A stretch of 64,000 nucleotides of DNA from Phallus indusiatus (lineage: Eukaryota; Basidiomycota; Agaricomycetes; Phallales; Phallaceae): positions 62,001 through 126,000 of the forward strand of contig JAQFWX010000005.1 of assembly GCA_027605045.1 (NCBI GenBank). The letters are read 5' to 3'. A program made the translations under genes and the position numbers. The notes below the pieces were generated by a model. The model saw nothing but the letters and a program-made list of their open reading frames with translations, was not told where the DNA came from and did no database searches. Of this stretch, positions 1 to 64,000 are shown in pieces. The stretch's first letter is position 1; the number at the start of each line of letters is the position of its first letter.

Positions 1-259
1 TTTCAGAAGGAGTTGTGTTGTTAGTTTTTTTCAAATTAGCTGGATTTTCAATTCAACGAGCTTTAGTACTTGGCACTGACAGAATTCATTGGTAGTCCTC
101 GCTGTCAGTGTCATATGAGATGAAGCAGTGATAAAGTACAAACCTGAGACATATTAATTAGCCACCTATGAAGGTATAAATACAATGATTGATGATTGTA
201 TCGTGTATACAGACATTGGTAGCCATCGGCGCATTTCAACACGTGAGTTATAGCCTCAA
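1..259 (+). repeat. Inverted duplicate, copy A (reaches left edge)
   Basis: The reverse complement of 1-259 matches 6562-6774 along its length with small indels. Shared landmarks in the reverse-complement sense are TTGAGGCTATAACTCA, TTCATAGGTGGCTAATTAA, CTGCTTCATCTCA and CACAACTCCTTCTGA. A short internal inverted repeat (CACTGACAG with CTGTCAGTG) and a TATAAATA near 174-182 lie inside. It may be an old non-autonomous transposon or duplicated promoter DNA; the left end is outside the window. Confidence 0.7.
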
Positions 260-838
260 CTTGAATTTCAGTACTCAGTGCTCACAGTCTCTCGCAGCGC
301 TCAACTTTGAATTGATTTCAGAGTTAGTCATCCCAGAATCGCGTATGTAGTAACAATATCATTCATTGTTAACAGGAATAGTATTCGCTTTATTCTGCAC
401 GAGAGAGCGCCAATGGGTATGGCACTTCATCTCACCTGTCCATGTCACTGGCACCTCAAGGCGTCAGATCTGATCTTATGATGCCGCATAGCTTGAATTG
501 ATGCCAGCGTAATTCCTTCTTTTTGATAGGCATTATTGAATATTGAGTAAGACCATTAGGTTGCCACCATTTGCAGGCAATCAATTAACCGTCGCTATTC
601 ATTGCCTATTGTTTTTAGGCATGTCAATGGTTCAAAACGCAAGAGTGATTTGTATCAATAGCATTGAGAGCAAGATCCTTCTTACCGACTAAATGCCGTT
701 CTCACAAGAGTTAGTGCCGTGGTAGAACATGATCAACCTATTTAAATATAACGTGATTGTTCGAACACTCGAGGCGGTAACCTTTAAATACGTCGGTATA
801 CCGGATCTCCTAATCTTCAAGCTCTCGTTTCCACTAAT
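260..838. other. Spacer before array copy 1
   Basis: No gene recognised. The last 100 nt hold an AT-rich element (739-750) that may be the copy 1 core promoter. Confidence 0.5.
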
Positions 839-2788
839 ATGGACGCTGATGAACTCTTGCCGCAATTTGGTTCGGAGATACTGCAGTTTCAAGAATTCAC
901 TCGAGAGTCCAGGGCTGTCCGTTCGATGTCTTGTACGTTCTCTGTAGTTTATCAATGCCTTGTTGATTGTTAATGTGTTTCGTAGGCTCGATCCTTACCC
1001 TCATTTTTCTTGAGACAATATTCACGTTCGATAAAGAGGCGAGTTTCCTTAAGATTCTTTCTTTCCCGATGATTAAGTTGAGCACACTATTAGGTAAAAT
1101 ATATTTGGAGGTATGGGATTTTTTTAAATTTTTGCTCTCTTTGAGGTTCAGCGGCTCACTTTATGGTTTATCCTTCTAAGGCGTCCGTGGTCGTTCTTCA
1201 AAGTCTGTTTCCTAGCATGCAGATATTTCTCTGTAATACCAGTTCTGTAAGGCTTTTTACTGTTTTGAGAAGAGATTAATGCATAATCGATTCGCGATAG
1301 CATAACCATAGGTATGGACTAATTTCTCATTCCTGCATAAATTCTCAAAGAGTTGTCAGTCTCCTCTCAGGCTCCCCCGAGTAACATCGTGAGTATATGC
1401 TCTGAAATGTATATGCTTTGAAATTTTATATTGGAGCTGACCGATCCACCACAATGTTCAGTAGTAAGACCTTGGAAATGATACTTATCAAATTTGTAAC
1501 TTTGTTTTCACACAGTTGTCGATTTGAAGTATGGTACCTCGGACTGTGCGTTAGACTTCACAATGAAAAACCTCGCTCACTAACTTAAATCGATCGTTTC
1601 AGTGGCATCATAGTCGTCTCCCTTTCACCTAGCAGTGCTCTCTTAGCTATTAGACTGGATAAGTTATATGCCTCCAAGACGAGTACGCTTTGGCTGATCT
1701 GTTTACATACACCGTTTGTCTGACTGTCGGGTTTGTTCTCCAGTGCGCAGGGCGTTAATCTGTCTGGTATTGGGTCAGTTATTTGATTTTTCTTCTATGT
1801 TTATCATTATCAAACTATCTAACAGCTGAAGTTATTGTACGTTGGTTCACTACATATGTATCAGCTCGAATTCTACCTAACACTGGGCACAAGTCACAAA
1901 TCGGGGTTGCGATGTCATTTTTGCCCAAAACTAAATTCGTGTACAACACAGTTGTTCATGAATGCGCTGCAACTTTCTCTCAGTTTCAATGGCTCACCAA
2001 AAGCTTATCTATGTCAGTGCTTCAGATGATGCTCAATGTCTACTAATGCTTGTATAATAGGCTTCCATATCTGATAGTAGTCTGTACGTGATAATATCGC
2101 CTCCCATCATTTCAATGGGCAGTTTGACCTTCGGATATGATCAGGCATATATATATTTATTGCCTGGTATGCGTTCATTCGACATCGCCGTGAACAAGCA
2201 TCGTTGTCTAGTATACGGGCCGTGCGGAATAATTTTGCACCATTTTATATTCTTCTCATCCGAGATGGCGTACTCTGCTACATTATGTGAGCTTTTATGT
2301 TTGTTTATCGTCCTGCACCCAGGTTGCAACTCTAGCTTTGATAGTAATTTCTGTATGATCGTTTCATTACTTTACTAACTTGGCGTATATACTAATAGTC
2401 TTTTAGTAGGAATATTTGTCGGGTTTGTCATGTTGATAACGATTTCGAGTGAAAATGCATTGGCTGTGGCTCCTCCTGCGTACGTTCAAGAAATTTCATA
2501 CGTTCAACACAGAGGACATGTGCTCATAAATGATAATACTCTTTATACAGTATTGTCGTCGGGATAACGTCCATATCTGTTCGTCGCGCTCACATGTTCA
2601 GTCTCCGGTTTCTAATACTCTTTTTTCAGTGCTGTCGGCTAGCATTGCTTCTACAGGGCGATCCGGGACGTGCGATTGGGGTTTATCAGGCCGGGTTGAA
2701 TACTATTGAACTCCGCGTCGAGACGTTGAAGGATAGAAATTCAACTACGGCATCAGTTAGTACTTTTTGTCAGACTTATCAGAGTTAA
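839..2788 (+). CDS. DUF6533-like seven-helix membrane protein, array copy 1
   Basis: Predicted 324-residue membrane protein, function unknown. Exons: 839-932, 986-1038, 1094-1110, 1181-1246, 1301-1311, 1360-1388, 1462-1463, 1516-1545, 1603-1682, 1744-1773, 1826-1836, 1894-2012, 2061-2083, 2145-2286, 2345-2352, 2407-2479, 2551-2578, 2630-2788. They total 975 nt with no internal stop. The DUF6533 signature is visible: TFDKE ending exon 2, KYIWR over exons 3-4, then RPWSFFK and a CRY triplet. Later landmarks are WYLGL (exon 8), LLAIRLDKLYASK (exon 9), LLIRDGVLCYI (exon 14) and CCRLALLLQGDPG (exon 18). Helices fall in exons 2, 4-6, 8-9, 10-11, 13-14, 14-16 and 16-18. Intron 2 uses a GC donor (gcgagt at 1039), and exon 6 begins 6 nt further upstream than in the paralogues. 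An AT-rich element near 739-750 may serve as a TATA box. Family membership rests on motif reading only. Confidence 0.82.
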
Positions 2789-3611
2789 AGGAGATGTTTC
2801 TGTTCTGTCCGTTGTTGCGCGTACTAGTAGTCATCATGTTCGGCTTGAATGAACTGGAGGACTGAGTCCGATGAGTCATTGTCGACGGCGTGTTTGGAAT
2901 CTGAATAAACTAGATATGGATAATGTAGGCCAGGTTTCTCTTGCAGTCAGAAACAGGCAACACACCGAAAATTTCATTTGCTGTGAAACTTTTTGACGCT
3001 TGCAGATTCATCGCACTTTGGGCTAGTAAAAGTCCGCAAAATCCCAAGTCCCGCCGACGGACTACCGCGAATTTTGGTTGCGGTGACGCCGATCGCTTAC
3101 TCCGGGCGTCTTTCCTTTACTCTGTCACCACTGCAGGAAAATAACTATGATATTCATTGACCATTGATGTGTGTTGATACTTTAATCGTCGTTTTCCCTA
3201 TATAAACTCTTATCATGGTATTACAGTTAATGTCATCCAATGACAGGTGGGAGACCGAATATGAAAGTACGTTGACTTGTTTTTAACGAATTTGAGGATT
3301 GAACTCAGCGGCGCCCTAGAAGTCTGATAGTAGGTCGAGTAAGTCGAGAGTCGGATGCACTCAATGGCATCCCAGCGCTCATAATACGGGTTTATGTGCT
3401 CACACGAAGCGCAGCTCCAGAATCGAGGTGTCTGACGAAGAAACGTTTGGGATCAAACAACTGAGTTGTTCCTCGCTTTGATCAAACAACTGAGCTATTC
3501 CTCATTTTGGGCTAGCCCCAGTTCATCACAATCCCTGTGAATGATGCTCCACCCCAAAGTACTTAAAAACACAGCTCAATCTCATGCTTATTTTCTGCAT
3601 TACCTCGAGCG
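2789..3611. other. Spacer between array copies 1 and 2
   Basis: No coding signal seen; contains the 29-bp tandem repeat at 3451-3508. Confidence 0.55.
3451..3508 (+). repeat. 29-bp tandem direct repeat, two units
   Basis: Units 3451-3479 and 3480-3508 both begin GATCAAACAACTGAG and differ at only a few positions. They lie about 100 nt upstream of the start of array copy 2. Function unknown. Confidence 0.8.
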
Positions 3612-5502
3612 ATGGCTGGCTTCGACATGAACATAACCAGTAAACTAAATGTGTCAGAAACTCTAGAAGAAACGCAGCTGGTGACAGCCACACAACAGCT
3701 TCGAGCCCTTCATTCAATGTGTTGTGCGTCTCAGCTCTAGGAACGTAATCATTCAGAAAGGAAGATAATTATCTCTTGCGTAGATTGTATCCTTACACTC
3801 GTCTCACTTGAAATAATATCTACCTTTGACAAGGAGGTGAGTTCTTACGATCATTTCGTAGTAAAGCCTGATGTAATTCGTCTCAATAAGGTATTGTACA
3901 TTTGGAGGTAATTTGTCGTTGGTTGCTTCTACAAAGGACTCAACGTAAATTCTTTACATACAGGCGTCCTTGGTCCCTCTTCAAACTCCTTTTCGTACCC
4001 TGTAGATATCTTTCCGCTATACCGGCTCTGTAAGACTTCCATTTGATATAGCAGTCAAACTGATGCATATTCAATTGTAAATAGCCTCATATTAAGTGAA
4101 TACTCCTTTTTACTGTAGGAATAGCATCTCTGATGATTTTTAGTACCCCCCGCACCAAGTGATGCTGTGAGTAAATCCTCCTTAATTTATCACTTAGCTG
4201 ATTTGTTGATCTTAGTAGTAAGTGATCAACTACCTTAGCCAAATCAAAAATCCATGGTTTACAGCTGCGAATTTTTTGGTTGGTACATTGGTGTGTACGT
4301 ACGCGTGATTACCATTGTTTCTAAATCTCGCGACTTCAATGATAACATGCGTATTGTCATAATTAGAATTGGCATGGCTGTCACCACCTTCCCTGGTAGC
4401 TGTCTCTTGGCCATCAGGCTAGATTTATTATTTAAATCAAAAATAAGTAAGATTTTATGGCAATTTTGTACTTGTTTTCTGCTCAATTTCTATATCCAGT
4501 GCGCGCAGTATTGGTGACATTAGTGTTTCGTAAGTCATTATAAATATGGCATACTTCTCGCATTCGTTCATTGCTTTATTGATCCTTAACTCTTGACAGT
4601 TGAAATTGCTGTAGGTTTCGTCGTTACTATCATTAGCAACGTCGAAATTAACGTATTGCATCAGTCACAATTAGCAGTTACGCCGCTCGTTATATCCAGG
4701 GAATCCGTTGGCTATGCTTCGACCCCCTTTGGTGGTACTTGTACTGGACATATCTCAAATTCTACGTGGCTTCACGAAATTTTGCTTTTGTCAGTGTTTC
4801 AGTTATCCCTTGAGACAATTGAACAATTGATGTAGATTGATTTACATAGGGTTCCGTATCTAGCTATTATTTGTTCGTACTCGTTCGGTCATCATAATGT
4901 CTCAACGAGTTGATACCTCAAGTCAATAGGTGTATACATCGTCATTACCTGGTGTGCGTTTATACGACATTGCCGGGAGAAAACATTATTATCCACCATG
5001 CGGGTAGTGCGGGAAAATTTCGCGCCGCTTTATCTTCTTTTTACTCGGGATGGCGTGGTTTATTATATCATGTGAGTCGACGTGGCTTATTCCTCTGACC
5101 ACGATGATATTAAGATTTTATAGAAATTTTTGTATAATCTAACTCACTCGTTTTAAATACCGATACTGATAATCTCTCAGTCGGAATACTGTGTGGTTTT
5201 CTTTTCTTGTCAATTTCTTCCAGCACCAGCGCGTTGCTTTCTGCCGGTCCCCTGTACGTCTTTATGTAGCTATATAATTCATCAATTCACGAGTGATGGC
5301 TTGATAGCATGATTATTGGAATAACATCCATCTCCGTAAGTACAGTGTTTTCTTAAATGTCTCAGAAAGTAAAAATATTCTAACCTGTTTTTAAATTGGG
5401 TAGTGTTGTCGACTGGTGCTACTTCTGCATGGTGATCCGGAACATGCGACCGGGGTGTATGAACTGGACACAAATGAATTCTATGTTGAAATGAGAAATT
5501 AG
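3612..5502 (+). CDS. DUF6533-like seven-helix membrane protein, array copy 2
   Basis: Predicted 310-residue protein. Exons: 3612-3723, 3784-3836, 3891-3907, 3964-4029, 4085-4095, 4144-4166, 4216-4217, 4265-4294, 4367-4446, 4500-4529, 4600-4610, 4665-4789, 4850-4872, 4930-5071, 5124-5131, 5181-5253, 5308-5335, 5404-5502. The sum is 933 nt and all junctions are GT-AG. The start ATG at 3612 gives an exon 1 of the family size, with an NIT sequon in the presumed outward N-terminus. Exon 12 is 6 nt longer than in copies 1, 7, 8 and 9, which lengthens the loop between helices 4 and 5. Conserved landmarks include LYIWR, RPWSLFK, WYIGV, RDGVVYYI and LLLHGDPEHATGVYE. The C-terminal tail is short, ending soon after the HGDP motif. 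The gene lies 823 nt downstream of copy 1 in the same orientation and shows no disabling lesion. Confidence 0.85.
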
Positions 5503-6065
5503 TGGAGATATATAAGTTCGCTGATCTGTATCTTTTCAGTATTCTAGACATCCGATCGTTTCTGGTTTAGTGTCGACTTTAGATTAAACATGTTGTTATT
5601 TATTGTCTAACGATTCGTACTTGTTTGAATGTACTTCAAGGTATTATGATGCTCAAATTACGATGATGCTGAGCGCTGAAGCGCTGAAGGACGGCGGCCG
5701 GACTCCGGAGATGTGACCGACGCCTTTTCGTCTGAATCGTCCCCGTTCTTGTATCATGATCGCAACCTTGAACCATCTTGTTTTTGGCCCTGTGGTTTTG
5801 CGATATGCATGTCATTGAAATGCCAAGTGTTGAGCGACGTGGAACCCCCGTTTGCAATTGAAGTGCGACTCCCCCCAATTTGCAGAAGGAAGTAGGCCGG
5901 ATAACGCTCGAGTGTGTACGACAACGGTTTCATGGACGTATCTTCTTATCAATTAACTGACAAAGTTCGTATTTCGGAGTCGCTGTCCAAATTGCACATT
6001 GTGCAGTTCAAGCTCAAGAAAATCAGGCGCGGTTTGATTGGGGTTAACCACAAGGCCTTGCCAAC

Positions 6066-6135
6066 ATTTTTTCTGGTGAGCTCGAGTCGCAACAAGCCAT
6101 ATAATAATGCCATTTACTTAATTTGTGCCGTATGC
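6066..6135 (+). repeat. Partial duplicate of the copy 3 promoter segment
   Basis: The stretch GGTGAGCTCGAGTCGCAACA followed by an ATATAATA element and GTGCCGTAT parallels 6961-7023, just upstream of array copy 3. It looks like a duplicated 5' flank whose gene has been lost. Confidence 0.6.
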
Positions 6136-6561
6136 TAATGCAGTATTCTACACATTCTTTGCTATGTTCTATGTCCTCGCCCAACGCTACTAGTAGGAGT
6201 AACGTTGTCTGAATACTACGTCTCCACTCGTTTCAAGTTCGCCTCGTAACATTTCTATAAAAGGTCGCGTGAATTCAATGGTTTCGGTTATCACTATAGC
6301 CTATCAACACAGATGTTTCACAAGAGCTACACACGCAACTCGCCGTATGGCTGTTATGCGATTCCTGATGACGACGAGCGTCAAAGCGTCATCTTCAGTC
6401 TACCCCCTGCCAGGCAGTTTACTTTCCATGCTCTTGCTCAATCATCACCCTTTTCAAATCGTATCTTGAGCTTGTTAACCGCTTTGAATTGCAATACGTA
6501 GAAGAAACGGTCTGCCGTGGCAATCGAAGTCACCGGGCCTGGCTGTACGGTTGTCACGGTA

Positions 6562-6774
6562 TTGAGGCTATAACTCATGTGTTGACTTGTGCTGATTGCT
6601 ATATATACATGGTATGATTGTATTTCTATCTTCATAGATGGCTAATTAAAATATTTTATGCTGTTTGTATTTTACTGCTTCATCTCACATGACAGCCACT
6701 AGAATACCAATGGATTCTGTCAGTGACAAAGTTCTTTGATTTGAAAGAAATCAGTAACACAACTCCTACTGAGA
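6562..6774 (-). repeat. Inverted duplicate, copy B
   Basis: Diverged inverted copy of 1-259. Similarity stops abruptly at about 6562 on one side, whereas the other end fades near 6774 because copy A reaches the window edge. It sits in the spacer between array copies 2 and 3. Confidence 0.7.
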
Positions 6775-6995
6775 TGACAAGGTATATTCCTGCGCCAAAT
6801 TGTATTCACTACAGCGATCCGACCCCACGATCCAAAGGACCTTGCCGTGTCTGAAGACCTCTTAGAATCTCTCAGAGCATCAGGAGCTGCGGATATTTGG
6901 AGTTGCTGGAACACCTCAGGATAATTGATCCCAGTTTTGATCGCTCAATGATAAATATCCTTTTGTTTCTTGTGAGCTCAAGCCGCAACAGGTCA

Positions 6996-7002
6996 TATAA
7001 AA
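6996..7002 (+). promoter_or_regulatory. TATA-like element of array copy 3
   Basis: TATAAAA begins 79 nt before the ATG at 7075, within a segment that is duplicated at 6066-6135. Position and sequence suit a basidiomycete core promoter; not proven. Confidence 0.45.
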
Positions 7003-7074
7003 TGTCGTTCGTTGCGTGCCGTATTAGGCTGAGATACCTTAAACACAGTCCAATCTTTTGCTCATTTTTCCGTC

Positions 7075-9000
7075 ATGTCCTCACAGAGTAATACGACTGC
7101 CACGTCTTCACCTTTGTTGGAGCAGGAAAAATTCCTACAACAGCTTTTCTCTACTCGTTCAATAGCTTGTAGGTTTTATTTCCCATGCCGACCATTGATC
7201 CGCAAAAGAAGATCTGAAGACTCGTTGTACAGACTGTCTTCTTACTCTCATTGTTCTTGAGATACTATTTACGTTCAACAAAGAGGTGAGCTTTACTCAA
7301 GGCACGTTGCGGCGTTGTCTCCGTACAGGATTCTTATCATCCCATCAGATAATATACATTTGGAGGTATTCCATTCATCCAAGCTTGTTTTATTTTGATC
7401 GGAGAATTCAATGAAACGGTACTATAAAGGCGTCCAGGCTGGTCCTTCTTCAAGGTCTTTTACATATTGGATATCTTCCCATTATCCCGACCCTGTAAAT
7501 CTTCTGCTTTATCTGTTGTGTTTTGCAACCGCTCATGCCCTATAGTATTGTAATAGGTAGACCCTTTTCTTCTGTTTTCGCACCGCGGTGATTTTGACAG
7601 CTATTAGTTCCTTTGGCGCCAAGCGATGCTGTGAGTATACTCATTACTGGCTTTCTCACTTCACTGATCCATTTGTTATGTTTAGTAGTAAGTAATCAGA
7701 TGGTACCGTCTTAGTTGATGTTATGAAGCTATGCCCTATAGCTGTATGTTTTTGGCGTGGTACCTCGGTCTGTGCGTAATATGCCTTGCGTATTTTTAAA
7801 AGATTGGGACTCACCACTGCGGGAATTTAATACTTAATGATCACAGTGTTAATACAATTTTTACTGTCTGGCCTAGTAGTTGCCTTTTAGCTATTAGATT
7901 GGACAGGCTGTACGCGTCCAAAAGCAGTAAGATGGAACGAAGTTTACATCACTATCTGTCAAATTGATCATTGATTGTTTTGTTTTTAGTTCGCAAGATA
8001 CTGATAACTTTAGTCCTTGGTTAGTTTTTTCCTCGTCTTTGTCCGTTTGAACGCTTATTTTTAGCTGAGGGTATTGTACGAATCCTTTGTTATTAGGTAT
8101 GCTTTGATTGACGGATGATCTTGCACCAGTCGATCCTAGCAGTTGGATCGTCCACTGTAACCAAAGAGAAACTGAGCTACGTTGGAGGGCCAGTGAACAA
8201 TTGCGTTGGACATGTCTCAGAATCCTTCTGGCTCGCCAAAAGTTTGATTTTGTCAGTGAAATTTCAATTGCCTTTTCTCTCATGAAATCTGAAAAAAATC
8301 AATTTGTTGTAGCCTCCCATACCTTAGTTTGGCTTGTGAGTATCCAGCATTATATCCTGACGTGTATACGCAACTCGAACATGATAGGTGTATACATTGC
8401 TATTGCCTGGTATGCATTTATTCGACACTGTCGGGAGAAAGCATCACTATCTAGCATCTGGGCTGTGCGGAAAAATTTCGCGCCTCTTTATGTCCTTTTT
8501 ATCCGAGACGGCTTAGTCTGCTACATTATGTAGGATTTGCAGTGTTCATCTTATTGGTATCCAGCCTCACACCCATGTTTTATAGTAACACTTGTATATT
8601 TGCTTCGCTTGAACCTCTCGCTAATACTAACGAATTTTAGTCGGTATACTGTTCGGCTTTCTTCTTTTGACGGTTCCTTCCAAGTCAAGCGAGCTGGTTT
8701 TGGTTGGTCCTGTGTACGTTATCGCATCCATCTTCGGTTTGATAAATTTGCTCATAACCTTTCATAGCGTAATTTCCGTAGTAACATCTATGTCTGTACG
8801 TCCTCACTTTAAAAATTCCATAATCAAAGATGCTCTAACCTGTTTCATCTCGGTAGTGCTGTCGACTAGTCTTGCTTCTTCATGGTGATCCAGGATATGC
8901 AACCGGGGTTTATGTAGATTCCACCGAAGTTCACGTCGAGATGATGAAGCTGGAAGAATCATCGACCTGTGCGTCTTTTGAAGCTCCAAGGGATGTCTAA
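7075..9000 (+). CDS. DUF6533-like seven-helix membrane protein, array copy 3 (exon 4 altered)
   Basis: Exons: 7075-7168, 7233-7285, 7349-7365, exon 4, 7546-7556, 7608-7630, 7686-7687, 7742-7771, 7847-7926, 7990-8019, 8065-8075, 8130-8251, 8313-8335, 8388-8529, 8586-8593, 8641-8713, 8768-8795, 8857-9000. All are intact except exon 4. The position homologous to the paralogues (7430-7494) gives 65 nt instead of 66, which shifts the frame. A CAG eight bases in allows an alternative exon 7438-7494 (57 nt) that restores the frame and still ends in YLPIIPTL, but it loses the WSLFK motif. With that splice the protein is 315 residues. The gene is therefore either functional through a shifted acceptor or a very young pseudogene; every later exon remains open. 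Landmarks include WYLGL, FIRDGLVCYI and LLLHGDPGYATGVYV. A TATA-like element sits about 75 nt before the ATG. Confidence 0.7.
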
Positions 9001-10784
9001 TCCGTCTCGGTGTGATCACCTGTACCGGTAATTCAATTGTTGACTCGAAAATTTATGACCAGCCTAACGCTGCTGCTTGATTTTATGTCAAAGCTTCTTT
9101 AATCTTGCAAATAGAAATAAAAGTTATGGCATCTTTTGGAGGTTGAGCATAGGAACGTATCTATTTTTTTTTACACTGTCGTCACGGTCAAGCGGTCGTT
9201 AGCGCGAAAGCATGTTACGGGCGCCTTTTCGGTTTCCGTCTGTTCGTCGTCATCGCGTCACTTTCACAAAAACAGACATACTGCGTAAGCATGCCTTGTA
9301 ACTCATGGTTTATTGTTGATAGCACGAGCTGAAAGCACGTTACATTCTCACTTATTCGACCGGTGTATCTATTTTGCCAATGGAGTTGAGCACTGAACGC
9401 ACAGAAGTTTGATGCAAACCTACCGGTCTTTCGTCTTTGGTTTGGTCGTTGCAGGTCATTCAAGCGTTACATCCGAGCGCTACAGCAATAGTCTCCTTAC
9501 TTCACACAAATGTGCACAAAAGGGCTCCTGCCTGCGGCTCAAAAGCTTGAGATATAGCAAGAATGGGGGTTAAATATGGACAGCTTAAGACGATTGGTAT
9601 GGAGATACCTTCTTGACAACAAAATCGGGTGCCGCTTTTTGCCTTACATGAGCTGATTTGGCAACCCGAAGAACGTTTGCACCATCAGGATAAGACAGCT
9701 GAGGTTCTTGCTCAGTTCGTCCCACACAACTCGTATAAACGGAGGCCGATCTATTTCGTGCGCTGAGGAGTCTAACAGCAAGACGCAGTACCTTCACAGC
9801 CCGATAGGTTACTTCGTCATATTTGATAAAATCTCAGTGCAAACCTTTTCCTTGTCAATGGTCGTTTTTCAGGTTCTTTTATTTAATACGTTGTGGGTAT
9901 CTTTCAATTATAGCGGCTCTGTAAGACTTCCGTTTCATTTTCCGGTTTGTATTGATATGGCTTACGGAGCTAACCCACGTAAACCTATTTTACACAGCTG
10001 CTCCACAGGACCTAAGGCCTAAACACGCACCGTATCATGTATGGTTGGCTCGTCCATGGGCGTCAAAGCGATTTGATATACTCGCTCCATGGCATATGCT
10101 CTTGTCAGCGCCTGCTGTTGTGCCGACAAACTCTATATACGTAGCATCAGCTAACACTGCTTCCAGATCTTCGTTTACGTTTGTTGATTGATTTGATTTG
10201 CGATGAAGAAATCGGTCCATGTGGAGGTCAAAACGTTGGATGAGCCTCGCGGCATCGGGCTGAGGCTATGATAGGTCTGTGTTGGCTCTGTGCAGATGGC
10301 TCCAAATGAATGACACATTGTACGGATACTGTGTTTATTTCTATTCCCACTGTCTAAGTAACTTATCAATATTTTCTGTGCTGCTCGTTCTTTGTCCTTT
10401 GTCCCGTGATGGTACCTATGGCGAGGATTCAACGACGGTTTATTTTCACAATGTTCCAATTCTAGCCACCAAATCAACTACATGTGAACGTATTGAGCTG
10501 TGATGTTTCTTTGACGTGTCATGTGGTGGAAACTTAATCATGACCAATCAATCAAAGATGCTTCGCAACCCCCATCATACGTTTACAATTTCAATCTTAT
10601 CTTCATCAAACACCCATCCTAGCGCTTCTCCTTGAGCCAAGACCACACTTGCTGTTGGGAGAATCCATATATTGCAATTTTCGATGAAGTAATTGAACTC
10701 CTCTGCGTTCTTGTGTTTCTATATCTCAAACCACCTTCTACCTAATTTATCGCCTGGTTGCCACCACTTATTACTACTATAAAC
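9001..10784. other. Spacer between array copies 3 and 4
   Basis: Apart from the exon 4 relic at 9873-9935 nothing recognisable was found. The size and the relic suggest a lost tenth array member. Confidence 0.5.
9873..9935 (+). pseudogene. Relic of a DUF6533-like exon 4 and its donor
   Basis: The run GTATCTTTCAATTATAGCGG then CTCTGTAAGACTTCC closely follows the 3' half of exon 4 and the start of intron 4 of array copy 2 (ending at 4029). The upstream half is only weakly similar and no other exon of the family is convincing nearby, so this is a decayed extra copy in the copy 3-4 spacer. Confidence 0.5.
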
Positions 10785-12809
10785 ATGAGCAGCATTAATG
10801 AAACCGAAATTATTCTGGCTTTACCAGAAATCGAAGCGTTGACGCAACGACTTCGGTACGTCACTTCAATATCTTGTAGGTTATCTGACACTTTTGCCAC
10901 CACAACATGCATGAAAAAGAATTGACAAGCTTTTGCTTAGGTTGTATTATTACGCTTATTCTACTTGAAATATTATCTACATTGAACGAGGAAGTGAGTT
11001 TCTGCGGACTTTTACGATGGGAATTCTTGCTGAACTTTATCAGATAGCCTATATTTGGAGGTAATTCAATAATTCTCTTTCTACTTGCGAGATCATTCAG
11101 AGCTCCCCCGAAGGCGACCTTGGTCACTCTTTAAGATACTTTTCATACAATGCCGGTATCTTTCCATCATACCCGCCATGTAAGGCTAGTTTATCAACGA
11201 CTATATTAATACTAACGCATATCTGACTTACAATACACAGCGTGTTAATAGGTAGATATCATTCTGTCCCCTTGCGGCTTTAATCTGAGAGATCAATAGT
11301 TCCTCCTGCGCCAAGCAACTCCGTGAGTACATTTATACTTAGTGGAGATTTTTTCGCTTTATTGATCCATTATTCTCATCTCCAGTAGTAAGCTATCGAG
11401 TGTTGTTTTTTCCAAGAAGACCTAATGAATACAACTATATAGCTGTTCATTTCAAGATTGGTATATGGGCCTGTATGTGTATATGCATGATTAATTCGCG
11501 AAACGACGCCTTTACTCACTCGCTTAACAGAGTTAATACATTTCTCACTCTTTCGGCAGGTAGTGCACTCCTAGCTATCAGGTTAGATAGATTGTATGCT
11601 TCCAAACGGAGTAAGGTTTTGTCTTGTTTTCGATGTTTTGCTCTCTAAATAGTTGGGTGTCTAGTGCGCAGAATATTGATAGCCTTAGTTTTCGGTCAGT
11701 CCCTCTACTTCCATGTTCATGAATACTTCAACAAGCCACAACTTTCAACAGTCGAAAATGCAGTATGAACTATTCTTTGCGACAAAAGCATTCCAGTTGA
11801 CGCTTTGTTTTGATAAGTTGCAGCTAGCGGCCTCAGTGTCAGTGTTACCCAAGTTTACTTTAATGTATACTCCGAACCCCTTGGGGATTCCCGCTGGTGT
11901 TTCTGGTTATTGTAATGTATTGAATGTCTCGAGATCACTGTGGCTTTCTAAGAGTTTTATTATGTTAGTGTTCAGATGTTTTCCTGGTTTTTTTTTTCGA
12001 CGCTTAACAGTCCGCTAGGCTTCCTTACCTGATTTTGGTTTGTAAGTATCCGGTACTAGTATCACAAAATATAATCTTGCTTAGTATGCAATTTGGCCCG
12101 CGTGATAGGCATATATATTGGCATCGCCTGGCATGCATTTACTCGACACCGTCGCGAGAAAGCATCCTTGTCTAATATCTGGGCCGTACGGAAGAATTTC
12201 GCTCCGCTCTATATTCTTTTCTTTCGTGACGGAGTAATCTGCTATATCATGTGAGTCTCACTGGTACTTATATATGTCCAAGCTTACAATGAGAAATTAT
12301 AGCAATTTTTGTAATTAATTCTCTCCTCTCCTAGTATGAATTTGTATTAGTATTAACCAGTCTCTAGTCGGGATATTGTGTGGTTTTCTCCTATTGACAG
12401 TTCCCTCCGGTATAAATTACCTGGCTTTGGTTGGCCCCGTGTACGTTCTCATGTAAGAACCTGCACTCAAAAAACTAATTATTTCTCGCAGTGTTATCAC
12501 TGGAATAACGTCCATATCTGTTTGTGGCGGTTTGCGTACTCAGGAGAGAAGATATTCAGCTGACTTGCTTTATCCTGATAGTGCTGTCGACTGGCGTTGC
12601 TTCTGCACGGTGATCCGGGGCATGCGACGGGGGTTTATCAGATGGACATAAACGAAGTTTGCGTCGAGGTAGTGGTGACGGAAGATCCCGAACCCACAGA
12701 TTTGCAATTCTTGGAAGAAGCAGAAGGATGTTTTGGTTTGTCTGCTACGGCAAAGCACAACAGACTCAATGATGAGGATGTCGGACTCGGACCCGTCGTC
12801 CATTTATAG
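10785..12809 (+). CDS. DUF6533-like seven-helix membrane protein, array copy 4 (long tail)
   Basis: Predicted 353-residue protein, the longest in the array. Exons: 10785-10875, 10941-10993, 11044-11060, 11114-11179, 11241-11251, 11300-11322, 11386-11387, 11443-11472, 11531-11610, 11665-11694, 11752-11762, 11818-11963, 12019-12041, 12109-12250, 12303-12310, 12368-12440, 12492-12519, 12582-12809. The sum is 1062 nt. Exon 12 is 27 nt longer than in copy 1, enlarging the helix 4-5 loop. The last exon carries an acidic tail about 40 residues longer than most paralogues, rich in E and D. Landmarks are AYIWR, RPWSLFKILFIQCRY, WYMGL, LLAIRLDRLYASK, FFRDGVICYI and LLLHGDPGHATGVYQ. The first exon-2 residues read TLNEE in place of the usual TFDKE. 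No frame lesion was seen. Confidence 0.85.
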
Positions 12810-14674
12810 TACTTTTTTGTAATACCAGGTTCAAATCGTTAGTTAGTTTCTTTGCTAAATAAAGAACGAGCTGCGGTCCTTCTTATCGATTAGATGATGG
12901 TGGGAATCAAGTGGGAATGCCGCCGAGTTTGTCGGATTTAGACATGTACGTCGCAGCTTTCTCAAAACGCGTCTCCTCCTCTCATGGGACCCTCTACCTT
13001 CGACGGTGGCGAGATGGATGTTTGAATATAAACATACCTCGTGTGTCTCCACTAACCATGACTCGGAACCGTGGTATGCCATTCAAGGGTGATGTCAGAT
13101 AAGATAAGTCGACTTCCACATGCGATGATGTCTCATTCGCGACACATCATTCAAACTTCTCGTTTGTGCTTTGGAGCCACTCAGAAGCTCTGCAGATCTA
13201 CCTCAGCTCAACACCGCATGATTTCGGCGTCGCCGTTCTTTCAACTGCGGTAGCTTCGTGGTCAAGTCGTTATACAATAATCTAGGCATGAAATCAATTC
13301 TAGATCAGCTACCGAGATTTTCGATGACCATTATATTTCCACAGCTCAGATGACCTCTGTACCCGACCTCGGCGAGAATCGGAGTTTGATCTTTCCGAGC
13401 AAAGGCTACTACGCAGTTTAGTATTCGGTTGTTTTGTTGACAACTCGTTCTAAATTCAGGCTGAAACCGGACTACCGTTTCGAAACTGGTACCACCTAAA
13501 ACGGTTCATCATAATGCGTACGGCAACGATGGTTCGGTCCAAAGCCGGGAAGAAATTACCTGCTTCCAGCAACTCTGGGTTAAATTCGATCAATTGAAAG
13601 CAAAGCGCTGTCATAAAATGTGATGCTTGATCATATCTATGGACTGTTCCTATCAAACATGGAATCCACAACTCGGGTTCGAAAATCTATTTATGTAACA
13701 ATGAATTGATTAGTGTGATTTGTTACACGAATGTTTCTTATTGGACAGTAAGAATATGCTTACATGAATTCAATTGACACCCAGCGATTCTCCAAAAACA
13801 AGTCCGCCGAGAAAAGTTTTCACGACTCAAATCTGATGTTTCCCATATTAACATACGCCGGTTACAGGTCCCGGGTAATACATAATCATACACTTTATTT
13901 TTATTTAAATTCACACAACAAGTCGGCATTTTTTGGTTGAGTCCATAGGGTAATCTTAATTTCGGTTACTTCATCACCTCGAATGCGCTTATCATGAGAA
14001 TGCAGCCAGGCTGTCATGAAATCAAAATCCTTGTTGGGATTTTTGTGCCACCTAACTCAGGAAAGCGGTATGTCTTCAAATATCGCGTCCGTTTACAAAT
14101 TCCTTTTAGTAAGTCTGTACGGGCTGATAGCTGTTCAAACCGTTGACATGAACAATGTTACCTTTCGGCTCAGGCTCAATCCATCATTTACTTGTTCCCA
14201 AAGGAGTCCTTCAACGGCAATACCAGTTCGAGATTAAAGCCCTGGAAAAAGATGGCAGGTTGTTTTTTCAGGTCGGTGAAATGATGCTTCCTGTTGATGG
14301 GCATTGGCACATATGTAAGGTTGTGAGTGTTCTATATGTACTATATAACATACGATTGTGATCTCTCGTCGATTTTTCGATTCTTTCACCTATACAATAT
14401 TCAAAGAGTTCTCTTAACGTCACTAACCACATATTTCTTCGATGTCTGTTCCCTCTCTTTGTAGGCAGCAGATAAATAGACCTCGGTGAAAGCTCAACTT
14501 GCCTTCTAAATATTTTGTTTTCTCATCAAGAAGAACATTTCAAATAGATGTGATTCAATAAATATAACGCAACTGAGCTTTTATCGACGGTCAGTACTAC
14601 GCATATAATAAATGTTTTTCACAAAACACGGTATCGACTCGTGGCACCTGCCTTCCCTCTCATACCACTTGAAC
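12810..14674. other. Spacer between array copies 4 and 5
   Basis: No gene recognised. A frame at 14155-14270 reads LVPKGVLQRQYQFEIKALEK and could be a fragment of some protein, but it has no matching flanking exons that I could find. Confidence 0.45.
14604..14612 (+). promoter_or_regulatory. TATA-like element of array copy 5
   Basis: TATAATAAA lies about 70 nt before the preferred ATG at 14675. Because it abuts the alternative in-frame ATG at 14612, it argues for the downstream start. Confidence 0.4.
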
Positions 14675-16573
14675 ATGAGTACTATGACTGGTATCCTCGT
14701 GAAAATACAGGAGTTTCAAGCATACACGCAGCAAGAAAGGCAATCCCGCTCCATATCTTGTAATTTTCTAGTCCTTTCATGTCGAAAAGGGCTTCACGCT
14801 CGTTCAGGCTGTCTCCTTACTCTCATTTTGCTTGAAATATTGTTTACATTCGACAAGGAAGTGCGTCTTCATATTCCATCCTCATTACCATCATCTGGTG
14901 TGGAATTCTGAGAGTTCTTCCTCTTATAGTTAACTTACATTTGGAGGTGGACTCTACATAATGCTTAAACTTCAGTTCTCAGAGATTGACACAAGGTTTA
15001 TCGACAGAGGTTCTTGGTCTCTTTTCAAAACCCTCTTCATAGTATGCAGATACATACCCATTATACCAACACTGTAAGATTACGTTTAGTTGATCTCTGC
15101 CGCATTTCTCATTTTCATTAGTCTCATAATAAGTAAATGTCTCTATGTTCATCTTCCTAACAACATTCTGAGCGTCTCCCAGTTCCGCCTGCACCAAACG
15201 TTGCTGTGAGTATATTTACCCTTAGTTTCCTGTTACATGATTAAATCGTTGTTTCTAGTAGTAAGGAATTTAGCTGTCAATCATGTTTATCAGACCATAT
15301 TGACAAACTACGTGTATAGTTGTACATTCGTGTACTGGTATATCGGTTTGTGCGTAGCATTTTTTCGAATGATGTACCACAACAATTTTATTAAACAAAC
15401 TTCAGCATTCTTATAATTCTCTCCTTGTTTCCTAGCAGCGCGCTCCTAGCCATTCGGCTAGACAGGTTATATGCCTCCAAACCTCGTACGCATTTAATAT
15501 ATTCTAATTTGTGGTTTTGAATTAATTTTATTAGTTCGCCTGATATTGATCGCCCTAGTGTTTGGTAAGTCCCTCTGACATTTATTACTTCTATCATCAC
15601 CTAAGTTTCAACAGTTGAACTCGCTGTATGGATCATCAATGTACTGCAAATTTCGAAGACCTAGCTGACTTATAACTTCCTTTACACAAGTCACAATTAT
15701 CGGTAGCAGCAGTAACTCTGCCCAGAGCGGTCCCCACGTATGATTCTACGATCCATGCATGTGCCGGATCTATGTTACCAGAGTCATTATGGATTTCCAA
15801 ATCGTTGGTTATGTCAGTATCTCTGAATCATTGAACTTCTTCGAGAGTGGCTAATGATACGCAGGGTCCCATATTTGTTTCTAGTTTGTGCGTGTTTACT
15901 ACTTAATGTTAACCGCTGCTCTTGAAAAATGAGAGCTATGAATAGGCATATATATTAGTATTGCAGGATACGCCTTCGTTCGACAATGTCGTGAGAAGAT
16001 ATCTTTGTCCAACGTGTGGGCTGCACGAAGGAAATTTGCGCCGCTTTACATTCTATTCGTCCGTGATGGCCTAGGCTGTTATATCATGTGAGTCTTATAC
16101 ATACTCCGTAGTATTGGCAATGCTTATGGTTAAATCGTAGAAATCTCTGTATGTTTATATTTTACTCCTCAAACAATTTCGTCTATATTCTGACAGCGTG
16201 TAAGCTGGGATAATTTGTGGATTTATCCTACTCACAGTTATTCAGCCTACTAATGTTTTGTCTTTAACCGGTCCCGTGTACGTTCCCCTTCTCTTGGCAT
16301 ACAGTCAATGCCTGATAACAATTTACAGCATAATTGCTGGGATAACATCTATATCCGTTCGTTGCATTCATTCCCTTCTTCAGATGAAATTTAAAGTTCT
16401 GATAAACTCGTTCAACCCTTGAGTAGTGCTGTCGGCTAGCGTTAATTCTGCACGGCGATCCAGGACATGCGACTGGAGTTTATCAGTTGGACACCAACGA
16501 AATTCGTGTGGACGATGTTGAAATGTTGAACGTAGACTATTCAAATATCTCACCAACCTGCACATCCTGGTGA
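14675..16573 (+). CDS. DUF6533-like seven-helix membrane protein, array copy 5
   Basis: Predicted 316-residue protein. Exons: 14675-14759, 14808-14860, 14930-14946, 15008-15073, 15122-15132, 15183-15205, 15259-15260, 15320-15349, 15406-15485, 15535-15564, 15615-15625, 15691-15812, 15865-15887, 15946-16087, 16141-16148, 16205-16277, 16329-16356, 16427-16573. The sum is 951 nt. An in-frame ATG at 14612 exists, but a TATA-like stretch at 14604-14612 abuts it. The ATG at 14675 also gives the family-sized exon 1, so it is preferred. Landmarks: LLEILFTFDKE, TYIWR, GSWSLFKTLFIVCRY (proline of RPW replaced), WYIGL, LLAIRLDRLYASK, FVRDGLGCYI and LILHGDPGHATGVYQ. This is the last of the five evenly spaced copies; the next neighbour is the P450 gene. 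Confidence 0.85.
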
Positions 16574-17623
16574 AGGTTAAATCATTGTATATGATGGAGT
16601 TGAATAGCTTTGTAATTTACAACTGGCAAGTGTAACAAAGTTCTGAGGTGTGTCTTCATAAGGGCTAAGCGAAACCAATCGTCTAGGCTTAGGAAGCTTT
16701 CCTCTATATTTTAATTTTTGCGAGAATGAAATTAACACCGCGATCATCGGATAATATAAACCTGTTCCGATTTTTGCGACAATTTCGGTTATCCCAGGCT
16801 GAGGTGTAGACGCACTGCTGATAAATGGAGATGAAAACGAAGTCATAATTCCCAACCAGTACACTCAATTGCGTTTGGTATCAGAATCGCCTTTGTTACC
16901 CACCTTCCAAAATAAGCTAAGAAGTCACTAGTCACTACGCCGGTGTGTTCTGTGAAGTTTAGCTGAGCTGCCTGCACACGGCTTCTTCCAGTTAACATTC
17001 TCGTGGTTCTTTGGTGAAAATTGAAAGTATTAAGGCTCAGAAGTAAATGGAAACAAAAGAATCGATTCTGGGAGATGGTCATAACACGTTATTGCGTTTC
17101 GGTCATTTGGTGAGAGAAGTCAATTTAAATATTCTTGCCCATCTAAACTTTGGCCCCTGGCCGGGATCATTAGCAGGCACTCGAGTCTCTCCCGGATTAG
17201 TACGGACAGGAGATTCAGATACCTGGGTGTTCATCTTTAGAAAAATTCTCGTCATCTGGAAGTCTCCTAGAGTACTCCAGCGTTAGTTACAGTCTAAGAT
17301 AACGGGATGTGCCACTCGAGAGATGCAAACCAATATCACTGATCAGCTAGTGCATGTGACTCTGTGATGGGCGCACATTGAGAAGAATTTTAGAAGCCAA
17401 TATCTAATGTAATGCAATGTGAGAAACCATGTTTTTTTTTGTGAGACTGCGAAGTGAGCTCAACAACTAATAGATCTCATTGCCACGATTCTACTCCCTT
17501 TGGATTTGATTCAGAAGTCATATGCACGGGTTCCTACGACTAGACCGCAGGCGCTTTTCAGTATGTAATAGTTAACGGAAGTGGCGAGGGGTCCTTCCTC
17601 ATCCCAGTGAGACGCTAAAAAGA
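16574..17623. other. Spacer between array copy 5 and the P450 gene
   Basis: A 95-residue minus-strand frame (16864-16577) contains a hydrophobic stretch but has no family match by eye. No confident gene. Confidence 0.45.
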
Positions 17624-19424
17624 ATGTATTCCTTTGAGTCATCCTCATCCTTTCGGATCGTTCCCCAGCTAGCAGGGGATAATGCACGGCTTATAGCCAT
17701 CGCCGGTGCCATCGTCGCTTTTATTGTTTACAACTTTACTATACAAAAGATCCGCAATCAGGGTAGAACGGATGTGAATAGGGCACCCCTCGTCATTTAT
17801 GCGATTCCATGGGTAGGGTCCGCTATAGAACTGGGAAAAGATCCAGATGGTCTGTTCAAAAGGGCGACGTACGTCAATAAATTCTGACTATACTATGAAC
17901 ATTGTTGTTCTCACCTTTCTTGGGTTTCTGCTCATAGAGCTGCCTTGGGCCCGGTTTTTAGAGTTCATGCATTAGGACGCGAGACAACTTATATCACAGC
18001 ACCAGAGCTGATAAATGCCGTATATCGCGACTCCAAGGTATGTAGAACGTAATGTTATTAACGCTGTCATGCCTAATCATAAATGTTGTTGATCATCCCT
18101 TCGGTCATCTCTCCTAATCAGACATTTCAGCAGCATCCAATAAGTGTAGAAATGTCCGTGAAAATATTTGGAGCATCATCCATTGACACACTGTCCCTGG
18201 CAACCTACCTTGAAGACTGTTTCAAAGCTCATGCTCAATATCTCTCTTCAAGCAACGTTGTCTGCGTCCTTCAAAAATATGGTACTTTTACATACGAAGC
18301 TCTTCAAAATACTCTGAATCAAATGGAAAACGGTGGCACTACTGGGCTTTCGTTTATCAAACTCCCAGCGTATGACGCAGCCTCCTATGCTTTCTTTGGC
18401 AAAACATTTCCCTCAAGAGAATCATACGAGCCATTTAAGGCATTTGATGAGGGATTCATACTTTTACAGACACAAATCCCACATTTCCTGCTGAAGAAAA
18501 CCATTCAAGGCAGAGAAAAACTGATCAAAATACTCGAGACGTATATCTCGACTCCTCACGATGTTGAACGTTCGGGATTAATCGATGCCGTTATACACAT
18601 TGCCAGTAGAACAAACTGGGTATGAGTGTTACTCCCCTTCTTTCATCTCACTCATTATTGCTCCGTTATTTAACAGTCTTTGAGGGAAAGAGCCATCACA
18701 CTATTAGGTGATCTCTGGCCTCTCCAAGCGAACGTCATTCAAGTGGCGTTCTGGATTTTAGCTCTCCAACTCCAACGCCCCGAAGGACTCAGAAATCTCG
18801 TCAGGGAAATCGACACCGTTCGAGCGAATTGGCTCAAAGACAATCCTGACACCACCAAGTCTGAATTCCAAACACATTGGCAATGGATTCTCGACGGTGC
18901 GTTCCCTCTTCTCACATCAACGATCCAAGAGGGTCTTCGATATGCCACAATGTCATTCTCTGTTCGCGTCGTCGAGAAAGATACTGTTCTTAGAGGGTAT
19001 TTCTTTCGAAAGGGAGACCAGGTTATTTGTAACACGAGAGTAACACATTTCGATGAGGATATTCATCGAAATTCTACCGAGTTCATTCCGGATAGGTATA
19101 TGAGCGTTTCGAAATTCACGAAAGGAGAGCGTAGTGTTCCGAATCATACGATACCTTTCGGAGGGGGTGTATCGATATGCGGAGGAAGGTACGCTTTGAC
19201 GATTTTTGGGAAAAATTTAAATGGTTTTAACCCGGGCTATGGTTGGTAGACATTTCGCCCAAGGTGCACTGAAAATGTTTATCGCTATATTGTTGAGCCT
19301 TGCAACGATAGAGATCGATCCAACATCTTCTGACCGTCCGCAATTTAACTATGCGCGCATTGGTACTGGTGTTCTCCATCATCTCGGAGATCTTTCCGTG
19401 CGGGTGACCAGACGTGAAGTTTAG
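17624..19424 (+). CDS. Cytochrome P450 monooxygenase (CYP7/CYP8-like)
   Basis: Heme-thiolate monooxygenase of 509 residues, substrate unknown. Exons: 17624-17868, 17938-18037, 18122-18619, 18677-19188, 19250-19424. They sum to 1530 nt, the usual length for a membrane-anchored P450. A hydrophobic anchor lies near residues 22-40, followed by a basic stretch and a proline-bearing hinge. The K-helix ExxR is E366-R369 in QEGLR. The heme loop is FGGGVSICGGR with the cysteine ligand at about 449, followed by HFAQGALKMF across the last intron. The I-helix segment reads GDLWPLQANVIQVAFW, with ALQLQRP shortly after. It lacks the usual A/G-G-x-D/E-T-T/S oxygen-activation motif and resembles the CYP7/CYP8 arrangement. 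The gene sits between array copies 5 and 6 on the same strand. Whether it acts with the array proteins is unknown. An endoplasmic-reticulum location is inferred from the anchor. Confidence 0.88.
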
Positions 19425-22410
19425 ACCAAAGAAGAATTTTTGGATAGGGGCGGGGTAAATCTTATTTATCACGGATTGGATGTTATTTTGTATGAAGAAG
19501 GTTGTGTGTATATGTATGGAATGCACTTAGAATGTCGATGTTGAAAGGAAATTGCAAAGAGACATCAAAGATTATGATATAAAGACATTACGGGTGGTAA
19601 AAAGGCACAAAAAATTTGTGGATGATGTCCGCAATAATATTCAACCTCAAGTACTACCTTTACTATGACAAAAATGTCAAGGGAGTTCTCCAAAAGAAGG
19701 AAGAGTACAAACAATCATCACCGTCGTATCATGATCTTCCAAAAACCTCTTCAAGACACTCTTCAGGGCCGGCTACATATATCAACTATCTTCTTTCACG
19801 GAGCAGTTCCTAGTCGGCCGCTGTGAGGCTCGTCGGTCTAGTACTCTTGTTTCAGGAGTGGGTTAGAGTCGGGTTAGAGTTAGAATTGAGGCCGAGGTTG
19901 AGGTTGAGGAGATGACATAAGTTTTTCACCCCGCATCATGCATGCTCTTTCTTCCGCTCTTGTTCTTTTCTCGACGCCGACGACGGAAGTTCGCGCTGCA
20001 TGAGCTGAAGCAGAAACTGAAGTGCATTATCCACATCAACATTATCGTCCCCACCATACCGCAAATTCTGTTATTTCTGTTCCTTTTGCGATTTTCCTTG
20101 CGCCTCTTCTTTTCGTCTCCTTCTCCTTCTTTCTTTAAGTTCTGCCCCTTCCCTTTGGTCTATTTGTGTCGAACCTGCTCCTTGCCCAACAACATCAAAG
20201 ACCGAGACTGAAACTCAACCCGTTGCTCCCCCCTCCTCAGGTGCAGGTTGAGCCAACATTTCAATCACAGCCTATAAACTTATTTTACCAGTTATCATCT
20301 ACCCACAAGCCTCCAAGAAAGACGGACAAGGCGAGAAGCGTGAGGACGAGTTGGGTATGAGGAAGGGAAAGGGTGAGTATGTTGGGGTAAAACTGCCTAT
20401 GGAGAGCGAAAAAAAATATAAATACATCAAGAGAAAGGATAGATACTCACTAGACGTGTCAATTTCCTATCTCCAATACTCAACCCAAGCCCATTCACGA
20501 GTTACTGCAGGTTTTTTCAGCTATCATACGACGCGACCGCCGCCTGCTGGCCAGGCCAAAAAAATAGTCAGTTCGAGTCCGGCTAAACGACGAAAAAAAG
20601 CGTACTGATCTTTCAACCCATCCAGCCGTCGCCGTCGCCGTCGAAGGTGCACGCGTCGAGAATGGTGATAGCGATTCAGAAAAAGGCTTGGCGCCTGTGA
20701 TTTGATACGTGCTTAAGTTCCGCTTGCGTCGCTTGTACATACAACGTACATAGTTGCCCACAACCCCCGCCCTAATTAGGCGCACACGGGAGACGGGGGC
20801 CGACGAAAAAAAAAGAAAATACATCGGTATAGACCCGAGAATGAGAAGAACTGGTTGTTGTTGTTAGCTGAGACAGTTGAGACCGTTTCTGAGCCCGTCC
20901 AACCAGCCCCAGATCCTGCTCCTGTCCCCCCGAGTACGTTCATATCTACTGGCGGACCCAGTGTCCAGTCCAGTGATGGTCATTTTTGGAAAATAGTAAT
21001 AAATACTGATTTCTTGTTTGAATTAATAATAAATAAAACCTAAGTTTAGCTACGACTCGGCCTGATTTCAAAAATAGAAAATTCCAGTGAAGTCCAATGA
21101 AGCTCAGTGAAAACTTTGGGTGTCGCATCGTGTCTGCAGGTTATTCGCAGTGCTATTTTAATTGTTATTTCATGTCTTTAGGACTCTTCCCAAATATTAA
21201 CGCGCTTCTCCGATTCTCAGAACATCGCACATATGTAATTGCAATGTTCCAGCCTCCATTCACTTTGACCGCTGCGGTCCGCTGGTGTACGTTGGGCGTC
21301 TACTGACTGTTCACGCTCAGATCCTGTTTTTTTTCGCGTATTTTATTCATTTGGTGGGCTTTAACACTTTCCAGTAATTTATACAATAGTAATTGGCAAA
21401 TTATAAACTGAAATTCACTGTCATACTACTGGAATTCACTCCATATGCCGATGCACTTTACTATAATCTATCTACACGCTGGTGCCGGCTGAAATTTAAA
21501 AATAAACGACTAAGGGGAGGGTAACTGTTTTTTACTCATTGGAGAATGGTGTGATTTACAACAGTTTACAACCCAATCCCCTGGTACATGATGACGGCCA
21601 GTAGAGACCGGTATCTACGGAAGTAGATGCGCATGTACTGTTTCAAGGTCCAAGCTGTTGGTGATCAATTTGATCGCGCGTAAACGTTGCTAGGCGGCAA
21701 CGTGGATTTGTCTTGTGTGCATCGAATAACCCAAATATACATTCATTCATATATTGTATCTCAAGTTAGTCTTGGATGTCGATACATATACGCTACTAAG
21801 CAGCCTGTTGCGTTACTATTAGTCTAAATAATCTAATAGCTGGAACGCAACTGCGACCATCTCGTGTCCTGGTGTACGCAGAAAGAGGCTAGCAGGCTGA
21901 TTGATTTTATCAATGATCCGAGAATGCCATTTATTAGAACGCAGGAATTGGCAAATGTTTCTGTAGGATCAGCATGTGATTGCCATTATTTACGCCGAGT
22001 TCGGTGAGAACACATCTAATCTAGGCAAACCTTTCAAGTTGTACAAATCTAAAGAGCCCGAACTTGAGTTTTATTTAATTCATCCGCTAATATCTTATTG
22101 AAAAAAATCTCACTGACAATACCGTTTGTATTTTCATGGTAAACAGGGCTAAGCGAAACTCATCGCCATTATTAGGTCTACTAGTAGTAGGGTCTCGTCT
22201 AGTGTGCATGTGAGCTGTGATCGCAAGACCCGGAAGCCTAAGATGGGGTGATGTGATTGGGTCTACTAAAGCTCCAAGTAACACATCTTCATCAATTCGG
22301 CGACATGGCAAGGTGATATCTCTCACAAAAGACCTTCTTAAAATCTGGAATATCACCTTCAGCTCAGCCCCCTTTCTTTCCACACTAAATAATACCTACT
22401 AGGAGCTGGC
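19425..22410. other. Spacer between the P450 gene and array copy 6
   Basis: Long low-complexity section. Around 19940-20450 the minus strand reads as K/R/E/Q-rich fragments (for example NALQFLLQLMQRELPSSA near 20000) broken by stops. This suggests a decayed gene. Pyrimidine- and CGC-rich runs occur at 20120-20300 and 20620-20650. A 98-residue frame at 22383-22087 (minus) is not recognised. Confidence 0.45.
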
Positions 22411-24322
22411 ATGAACACAAGTAGTATTAGATCGAATGCATCTATTGAAGAAGACATATTGGCACTACAAGCACTCACACAACAACTTCGCTTGGACCGT
22501 TCAATATCCTGTAAGTCCTAATTTATCCTGTCGAATAATTCTGAAAAAATGAATCTTTGCCTGTATAATAGGCTGTCTTCTTACCCTCGTTCTGCTTGAA
22601 ATATTATTTACTTTGGACAAGGAAGTGAGCCTTCGCACTATGTCGATTCGATTTCGATTCGTTAGAACCTGCTCCCTATTAGATAGTATACATATGGAGG
22701 TAGGTCATCAATTTTCTCAATTTTCTCTCTTTCGAACACCAAATCTGAAGTTTCAAAGACGTCCTTGGTCACTTTTTAAGGTCTTCTTTATACAATGCAG
22801 ATATCTTCCGATGATCCCAATGCTGTGAGACCTCTATTACTACTCTCGAAAATGGGCTGAGCTTATTGATAATAGTCTTATAATACGTGAGTGTACTAGT
22901 TTGAACTTCTTACAGCAATATTTTAACAGTGGTTAGTTCCCCCGGTGCCTAATAATGCCGTAAGTTATATGTTTGATCTCCCTTCTGTTGATATTATTCT
23001 GAATCGAATTCTAGTAGTGAGACATCAATTTTTTCACCGCGTTGACTAGAGCTAGAGCATGAATCTATTAATTCGTAGCTGTGTGTTCTTTGAGTGGTAC
23101 ATCAGTTTGTGAGTTGAAATTTTCAAGGTGTTGCCGACGTTTTATAGGAAATCTAAGTATTACCACACAGCATCATTGTATTTGTCTCTCTCCTGCCTAG
23201 TAGCGGTCTCTTAGCTATTAGGCTGGACAGGTTGTATTCCTCTAAAACCAGTAAGCCGTTATCAAGACCTTGCATGCAATTTGCTTATCAATTCTTTTAG
23301 TGCGCAGAGTGTTGGTTACTCTGGTTTTCGGTCAGTGAAATCCTTTGTTCAATGAAATTCGCTTAAATCACACCCAAACAGTTGAAATTGCGGTATGAAT
23401 TCATTATACTAACCTGTTTATTATCATATGTTGACAGATACATAAAACCATCAAGTCACAAATGGTAGCTGCAATAGCTATTCTACCTCATTTTTCCCAG
23501 ATATACTACCCGCAGGTTCATATATGCGGCGGAAATGTCTCGAACATTTCGAATCCACTCTGGATTTCTAAAAATCTCATTATGTTTGTACATTCATTAT
23601 TTAATTGTCTATATATTCGAATTAAATGTTGCTATTTAGACTTCCATACCTGGTTTTGATTTGTATGGACCCACTACACATATTGTATGAGGAAACAACT
23701 GAACTGACAAATAGGCATATATATTGGCATTGCTACACATGCATTCATTCGACAATGTCGTGAAAGAAAATTATGGTGTAGAGTGGATGCCGTGCGGACG
23801 AACTTTGCACCATTTTACATTCTTTTCATTCGAGACAGCGTAGTGTGTTACATCGCGCAAGTTTTACATTGCTTTCAAGTTTGATTCCATCCAAAATTCA
23901 TGTTCTACTCTTTAGGAATCTTTGTATACTTTTCGTCCTTCCAATCTCTCTATCGTAATATGCTGATCGAATTTTAGTTGGGGTATTGTGTGGGTTTCTT
24001 ATAATAACAACGACATCTCGTCAAAGTGTTATGGGTTATGTTGGTCCCGTGTACGTCTTCACATAAATAACTGAAATTAGATTGAACTCATTAATTACAG
24101 TATAATTGTTGGAATTACATCTCTATCCGTTCGTCGCACATATATATTGAAAAGTAAGAATGCTAAATTTGCTTTTTCACTCAGAGTTGTCGATTAGCAA
24201 TGCTTCTGCATGGTGACCCGGGACATGCGACCGGAGTTTATCAGCTGGATACCAATGAAGTTCATATTGAGAAATTGGTATTGGAAGTTCCGGATGACTC
24301 GCCAATTTGTACGTACTTGTAA
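22411..24322 (+). CDS. DUF6533-like seven-helix membrane protein, array copy 6
   Basis: Predicted 320-residue protein. Exons: 22411-22510, 22572-22624, 22683-22699, 22759-22824, 22876-22886, 22937-22959, 23015-23016, 23079-23108, 23171-23250, 23301-23330, 23382-23392, 23456-23583, 23640-23662, 23715-23856, 23916-23923, 23978-24050, 24101-24128, 24185-24322. The sum is 963 nt. Intron 14 begins with a GC donor (gcaagt at 23857). The otherwise conserved RDG motif at the end of exon 14 reads RDS. The last exon starts SCRLAMLLHGDPG, with serine in place of the first of the usual two cysteines. Exon 12 is 9 nt longer than in copy 1. Landmarks VYIWR, RPWSLFKVFFIQCRY and LLAIRLDRLYSSK are intact. The P450 gene separates this copy from copy 5. 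Confidence 0.84.
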
Positions 24323-26149
24323 AAGTCGAAGGAGCTTTGCATCTGGCATCCCTCGCTAGTCTGAGCTAGTAGTAGTGTTGTATCAAACTTGGAATGTCCG
24401 CAAGTTCTTTGTCAATTGATTAGTATTCCACAGGCTGCTGAGGTCGTTTCGACGTCTTTCCTTCCTAATTGCTTGCAGCGCGTATTCAATAGTGCTAAAT
24501 ACTTTCGGCCAAATAAGTAACGATCTGCAGATCGTGCCTGAGTAGAGGAAATACATAGGCGACGACGCTATTATAATAATGATGCGGAATGCGTGACATT
24601 TTGCGTTAACAATAGACTTCTTGAGCGGTTTGTCTCTCCACCGTCTTGTGCCCCATCTTGTGCCCTACCTTACTCCCCATCTCACAAAAACGGCTGCTCG
24701 CTCACGTCAACCCACGCGTTCCCATACACCCGCTAGAGTGAGTTTGCCTGCCTTTAAATTTAACTCTCCTGAACAAACATTTTTCAGACAGACCATTACC
24801 GCCAACGTACACACAATTGAATGGAGATAGGAAATGTCTTCTCACCAGTCTGGCACATGAAGTCGGGTTAAAGGTTGCTCATATATTTCCACGCGTACAT
24901 GATATTGAAGTATGTACGTATCTTAAACAATTGGGTTTACTTTTCTGAGCTTCTCATGCGAATCCAGCTCCAATCTCCAGCTCAGTGGCGCTCGGAGGTC
25001 CGTCAAATATCCAAGATTTGATTTTTCTGCGAAGCGATCTGCACAATGCTTGAGATAGCTACGAGTTTGCTGTTAGCTTCGTAAGTTGCAGTTGACATTC
25101 TATCATCTAGCTCGCTGCATTCTCTCTGTAGAATAATAATAAGTCACTATGTTTATCAAGCTGCCAGTGTTGTTAGAGTTTGCAGCGTCGAACTACATAT
25201 TGTACATTAGACGTAATGCAATAGACTTGAGCGGTTTATCTTGCGTCCCATTAAGTGTTTTTTCTACCCTAAATTCCACTGTATATTCCAATCCATTGAA
25301 CACCTTGACGATTATATGCATGGTCTGACTCCTCAACTTCATCATATTGCGGACCCAAACTTGCGACCGCTCTACGAACGTTTTCAAGCTCAAATGAGAC
25401 TATGAAGATATCCGAATAGGTAAAAGGGCTTTTAATTTGCCGGGACACGAGATTCGGGGCAATAGCGAAGCCGATAACTTGAACAACCCGTTACCGAAGC
25501 CGGAGCCTGCAAGCAAGTTGTTTTATCATGACAGTCAGTGATCAATCGATCAGATCACCGACGGGTTGCGCAGGAATCGAACATAAGTAATAGTCGTTAA
25601 TGCTATATGACTCTTAATCGAATTACACTGTAACGAATCCGCAAATAGTGCCTGGGTAATAGAGGATATGACCGCCCACTGCAACTGTGTCTTATGCTCA
25701 AACTCTTTGAATATTGGAAGTAGTTTCTCGCAAATATGCTACACGCAATGAGATACAAATAATAACTACGCAAAAGAGTTCACAAAAAAAACCGGTATGG
25801 TGTGTTTGTTTTACAGTCATGGCCCTTACGAACGTCTTTCCTTATTTCTCTTTAACCCCCCTATTTATATTTAATTTTGGACAAGGCTCAACTCTATGGC
25901 TCGAACTTCTCAACAAAGTACTCTCCGTGTGAAAAACGGTCCGCCTTGGACAGCCTCGATCCACTGTAACAGGATAAAATAGCGGAGGGTTCAATTGGAA
26001 TAACGGGCGTGTCATTGTAACGAGCCCTGAGGTTCGCACGAGAGTTGAGCCTTTACGTCAAAATGTCATTGAAATGAAACACATCGAGTACTGTAGAACA
26101 ATGAACTCACATGGCAAGAAGACAATTGGAGTACACTTGATTTCATAAG
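24323..26149. other. Spacer between array copy 6 and the DUF6534-like gene
   Basis: No gene recognised. Two related short segments (near 24518-24560 and 25627-25670, sharing GTGCCTGAGTAGAGGA-like text) hint at an old local duplication. Confidence 0.4.
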
Positions 26150-27551
26150 TCAAGCAGTTTTTTTTAAAAAAGGGGATAGATTCTCACAGTGAGGAAGAAC
26201 GAAAGAAGCACCCGTATATATTTGGGCGTTAGGCTTGCTGAGGTACTGTGTCCATTTAGTATTACTATTCTACATATACGAGGAAGGAGAAACCTCACAG
26301 TGGCGAGAATTACTGCATTGGACACGACTGTTAACAACCCAGAGGCAAAGGTATACAACGTAAGTTTGTTGAGAAGACTTTGTGTGCTATATGCCAGCAG
26401 GGACGGATGATGAATTTCGAACTTCGTCGGCAGCTTTCGAAGAGAAAATTACCAACCTCTTGATTTCGCTACGATTATTGTGGAAAAAGTGGAACATAGC
26501 GAACGCGATGATTATGTCTAATAATAAACCAATGGAAAGGCTTGCGCTTGTGAGTCCCACTGTCGTACTATGGGTTTTGACTGTTCCGAACTCCTTCGCG
26601 GATAACCTAAGGTCTTTTGAGAATTACTGTTGTGACCATTTGGACGAGGATACATACGCAATTCCGCCCATGCCTAATAAAATATTCGGTCTATAAGTTT
26701 GCGCTCAGTGCAAAAAGTGAACAGACATACCCAAAACAAGACCTGGCGGATGATACAATGATATATGTATATGTCAATCACCAACTAACGACTTTGCTAA
26801 TAGGACAGCGACTTGCCAGTGTGTGTCAATGTGAGAAATAGCTTCAAGAGAACTATTTTAGAAAAATCATAGGTGCATGGTACGTCCCCCATTACTCACC
26901 AGCAAACCAGAAAGTGCATAGCTTCTCTGCACTAATTAATCCACTATTTCGGTATCCAAATAATAAAAACTATGATGTTACGTACTGTAATAGATTTTAC
27001 CGGCGTAAAATCTAAACGTCAACCAGATTAGTTCTAGGATGCAATTAGCTGGACGGGACATTTAAACTCACGTGTGGGTCAGAGTAACAACTGCTTCCTG
27101 TTCTCGAATGAGAAGTTATTTCAATGTCTCAATACGGACAACGTACTGATATCCAAGGTTCAGCTTTGAGGCTCCTAGTAGACGAATGAGTTTCGGGGTA
27201 TGCATAATTTCACATGAACACATACCAAACTATGTCAGTCAAAGCTTTATGATTGCCCATAGAGCTGATCAAATAGTGATAGTTTGTATGTGATGTTAGA
27301 ACAATAAGAAGGATCCCCAGAATCCTGCCATAAAAAATAAACAGGTGAACGAGGTTGCTTCAAACAACAAGAAATCGGAAACACACTGAGGCTTACAATG
27401 AAAACGATACGATAAACCTGACGGCGAGTGACTCTTCCTTCCAGTTATGACAAAAGTTCCAGTATTGAAGAAGCAAGAAGCCAAAGGCAGCGAGGCTGAT
27501 TTCATTCCCAACGAACAAAGCTCCAAACGTGTCGTCAGTTGTTGCCGTCAT
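26150..27551 (-). CDS. DUF6534-like integral membrane protein, 12 short exons
   Basis: Predicted 257-residue membrane protein, function unknown. Minus-strand exons in order: 27551-27397, 27324-27226, 27174-27147, 27097-27072, 27011-26986, 26931-26900, 26841-26813, 26742-26731, 26690-26658, 26606-26457, 26386-26299, 26245-26150. The sum is 774 nt, in frame. The N-terminus TTDDTFGALFVGNEIS and the later TNYHYLISSMGNHKAL plus IVWS resemble DUF6534 proteins of Agaricomycetes. So do GLLLDIIIAFAMFHFFHNN and the helix LTLYTFASGLLTVVSNAV. An upstream in-frame ATG at 27602 is possible. It is shorter than typical family members (about 330 residues). Exons 1, 2 and 10-12 are well supported by family pattern. 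The middle ones (28, 26, 26, 32, 29, 12 and 33 nt) rest on frame and splice consensus only. It lies antisense between array copies 6 and 7. Confidence 0.6.
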
Positions 27552-29966
27552 GGGGGGGCTCAAAAGATTAGGCAGCCAGAAACCCTTATTATATTTTCCC
27601 ATTTGCAGGATCCAAGGAAGAAAATGGATGCTAGATCCGAGGAAACAGACTTAAGGCATCAGGGTAGGTATTTAATCGATGAACGGAGAACGACGGGAAA
27701 TGATGACAGATGACAGCACATTCGGGATTGCGTTGAACATTGGGTACGTCTAAGAGAAAGCCATCATACTGCATCCCACACAATTAATTAGATATTGGTC
27801 ATGATGCTGGGCGCATTCTAACAGGTTATTGCCGTACGGTATATGGCCGGAGTTTGCCGTCGGCAATTCGCACTAAAACCATCCTGCACCAAGAGACGCC
27901 TTCAAGTTGGCAGATAATACCAACGAGTATAGACACAGCTAAACACAGGGAAGATACGGAATCAACCTGCTCAAGTCTGTATCTTTTGTTAACGCTTTTG
28001 TAGGACGAGGTTATGGAGTTCCACTAAACTCGAAGTTAGCTCTGAGGTGACAGCTTGGGTATATTTATTCACACCTAGACAAGAACGGACGTACAAGAGT
28101 CCGAAATAAATATATTCCTCTTGATCCGATAAACTGTGAGAAGCATCAATGGGTCGCTCTTCTTTTGGTAGTGGGTTCGTTTATTAGTATTTTCATGAAC
28201 GTCTAAATCGCAACTTCACTTGAGCTTCACGTTATAATGTTTGACCTTGCGATCACTGTGGGACTCACATATTCTCTACGATGGTCGTCGCGAGCACGTT
28301 CATTCACATCTCCGAGGTGATAATGTTGGAAAACTAAGGTCAAGAGAATCCTTGACAATTTTTTCAGTCCCTGAAAACAAGAGTCCCATCAGCGCCCTAC
28401 CCTTTGGATGCCCTTTTCGACGTGGGACGCCGTCGCTTTTGAGTCCCAGTTTAACTGCTACGCAAACGAGATATTTTTGAGAGGAATTTTCCTGGACAAT
28501 AGGAAAGTGGATCTGGAAATCGTTGAGGAAATAATCAGCCGGGTATGAATAGAAGTTTTCGTCTATTTCCACCTTGACAAAACTATTGAGCATTTTATTC
28601 AGGCCAATTTACGACGCTATTTCCATCATCCGAGTTTTTCCCAATTGTAACTCTAATAGCGTCGAGTTCCTGCCCATCAATACACATGTGTACATGTGAG
28701 GTGGATGGAACTATTGAAACGTGGCTTAAACTGAAAATCAAGCACGTAAGTAGGCAAGTGGGCGGCTGTGGATGATGCGCTTACTAAGTACCTACAAAAA
28801 AATCTTGCTTCCAAACAATGTTAATGAGCGAGATGCTTCCATCCCGTTATACCGATATCACCAGCATTCCGAGATGGCAATCAAGTTCGATCAAAATAAA
28901 CAATGACAAAATCCGATGAATATCTTGCGGTGGAATCTCTGTGGGCGGGTGATGGAAGGATGCAGCCAGTTGCCAAAGTGGCCACTCCAGTGACGCTGTA
29001 AAATGTATTCACTGGCAGATGTCATTAAACTATAGCCTCATTCGAGACCCCACAGATGGTTCTTCCAACAGAGTGTCACTCCAAGTTGGTAAGTACTTGT
29101 ATAATCGCTTGCTGGGTATGTACTCACCCTAACGTTATCAAGTTAGCATGGAACTTGCACTGCCCCTCACGCTGATTGCCTGAAGTGCCATCAGAAGGTG
29201 TCATCTTCGCAGCAAAATAGGATATACGGGTCACCAGTGGATTTTCACGTCCCCGTCTCCTAACTTATCTCAATCCGTTTCATTGGTAGTGTTAGGCCGC
29301 ATTGAAGTACAATGCGGCCTAACACTACCAATGAAACGGATTGAGATGAGTGATCTAGGCTGTCTCATCTTTTTTTTTTTGGCTCAGTTGGATCTTCATG
29401 GAACGATGTTATCTCGTTTTGATCAAGAGGATACATAAATACCGCCGAATTCCGCGCAACATCACAGGATCCAAACAAGATCATCATATCCCAACTTCGG
29501 CAAAAGCTGTCCTGTTTCCCCCGTTCATCTTTTTTCTCGCTATCGGGACTCTTCATGCCTTCGAAAGGTTACGAAGTGCGAGGACTCCTCAGAATTGAAC
29601 CCAAAAAGTGAATCACTTTATTAAATTACAAATGAAGGTTGTATTAAGCCACTTTTGTTGTTCTTTAGACGCTAATGTCATTCTCGGTTCAGGTGCTATC
29701 GTTCCTGATGAAGTTAGACTTTGAATACAAGCACAATAGTTCACCGGTGCCCAGCGCTCAGTCTTTAATGCCTAGACTATCAGATCAATAGTACTAGTAA
29801 CTGTTTCTCCCCTTTTTAAGTAATGCAAATGGTACGCGCGAGAAAAATCGCTCAATCACGGAACTATTCAATTTACGCATACTAGGTTCCATCCGCCGAT
29901 GGCACAAGTGAGATCCCTCCGTGGCAAATTTTAATACTAATTAGACAAATACTAGATAAATACGCC
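27552..29966. other. Spacer before array copy 7
   Basis: Contains the perfect palindrome at 29267-29347. A 97-residue minus-strand frame (28593-28300) reads like coding sequence (FVKVEIDENFYSYPADYF), and a neighbouring frame upstream (CIDGQELDAIRVTIG) may belong with it. The frames do not join cleanly, so I treat it as an unknown broken or fragmentary gene. Confidence 0.4.
29267..29347. repeat. Perfect 38-bp palindrome with 5-nt loop
   Basis: Arms 29267-29304 and 29310-29347 are exact reverse complements, separated by AAGTA. No obvious target-site duplication flanks it and no gene overlaps it. It could be a hairpin element, a recent fold-back insertion or part of a cruciform-forming site. 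It lies about 620 nt before array copy 7. Confidence 0.95.
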
Positions 29967-31835
29967 ATGGCGGTCTTTAGTTTACTGCAATTTACTCCCA
30001 TGCCAGGTGCGCTCAATGCATCTGAAGTACAGGCCTTGACACAATCTCGCGCTCTCAATTCAATATCTTGTAAGTCGTTCCTCATATAATTTTGAAATCC
30101 AACCAAACATTTGACATTTTCTCTAATTCTCAGATAGTATTATTACCCTCTGGGTCCTCGAGATAATATTTACGTTCGATAAAGAGGTGGGCTTCGCTTT
30201 GTATCACAAACAAGCTTTGTGTTTTATATGAATTTTCTTTGTCAGATAATATACATCTGGAGGTGAGGTACAAAAATTGATCTTCTCTTGTCTTAGTGAC
30301 TCAAACTTAACCTTTTCTGAAGACGTTCTTGGTCACCATTCAGAATATGTTTCTTGTGCTGCAGATACTTTGCTATAGTCCCTGCGCTGTAAGATTTTGG
30401 TTTGATTATTAGCTAAATAAACGCTAACCTACAACAGCCTTATCCTCAGTAGGTGTTATTTTCATCTGTATATCAACAATATTGTAATAGCGGCTACTAG
30501 TTCCCCCAGCGCCAAATAATACAGTGAGTGTGGACCTACGGTTTCCTATGCTCGAATTGATCCATAGGTTTATTCAGTAGTAAGATTGCAAAAACTCCTG
30601 TGCTCAAGAGTATATAAACCATGATTTTAGCTGCGAATTCCTAGAGTGGTATATTGGTTTGTACGTTGTAGTCTTTTTATTGACACTGCTTCTGCTTTAA
30701 CAATGCGGAACTATTTCAGTATCATCATTATTTTTTCTCTCCTGCCCAGTAGTGGTCTCTTGGCCATCAGGCTAGCCAAACTGTATGACTCCGCTTCAAG
30801 TATGAATCTGCAGAAATCCCTTGCATATCGTTGTTATCATTTTATCTGATTCTCTATTTACAGTGCACATAACATTGACTTTGTTGGTGCTTAGTGAGTC
30901 CAATGCTTTCGTTATTTGACTATGAGATTAATAAATTCCCAACATTTAATAGTTGAAACTTCTGTACGGATGCATACGTTTTGTACTATCTGCGCTGACT
31001 CATTGTTTCAATAGTCACAAGTAGGGACTGTGATGTCGGTTCTGCCAAAGGTTCGATCAACATATAATCCGGTTACCCGAGCATGCGCCACCAATGTTTC
31101 TAAATCTCTCTGGCTTTCCAAAAGCTTGATTATGTGAGTCATTTCAATGCTCTTAGATTGATCAACTGAGCAGTCATGATGCAGGGTTCCGTACATGATT
31201 CTACTTTGTGCGTGGTTAATCGGTTTTACTATGCCGTACTGCGTGTCTAATTTAATTATGACCAGGTGTGTATATTGGTATTGCCTGGCGCGCGTTCATT
31301 CGACACTGCCGCGAAAAAGCATTCCTGTACAGGGTGGGAGCTGTAAGGGAGAATTTTGCACCGTTATACATTCTTTTTATCCGAGACGGTGTAGTCTGTT
31401 ATATTGCGTGAGTCCTTTTTTCTCTTGACCCGACTCAACTGCACCCAGATCTGAGAACTCCGTTTTACTAGCAATTTCTGTAAATTTCTCTCTCATTCTA
31501 ACTAGGCTGGTCGTGTGCTAAAACTTTTCAGTGGGAGTCGTAGTAGGTTTTCTTATGCTGACGGCGTTTCCAAGCACAAATCTCCTGACTTTTGCTGGTC
31601 CCGTGTACGTTTTTGCATATACTAGTACGCATTCATCTATATATAGCTGATAATATTCCCAGTGTGATTGTTGGGATAACATCCATATCTGTTCGTTACC
31701 ATTCATTCTCAGACTCGCAGTGATTTAAATCTTTTTTTACAGTGTTGTCGATTAGCATTGCTTCTGCATGGCGATGCGAAACATGCGATCGGGGTTTATC
31801 AGTCAGACACCAGTGAAATCCGCCTAAGTGCATAA
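29967..31835 (+). CDS. DUF6533-like seven-helix membrane protein, array copy 7
   Basis: Predicted 303-residue protein. Exons: 29967-30069, 30134-30186, 30246-30262, 30323-30388, 30438-30448, 30501-30523, 30578-30579, 30631-30660, 30720-30799, 30864-30893, 30953-30963, 31015-31133, 31185-31207, 31266-31407, 31472-31479, 31532-31604, 31663-31690, 31743-31835. The sum is 912 nt. A second in-frame ATG at 30000 would shorten the N-terminus by 11 residues. Landmarks: FTFDKE, IYIWR, RSWSPFRICFLCCRY, EWYIGL, LLAIRLAKLYDS, FIRDGVVCYI and LLLHGDAKHAIGVYQ. The C-terminal tail ends about ten residues after that motif. Copies 7, 8 and 9 resemble each other most closely, for example in the SDTSEI-type tail, and form a subgroup. 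Confidence 0.85.
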
Positions 31836-34189
31836 GGCCGTTCAGGATTCTTTCAGTTTCCGTCTTTCATTTTTTCACGTATTGCGGGCAATTATATGAT
31901 ATGTAACACAAGTAATTTATATGCGGTGAACGAGATAATATATATATATATTGGTCCGAGTCAGGTTTCAGACTTGCGCCAGTCTATATGATGATTCAAC
32001 TCAACGCTCAGGCCTAACCCCTAACCCGTCAAGCTTCAAGGCTGGTCGCATCGTGCACGATGCTATATTTCTTCGCAAGTAAATTGGGGTTCAATATTCA
32101 ATATCCGGACGGACAAAATCCTGATTTGGGGTTGGTATTTAGAGGTATTATTGTAGTCCTTGACGCCTAGGCTGAAAGTGATATTGGTCAGTTGGCAAGA
32201 GATTGTAAAATGTAAATCAGTTTATCGCGTACATTATAAGTTGGGAAGTAATAGTGCTCGATCTCGTTTTTAGGAATTGTTAGGAAAGCCTGGTGTGTTG
32301 AGAAATGGGACATTAATACAATAGAAGAGTGAACTCCGATAGAAAACTGTACCTCATTGTCCTTATTCAACTGGAAATCTCGTTCTTTATTCACCAATTG
32401 TGGACTAGTAGGTGCTATATGACTGACTTGGATATGCTGCCTCGACGCCGGGAGAACATTATATGAGTATCTCTGCGCGAAATGAGTTTTATGTATTGGG
32501 GTCTCTGGAACTGACACCCACTCACCCTGTGCCATTGATCTGTTATATGTCTGGGCAGTTGACGAAGAGCAACGTCTACCCCGTCAAGATCGTCCGCGAT
32601 AGGCCTAAAAGGAGAAATCTATCAATGTTATAATGTGAATAAGATACCCTCAAACGCGTCTAAAGACTTACTCTCGAAAAATACGTGTCTACGTTTACGT
32701 CCTCATTACCGGAAAGACCAGCAAGGGATTGTGGTTCATGACACAGGATCTCCTCTGAGGTTATTATCGAGTACGTGGGTGTACACATGTCCACAGGAGG
32801 ACTCGAAGGCGAAGGAGCAAATTCGTCGGACCTAGCATCTGAGTGAACCTGTTGGGGGCTGTCCTCCCTATACGACGCGGGGGTGGAAGGCACGGATTTG
32901 GGGGAGGTCTTGGAGTTCTGAGAGACGTCAGACATCACAGATATGGAACATAGTGATTTTCTGAGCAGATTTTAAGTAAAAAAGAACAAGAGCACAAGAG
33001 AGAACGTTGGTCAGATCTTACTTGTTCAAGTGGTCCGCAGCCGATCTCGCCGACGCGTTGTGTTGTACGCAGAGACAAGTGTCCACAAGTATGCGGCGTT
33101 GTTGTCGTTCTTATTGGATTCTCCGACTAGTCAAAGAAGTCTTCCATATCAAAGTTGTGCATTTATGGTCCGCTGATGGCAAGTATGGGGCCAGAACACG
33201 ATTTCGACGACGCGGCCACCTTGATCTGCAATCAAGGATCATCTTTGTCCACGAAATAGACCTCTCCTCATTTCGAGGCCATTCATAGTGGCTGTTCCTC
33301 AATCTGATCGGATTTGGGCAGCTGGGTTCACAGCTTTGTAGGAGAAAAAGCGTGAACTAAATTGTAATGGACCAGCGAATGAACCAACAGCGAACGCTGT
33401 CGGCGAACTCCGGGAGTTTACGTCATCAACTTGGGCAATTGTCCACTTTTTCTCGGAGGCAACTGCCAGCCTCAAGGCATTTCGGCCGAAATGGACCTTT
33501 GCGACAATCCTACCCATCTCGGGTATTGGTCCTGACAATAAAGAAATTAATATCATGGTTACGTTAAGCATGCGCAACCTAATATCTTTTACATTTGAGG
33601 TTGACTAACTTGACAGGCTATTGGGGAACGGTTACAACCTGGAATTACAAAATGCCTCTATTACTTAGGACGCTGTCTCACAATTGAAAAAAATGAAGCT
33701 AAGTTAACAACGCGATTTGTGAGTTGGCCGTGCACGAACGATTTCTCACATCGTTGATATGACACAGCTGTCGTCTCTCTACTGAAACCACGGAAAGAAT
33801 GGAAATGTACTGTATTCAATCGATGGGGTAGAATGAGAGAAAGAAGCGTAAACGTTGGACGAATAAATTACAAGTCCCTAAGTTCAAGGGCTTGTGTGGA
33901 CCGATCCCGAAAAGGGCCTTTGCAAACATACTGAATTGGCAAAGAACAAGGATATGGGAATTACATTGTGCGGACAATGTTGAAGCATCCAGGATCGGCA
34001 TACAGTGGACAGTATGTGCGTTTTGTCCAGCGGTCAATTCCCATTTCATATATAACTGAGCATCGAGAAGTCAGAGGAGGTCAAACAACAACATCAGCAA
34101 CCGCTACAGCCACAACAACCCTCGTTTGTCGTTTTTCTCCTTAAGCTCAAACTTTATCACCTTCCACCCTTTTAAATCAAATTCCAAAC
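31836..34189. other. Spacer between array copy 7 and unknown gene A
   Basis: Minus-strand frames at 32938-32660 (serine/proline-rich, starting MMSDVSQNS) and 32535-32188 could be exons of one gene joined by an intron near 32600, but frames and splice sites do not agree well. A 92-residue frame at 33577-33299 (minus) is also unrecognised. An AT dinucleotide run lies at about 31939-31952. Confidence 0.4.
34048..34057 (+). promoter_or_regulatory. TATA-like element of unknown gene A
   Basis: ATATATAACT is followed by an AGAGGAGGT stretch and CAGCAAC repeats. The same order occurs at 36351 upstream of the paralogue, so the promoter was duplicated with the gene. Confidence 0.45.
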
Positions 34190-35461
34190 ATGCCATCGTT
34201 CTTCAAGAAATTTATCAATCAGAACAAATCGGAGGCTTTGTATACTTCAGCGGGATCCTACGTATACTCTTCCAACCCCGCTTATCAGTCTTCTGTTTTA
34301 CCACCCGCCAATGCGTATCCTCAATACCCTGACATCCCCAATATTCGGGGCAGATCGTCTTTCAGCTATAGAGAGGGCATGTCGCATGAGGTTAGCAGAA
34401 GAGGTCAGTGGCCTTGTAAAATATTTTCTCAAAATAAATGGACTAAGAAATTGCGAATTATATTGAATAGACAACCCCTTTGCAGACCAGAATCGTGCTT
34501 ATATGTCGAGCGTCCGAAGGAGCCGATCGCAGACGTTGTAAGTCCCTGTTATATTATCCCACGGCAAGAGTTACATACGTTGTCCTAACTGATTTTCGAT
34601 AGCTTCTCAGAAGCGGAAAAACAATTAGGCCCACTCTTGCACGAAGAGGGGAGGTACGCTGAAAAGAACCAAGAGAATTTTGGTCCAATGCTACCTCGAA
34701 GACGGGCCAATTCAGCAACTAGGCCTGAACCAGGCCAAATATATTCACCTCCCCCCCTTCAGGCGCCAACTCAGCGGCCCTTTCAAACCAAAGAACAATG
34801 GTCCCACCATGACGACAGCGACAAGGCCACTATCGAAAACAAAGGAAAAGCAGCTTCCTCAGACACTCCGACGTCCCCTCCGAATCCCTTTGTTGAACAA
34901 AGCAGCAGCCGCGATAATCGCGTTGACGATTCCTTCCCTCATGCCAGGGAAGAATTCGAGAGGCGATATCCGTCCCTCAAAGTTTACAGCCCTGAAGAAA
35001 TAGCAGAGGCGTTGCGACTCTATGAACAATTCGTCAGAGGCGCACACAGAGATCAGAGGAGTTTAAACGAATATCCTATCGAAGTGTGTCAAGGTCAACA
35101 TCGCCCGGGAAGAGCAGCCAGCATATGTTCTCTGCCTTCTTTTTTCTCCTCTTTGACTTTTGAACGAGAAGGCGGTGAAAAGGCACCCACACTCGGCTCA
35201 GAAAACGTTTATCTAAAGAACATACAGTGGTTTTCGGAAAAAGAAATTCTATTAACATTCGCTGACAAGGTTTGGTATGATGAGTATCTATCGCCAGAGG
35301 GATACACCCTTAGTATTGCCAGCATCGACATGATGATTAATCCACCTGAAGGGTACACATTTTGCGATGTTGAGCGGGTCAGTGATTTGAATTATTATGT
35401 GAGTTTGCGGGATGCAAAGGGGAAAGTGACTAGAACATTCTGCGAAGGGCCGCCGCCTTAG
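34190..35461 (+). CDS. Uncharacterised protein, tandem paralogue A
   Basis: Predicted 379-residue soluble protein, not recognised. Exons: 34190-34403, 34471-34537, 34603-35461, with GT-AG introns of 67 and 65 nt. The N-terminal two thirds are low in hydrophobicity and rich in P, S, Q and charged residues, so probably disordered. A region around EEFERRYPSLKVYSPEE and ALRLYEQF may be helical. The C-terminal 90 residues look folded and end in a PPEGYTFCDVE motif followed by YYVSLRDAKGKVTRTF. The downstream gene at 36509 shares the same order of blocks, the intron before the long last exon and an upstream TATA-like site, so the two arose by tandem duplication. No signal peptide or membrane helix is evident. 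Confidence 0.7.
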
Positions 35462-36508
35462 GAGTATTTTTCGTTTGTCAGGCTTCTATTTCAATATAGT
35501 ATATGTTTTATGTTTGTACTTGATATTGGGCTTGTCAAATTAAGACGACCACATGCACACCTAATTAAATAAAACACGCAAACGCTTTTTAATAAGGAAT
35601 GCTAACACGGACAATGCCGAAAAGGTTTCGGGAGTTACACGATTCTATTGACCAGCGATTTGCGAGGGGAATGTTCTGTTCTGAACCTTGTGTCTATCTT
35701 CCAAATATCAGCATCAATGTCTATGGTCTTTGAGATATTAAGTCCCCGAGACGATTTCACTATGGACGTTCCATATGAGCTTGAAGAAGTTAGGCCAAAA
35801 ATCCATATGATAGTTGGCACAGATCTGATTTCTTTACAGTGCAACAATGCAGGTTCAATATTCATTCTACGTTAAGGGCTATCCATACAGTAGAGGAGCG
35901 CACCGCATCGCAGTGCCAACGATGGCTTCCGACTTTCCTAGTAAGAAGATGTCTTTAGGTCCACGCGCATTTTTGTGAAACAAAGAATAAATTTGAAGGT
36001 CTTCACCTGATGCAAATATTCTGATCCGAAGAGAGGCTTTATCAATAGATCGACATTGGATTCTGACTTCTATAACAATCGACAGAAGGAGGCACATGGA
36101 GGAAGAGCGTTTGAGTGTACGGCGGCCTGTTCAAAATTTAATGCGCAGGGACCATTGAGAATTCCGTCCTTAACTTGTGAAAGTGAGTGTGGACGATGAA
36201 CAAAGGAGTTGAAAGCATACCGAATCAATAATAATTAATAAGGATTGGCAGGTCAGTGTTGTGCGGACGATGTTAACGTTAACGGGACCGGGACTGACAT
36301 ATAGTGAGCAGTTCGCGTCGTTTATCGTCCATGGTCCCCATCACATTTTCATATATAACTACCCAAAGCCAGAGGAGGTTCAATCAGCAACTTCAGCAGC
36401 GACGATACTCCGGCCCTCGCTTCCTTGTTTTCGCTTCCTTGTTTTCTCCCCCTTGAGCTGACACCTAATCGTACTACACCACTTTTTTCAAAACAAATCC
36501 ACATTACT
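35462..36508. other. Spacer between unknown genes A and B
   Basis: Carries the duplicated promoter of gene B in its last 250 nt. Short frames at 35648-35875 and on the opposite strand at 36097-35879 have no recognisable motif. Confidence 0.45.
36351..36360 (+). promoter_or_regulatory. TATA-like element of unknown gene B
   Basis: ATATATAACT, 158 nt before the ATG at 36509, is the counterpart of the element at 34048. The shared downstream AGAGGAGGT motif supports a common origin. Confidence 0.45.
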
Positions 36509-37509
36509 ATGCCTTTCGTCATAAATCCAAACACATCCAACACCTTTGCTCCTTCGACGAGACGCACATATCCTGCCTTGCATGCTTCCCGCATCCCGGG
36601 CTCGCAATCACTGAGACCACAGACGGTGTAAGTTATATTGTCCCGCTGAAGAGCGCTTTGACCTAACTGAATTTCGATAGCTGGTTACAGCCGCAAAATC
36701 AATCAGGTTCAATCTTGCACAATGAGCAGGGTGCGGAAAGAAGTCAACGACGGGTGACTTCTTTAACAGCAACTAGGCCTGACGTAGGCCAATTTTATAC
36801 ACTGACAACCCAGCCACGCCTTTTACATGATCGCACAAAGGAACAATGGTCTACTTATCATGAGCATGAGGTTGACACAGCCTTCGGTGAAGACAAAGGA
36901 GAACCCAGTGCCTTAAACGCTTCGACGCCCACTCCAAATCGCCTTGCCGAACAGAGTAGAAAACACGACGGACAGGTTTCACTTCATATTAGGGAGAAAT
37001 TCGAAAGTAGACCGCCGGTTGCCGTTTGCAGCGATGAAAAGGTAGCTAGGGCTTTACGGTTTTATGATGAAGTGTTTGGCAAAGGCGCACAAGGATTCGA
37101 TCCGAGGTGTTTGAACGAGAATCCCGTCGTGGCCGCGCGTCCAGCTCAAAATCACCCGGCAGTAGTGCGCGAACGTCTCGTGTCTCCTCACGCTCCTCAA
37201 CGAGAACAAACGACCCCAGAGCCTTTGGCACCCAACACCCCTTCGGTTCTCACACCCCGCTTTCGAGCTCGCGATCCGGTTATATTAAAGCGCCCCACGT
37301 CAGAGAACTGGGGTGTTGAATGCTGTTTGCATTTTGAATTTACATCGCCATCAGGTTGTCGCGTTAAGGTTGAGAACGCAACAGGCTTCATTACCCCACC
37401 CCAAGGGTACACATTATACGACATTGAGGAAACCCCCTATGGTGACTTTGATATGATTTTGCAAGATGCAAACGGAGAATTGACTAGAATGTTCGCCGAT
37501 GAAATGTAA
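36509..37509 (+). CDS. Uncharacterised protein, tandem paralogue B
   Basis: Predicted 315-residue protein, not recognised. Exons: 36509-36627 and 36681-37509. It aligns along its length with the gene at 34190: TKEQWS blocks, the segment EKFESRPPVAVCSDEKVARA, ALRFYDEVFGKG, LNENP, and the C-terminal PPQGYTLYDIEETPYGDFD with LQDANGELTRMF. It lacks the second short exon of its neighbour, whose product carries extra N-terminal residues. The two copies are strongly diverged while keeping block order and splice position. The middle is proline-, arginine- and threonine-rich and likely unstructured. No catalytic motif was seen. The gene lies 1.05 kb after its paralogue. Confidence 0.68.
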
Positions 37510-38659
37510 TGTTAAAGACAGATTATTATCGTGTACTTCCGTTCCGTTTCGATGTGAATATGATTTGTGTCCACGCTTGTAATAATCCAGTGTGAAACCT
37601 CGTCATGTCTTAAGAGGCCGATGAATAATGTTAGCGCGTGTAGCCTTATCAATGCGCTGACCATACACACTGTGATGAGAACACAACCTTTTCTCAAGAC
37701 TTTCACCAAACATACCCTCCATCGTTTCTAAACCCAAGCAACAGAGAAGGGGTTTCAGGAGAACGCGCAACCGACAGCAAAGGATTGGACAAGACGTTGA
37801 CCATCGTTTCGCACCCAAAATGCTTTTTTCTTAGCTTTTAAGTGCTTGACAGATGATCGATGAACGTTTACGAGACGACCGCAGTTTCGCTGTCATAACC
37901 GGGGTCAGCCCAGGCGGCGGGCGCTAATAGCCATGGCACGCTCACCACAAGACGGTGACAGAAGAACCCTTGCACGGTCAAAGCGATTCATTATGACATT
38001 CTCGTCTTAGGCTAACTTCAGCTTGCTGTTCTGCATCGATCTGCATCCTGGGTTGATTTGGGAGATCATGTAATAAGGATGTCTCGTCTCGCATCGTCTT
38101 TCTTTTCTAGGCGAGGCGTTCTCGGTCCGTGACGCGGTGAAGTTAAAAGTTTTGACGGGTCTCTTTTTGTGATTTATCTCAAGTTGGCACAACGGTCGCT
38201 TCGGAACTATCGCTAGTTTATCAAAATGATGAACTTGAAAACGGCGGAGACTTCTCAATTGAGAACCTTCAAGAGTCAAGATTCTTCAAGTTGTTTTTGT
38301 TTCGAAAATACCCGCCCTATCAATGCTCGCATCGTTTCTGGTTGCTGTTGCGCTCTGTTGCGCCGTCCACTCCAATCATAACGTGTAATATTCACGTGTG
38401 CGAACTAACATCACCCAAACCGTGCCTTGGCTTTTTTTTTCATCTGGTTCTGGTGATCCGCTTGGGAGATCCTGTTTTAAACTGACAAGCCAAAATTGCC
38501 CAGATCAAGAGACGGTATCAAGTGAGAATTCCCCGTGGCGGTTTGGCGCTGTGCATTGGACTTCCCCACGAACTAGCCGTGGTTAGCTCCTTCGCATGAT
38601 GGGTTTTGTTATATAAAATGCTATCGTGACTCGTACGTTTCGATCGCTGTTGTACCACT
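37510..38659. other. Spacer before array copy 8
   Basis: Nothing recognised apart from the TATA-like element at 38612. Confidence 0.5.
38612..38618 (+). promoter_or_regulatory. TATA-like element of array copy 8
   Basis: TATAAAA starts 48 nt upstream of the ATG at 38660 in an otherwise mixed-composition flank. Confidence 0.45.
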
Positions 38660-40680
38660 ATGGACATGCTAGTAGGCTCGTCTAATACCAGCCTTGCATC
38701 CGATGCCTTAAAATCAGCTGCGGAACGAGCCGTCGTACAGTCCCGCGTTCTCCATTCAATAACCTGTAAGCCGTTTTCTATATAACAAGGAAGATTAAGA
38801 AAGGATTCGATAGGTTACTTCAACAGACAGCATTATGACTCTTTGTATTCTTGAGATCATATTAACATTTGATGAAGAAGTGGGTTTTATTTCTACATAT
38901 AGATGAAGTTCAAGTCAACGTAAAACCTCCCTTGTCAGGTCATGTACATTTGGAGGTGAGGAATCAGGAATACTATCCCCTTTTGTTCCAAAGACTCAAG
39001 AACACGGGACTTATCTGCTAGGAAACGACCTTGGTCTCTGTTCAAGGTCTGTTTCCTAAGCTGCAGGTATTATACAGTAGCATACTGCGCGTAAGATTTC
39101 AATATTTCCGAATGAGAGCTAAGTATGTACTGACTCAAGACAGCCTTGTCGTGAGTCAGTGTTATCTTCGTTCTCAGTCTAAGTGCATGTCCCACTAATA
39201 TGTTACAACCGGCGACTACTAGTTCCTCCTGCGCCAAACAACATGGTGAGTTGTATGGATGTGTAAATCTTGTCCCTAAATCTGATTCATAAAATTTATT
39301 CAGTTGTGAGCAAAGTTGATACCCTCCTCTTAACAGGGAATAGTTTTTTTGATTGATAAATAATAGTTGTGACTTCGTTGATTGGTATCTCGGCCTGTGC
39401 GTGGATGTCGCCGTTGCTTCTATAATTTCTATAACTCACTCTTCGCAGTACTATTATACTTTTCTCTCTTCTTCCAATTAGCGTTCTTTTAGCCATCAGG
39501 CTAGCTAAACTGTATGCTTCCACCTTGAGTATGACCTTGGATTTCTACACAATTCTTTCTTTGACAAACTGTCTCTAGTGCGCGCAATACTGACTTTTCT
39601 GGTGTTAGGTCGGTCAAGTCTTCTTGTTCCTTAATTATTAACCTGCTTAAATTCTGAGTATTTCACAGTTGAAGTTGCTGTACGAATTGATGCTCCATTT
39701 ACTCCAAGCCATCTTCATTGATCCATTACTTTTCCAGTCAGAAATAGGGATTGTGGTTTCATTTTTGCCCAAGTCCCGGACCACGTATGATCCAACTGCC
39801 CGTGCATGCATCCCCAATGTCTCAAAGTCGTACTGGCTCTCTAAGAGTTTGATTATGTCAGTGATATAACCTAAATTCCTTCCAAAACCAAAACTAATTG
39901 AAAGAATTTAGAATTCCGTACATTACCATTATCTGTGTGTAATAATTCGCTCTATCGACGCGCTGTGGAAACATAACGAACGAACTCAAACTCTGTCAAC
40001 TAGGTGTATATATCGGTATTGCCTGGCACGCGTTCACTCGGCACTGCCGAGAAAAGGCATTACTGTACGGAGTTGGAGCTGTGAGGGAAAATTTTGCTCC
40101 GTTGTATATCCTTTTCATTCGGGATGGTGTGGTTTGCTATATTACGTGGGTTCCCTTCTTCAAGCGCTTCGGTGCACACTTGATATAGGACTTTTTACAT
40201 TTTTTAGCAATTTTCGTAAAACCTCTTTCGCTTGAATCTTCCATGCTAGCCGTAACATACCAAAAATTTTTTAGTCGGGGCATTTTCAGGGTTTCTTCTG
40301 CTGACAGTTCTTTCCAGTAATAATACCCTGTCTTATGCTGGTCCCATGTACGTCCCATCAACAAGCTTAGTATACACTATATATGCTTATGTTTGATTTC
40401 TGCTATTTCTGGCAGTATAATCATTGGGATCTCATCTATATCTGTTCGTTATACTCCCGATCACATTTTCCGAGTTTGAGGGCTTTTTCTGACTGGGCTT
40501 CTTATCTAGTGCTGTCGATTAGCATTGCTTCTGCATGGCGATCCGGAGAACGCGACGGGAGTTTATCAATCAGACACTAGCGAAATTCACATAGGAGCGG
40601 AGTGGAACACGCCAATGAATATTTCCTCTTCAGATATTAACGGGGTCCATAGCAGCATTTCCACCAACGTATGTTTTTAG
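38660..40680 (+). CDS. DUF6533-like seven-helix membrane protein, array copy 8
   Basis: Predicted 331-residue protein. Exons: 38660-38765, 38827-38879, 38939-38955, 39022-39090, 39144-39154, 39223-39245, 39304-39305, 39367-39396, 39449-39528, 39579-39608, 39669-39679, 39738-39856, 39912-39934, 40004-40145, 40208-40215, 40275-40347, 40416-40443, 40510-40680. The sum is 996 nt. Exon 4 is 3 nt longer than usual because the acceptor lies three bases upstream, adding one residue (RKRPWSLFK). The 2-nt exon is TT here instead of TA, changing the encoded Tyr to Phe but keeping frame and an aromatic residue. Landmarks: MYIWR, DWYLGL, LLAIRLAKLYAST, FIRDGVVCYI and LLLHGDPENATGVYQ. A TATA-like element lies 42-48 nt before the ATG. 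Confidence 0.85.
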
Positions 40681-41924
40681 GGCGATGCTTTATTGTTTAC
40701 AAGTGCTGTAATATTTCTAAACATTGAAAAAATATTCCACTTTTTACATCGAACAGAAAGTCCGAATTCGTTTCCTGAGGGTTTTTTTGAATTCCAGCGC
40801 TCTCAACTTGGTCCTTAGGCTATGAGGAACGTAGAAGTAGGAACGGTCCTGAGGCCTGATGTTGGAATATGAGTTACTCCTGTATATAGTACTAGTCACG
40901 GCGCTTATATAGTCCACACCTTTGTGTCCGCTACTTCATCGTCCTGGGATTCCAACACCTGAAACCCTCTTCCCTCAGTTCACAGCTCAGCCGTCCATTA
41001 TAAATGTTACTATACAAAACAAGGTCATGTGATAAATTGGCTAAACATAACAAAGCTACGATCAGTGCCAGATGGTGTGAAAAAATATATGTAAGCACGG
41101 TGACGGGCTGTAAGACCACTCTGATTCAAGCAAATTGTAGATGTCATAAACTTTGCATACGGGAATATATGCGTATGTAACTGTATTTCTAGCCGACTAC
41201 CTTACTAGCTAGAGTCAATACTATGTACAGAATGAGATGGTCTGCGCACATCCGAGTGCTCAGCGAGATAAATCATCTACTAAATAAATCTGCGCAGTCA
41301 AGCCAACTTCGAGTTTAGAGCTCAACGCCGAACTGTGCCCATCAGGGCCATCACTTCCAGTGCCATGTGTTTCGCTTTCTCGTAACTTTTATCTCAAGCT
41401 AACAAAAAAAATTATCTCAAAACTTTCGCGAGCTCAAGATCATCGGAAGTTACACGCGAGGACCCCTCAACTGAAAACCTCACATGCCTGTTCTGATTCC
41501 GTGTCAATATTATAGTGTCGTTTGCAAATTAATTTTCCTCGGCTAACATCGCTTACCACCAAATAGAGTCTTAACCGAGGAACTAATTTGCAAACGGGTG
41601 TAATAAAAATTCCACTTGCATAGGCCATTGACATTCAGTAGTTTTAGTTGCTTTCGTGGTGATTCAAACTTATACCTAGTCGTTCTTAGAAAATCCGAAA
41701 AGACGACTGACAGAAAAACCTATCTGTGACCTGGATTTCATCAGAGATCGCTGATTTGATAAGTGAGGATGTAATCAACTGAGCAAAGGTCCCGATCCGC
41801 CCTTTCGGAACACGGGACAGCATGACACAACAATGTCGAAGATTTAAGAGTAAGTTCCCTCGAATGGTTTTTTTTTTTCAAAATCTCCCTCTAGATCTCT
41901 TTATTAGACCACATCTTTACTGTC
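40681..41924. other. Spacer between array copies 8 and 9
   Basis: Holds the imperfect inverted repeat at 41520-41595; no coding signal seen. Confidence 0.5.
41520..41595. repeat. Imperfect inverted repeat, arms about 25 bp
   Basis: GTTTGCAAATTAATTTTCCT at 41520 pairs with the reverse complement of the segment ending at 41595 (GTTTGCAAATTAGTTCCTCG), with a small gap, over a loop of about 25 nt. It may be a short MITE-like remnant upstream of array copy 9. Confidence 0.7.
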
Positions 41925-43824
41925 ATGAGCGTGTCTGATACATTCAATGCACCCGGGATCTTAATTTCGGAGGAATCAGCAATTCTTAAACAAGCCCGTT
42001 TTTTCAGTTCAATATGTTGTAGGCCGTTTTTCACCCAACACCTGAAGCAATTAAAAAAAGGCTTTAACGAGTTCTTCCGATTTACAGACAGTATCATCAC
42101 TCTATGTATCCTTGAGATAATATTCACATTCGACAAAGAGGTGAGGTTTTTTTAATGACAAATTTCACAGTGATAAGAGTTCTCTTTGTCAGATAAAATA
42201 TATTTGGAGGTAAGGCAGGAGTTCCGTTTCCTCTCGTCCAGGAGACTCAAACGCTAGAATTTTCCAAAGACGGCCTTGGTCTCTCTTCAAGATTTTTTTC
42301 ATAAGCTGCAGATACCATACAATATTATTTGTGGTGTAAGGCTTTAGTTTCTGAAAGACTGGACCACTAACACCGACTTTTGCTAGCCTCGCTGTGGGTG
42401 AGTGTTATTTTCGTGTTATTATGTACATAATGTATTATACTAACAAATACTCCAATGGCGACTGCCACTAGTTCCTTCTGCACCAAATCATACAGTGAGT
42501 ACGCACTGGTGATTTTTTGTTTATTTATTCATGAATTTATTCAGTAGTAAAAGGACCAACTATTCTGTTAATTTGGAAAGTGTTGATATTTAAACTGATA
42601 GCTGCGAATTCCTATATTGGTATCTCGGTCTGTGGGTAGCGTTCCATAACGTCACTGTTGCTTTGATATTAATAACACATTTATCATTGCAGCACTATTG
42701 TAATTTTCTCCCTTCTACCTGGTAGCGGTCTTTTGGCCATCAGGCTGGCAAACTTGTATGCTACCACCTTGAGTATGAATTCAAAATTTCTGCATTACTT
42801 TTTTTCTCTGACAAACGCTGAGCTCAGTGCGTGTAGTATTGACTTCTCTGGTGCTAGGTCAGTCGGGTCCTTTTGTTTCTTACAATTTATTGAAATTCCA
42901 AATTATCAACAGTTGAAGTTGCTGTGCGAGTCGCAGGAATACTTGTGCAGAATTAGCTTTGCTGAAGTATTATTTCTCTAGTCTCAAATAGCAGTTGTGA
43001 TGTCGTTATTGCCGAGGTCCCAGTCGACGTATAATTCGACCGCCCATACATGCAACCCCAATGTCTCAAAATCACTTTGGTTCTCCAAAAGCTTAATTAT
43101 GTTAGTCATAAAATTGCTTTCAGGCTCACGATGAACTGAATAGACACAGGGTTCCATACATTGTTCTTGTTTGTATGTAGTAATATCGTTTCTATCATTA
43201 CCATAGTACTAACTTCAAATCAGGCGTATATATTGGTATTGCCTGGCATGCATTTATCCGACACTGTCGCGAAAAAGCTTTGCTGTCTAGAGTGGGGGCT
43301 GTAAGGGTGAAGTTTGCTCCATTATACATTCTTTTCATTCGAGACGGTGTAGTCTGCTATATTACGTGGGTCTTTCCTTACTTCGGCTGCCTCCGATTCA
43401 TTTACCTTTAGTTTATGATAGCAATTTCTGTGACGTCTATCTCACTCCCAAGCCAATCATTGTGCTAAAAAATTTTCAGCGGGGCTCCTATTAGGGTTTC
43501 TACTTCTGACAACATTTCCCAGTACGGATATCGCGAATTCTGCTGGTGCCATGTACGTCTTAATTTGTGTTTACATAATAATTACAGTGCTGCTCGCTCA
43601 CCTGATAATGCTCGACAGTATAATTGTTGGGATAACATCTGTATCTGTTCGTTACTCTCTGAGATATTTTTTTTCGGCCATAGTGCATATAGGGATTCTT
43701 TGCTAATCTACTTCTCATTCAGTGCTGTCGATTGGCGCTGCTTCTGCATGGTGACCCAGGACACGCAACCGGGATTTATCAATCGGATACCAGTGAGATT
43801 CACATAGGAATGGAAAATTTTTGA
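41925..43824 (+). CDS. DUF6533-like seven-helix membrane protein, array copy 9
   Basis: Predicted 303-residue protein and the last array member. Exons: 41925-42018, 42088-42140, 42193-42209, 42270-42335, 42387-42397, 42472-42494, 42545-42546, 42602-42631, 42693-42772, 42828-42857, 42913-42923, 42982-43100, 43150-43172, 43224-43365, 43422-43429, 43480-43552, 43619-43646, 43723-43824. The sum is 912 nt, all GT-AG. Landmarks: LEIIFTFDKE, KYIWR, RPWSLFKIFFISCRY, YWYLGL, LLAIRLANLYATT, FIRDGVVCYI and LLLHGDPGHATGIYQ. It is closest to copies 7 and 8. The next gene downstream, a D-2-hydroxyacid dehydrogenase, is convergent, and its stop codon lies 474 nt away. No lesion was found. Confidence 0.85.
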
Positions 43825-44297
43825 ATCCATTATAGTCTGTACTCTCGGGAAATTAAATGTATGCGTACCATTCCTTTTTCCTCGTAGTCCTCAATGCCCA
43901 TGATCGAGCTTCAATAGTAAAACGTACTGGTTTTGTTTATTTATAAAATAATCGGCTAGTTTACAATTGCTATGCTATTATATTCAAAATTGGGAGACTA
44001 TGGCCCTATAATTAAAGCGTTTCTTTCGAATTCATTTGCCGGTCTGAAAGTTGTTTGGAAACATTGCTATACATAAAGTCTGTGTTCAAGGACAGCCTCA
44101 GCTTAACAGTTTATACACGACATCAGGGGAAAGATAGGGAGATGTATATATTTTCGTCAGGCTGCGAATTGCAAATTAGGCTATCATGCTGCGCCGCCCG
44201 CGCCAAAGTAATTTCGCATTCGGACACGTTGACTGTTCCGCACCGCACAGAAGTAATAAAGCAGTAAAAATGGAGTGTTGCAACGAATTAAATACAG
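43825..44297. other. Convergent spacer after the array
   Basis: Shared 3' flank of array copy 9 and the D-2-hydroxyacid dehydrogenase gene. No further gene seen; marks the change from accessory to housekeeping content. Confidence 0.5.
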
Positions 44298-46312
44298 TTA
44301 CTGAGTTGGATACAAAAACTTGTAAGGGTTGAAGATACTCTTGGGGTCTAAGATCGCTTTGATCTGATGCATTAGATCAACGCTCAAAGGGGGTTGAGAA
44401 AAGCCAATGTGTGGTGCTTTTTGCAGACCTAGCCCATGTCTAGAAAATTTAGTCAGAATACATAGAAATATTTGTTTTTCAAGTTTAAACTCACTCCGCG
44501 CTGATAGAGCCACGGTGACTGGCGACAAATTTATATATAAAAGGTTCCAAAGCGTCTTGTATCTCAGGCGCATAAGAATCCGCTATGACATTAAGGTGTA
44601 TATTTCCTATTAAAAAGGTTAGAACACAGCTGAAGCACGAGAAAATTAACATAACCATCTCCAAAATGCCCGAAACCGATGACTGATTTCACTTTGCCGT
44701 CCTTTCCTTCACCTTTATATAAGCCAAGTTCTCCCAAATGTTCCCTGGTTCGTTCCACGACAGAGTACATCGAAGACACCGGCAAAGAAACGTCATATTT
44801 GAAAACCTTCCCTGTTTTTCCAGCTGCCTCTGTTATTGTTTCACGAAGCTCCCATAAGGAAGTAAACTGGGTGTTATCTTGGGCAAGGACACCGTTGGTA
44901 ACAATCTCGGATTCCAGCAAATCCTCCAATAGTGCAGTAAGTTTCTAGGAAATGATGAGGACATATTCAATTTGTATACAAAGTCATACTTGATCGTCAT
45001 GATCTTTATTGCTGCCAGTCGTCTCAATTAGAACGAAAAATGGAGCGTCTTCTCCATCTTCGAAAACTTTCTTTGGTGATCCTGAATGAGCCTGTTGAAT
45101 TCTATGGCCAGCCTGGTCGAAGAATTCAAACGCCGAAAGAATCTCTCCGACGTGTTGACGGGTTTTAATGAATGCTTTTTGAATAGCGTCATAAGAGTCT
45201 AAAGACAATACCGCGACATTTTTGGCCTGAAAACGATGTAAATTTTGTAAATTTTGTTGTCAATTTCAACTTTGAGATATAAACATTACTTTTAATTTCG
45301 GAGCCGCCAGCAAGGAAACAGCTGTAATAACGCCAATGCTACCTTCACTGCCGATAAAAAGTTGCTTGAGGTCAAATCCAGTATTATTCTTTCTTAGTGT
45401 ACTGAGGTTATCCAATATTCGGCCGTCAGGTAGTACAACTTCTAAACCGAGCACCGTTCCTCGTAAAGATCCGTACCGGATTACCCGAAGGCCACCTGCG
45501 TTAGTAGCTATATTTCCTCCTATCTGACAGCTAGTGATAATTCAAAGAAGAAAGACACCCATGGACCAGTCACTTACCTCCCTTTAGCTCCCAAATCGAG
45601 TGGAACCGTATAATTATACTCGGCCAAATAATTATCCAAATTTTCTAAAATTACTCCGGCATCACAGGTGACGATTCCGGAAACCTCATCAAAACTTCTG
45701 ATTTTATTCATGTTTCCAAGATTGAGGATTATTTCGTCATGTACTGGAACACTGCCGCCTTCAATAAGAATGGATTCTTAGCGTTGAATGAGCGAAAGGA
45801 GGGATAATGCTTCTTACCAACTAAGCCGGTATTGCCTCCTTGAGGAACAATGGCGAGATTGCAGTCGTGACAGTACCTGACAATTTCGCTGACTTCTTCA
45901 GTGGTTTTGGGTTTGAGAACGACCTTGGAGTATCCTCGGTACTTTCCCATCCAATCAACGTTGTACGACTCCAGTTCGCTTTCCGGGACAAACTCGACGT
46001 TGGCATCGCATCCTAGTGACTTTAACGGACTTCTGAGACACATAAAATCAATTCCCAACCTTCTATCGATGTCAGAAGTGACGCTTTGCCAGAAAGGATA
46101 TTACGAAATGCATGGATGTCTTCCGGTTGAACAGTCGAATAGCTACCCCTTTGAGGATGATAAGTTCCTGAACGACAAGAGCTAGAGGTGGTGAACATCC
46201 TCAACGAACGGCATTGCAATGATGTCCGAATGTTCGCGACATGACAACGCGAAAGTTGTTTCGTCGCTGCGACTCGGACTCGTTTTGCAGTAGTGGGGAA
46301 AAGTTGCATCAT
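44298..46312 (-). CDS. Mitochondrial FAD-linked D-2-hydroxyacid dehydrogenase (D-2-hydroxyglutarate / D-lactate type)
   Basis: Oxidises a D-2-hydroxyacid to the 2-oxoacid using FAD. Family members act on D-2-hydroxyglutarate or D-lactate in mitochondria, and the sequence alone does not decide which. Minus-strand exons: 46312-46060, 46012-45818, 45758-45578, 45530-45290, 45226-44990, 44944-44656, 44606-44495, 44439-44298; 549 residues. The N-terminus is basic and serine/arginine-rich, a plausible transit peptide. The FAD-binding_4 core shows [15 protein letters not shown] across exons 2-3, then [15 protein letters not shown] and [13 protein letters not shown]. The C-terminal FAD-oxidase domain carries GHFGDGNIHLNV (metal/substrate histidine) and [11 protein letters not shown] near the end, finishing with [11 protein letters not shown]. 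All hallmark residues are present. It shares a very short divergent promoter with the CofD-like gene starting at 46394. Confidence 0.93.
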
Positions 46313-46393
46313 GTCACGACGTTTCTCACGCCGTTGTCACGCGCTAGAAGAGTATTTGAATACCGATGTCGTGGCGATTTGTGGCTCTTCGCC

Positions 46394-48356
46394 ATGAATT
46401 ACAAGAATTCAGATTTTCTTTACCCGCCCAATTCGTCTTTCTCAGAAGATAAAAATACGGTATCCAGTCCAAGCTCGTCTGTATTTGATCTACCTCTAGG
46501 CTCATATAATCCACCTCTGTCAAGTCAACACAAAACCATAGAGAATAATAACATAACAACCACTCCCGATGTCGACTATTTAGAACCCATCCGCTCATCT
46601 TTACTAGTTATATCCGGAGGAACTGGTGCCAACTCCTTATGTGCTGCCTTCGGAAGCGACGCCTGTTATGTGTTGCCGGTGTCCGATGATGGAGGCTCCA
46701 GTAGTGAAATAATTCGTGTTATCGGTAAGTAAAGCTGAGATTCAACTTCCAACCATAACAATGACGATCTTTTTGTAGGTGGTCCGTCAGTGGGTACGAG
46801 ACCGTAATCAGAAATTTCTATTCGTAATTTTTGACGTTCATTGAAAGGCGACATTCGATCGCGCTTGATACGCCTCATCCCAACAACGCCACCGGATTCA
46901 CCTTTACATGCTATTCGTGCCCTCCTTTCACATAGACTCCCAAGCGATGTTTCTGATGCTAAAGCAAGAGAGGAATGGAGAAATACTGTCGAGGGATCCC
47001 ACCCACTTTGGAAAGGAATCCCGTCTGATAAGAAAGAAGCAATTAGAGGTATAGTTACAGTCCAAAACTGTCCATTTCGGTCGCTTAGCATATCTATGAT
47101 ACAGGGTTTCTGGTTCATTTCGAAAGCGAAGTGCTAAGGCGAGCCCATAAGGGGTTTTCTTTCCGAAATGGGAGTGTCGGCAATTATTTTTTAGCTGGAA
47201 CTCGAGATTTTATGCGGTCACTTCCAGCCGCGATATTTTTGTTTTCTGCTATCACTCAAAGCCAAGCAAATATTCTTCCCGTTCTGACGACGAACCATAC
47301 TGTCACGATCGCCGCTGAATTGGTCTGTAACCAAATAAACTCAAAATAGAAGTATGTCCCGAAAATAATGATATCTTAGGAAAACCATTCTACTATCATT
47401 GGGCAATGCAATATTTCACATCCAATGGTTTCGTCTCATCATGATACCCAACTCACTGTCGAGACCGACTCTCTTGACAGTGATAGACTATTACCTTCCC
47501 GGAATGTCAGCTTTTCCAAATCACCGACTTCAAATCTCTCATATGAACCACTTTCTTCTCCAATATCACGTACGTCATTATTTCTTTCAAATTATGTGAA
47601 TCCCACATTCGAATTTGTAGGCGTATATTACATTAATTCCTATGGCCACGAGATACAGCCATGGCCTAACGCAGAATACTTAACACAACTCAATAAAAGA
47701 GAAATTTTAATATACTCTTGTGGCTCTCTTTGGACTAGGTCTGGGATTGTTCTCATACTATCCTGGATTTTCTGATCACTTGCGCAGTATAATGCCATGC
47801 ATCGCATTACAAGGCCTCGGACAAGCCATCGCCGGATCAAAAACACTGAAGGCAAAAGTACTACTACGTTTGTACCTCTATCAACACGCAACAAATTCAC
47901 GGCCTGAACAATTTCACTAGTGAACTCGTTTAATGACCGCGAAACGCATGGTTATACCGCCGAAAACTATATTTCGTGAGTGACACGATTGACGTGGAAT
48001 GAAAAATAGCTGAAATGACTATAAAGAGCTATAGAAAGGACGCTTAGAAGACCTTATTGTAACAATAATTCAAGAAATACTGTCCTGTCCACGGATAGTT
48101 ATCCTGTATCGGCGTTTATTACCCACCTTGTTTACATCAAGGACTCCGAGATACAAGTGGATGTTCGTAAAATACAGGTAATACAGCTTTTATCGCGAGG
48201 GTAAAATGGTTCCGCTAACAAAGGTCCTAGAAACTTGGCATAAAATGCATCGAGATAACGGGAAAGGACCGGAATCGTCAATTCACCGCACAGGTGGTAC
48301 ATGGAATCCTTGTGGATATTCAAAGTGAGATAGATAGAGAGAAACAGAACATCTAG
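46394..48356 (+). CDS. CofD/YvcK-like (UPF0052) protein
   Basis: Predicted 494-residue member of the CofD-like family, related to 2-phospho-L-lactate transferase and bacterial YvcK. The fungal role is not established. Exons: 46394-46724, 46779-46793, 46848-47048, 47105-47322, 47380-47569, 47621-47738, 47788-47867, 47921-47975, 48027-48177, 48231-48356. Key motifs: SGGTGANSL (residues 74-82), SDDGGSSSEI, GGPSVGDIRSRL, GNYFLAGTRDFM, IIGQCNISHP, RVYYINSYG, IYSCGSLWTRSIMPCIAL and a C-terminal LGIKCIEITG. A reading frame extends upstream to 46241 but would overlap the divergent dehydrogenase's first exon, so the ATG at 46394 is preferred. Exon 2 is only 15 nt and supplies the GPSV residues of a conserved loop; reading through it meets a stop at once. 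The last acceptor at 48230 was chosen because it restores the family's C-terminus. Confidence 0.9.
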
Positions 48357-48595
48357 CTGGAGTTTTCTTTTTTTTGCACTTGGGTGATGCACAATGGACA
48401 GGTATATGGACAGTGATTTTTATAGATGATACTTAAGTAATATTTATGATCGAAGTATAGTCCATAAACAACAGCTAGCAATTTGTGCTTAAATATTAAA
48501 TACTCCAATTCATAATTATAGAATTTTTCTTTGGTACATAATTTTTGCCTATTTTTTAAAGATTAAAATGATTATGTAATCATATAGTACACATC

Positions 48596-51500
48596 TCAAA
48601 ACATCTGCCCGCGACAATTAACAGCACCACAAAGGCATTTGCGATGTATAGCCTCTTGTTTATGTGGAGAAGGACCTGCACCCTGAGAAATCACAAGAAA
48701 AAAAAGTTTCATGAGTTTTTTTAAGTCTCCAGATCAAAATCTTGTATACAGACCACTTTGACTGTTTTGTCTTCCAATTCTTCATCTTCCATTTCTTCAT
48801 CTTCATCATCACCTTCACCAAAATATGCAAAGGTGATCTCTTCTCCTTTTTGAATTTCGCGCGATGTAAAGATTGTTAGTGCGGGTTTTCGCACATCCGG
48901 TTCGTTTACATAGGTGGCTGTTATTTGACAGTTAGGGTCACAAGAGTGGTTCTTTGGGTGGTTTTTAGGTTTTTCATGGGTAATAAAAAATGAAGAAAAT
49001 TACCAAAAAACGCGTGAACTACGAATTCAAATTTAAATAAGCAGACAGGAAGCGTTTCACATCAAAACTCACATTTCCAACATGAAAAGCATCAATTGTA
49101 TAAGTACTAGTTCTTTCTTCATCTTTGCTTTTATTCACATCTTTGTCCAGCGATCGGAGATGATAAAAATCAACGTCAAATAAATACGTTCGACCGTAAC
49201 GATCATACAACCTACAACACAAGATTAGCCAGTGCGGAATATCCCCCAAAATAAATATACTTGCTTCCCCCGCTCATCAGCCTCTGCCTCTAAAATTATC
49301 TCTCCGGAATATATACCTAAATAAGTACCCCGGGGGATTTTCTCTTCAGCAAACACACCTATCCATGATTCGGGCATGAGCGGGATGCCCCATGAAACAT
49401 GTAACGCATTTATTTAATATCTTACCCCAGCCTTTGTTTTTCGTGAGAACGATCGAAATTTGGTGTTTACGACCATTCTGGACGACCTTTTATGTAAAAC
49501 AATTGCACGTAACTTCAGTAATCGTTCAGGACGAAAATTATTTTTATAAAAAGCGCTCACTCTATTTGCACATCCCTCCGAACATTCACAAGCATCGTTA
49601 CACTCGAAAACTGGATAATGGGGATGCAACAATCTTTCCTTCTTGTACAGAAACCCTTTAATTTCACCACCAGTCCAAGCCGTCTGTCTTCGGACACATG
49701 CACAAGTTTTGGACTTTGGATCACAAGGTCCAATACAATCACATCCCTGAAGTAACTTTTTATCCGACCTCGGTACACCTTCCCCGTAAACGATTCTATT
49801 GGTATAATAGAATTCCCAGGGAGGCGTGACCGGTCCGTTTTTACGACCAATGATAGATATTTTGGGTGCCAGAGGCTCGTCGTCCGCCGTATTGTCTTCT
49901 ATCATTGCCTCAAAAATGTATTTCATTTGAGGATTGAAATGATAGTGAGGAGGAAGCCGATTAATCATATCGTGTAATTCTGTAGGAAGCTTTTCGGCCG
50001 GCCATTTAATTGACGCAACTAATCTGTCGTTGTAGTCCGGAACTGGCTCGGTATTACCGGCATTTATATTGCTGAAGTCTGGTTCCTTGACAAGTATCGA
50101 GGGTTTGGGGAGCACTTCGTTGTCCGGAGTTTTGGGAGCGGAATTCAAAGCCTTTAGAAAGAACAGTCTAGACTTACGCCCTTGGTAGAAAACCGAAGCA
50201 CGTACCAATTCGTCAGAAGATAGACGGGAAGCATGATAATTACTACGTAAATCCTCTTCCTCCTATTATTATGTTTTTAATCAACGGTAGTATTTCAAGG
50301 CAAACGAGAAATGTGAGATACCTTTACTAATAGATCATTCTCCGGGGGCTGATTTGAAATTATCAAAATTGAAGCAAAATCTCAAAAATATGTAACTAAC
50401 AGTAATAAGCTGAAAAGTTTCGTCTTCGGAAGTGTCTCGGTCCGCATCAATTTGTAACTCAGCGATGGGATCTATCAAGTTTATAATGACATCCTCATTT
50501 TTGGGGTATATTGGAGATGGCGGAGATGGGGAAGGCGTTCCAAAGGTTGGCGACTGTGTCGGTTCTAAAGCATGCTCACTTGAACCGCTAATGGGATTTT
50601 GACTTGTGTCCCTCGAACCAACTGGGCCAATTAATTCTTCCACCAGTAACTCGGCAGGTGAATCGAGACCAAAACCGGAATCGTCAATATCTGCATTCGG
50701 TTGTATGGTATGCTGAAATGCAACTGCCTCCGATTCAATGATTTGAGTGGGTTCACCGCTTTGTGCTTGCTCTGCAGAACGACTTGATAAAGCAGGATTG
50801 GGGTCAAATTGTGGGACGTCCACAGGTATATCTACCGAATTTGAGGCTTCGTCGTCATGAGATACACGAGTTCGAATAAATTTCCAAACAAACTTACGAG
50901 AATGAAGTCCCTTGAGCGGTAATGGTTCTGGGCTCGCGTCAATAATAACAACATCATCTTCGTCAAGGTCTATAGTTAGATCGATAGCATCCGCTTGGCT
51001 TGTACCTTTCCCCGGGATGCGTTTGTTAGCGGCTGAGGTACCCACGGGTTCGTCTTCGGAATCAGAAGAGATTGAAATGACGTCCTGCTCGATCAAATTT
51101 ATTCCTGATTCACGCTTGGGTTGCTTTTCCGAAGAAGAACCTTAAAAAAAAAAGAATCACCATAAATTATACAACCTTGTAACACGGATGGTCACAAACC
51201 TGCTTTGGTTGAATTCCATGAACCATTGAAGCTCGACGATGGAGCATTGCCTATTTCTGGAATAAATACATTTTGCATTTAATTTTGAAAAGAAAGGGGT
51301 TAACTTGCCTCTGGGTATACTCCGGAAAACTGAGACACGTTTCTTCAGAGGTAATGAACGACGCGAAGAAAGACGCGTGGTCATGCTTGGCGGTGTTGGG
51401 GAAGATCCAGTAGAAAAATTTGAGGCCTTTTCTTTCCCTTTGTGACTGGGACCTTGAAAGGGGGAAACTTGACCAGATGGCCCAGCAATTTGTTTTTCCG

Positions 51501-51723
51501 GCAAGGACACCAATAAAGGCGAGCCAGAAGAGCTCGGATGACCATAATTATCGTGAGAGACATCGCCATTGATAAATAAATTAGTAGATATCTCTCCGGT
51601 CTCAGTTGGCGTTACATCAGGCTCGGAAGTCGTCGACAAACGCAGCTTTTTGATGACAGAGGACGCGTCTACCGCGGCGTCTGATGCCCTCCGCTTCAAG
51701 TTTGAAGTAGCATCGTTCGCCAT
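48596..51723 (-). CDS. SET-domain histone H3K9 methyltransferase (SUV39/Clr4 type)
   Basis: Nuclear lysine methyltransferase of 844 residues, likely for histone H3 lysine 9 and heterochromatin. Minus-strand exons: 51723-51309, 51256-51200, 51140-50401, 50348-50322, 50262-49561, 49486-49426, 49358-49265, 49211-49073, 49018-49004, 48951-48754, 48682-48596. The long N-terminal half is disordered and has SUMO-interaction-like hydrophobic/acidic patches (DVISISSDSEDE; AIDLTIDLDEDDVVIID). Pre-SET cysteines follow (CDCIGPC, CACVRRQ, CNDACECSEGCANRV). The SET domain has NKGWGVFAEE, YLGIYSGEI, YGRTYLFDVDFY and NHSCDPN. The post-SET is KCLCGAVNCRG. No chromodomain is visible. Introns 1 and 7 need GC donors (gcaagt), and exon 9 is 15 nt, encoding FTRFL just before NHSC. 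Two acidic stretches interrupt the SET C-terminus. It is divergent from the carrier gene at 52246. Confidence 0.92.
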
Positions 51724-52245
51724 TTCAGAAAGAAAGAACCGAGTCTGTGTGAGGTTGTAGTTGCCAAAGATGTGATTAGAATTTGTGAGATTTTGACATG
51801 AGGGTGCAATGAGGGTGAGAGAAATTTAGGTTAAGGGGGTAGCGGAGTTTGAAACGGCAGGATGGCGCAATGCCACCAACGTTCCCCAAAGAGATTTTTT
51901 ATCGCAATTCCAGGTTCAATATCAGCATAATATCCCAGAAGCATATTGACGAGACTGCCTTTAAACCAACAAAAAGTCCCATCGATTTACGGGCGAGATG
52001 TTTGCTTGGGGCTGAAAGTGATGCACAAATTCAGCCAATTTTTAGGCGATCCATTACTTCCCAGCATTTCCACATAAAACCTTGTTGAAAATTCTCGCTA
52101 ATGAATTCCAATCGTATATCCTGTTTACATCGTAAAACGACGTCAATTGACAGTACAAAAGAGCAAAGCAAGTTTGAAGCAAGTCGTGCGGTAAATGCTT
52201 TCCGTCACGCGTTATGCGTCACACCAGAACAGGTATTCCAGTTGA

Positions 52246-53539
52246 ATGTCCTCCAGCTCGGATTCGACTATTCAAGAGAAAACTGTTGGTCTGAAAGCTG
52301 CTTTAGCCAGTACTGCCACAAGGTTAGTATCCAATTATGATCGATATGGAACAAGAATTAACCTGCTTCCAGGATCCTGGCCCTGTACTTTTCACGTCCG
52401 ATTCGTCTTTTTCGACCGTCAAAGATCAGCGGATGGCACTCGCTAGGAAATCAATCTCTTCCATTACTAATTAAACAAAAAGGCGTAAGTTTGCTCCTTT
52501 TGAGAGTAAAAAAGTAAACGATTAACTCTTCAAGTGGATAGTCATACCGAGTCATTTCGTACCTCCCCTCCTTGTAAACGCTTTTCTCGGAACTGTCCTT
52601 TGGACAGCGTATTCGGAAGTCAATTCCTTGTTGAACACACATGTCTCAACACTGTCCCCTACAGCGGTAGCCGCACTGTCCGGAAGTTGCGCAGGTTCCA
52701 TACAGGCATTGGCAGCCGCTCCCGCAGAGAATGTACGCATTCTTCTCGAAGGAGGACAAGCTCGTAGTAGTTGGTCCACGGCGTGGAGAGAAGTGTTTGC
52801 TGGAGTTGAATCTTTGAATTCTACGTCTTCTGAACCTGCGAAGCACCGAGAAGAAGTGAGACGCGTGCAAGCTTGGGTTAAAGAGGCCAGAGAAATGGCA
52901 GGACGAGGCTGGCATGGATTAGGTTTTGGAATGGCAAAAGATAGTTGTGGTGAGTAATCTGCCCCCAGGTTTAGAATATCATAGCTTAGAAGTGTCTTTT
53001 TTCTAGCTTTCGCGGTCTTTTTTGCTATCTTCGAGGTTTCTCGGCGTACAGCAGCCCGTGCACGTTCTTTCGGTTCTCGAGTCTCCCAATCTATACCCCC
53101 TACACATATTTCTCCACACGTCAGGTCCCACATACCTCGAGTTGCTCATGGAATTGTAATTGTAGGAGGAGGCATGCTTGCCGGTCTTTCCTACGATCTC
53201 GTATGCAGACCCTTTGATATCGCACGCCGCACGGTTCTATCTCACCGACCGCGTAGATCCAAAACGAAACCTGTCTCAACATCAGCGAGCAATATCAACT
53301 CACCCCTGACACATTGTTCCTCTTCTCAAACGCGATCAACTGTCAACATTCTCACACATAAGCTCAAGTCGGATGGCGTTTTGTCGTTTTTCGAGAACCC
53401 GGCTAGATCAGCACTCTCGTCGAGTTCTGGTACCAGCACGTGGCTACGAACGTTAGGTCGTTTGGGTCCGTGGGGGATTGCGTTCCTAGCTTGGGAGACA
53501 TTTGGTCCCGAATTGTCGCCGACCCATGGTTTGCAATGA
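52246..53539 (+). CDS. Mitochondrial carrier family protein (divergent)
   Basis: Predicted 378-residue inner-membrane solute carrier, substrate unknown. Exons: 52246-52322, 52373-52484, 52535-52949, 53007-53539. Two repeats show recognisable signature remnants: AAPAENVRILLEGG in the middle repeat and CRPFDIARR in the last. The glycine-rich helices LSGSCAGSIQALAAA and VIVGGGMLAGLSYDL precede them, as in carrier odd-numbered helices. The first repeat has RILALYFSRPIRLFRPSK, a degenerate version. The protein is longer than standard carriers (about 300) because of hydrophilic loops between helices, including a serine/threonine-rich insert after RPFDIARR. It lies head-to-head with the SET gene, 522 nt between start codons. 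The family call is good; I could not assign the orthologue. Confidence 0.82.
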
Positions 53540-54342
53540 CTGCGATGGTTCCTACTACGGACCTACGGACGACCGTTCCCCAACGTCTCGTGACCTCTTT
53601 TTCATCAATTGCTGTGCGATACCCTAGATTTCAAAATACCCCGACGTAGTAAGCTTTACTTGCGCTTTCTATATCGAATAAATCTACACAGATCTGAAAT
53701 GACCGGTCCGGCATTCAAATCCGCAGTGTACATCACCTATATACACATTACTCGATACGTAAATTAGGGCTAAAAACGAGTGGAGCTTTGACCTCGTGCA
53801 AATACCCTCGAGCACCTGTACATACATACAAATCAGTCAACGTTCAATTCAATGCATTTGCAAATTACAACTACTCCGGCGTCGGGATATATTTTCTCAG
53901 CTTTGAAGTTGGTGGCGGATCGGCAACACACCGGCTCCCCAGATCCATAAAAAATAATCCCCACTTATAAAAATAGGGTTGAATCAAAATGGTCGCTGCT
54001 ATTTGAAAAATTGAGCACGCGCATGAGCACATGCCTGGTCAACCAATCATCACGGCCAACAGGAGACGAATGAATTCCAATTCTCAAAAAAAGCGCTTCT
54101 CGTGTAAATATTAGAATTCATTCTTTTTGATTATTTTGACTTCGACTTCGACGAACGTTTCATTGTCTTGACGTAATGATTCTTTCTAATACTAATACAC
54201 CATGTCATTTTCTTCTAAATTTGTTAATCATTTGATAGGAAGAAACGTATGTATATTACCAACAGAGAACCAATAAAAAAATTCAATACCAACAACAAAT
54301 ATTCACCAAAAAAAGTCCCTTCGATTCGATACTTATTTCAAT
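53540..54342. other. Convergent spacer between carrier and bHLH genes
   Basis: Shared 3' flanks; no gene recognised. Confidence 0.5.
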
Positions 54343-55710
54343 TCATGCTCCCGAAGATCCGGAAGGCATTCCCAACAATGAGCTAGGCGTCTGAGCCTGC
54401 ATGGCGTATTGACGGCGTGTCCGTACCGCATCCGACGACAGGACATTATTATCGTCCGAAGCCGAGCTACTGCTGTAGCGGCGTGATGACATATTAAGAA
54501 GTAAAGATGCAGCAGTGTGTTCATCTCCCGACCATTTCTTCGCAGGATGTGCCGAATTCAGCGAAAGTGGACTCGCGCTTCTCGGTATGCCATATCCCTT
54601 CGACGACGTAAATTGTGGAATCTGATAGGGCGATGTTGGAGACGGTAGCAATATTGGCGAAGTCGTGACATTGGTCGGATTCAAGATATGAGAGATCGCA
54701 TACCCATGTGCCGCGTACGCCGGACTAGGAAGAATGTTGGGAGAGCAGTTCGCTGAGGACGGAACAGAGCGAGAATGGGTTGCAGAATCTGAAGAAGACC
54801 GAATTGTGGTAGGCGGCGCTAGTCCGAGTGGCGGAGGAAGGGTGAGACCCGGTAAGGAACTTTTCGCCATCGCTGTGGGAGCAAAGGGTACAGACTGAGG
54901 CGGAGAAGGTAATTGAAGGACAGGCGAAGAGGTGGGTGAACCTGAGAGTAATGAAGATATCGAAGGAAGACGAGTCCTACCCGTGCCGGCGTTGACATGG
55001 TCGGGAGCGACATCCGGTTGTATTGAAACGTTCGTACGACCATAATATTCCGTAGATTCATCGTCGAAATCACTTTCAGGATCTTCGACAGGGTCATCCT
55101 CCTCCACTTCCTGGACTTTCCGTTTTCGTTCTAAACCGTATTCGCGCTCATGCTCTATCGAGCAAGCTTCCTCCAATAGAGAAGAAGAGAGCGAGGACGA
55201 TGATGGCGCTTTTGTTGATGACAGTAGGTCACTCCCGCATCTCTGACACAAGCCCTGTTCGAGACTCTTCATCTTATCCACCATACTGCGCAAATAGTCA
55301 ACAGTTCGAACTAAAATTTCGAGTTTGAATTCTTTATCTTCCTTATCCTTCTTCTCGTGTGTCCTTTCGTTAGGAACCAACTGACGCAAAGCAGCGAGGG
55401 CTTCATTGATCTTCTCTCGCCGCCGTTTCTCGATGACTGAGTGGTTCGTCTTTCGTAATTGTTCTCTAGCGCTCTTGGATAGAGGGCCTGAAGGTTTTCG
55501 ACCTCTTCGACGAGGGGCTGCGGTCGTAGGAGAGGGGTCTTGAAGAGCTTGTCCGTCAGGGACGGACTCGAGCATTGACAGATGGAATTCTGCCGAAGAC
55601 TGTGATGGTTCTTTGAGAGCTAGTTCCCTTAGGCGCTTAACTTTACGAGGAGGATTGTGGTCTTGTTGTGAAAGCGAAGCGGATGACGAGGAAGAGGCAG
55701 CTGGCGGCAT
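54343..55710 (-). CDS. bHLH transcription factor with AT-hook-like motif
   Basis: Intronless 455-residue DNA-binding regulator. The basic helix-loop-helix domain spans about residues 86-150: basic part KTNHSVIEKRRREKINEAL with the His-Glu-Arg pattern (H90, E94, R98) expected to contact a CACGTG-type E-box. Helix 1, a charged loop of E/K/D residues, and helix 2 ILVRTVDYLRSMV follow. An RRRGRKP segment at 67-73 resembles an AT-hook core. Two cysteines in CQRC follow the second helix. The C-terminal two thirds are serine/proline-rich with short acidic patches near residues 200-220, consistent with regulatory or activation regions. Fungal relatives of this length regulate metabolism or development, but the target pathway cannot be read from sequence. 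Its start faces 1.15 kb of spacer upstream of BRF1. Confidence 0.9.
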   Translation of the reverse strand: MPPAASSSSSASLSQQDHNPPRKVKRLRELALKEPSQSSAEFHLSMLESVPDGQALQDPSPTTAAPRRRGRKPSGPLSKSAREQLRKTNHSVIEKRRREKINEALAALRQLVPNERTHEKKDKEDKEFKLEILVRTVDYLRSMVDKMKSLEQGLCQRCGSDLLSSTKAPSSSSLSSSLLEEACSIEHEREYGLERKRKVQEVEEDDPVEDPESDFDDESTEYYGRTNVSIQPDVAPDHVNAGTGRTRLPSISSLLSGSPTSSPVLQLPSPPQSVPFAPTAMAKSSLPGLTLPPPLGLAPPTTIRSSSDSATHSRSVPSSANCSPNILPSPAYAAHGYAISHILNPTNVTTSPILLPSPTSPYQIPQFTSSKGYGIPRSASPLSLNSAHPAKKWSGDEHTAASLLLNMSSRRYSSSSASDDNNVLSSDAVRTRRQYAMQAQTPSSLLGMPSGSSGA

Positions 55711-56863
55711 GGAAGTGAACCAGGTTTCACGAATGGTGATGGTGGTAAGGAGAAATGGTGAAGGAGAAAGAGATTGACAAGCGTCGAGATTTCAAGCGCT
55801 GAACTTGAATATAGTGGGATAAAGCATGCCCCTATTATTTCGGTCGTGTGCCTTCTCGGACCTCAGGGTTTGGAGGTACAACGTGCGCGTCGTGGACCAA
55901 TCAGCGTGCGTTACCATAAGGGTCGTGTGCGACACAGCAAACGTTTTCACCCTGGCCTAAGGCGAAATCAAGATTTTTTCTATTTTTGTGAATTAGAAAG
56001 ATGATGTCTTGGGAGGGATCGACTCGGAACTCGCAGCGATAAACATGAATCAGTGATCCCGGTTCGTGCATACGAAAAGGTCTTGTGGACTATGGGATAT
56101 GGGATGATAATAAAAATATAACTCTCAGTGCTACCAATGAGAATGATTGCTTCTGTTATGAAAAGGGATTTCGATGAACACACGTTCAACATGCATTTCG
56201 CGAAAGATCGTATGAATGCGGGACAAGGAAATGGGCTTACCGGTTTTTACTCCGAGAATGAGCTGTTTCCGATAATAATGGAGGGTGCAATTACTCGGCA
56301 TTCCAAGGTGAATATATTCCTTGGATTATTCCAAGCTACAGGTAATATAATCGGTCAGCTCGACATATCGTCACTAACATGCACTCCTACTCCTACCAGC
56401 AACGCACGTGTGCTTTGTTTTCAGCCTATTTTCCCAGTTCTCAGCGGCTTTGTGGCATCTGGTGACTTGCGACCATTGTTTTCCGCCTTCGGTGAAATAG
56501 CCCAGTCGAGATTGGATATTATTGCATATAGATAAGGAGGAAGTCACCAGTGTTTCAAATCTCAGCCGGAAACAAATAGAAGGCAAGAAAGGCACCATAC
56601 GATCAATGATCACTAGCACCAGTATGGCAGTGTAGCCACTGGGTGGCCACTCTAGGAAATTCAATATCAATCTGCCAACTATCAAACGGTCAGACGGACA
56701 TTATTGACGATTGGGATATGAATTGGGAACATTTGGACAAATTTCGCTTGATTTTTCGCTTTCCGAGGTGGACAGCGCTGAAAGTAAAGATGATTATTAC
56801 GTAATTATATCTGCTTACGTCAAACTTACGTAAGGTATCTCAGTGAACGAAGTCGAGAGCGAG
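55711..56863. other. Divergent spacer between bHLH and BRF1 genes
   Basis: Presumably holds both promoters. A 135-residue plus-strand frame at 56128-56535 is open but shows no recognisable domain, and the opposite strand is also open over part of it; coding status unclear. Confidence 0.4.
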
Positions 56864-59240
56864 AATGGTATGTGCAAAACAGATGCCTGGTTCTCCACAA
56901 TTAGGATTCACTATATATCCCATCTATTTAGCCTGTCTGTGGTGATTGCGGTGGGACAACGATTGAATATGATACTGCCGCCGGGAACGCTTTCTGCATC
57001 CACTGCGGTACTGTGGTAGAGGAGAACACTATTGTGGCGGAAGTTACTTTCGGAGAAACTTCAACAGGTGCCGCAATGGTTCAAGGATCTTACGTTGGTC
57101 AAGGACACAGTATGTTATCTTATGTTAAATTCTTCCAAATATTGAACACTAAATTTCAACAGCAAGGGCGCGTATAACTGGGCCGGGAGGTTTCAGAGGA
57201 TCCGTAGAGTCAAGGGAGCAAACACTGGCAAATGGTGTGTATGCCTTCATAACTTGTAGCTTAAGTTCTCATTTATACAATTAAGCACGGCGTAAGATCC
57301 GTCAAGTTCAAGCTGCGTTGAATATCTCGGAACATACAGGTGACCAAGCGCAACGATGGTACACATTGGCAGTAGAACATCGCTTTACGAAGGGCCGTCG
57401 AAGTGAACTTGTCGTTGCTGTTTGCTTATATGTTGCGTGTCGTATGAGCAATACTAGCCATATGTTAATCGACTTTTCAGACATGCTCCAAGTAAGTATA
57501 ACCTTTACTACATCATTTCGTCGTGAATATCTTTTCAACCTCACATTTATATCGCGCTTAGGTTAACGTTTTCGTTCTTGGAATGACATACCTTCGCCTC
57601 GTACAAACTTTAAACATCAGGCTTCCTCTCATCGACCCTGCACATTACATCCATCGTTTCGCCGCGCTTCTGGAATTCGGAGAAGAAACAAGCAAAGTTG
57701 CAACAGACGCAGTCCGTTTAGTTCAACGCTTTAACCGTGATTGGATGACAGCTGGAAGACGTCCAGCAGGCATATGTGGCGCATCCCTTCTTCTCGCTGC
57801 TCGTATGAACAACTTCCGCCGCTCGGTTCAGGAGATCGTACAAGTCGTAAAAATTGCCGATGTAACACTCAAAAAGCGTCTCGAAGAGTTCAGGAAAACT
57901 TCAAGTGGCAATTTGACCATATCCGATTTCAGAAAAGTTTGGCTAGAAGAGGAGATGGACCCCCCTGCGTTCACGGAAGGAAAGGACAAAGAGAAGAAGT
58001 TGCAAGTCAAAGTATCAAAAGGGAAGCGTAAAAGAAAGAAAAAGAAAGATGAAGAAGAAACTGCCGAGAGTAGTGAAGAATCCATCAGTGACGAAGAGGA
58101 GCAGCAAGAAAAGACTGAAGTGTCCCAATCCCCGTTGTCGACAATTAATCCCGCCTTGTTCAATCAAGGCATCCTGTCCGGTACTCAAAGCACGCTTGCA
58201 CAAGAATCAACTTCAAGCCAAGTTCAAGAACCGATTCAGCCGTTATTTTTGCCAGACCCCGATGAAGAAAGTTTGTCACTCAATGGCAACGTTGAAGCCA
58301 ACATCGACCCTCGTCTTCTGGAACCCTCTACGACTTCACTTCTGGATTCAAAAGGAATGTCGGAAATAGATGAAACGTTGGACTCTTTTATCGCTGGGGA
58401 GGTTTCTGAATTCATTGACAACGAACAAGGCTCTCTTCTGGCTGAAGCGTTAAGTGTCGCAGAGAAGCAGCGGCAAACGACTCTGGACGATTTGGAAGGA
58501 CTTGATGAGGACGAACTAGACAGGATGATACTATCGGACGAGGAGGTCAGAATTAAGGAACGAATATGGGTGGAGTTGAATAGAGACTACTTGGAGAACC
58601 TTGCCAGTAAGTAAAGATAAAAAAGGAGTTATTTTCTGTTTTTATTATGTACTTATATGGTGATAGCAAAAGCTTTACGAGAACAAAATGGCGAAACTGC
58701 GGCACCAAAGCCGCGCAAGGTATGCAAGTCTGCAGATATCGTAGAATTCATCCGGGCTAACAATTGTCTTCACAGCGGCGAAAAACATCAGCTAACAAGC
58801 CTCGAGATGCTTCCAATGCTCATGGCTCAACGGCCGCCGAGTCCGTTCGAACTTTGGTGACCAAGAGTAAAAAATTCAGCCGAAAAATAAACTATTCAGC
58901 CTACGACTCGCTGTTCGGAACAAACACTAGTGCTCAGGCTTTGGCTTCACAGAAGAGTGATGCTCTGGATGATGCAGGTTTATACCGGATGTCACCAGAT
59001 CAAGAAGATAAAGAAAATGAGGAACCAATGGTCGTCGTCGAAGAGGAAGGGGGCGGTGTTGGTACTGGTGCTAAACGGACGTCACTGAAGACTACTAACG
59101 GCAAAGGATCACAACCTTCTGCCGCAGTGAGGACGTATAGTGACGAAGAACCAGACCTTGATGGAGAAGCGGATGGAGAGAAGAACGATGATACTTGGGG
59201 TGTGGATGACTATGCGGAACAATTTGAACAGGAAGTTTGA
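56864..59240 (+). CDS. BRF1: Transcription factor TFIIIB subunit BRF1
   Basis: TFIIB-related factor that recruits RNA polymerase III to tRNA and 5S promoters; 673 residues. Exons: 56864-56866, 56932-57109, 57163-57234, 57286-57491, 57562-58606, 58667-58719, 58776-59240. The N-terminal zinc ribbon uses C4, C7, C23 and C26 (VCGDCGG and FCIHCG). The BRF-typical segment FGETSTGAAMVQGSYVGQG follows, then two cyclin folds (RKIRQVQAALNIS and MTYLRLVQTLNIRLPL). The acidic and lysine-rich linker leads to the BRF1 homology region with KINYSAYDSLFGTN near the C-terminus. The first coding exon is only the ATG; this start is needed because the next exon opens directly with the ribbon residues PVCGDCGG. 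A stop codon follows the exon 5 donor, so the 58607 intron must be removed to reach the C-terminal homology region. Confidence 0.93.
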
Positions 59241-62200
59241 GCTCAATTATTTTATCGATATCGATGTACGGTCTAGTGTTATTGTATGTCTTCTGGCGGT
59301 ATGTTTAACGTTGGGATGCTGATAATGTTTGGCCCTAGCTGCTTCAACCACCTTCCCAAGAGCCAATATCTGATCGTCTTCGAGAACACAAACCTCCATC
59401 CTAGGATATGGCTGATTAAGACTCGCTCTTAATAATCATAACCCCCAATCAAACGGGATACTTCGATTTTCTCAAAAGTCTTAACCTTTTGTCAGGGCTG
59501 CGCTGTAGACGTAAAAAAGGAACTACAAAGCCAGAATCCCATTGCAGGGATTTTTCGTCAACGGTGGTATTAGGCCGTGCCAGGTGCCAAAGGCGTCTTC
59601 CACTTCAACGTGGGCTAGCACGAGTTTTGAAGCACCGGGCACCCCCATACCATTTAACAAGTGCTGGCGGCGTATCTTGACCAAAAGATATTGTCACATT
59701 CATGTCTCTTATATTTCCATTCAATCATACAAGTCCACGGTCCCCTCCAATTTGACATTCTTTATCCGTATAAGGAACACCATTGGGAGTATCATTTATC
59801 ATGCTTTCTATACTTGCCTTCAGGCTCCCAAACAACGATGGTAGTGTTATAGCTCGACCGTAGTATCTTAACAACTTTTTTCAATTCGCAAAGTCTCAAG
59901 TATCATATTGGGAATACTTCCTACCCCACATTGCGGTGACCCGTATTATGTTCACCGATCCCAGCAATTGAGAAGTATTTAGTTATCTGTCGTACTCATG
60001 CTCTTTATCGCGATCGATCATTTGTTTGTCCTTTCAGGATCATCGGGATTTCATGGAGCATGTCACCCGTTGTTTCACTGTGGTGTTTCTGCATGATACA
60101 TAAGTGAAATGAATTGCTATATTCAAATCTTATATCCCTGCAGACCAACCACAGATTGAATGAAGAGTATTACTTTTTCGATGTCATATGTACTGTCACT
60201 AAACGTAATAAAGTCCAAGGTCCAAAACTGAGGTCCAAAACTGCTTGGATCGTCCAACAAGCTTTTTACCGGGCTAGCTAGCTCATTGTAGAAACGTTGA
60301 CGCCCTACCCGCCCTACCAACTGGGGTTGTTGTCAATGGTTGTCTTACCAGCGTACTTTCCCCCCGATGCCAGCTTCCGCTCCACCAGAATCGTTAGTCA
60401 TTATGTATGGTCTTATTAGAAATCAAAGCTCGACCCTGTCTCTCCATATATTTATAAAACGGCTCCACGGTTCTTTTTACGTTACGTAGGGTGCTCTCGC
60501 CTTTTTTCAGAAATTCCCCCGCTCCGATTTTCGTACACGATTTTCCCTAATCAACCCTAATGGCATACATATATTGTAACATAAGGGAGGCAAGAGCGAA
60601 CCTTTCAAGGCCTTTCAGTGTGAATTAATAACGCATACTATGAGAAAATACCAGAAAATGCATATGTTGCTGTTGAGTATAAAGCCGCATTTCACTGCTG
60701 AGATGACAAGATACTAACATGCAGGACTCCTTCAAGGTTCCAAACCCTAGATCTGGAGCGTTGAACATTTTTGTGTCCGCCATAAATTGACAGTGATACC
60801 CTCCATGCGCTTGGAGCTAAGGCTTGTCCAAAACCCTCGAATACCAAGATTGTCACCATTGATATGAATGTAATCGTGTTCTCAGTTTCACATTCTCAGG
60901 TTTCAGTTCACTTACGTATAATCAGGGTCTAGTACACGTACAATCAGCTCCCTCGGAGTAGCGTGGGAGTGTGTAAAACACGCTTATCGAAGTCAACGTT
61001 CATGGAGTCAATGATGAGTCCCTTAAAACCTCGTCAGAGCCCTGTCAAACCTCGGATGTTTTGCCGGACAAAGGGGATTATTTCAACGTGCTACATACTC
61101 ATCTAGGTGCCTTCAATAGAGGCTTATACCACAAATCGAAATCACCCGGGGTTCTTTCTATCTGTTAGCATACAATTCTGTCAATTCTGCTGGACAGATG
61201 CGATTCAAGTTACATATCTTTAATGTGGTATAGCATGCTTCGGAAAACAATTCATTCTTTGGCAAGTGAATTGGGCGTTCGAAAGCTTGAGAGCTCCTCC
61301 GCTGGTGCTTTCGCTTTGACATAACAAGGCCTCGCCTCGTCATGTCGATTTCGATTTATGTGCTCACCCATAGAAACTCCCAGAAAGCCAATGGTCGAAA
61401 ATCCACTTTTTTCTTTGAGGCGTTCTATCCCAGATTGAATTCACATTTGATCGATGATCATTGGTCATTCATTAAACAACCCCCGCATCAAAGTAAGCGT
61501 AACCCGGTCCAATACTATTACTAGTACTCGATTCCTTGTTATTACCCACATGAGTGAGACGTAGATCCTTTGCTTAATACCTTGGTAACTTTTTACACAC
61601 GTACATACCTAATAGTGATAGACATTTTTAAGAAACTTTGGACACCTTAAGAGGACAAGGGCCGACAATGAATTCCATAATAAGCATAGGACCCTGGCTT
61701 GATGCGATTTTGATGTGGTATATGCGAGGTTCGTCTCTTGGTAAAGCATCTTCTGTATCAAGGCATCGCTAATAGCTCACTGCGTATAGTGTGGACTTCT
61801 AAAGCTTCGCTTATAGTTCATCCACGTATGAGCTCTAGCCGATATTGAAAAAAGCATGACGAAACAGTAGCTGGTCTAAACTAGCCATAAACGCTGGGCT
61901 GTCTTGTCAAGAAAATCGTCAAATCGCTTTCCCGATAACGAGTGTGCTTAAACATATGACGCCGTAAATGTAGGCGGTTAGGCTTTTTGAGAAAGTGCCA
62001 GTGCCAGACTCCTAATAGCCACGTCCAGTGCCAAATAGTGCACTCCATAAACAGACAGTTGCATTTTAACCGATCTAATTAGGCGATATGCAGTCCAAAC
62101 TGATACTAGTCCGCTTTCCGGCTAAAGTTTTCGACGATTGGCCTCGTGGCTGAGAAAAATTTTCGAGACCAATTTACGAGCCTTAACCGAGCATACAGGG

Positions 62201-62427
62201 CTAAAAAAAATCATCAGGGTCCATGCTGAACCTTCTGTAAGTCATCGGCCGATAATTTTTCTTGGACGACTCGCCAGTCCAGGTTTATTCAATACGAGGC
62301 ACAGGATATTAAATGGATTTAGGCTATTATTATGTGGTCCTTACTGCTTCATATATAAAAAAGTAGCTTTTACCTCGAATCTTGCGGGTAACCCTGTTCC
62401 GGTATCGAAAACCTTGTCTTCGTCTCC
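59241..62427. other. Gene-poor 3.2-kb stretch between BRF1 and ICMT
   Basis: Only short unrelated frames (up to about 100 codons) with no recognisable motif, RNA gene or repeat family. Probably intergenic or decayed sequence. Confidence 0.45.
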
Positions 62428-63209
62428 ATGGCTGCCATCTTGAAAATTCCAATTCTTATCCTGGGTGCTTGGCTCATCGAAGCTGGAATTAAACCACCGA
62501 CTGCTGCTGCCAAGACGGACAAAGGAGACAAAGTCAGTAGTACATCGCAGAAAAGCTTTGAGAAATACGTCCGCATCTGGTCCATGGTCGCACGAGTAGG
62601 TTTCGTTTCGTCACGTAAATGTCTGTTCCTTTCAACTCAGAACACCAAACGTAGTATGGTAGTAGCGGACTCCTTATAGTCGAGGCTGTTCTAGTGGGAT
62701 TGTCCCACTTTGGAGGCGAACGCTGGTTGTCGAGCAAACTATTCCCGGTACTCCCACCCCAAAGCGAATTATCCGCTTGGTCGCCCCTGTTCATTTTAGG
62801 TCTGACTAGCATTTACCTGGGCGGGTGTCTCCGCCTTTGGTGCTACCGGACCTTGGGGGCTTACTTCACCTTCGAGATCAGCATTCGTTCGGGTCACAAG
62901 CTGGTCACCCGCGGTCCGTACGGAATAGTTCGACACCCTAGTTACCTCGCTGTAGCTCTCATCCATACAGGCGCCATCATATTTGGGTCGAGGCCAGATA
63001 GCTACTTCAATGCGTGCGGCGTATTTTCCGCTTATCCCATAGTAAGATGGGTGTTTATCGTTTGGGCCTTGATGCTTGAGTGGTTTGTGTATTCACTGGT
63101 GGTCGCTAGGCCCGCCGTTGAAGACAGAAACCTCAAAGCCGCGTTTGGAAAAGAGTGGGACGATTACCACCAGCGTGTGCCTTTCAAGGTTTTCCCCCTA
63201 CTCTACTGA
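62428..63209 (+). CDS. STE14: Protein-S-isoprenylcysteine O-methyltransferase (ICMT)
   Basis: Endoplasmic-reticulum enzyme that methylates the C-terminal isoprenylcysteine of CaaX proteins such as Ras and fungal a-type pheromones; 240 residues. Exons: 62428-62595 and 62655-63209. The acceptor at 62654 was chosen because the later AG at 62680 breaks frame. The ICMT core is clear: LVTRGPYGIVRHPSYLAV in the S-adenosylmethionine-binding segment. The C-terminal part has a hydrophobic hairpin, RPAVEDRNLKAAFGKEWDDY and VPFKVFPLLY at the end. Several hydrophobic helices (residues 4-18, about 62-75, and two or three later) match the small polytopic family. The family EE pair appears here as ED. Confidence 0.9.
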
Positions 63210-63643
63210 AAGTGGGGATACAGAATGATTACTTTGAGTAATGGCTTTTGAATGTACCAGTCTGTCGATGTAAAAATGGTTTGCATGATACGACGTTCTT
63301 GTTTTTTTTTTCACCTTACGTATTCATGTTGTACATGTGTAACGGTTAACGATCTTGTTTGGTCTGCTCAATTGTACGAGTCGCTTTTGATCCGAATGTC
63401 TCATGACAATAAACGAATGTTTTCGATACTACATACATAGTAGCAAAAGAAAAGAAGCATTCAAGTCGGTTAATCAAAGTCGGTATTATTGATGAATGCA
63501 GGGAAAGAAGTGCGTTGAAGTCATTTAAAAAATTTCCATGAGACCCCAAGGCTCTTGATAGAAGAAAATCAGGGTGGCAAAGACACAATGCACAAATGCC
63601 TTCACTTGACAATTAGTATAATTTAATCCGCCGTATATCGTAT
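63210..63643. other. Convergent spacer between ICMT and the transporter
   Basis: Shared 3' flanks; no gene seen. Confidence 0.5.
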
Positions 63644-64000
63644 TTACACCTTCCATGTACCACATTTTCTGGCTAATGGCATCCAAGCTATCAGTAGCAG
63701 CGCAGTGCGCCCGCCAACATTACGGCCTGTGACCGTTTTACCATGTCGCCTTTGTCAACGTCGAAAGCTCTTAAACGTTAAATGACAATCAGGAGCTCAC
63801 TCCACAAAGGATAATCGGTCTCTCCCACCTGTATTTTGGCGCATTTAACAAGAGTCCCACAATAGGGTTTCCCATCAACAATCCAAAATTCGCAGCGAAC
63901 ATAAATATGCCGGTGCGAATTCTATAATACCGAAGTTTTAGTATAGACTACTAGTGTTAAATGAATTCGACGCACCCACTTGGTTGGCATGATCAGCGAA
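63644..64000 (-). CDS. Major-facilitator transporter (monocarboxylate-type), 3' end only
   Basis: The window cuts this minus-strand gene, leaving its C-terminal part. An exon ends at about 63980, and the next begins at 63921 with RTGIFMFAANFGLLMGNP then IVGLLL and YRWERP. This matches the last helices of fungal MCT-like major-facilitator proteins (GTR-G-F and G-PI-G-LL). The final exon ends in ALLLIAWMPLARKCGTWKV with the stop at 63646-63644, the usual KGT-x-V type terminus. The donor of the last intron is uncertain: a GT at 63800 or one at 63805 paired with different acceptors. Substrate unknown. The strand and family are well supported; exact exon ends are not. Confidence 0.6.

Follow-up and report, generated by a model that had tools for sequence, protein, structure and literature searches.

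Ultra-small internal exons are a known kind, as 1-nt exons have been published in plants and in Fusarium. In Fusarium, a 1-nt exon occurs in the CYP621A P450 genes and the same paper states that Arabidopsis, Drosophila and humans have exons of 2–5 bp (PMC12940212). The plant genes APC11 and VPS55 also contain 1-nt exons (PMC4674806, PMC8831610), and the one in Arabidopsis APC11 has been proposed to be spliced through intron definition together with recursive splicing (PMC4674806). Other fungal examples are the 3-nt exons of lipS from Dactylellina haptotyla (PMC5639578) and the exons of Phanerochaete P450 genes, which go down to 6 bp (PMC1184071).

Here, we describe a 2-nt exon in a family of DUF6533 genes. 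It resembles the Fusarium exon in being fungal, in having been revealed by exon phases that do not fit, in being conserved throughout its family, in belonging to a codon spread over three exons within a conserved motif and in having RNA support, but CYP621A is an ascomycete P450 with a single nucleotide, whereas the present exon has two nucleotides, belongs to DUF6533, recurs at no fewer than 42 loci of one genome and encodes three different amino acids (PMC12940212). APC11 and VPS55 likewise have an ultra-small conserved exon between introns, although they are plant genes with few copies and the exon is of one nucleotide (PMC4674806, PMC8831610). In lipS and the Phanerochaete P450 genes, very small exons also occur in intron-dense fungal genes, but these exons are larger and the gene families are different (PMC5639578, PMC1184071). 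Fungal stwintrons share with the present arrangement the consecutive removal of adjacent introns (PMC12403724, PMC6616335, PMC5639578); in a stwintron, however, a splice signal of one intron is split by the other and no exonic base lies between them, whereas here the message keeps two bases. Taking the whole explanation together, we consider it very probable that this is a real internal 2-nt exon of a DUF6533 membrane-protein family and that its flanking introns are removed sequentially, more likely with intron 6 first.

The window (the whole stretch of 64 000 nucleotides of Phallus indusiatus DNA that was analysed) contains nine tandem copies of a DUF6533 gene with 18 exons. DUF6533 is a basidiomycete family. 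The gene model was built from copy 4 and then fitted to the other window copies.

10785..12809, forward strand: array copy 4, DUF6533 gene of 18 exons, template model with a match to Pfam PF20151

The first 17 exons of copy 4 have sizes of 91, 53, 17, 66, 11, 23, 2, 30, 80, 30, 11, 146, 23, 142, 8, 73 and 28 nt and the last exon spans 12582-12809, stop included; very small exons (17, 11, 23, 2, 11, 23 and 8 nt) are numerous in this model beside larger ones. Modelled introns overall are 45–83 nt in length, which together with the gene family suggests a basidiomycete. Residues 30–73 of the copy 4 model match PF20151 (DUF6533) with 44.2 bits, compared with a curated cut-off of 24.1. For copies 1, 2 and 5 the model covers exons 2–11 and 14–18, with exons 12–13 left out, and in copy 3, where exon 4 has four bases fewer than in the copy on contig C137, exons 2–4 are not fitted by the model. 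Rfam and ARAGORN scans produced no match. A pattern search returned four TTTAGTAGTAAG matches close to DUF6533 exons but on the strand opposite to them, and the two that were inspected have similar surroundings.

The 2-nt exon is exon 7 of the model and is located as follows.

1462..1463, forward strand: exon 7 (TA), 2 nt, array copy 1 (locus L036), from sequence and frame enumeration
4216..4217, forward strand: exon 7 (TA), 2 nt, array copy 2 (locus L035), from sequence and frame enumeration
7686..7687, forward strand: exon 7 (TA), 2 nt, array copy 3; its C137 counterpart (L026) matches ORF P0001
11386..11387, forward strand: exon 7 (TA), 2 nt, array copy 4 (template gene model), from sequence and frame enumeration
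15259..15260, forward strand: exon 7 (TA), 2 nt, array copy 5; the interval holds a second 2-nt option, CT-GTCAAT
23015..23016, forward strand: exon 7 (TA), 2 nt, array copy 6, from sequence and frame enumeration
30578..30579, forward strand: exon 7 (TA), 2 nt, array copy 7; ORF P0003, identical at 204/204 aligned residues, supports its inclusion
39304..39305, forward strand: exon 7 (TT), 2 nt, array copy 8, from sequence and frame enumeration
42545..42546, forward strand: exon 7 (TA), 2 nt, array copy 9; donor GTAAA

The nine positions given by the original prediction were all exact when the sequence was re-read. Its core was recovered as AG-TA-GT in eight copies and AG-TT-GT in copy 8, but the GTRAG donor that it had assigned to every copy is present in eight of the nine, copy 9 being the exception. 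The flanking introns are of normal size, as had been claimed (49–73 nt for intron 6 and 47–62 nt for intron 7 in the nine window copies), and the gene models agree with the proposed phasing, in which the phase-0 end of exon 6 leaves exon 8 two bases short. Copy 7 has the following arrangement.

30501..30523, forward strand: exon 6 of array copy 7, ending in phase 0 (gene model and ORF P0003)
30524..30577, forward strand: intron 6 of array copy 7, 54 nt, GTGAGT...CAG (gene model)
30580..30630, forward strand: intron 7 of array copy 7, 51 nt, GTAAGA...TAG (gene model)
30631..30660, forward strand: exon 8 of array copy 7, the first base of which completes the Tyr codon and is followed by the Cys codon (gene model and ORF P0003)

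The total interval between exons 6 and 8 amounts to 98–127 nt in the window copies. The introns around the exon had been described as unalignable and, once trimmed, they are indeed no more alike than shuffled sequence, with mean pairwise identities among the window copies of 0.56 for intron 6 and 0.54 for intron 7 (0.55 when shuffled), whereas exons 8 and 9 reach 0.69 (shuffled 0.60) and 0.67 (shuffled 0.58), respectively. Thus, the core has not simply been carried along by recent duplication. In dinucleotide shuffles of each exon 6–8 interval, an AGNNGTRAR core arises by chance in 0.5–2% of cases per copy; the product over the nine copies is ~1e-18 under an assumption of independence that does not hold. 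The whole genome of 67.2 Mb contains 383 AGTAGTRAG sequences on the forward strand and 386 on the reverse strand. With the exon 6 donor and the exon 8 acceptor held fixed, enumeration of in-frame open internal exons of up to 40 nt in the nine copies left the 2-nt exon as the sole candidate in eight of them; copy 5 has one further 2-nt option, CT-GTCAAT, besides TA.

Searches of the organism's own genome (67.2 Mb in 206 contigs) gave 40 and 22 places, which, with the best candidates scored, resolve into at least 42 distinct modelled loci; a weak match containing a stop (L040, C151:60759), to which no model could be fitted, was regarded as a relic and dropped before this count. A peptide from exon 4, searched against the genome, matched at 37 places; each lies no more than 1.4 kb from a member of the set of 42, and none lies elsewhere. 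The 2-nt exon 7 is present in all 42 modelled loci (of at least 42 in the genome), bounded by AG and GT and flanked by introns of 47–73 nt. The early gene models had the 2-nt exon in their template, and the conservation therefore rests not on them but on the frame enumeration, the survey of the 42 loci and the mapping of ORFs described below. In 32 of the 42 loci, no in-frame open internal exon of 60 nt or less exists besides the 2-nt exon, while the other ten each have one further such exon on paper. The encoded residue is Tyr in 33 modelled loci, Phe in seven and His in two, and the codon formed with the next base is TAT in 20, TAC in 13, TTT in seven and CAC in two. The loci fall into two clades, close (24 loci) and diverged (18 loci), which are ~1.6 changes per site apart; in the tree both receive 100/100 support, and their branches measure 0.98 and 0.61 changes per column. 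Across this tree the letters of the exon vary and its size stays at two, with TT having at least two origins and CA one.

Many of the loci are near-identical pairs on different contigs (e.g. C151 and C137). Such pairs look like two haplotypes, in which case the number of distinct genes would be perhaps about half of 42. Four other DUF6533 loci (L006–L009, two near-identical pairs) were read by hand; in these, one intron seems to end four codons before a Cys and this reading gave no sign of a 2-nt exon, so that the split is apparently not general for DUF6533. As to the origin of the split, our guess is that intron 7 may have been gained two bases after an older phase-0 intron.

Protein searches with the copy 4 model found six ORFs and those with a profile found nine, including the same six, giving a total of nine. 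Each comes from a short public contig with the source label lgn, and the evidence consists of conceptual translations. All nine map to loci of this genome in blocks that are separated by gaps of either one intron or two introns combined. Eight of them (P0001–P0003 and P0005–P0009) span the exon 6–8 site, whereas P0004 begins downstream; the residues encoded at the site are listed here.

ORF P0001: C137 counterpart of array copy 3 (L026), Tyr
ORF P0002: C137:52414, Tyr
ORF P0003: window array copy 7, Tyr, 204/204 residues
ORF P0005: C24/C142 gene, in which the exon reads CA, His
ORF P0006: C165, Tyr
ORF P0007 and ORF P0008: both C24, Tyr
ORF P0009: C150, Tyr

Every spanning ORF has the exact exon 6-7-8 peptide of its own locus, with exactly one extra residue between the last residue of exon 6 and the Cys (Tyr in seven, His in one), and in each the stretch of genome skipped at this point has the combined length of introns 6 and 7 (54 + 51 = 105 in copy 7). 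The contigs of P0003 (1163 nt), P0005 (1580 nt) and P0007 (1472 nt) cannot be genomic, because the mapped ORFs extend over longer stretches of the genome (1617, 1943 and 1890 nt, respectively). P0003 reads on into unspliced intron 15 and P0009 into unspliced intron 8, and the end of P0002 seems to lie in intron 14; these three cases look like the work of a plain ORF caller on partly spliced RNA and not like the output of a splice-aware gene finder. As read from these translations, the 2-nt exon is present in mature RNA. The original prediction had placed the two nucleotides as the first two bases of the codon just before the Cys, and a residue is present there in all eight translations; it had also named a cDNA with a single intron and another acceptor, or with a larger exon, as evidence to the contrary, and these RNA-type ORFs point the opposite way in eight of eight cases.

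The same ORFs bear on the other geometries by which the interval could be spliced. If any donor and acceptor are allowed, each window copy offers between two and 12 in-frame open single-intron combinations, and five of the nine (copies 1, 2, 5, 6 and 7) have one from the unshifted exon 6 donor, so one can draw a single intron that starts at exon 6 and uses an upstream acceptor, the AG-TA-GTRAG core then being a chance or intronic element. These options vary between copies, however, and with the unshifted donor four of the nine have none; the insertion that a single intron predicts for copy 7 is absent from P0003, in which 204/204 residues fit the 2-nt model, and the single-intron reading is contradicted at the eight loci of P0001–P0003 and P0005–P0009. 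We regard it as extremely improbable. An AG and a GT two bases apart do look like a ratchet point, and consecutively removed stwintrons are known in fungi (PMC12403724, PMC6616335), but a stwintron or a zero-nucleotide recursive splice site, which would keep no exonic base, is very improbable here: loss of both bases breaks the frame and the residue is kept in all eight ORFs. With this residue retained, the site differs from a stwintron, in which a splice signal is interrupted and no base lies between the introns. At a zero-nucleotide recursive splice site AG and GT adjoin directly within a long intron and nothing is retained; the present sites retain two bases in an interval of 98–127 nt in the window copies. 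Finally, the extra residue could be ascribed to slipped splice sites or to editing instead of TA, for which we found no supporting evidence; with a donor slip of +2 the residue would be Val (GTN) and with an acceptor slip of −2 it would be Ser (AGT or AGC), neither of which occurs in the ORFs, while the observed Tyr (seven) and His (one) are those predicted from TA or CA at each locus. The probability of this reading is close to nil.

We infer that the 2-nt exon is spliced in by two successive steps. Both of its short flanking introns are ordinary GT-AG introns, which would be recognized by intron definition. The acceptor of intron 6 and the intron 7 donor, being two bases apart, lie within one U1 footprint. 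Two spliceosomes presumably cannot occupy them simultaneously, and the introns would have to leave one after the other in a recursive-like manner. Consecutive removal has also been suggested for Arabidopsis APC11 (PMC4674806). Removal of intron 6 first, the more likely order, would place exon 6 plus TA beside the intron 7 donor. The exon provides two bases of the Tyr, Phe or His codon before the conserved Cys, and its omission shifts the frame. The acceptor of intron 6 scores higher than that of intron 7 (medians of 7.2 and 5.1, respectively) and CTRAY, a motif resembling a branch site, is present in 50% of intron 6 sequences (13% when shuffled), compared with 21% for intron 7 (16%) and 29% for other introns (16%); on sequence grounds, the stronger acceptor and the CTRAY enrichment mildly favor intron 6 first. 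The equal donors of the close clade (medians of 8.0 and 7.8, with intron 7 as strong) and the non-independence of the copies count against this order. In the diverged clade the intron 7 donor is weaker (median 4.5 versus 7.9), and over all loci, which are not independent copies, the intron 6 and intron 7 donors are not clearly different in strength (p = 0.054). In P0009, introns 6 and 7 have both been removed while intron 8 is retained.

A stronger version of sequential removal is that the whole family relies on an obligate two-step splicing, in which intron 6 leaves first in every message and so builds the intron 7 donor, with the exon kept for a very long time; we put this forward tentatively, as possible but rather doubtful. 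It is unlikely that inclusion of the exon is regulated, with skipping acting as a built-in off switch through truncation of the protein. Skipping in copy 7 would give a frame-shifted product of 111 residues, and a regulated microexon has been reported in Trichoderma Xlr2 (PMC11121469), but the intron 6 splice sites are strong and the skipped form was not found by a protein search, which also missed P0009 that it should have found. ORF searches favor intact frames, which limits what they can say about how often the exon is skipped.

The codon can be placed on a predicted structure. The AlphaFold2 model of P0001 is of low confidence, with a pLDDT of 66 and a pTM of 0.62. In this model (pLDDT 66), a helix of residues 89–122 starts beside Tyr91-Cys92, and strands 155–159 and 165–169 form a hairpin after helix 4 that holds Cys166. 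Among the 50 matches listed in a comparison with the PDB, class A GPCRs come first, with TM-scores of about 0.3–0.43 and none at E ≤ 0.001. Class A GPCRs have a seven-helix fold with one Cys starting helix 3 and another in the loop after helix 4. The residue of the exon 7 codon is predicted to stand directly before the conserved Cys that opens the third helix, and a disulfide at that Cys would, if the model is right, explain why a frame error at the site has zero tolerance.

In the part of the literature covered, we found no 2-nt exon in a basidiomycete and none that is common to a large, deeply diverged family with changing letters and constant length. An exon of two nucleotides is one of the smallest known and a natural test case for the splicing of tiny pieces, since exon definition cannot cope with exons of one or two bases and gene finders easily overlook them; the annotation of this site may be wrong in relatives from other mushrooms. 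In a fungus whose introns are short, these genes as a family open three points to direct testing: the order of intron removal, the minimal needs of an exon and how close a 3′ splice site can lie to a 5′ splice site. If the obligate two-step reading is true, they would offer dozens of natural replicates in which the letters change and the length stays constant.

The genes of the array are divided to an extreme degree. Besides the 2-nt exon, they contain one exon of 8 nt (exon 15; 12303-12310 in copy 4), two of 11 nt, one of 17 nt and two of 23 nt; exon 6 of copy 1 measures 29 nt, compared with 23 nt in copies 4 and 7. A GC donor (GCGAG; window 1039-1044) seems to be used after exon 2 of copy 1. 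In copy 7, the matching ORF of a short public contig (P0003) starts upstream of the modelled exon 1 and shows a further 48-nt gap, which suggests an additional intron at the 5' end.

The array extends upstream, just left of the window, to one more copy, the tenth (L037; C151:58167), which also has the 2-nt exon. A degenerate relic (L040; C151:60759) lies on the other strand in the same region. A parallel array is present on a second contig of this genome:

C151:58167-105363, array that includes the window genes, ten copies
C137:52414-89604, parallel array, nine copies (one fewer than on C151)

The C137 array looks like a second haplotype of the C151 array. Exon 4 of copy 3 (window 7440-7500) lacks four bases relative to its C137 counterpart (L026), and the frame of copy 3 is therefore broken; L026, which is the match to the public ORF P0001, is intact at this site.

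Elsewhere in the genome, TTTAGTAGTAAG recurs ∼1.1 kb from DUF6533 exons at four places:

C2:163745, strand opposite to the DUF6533 exons
C112:700158, strand opposite to the DUF6533 exons
C192:57003, strand opposite to the DUF6533 exons
C140:2664417, strand opposite to the DUF6533 exons

Its surroundings are alike at C2 and C112, the two places that were compared. Genome-wide, there are at least 150 DUF6533 domain matches (the best 150 of 973 candidates scored); since this number is capped, the family is larger than it indicates.
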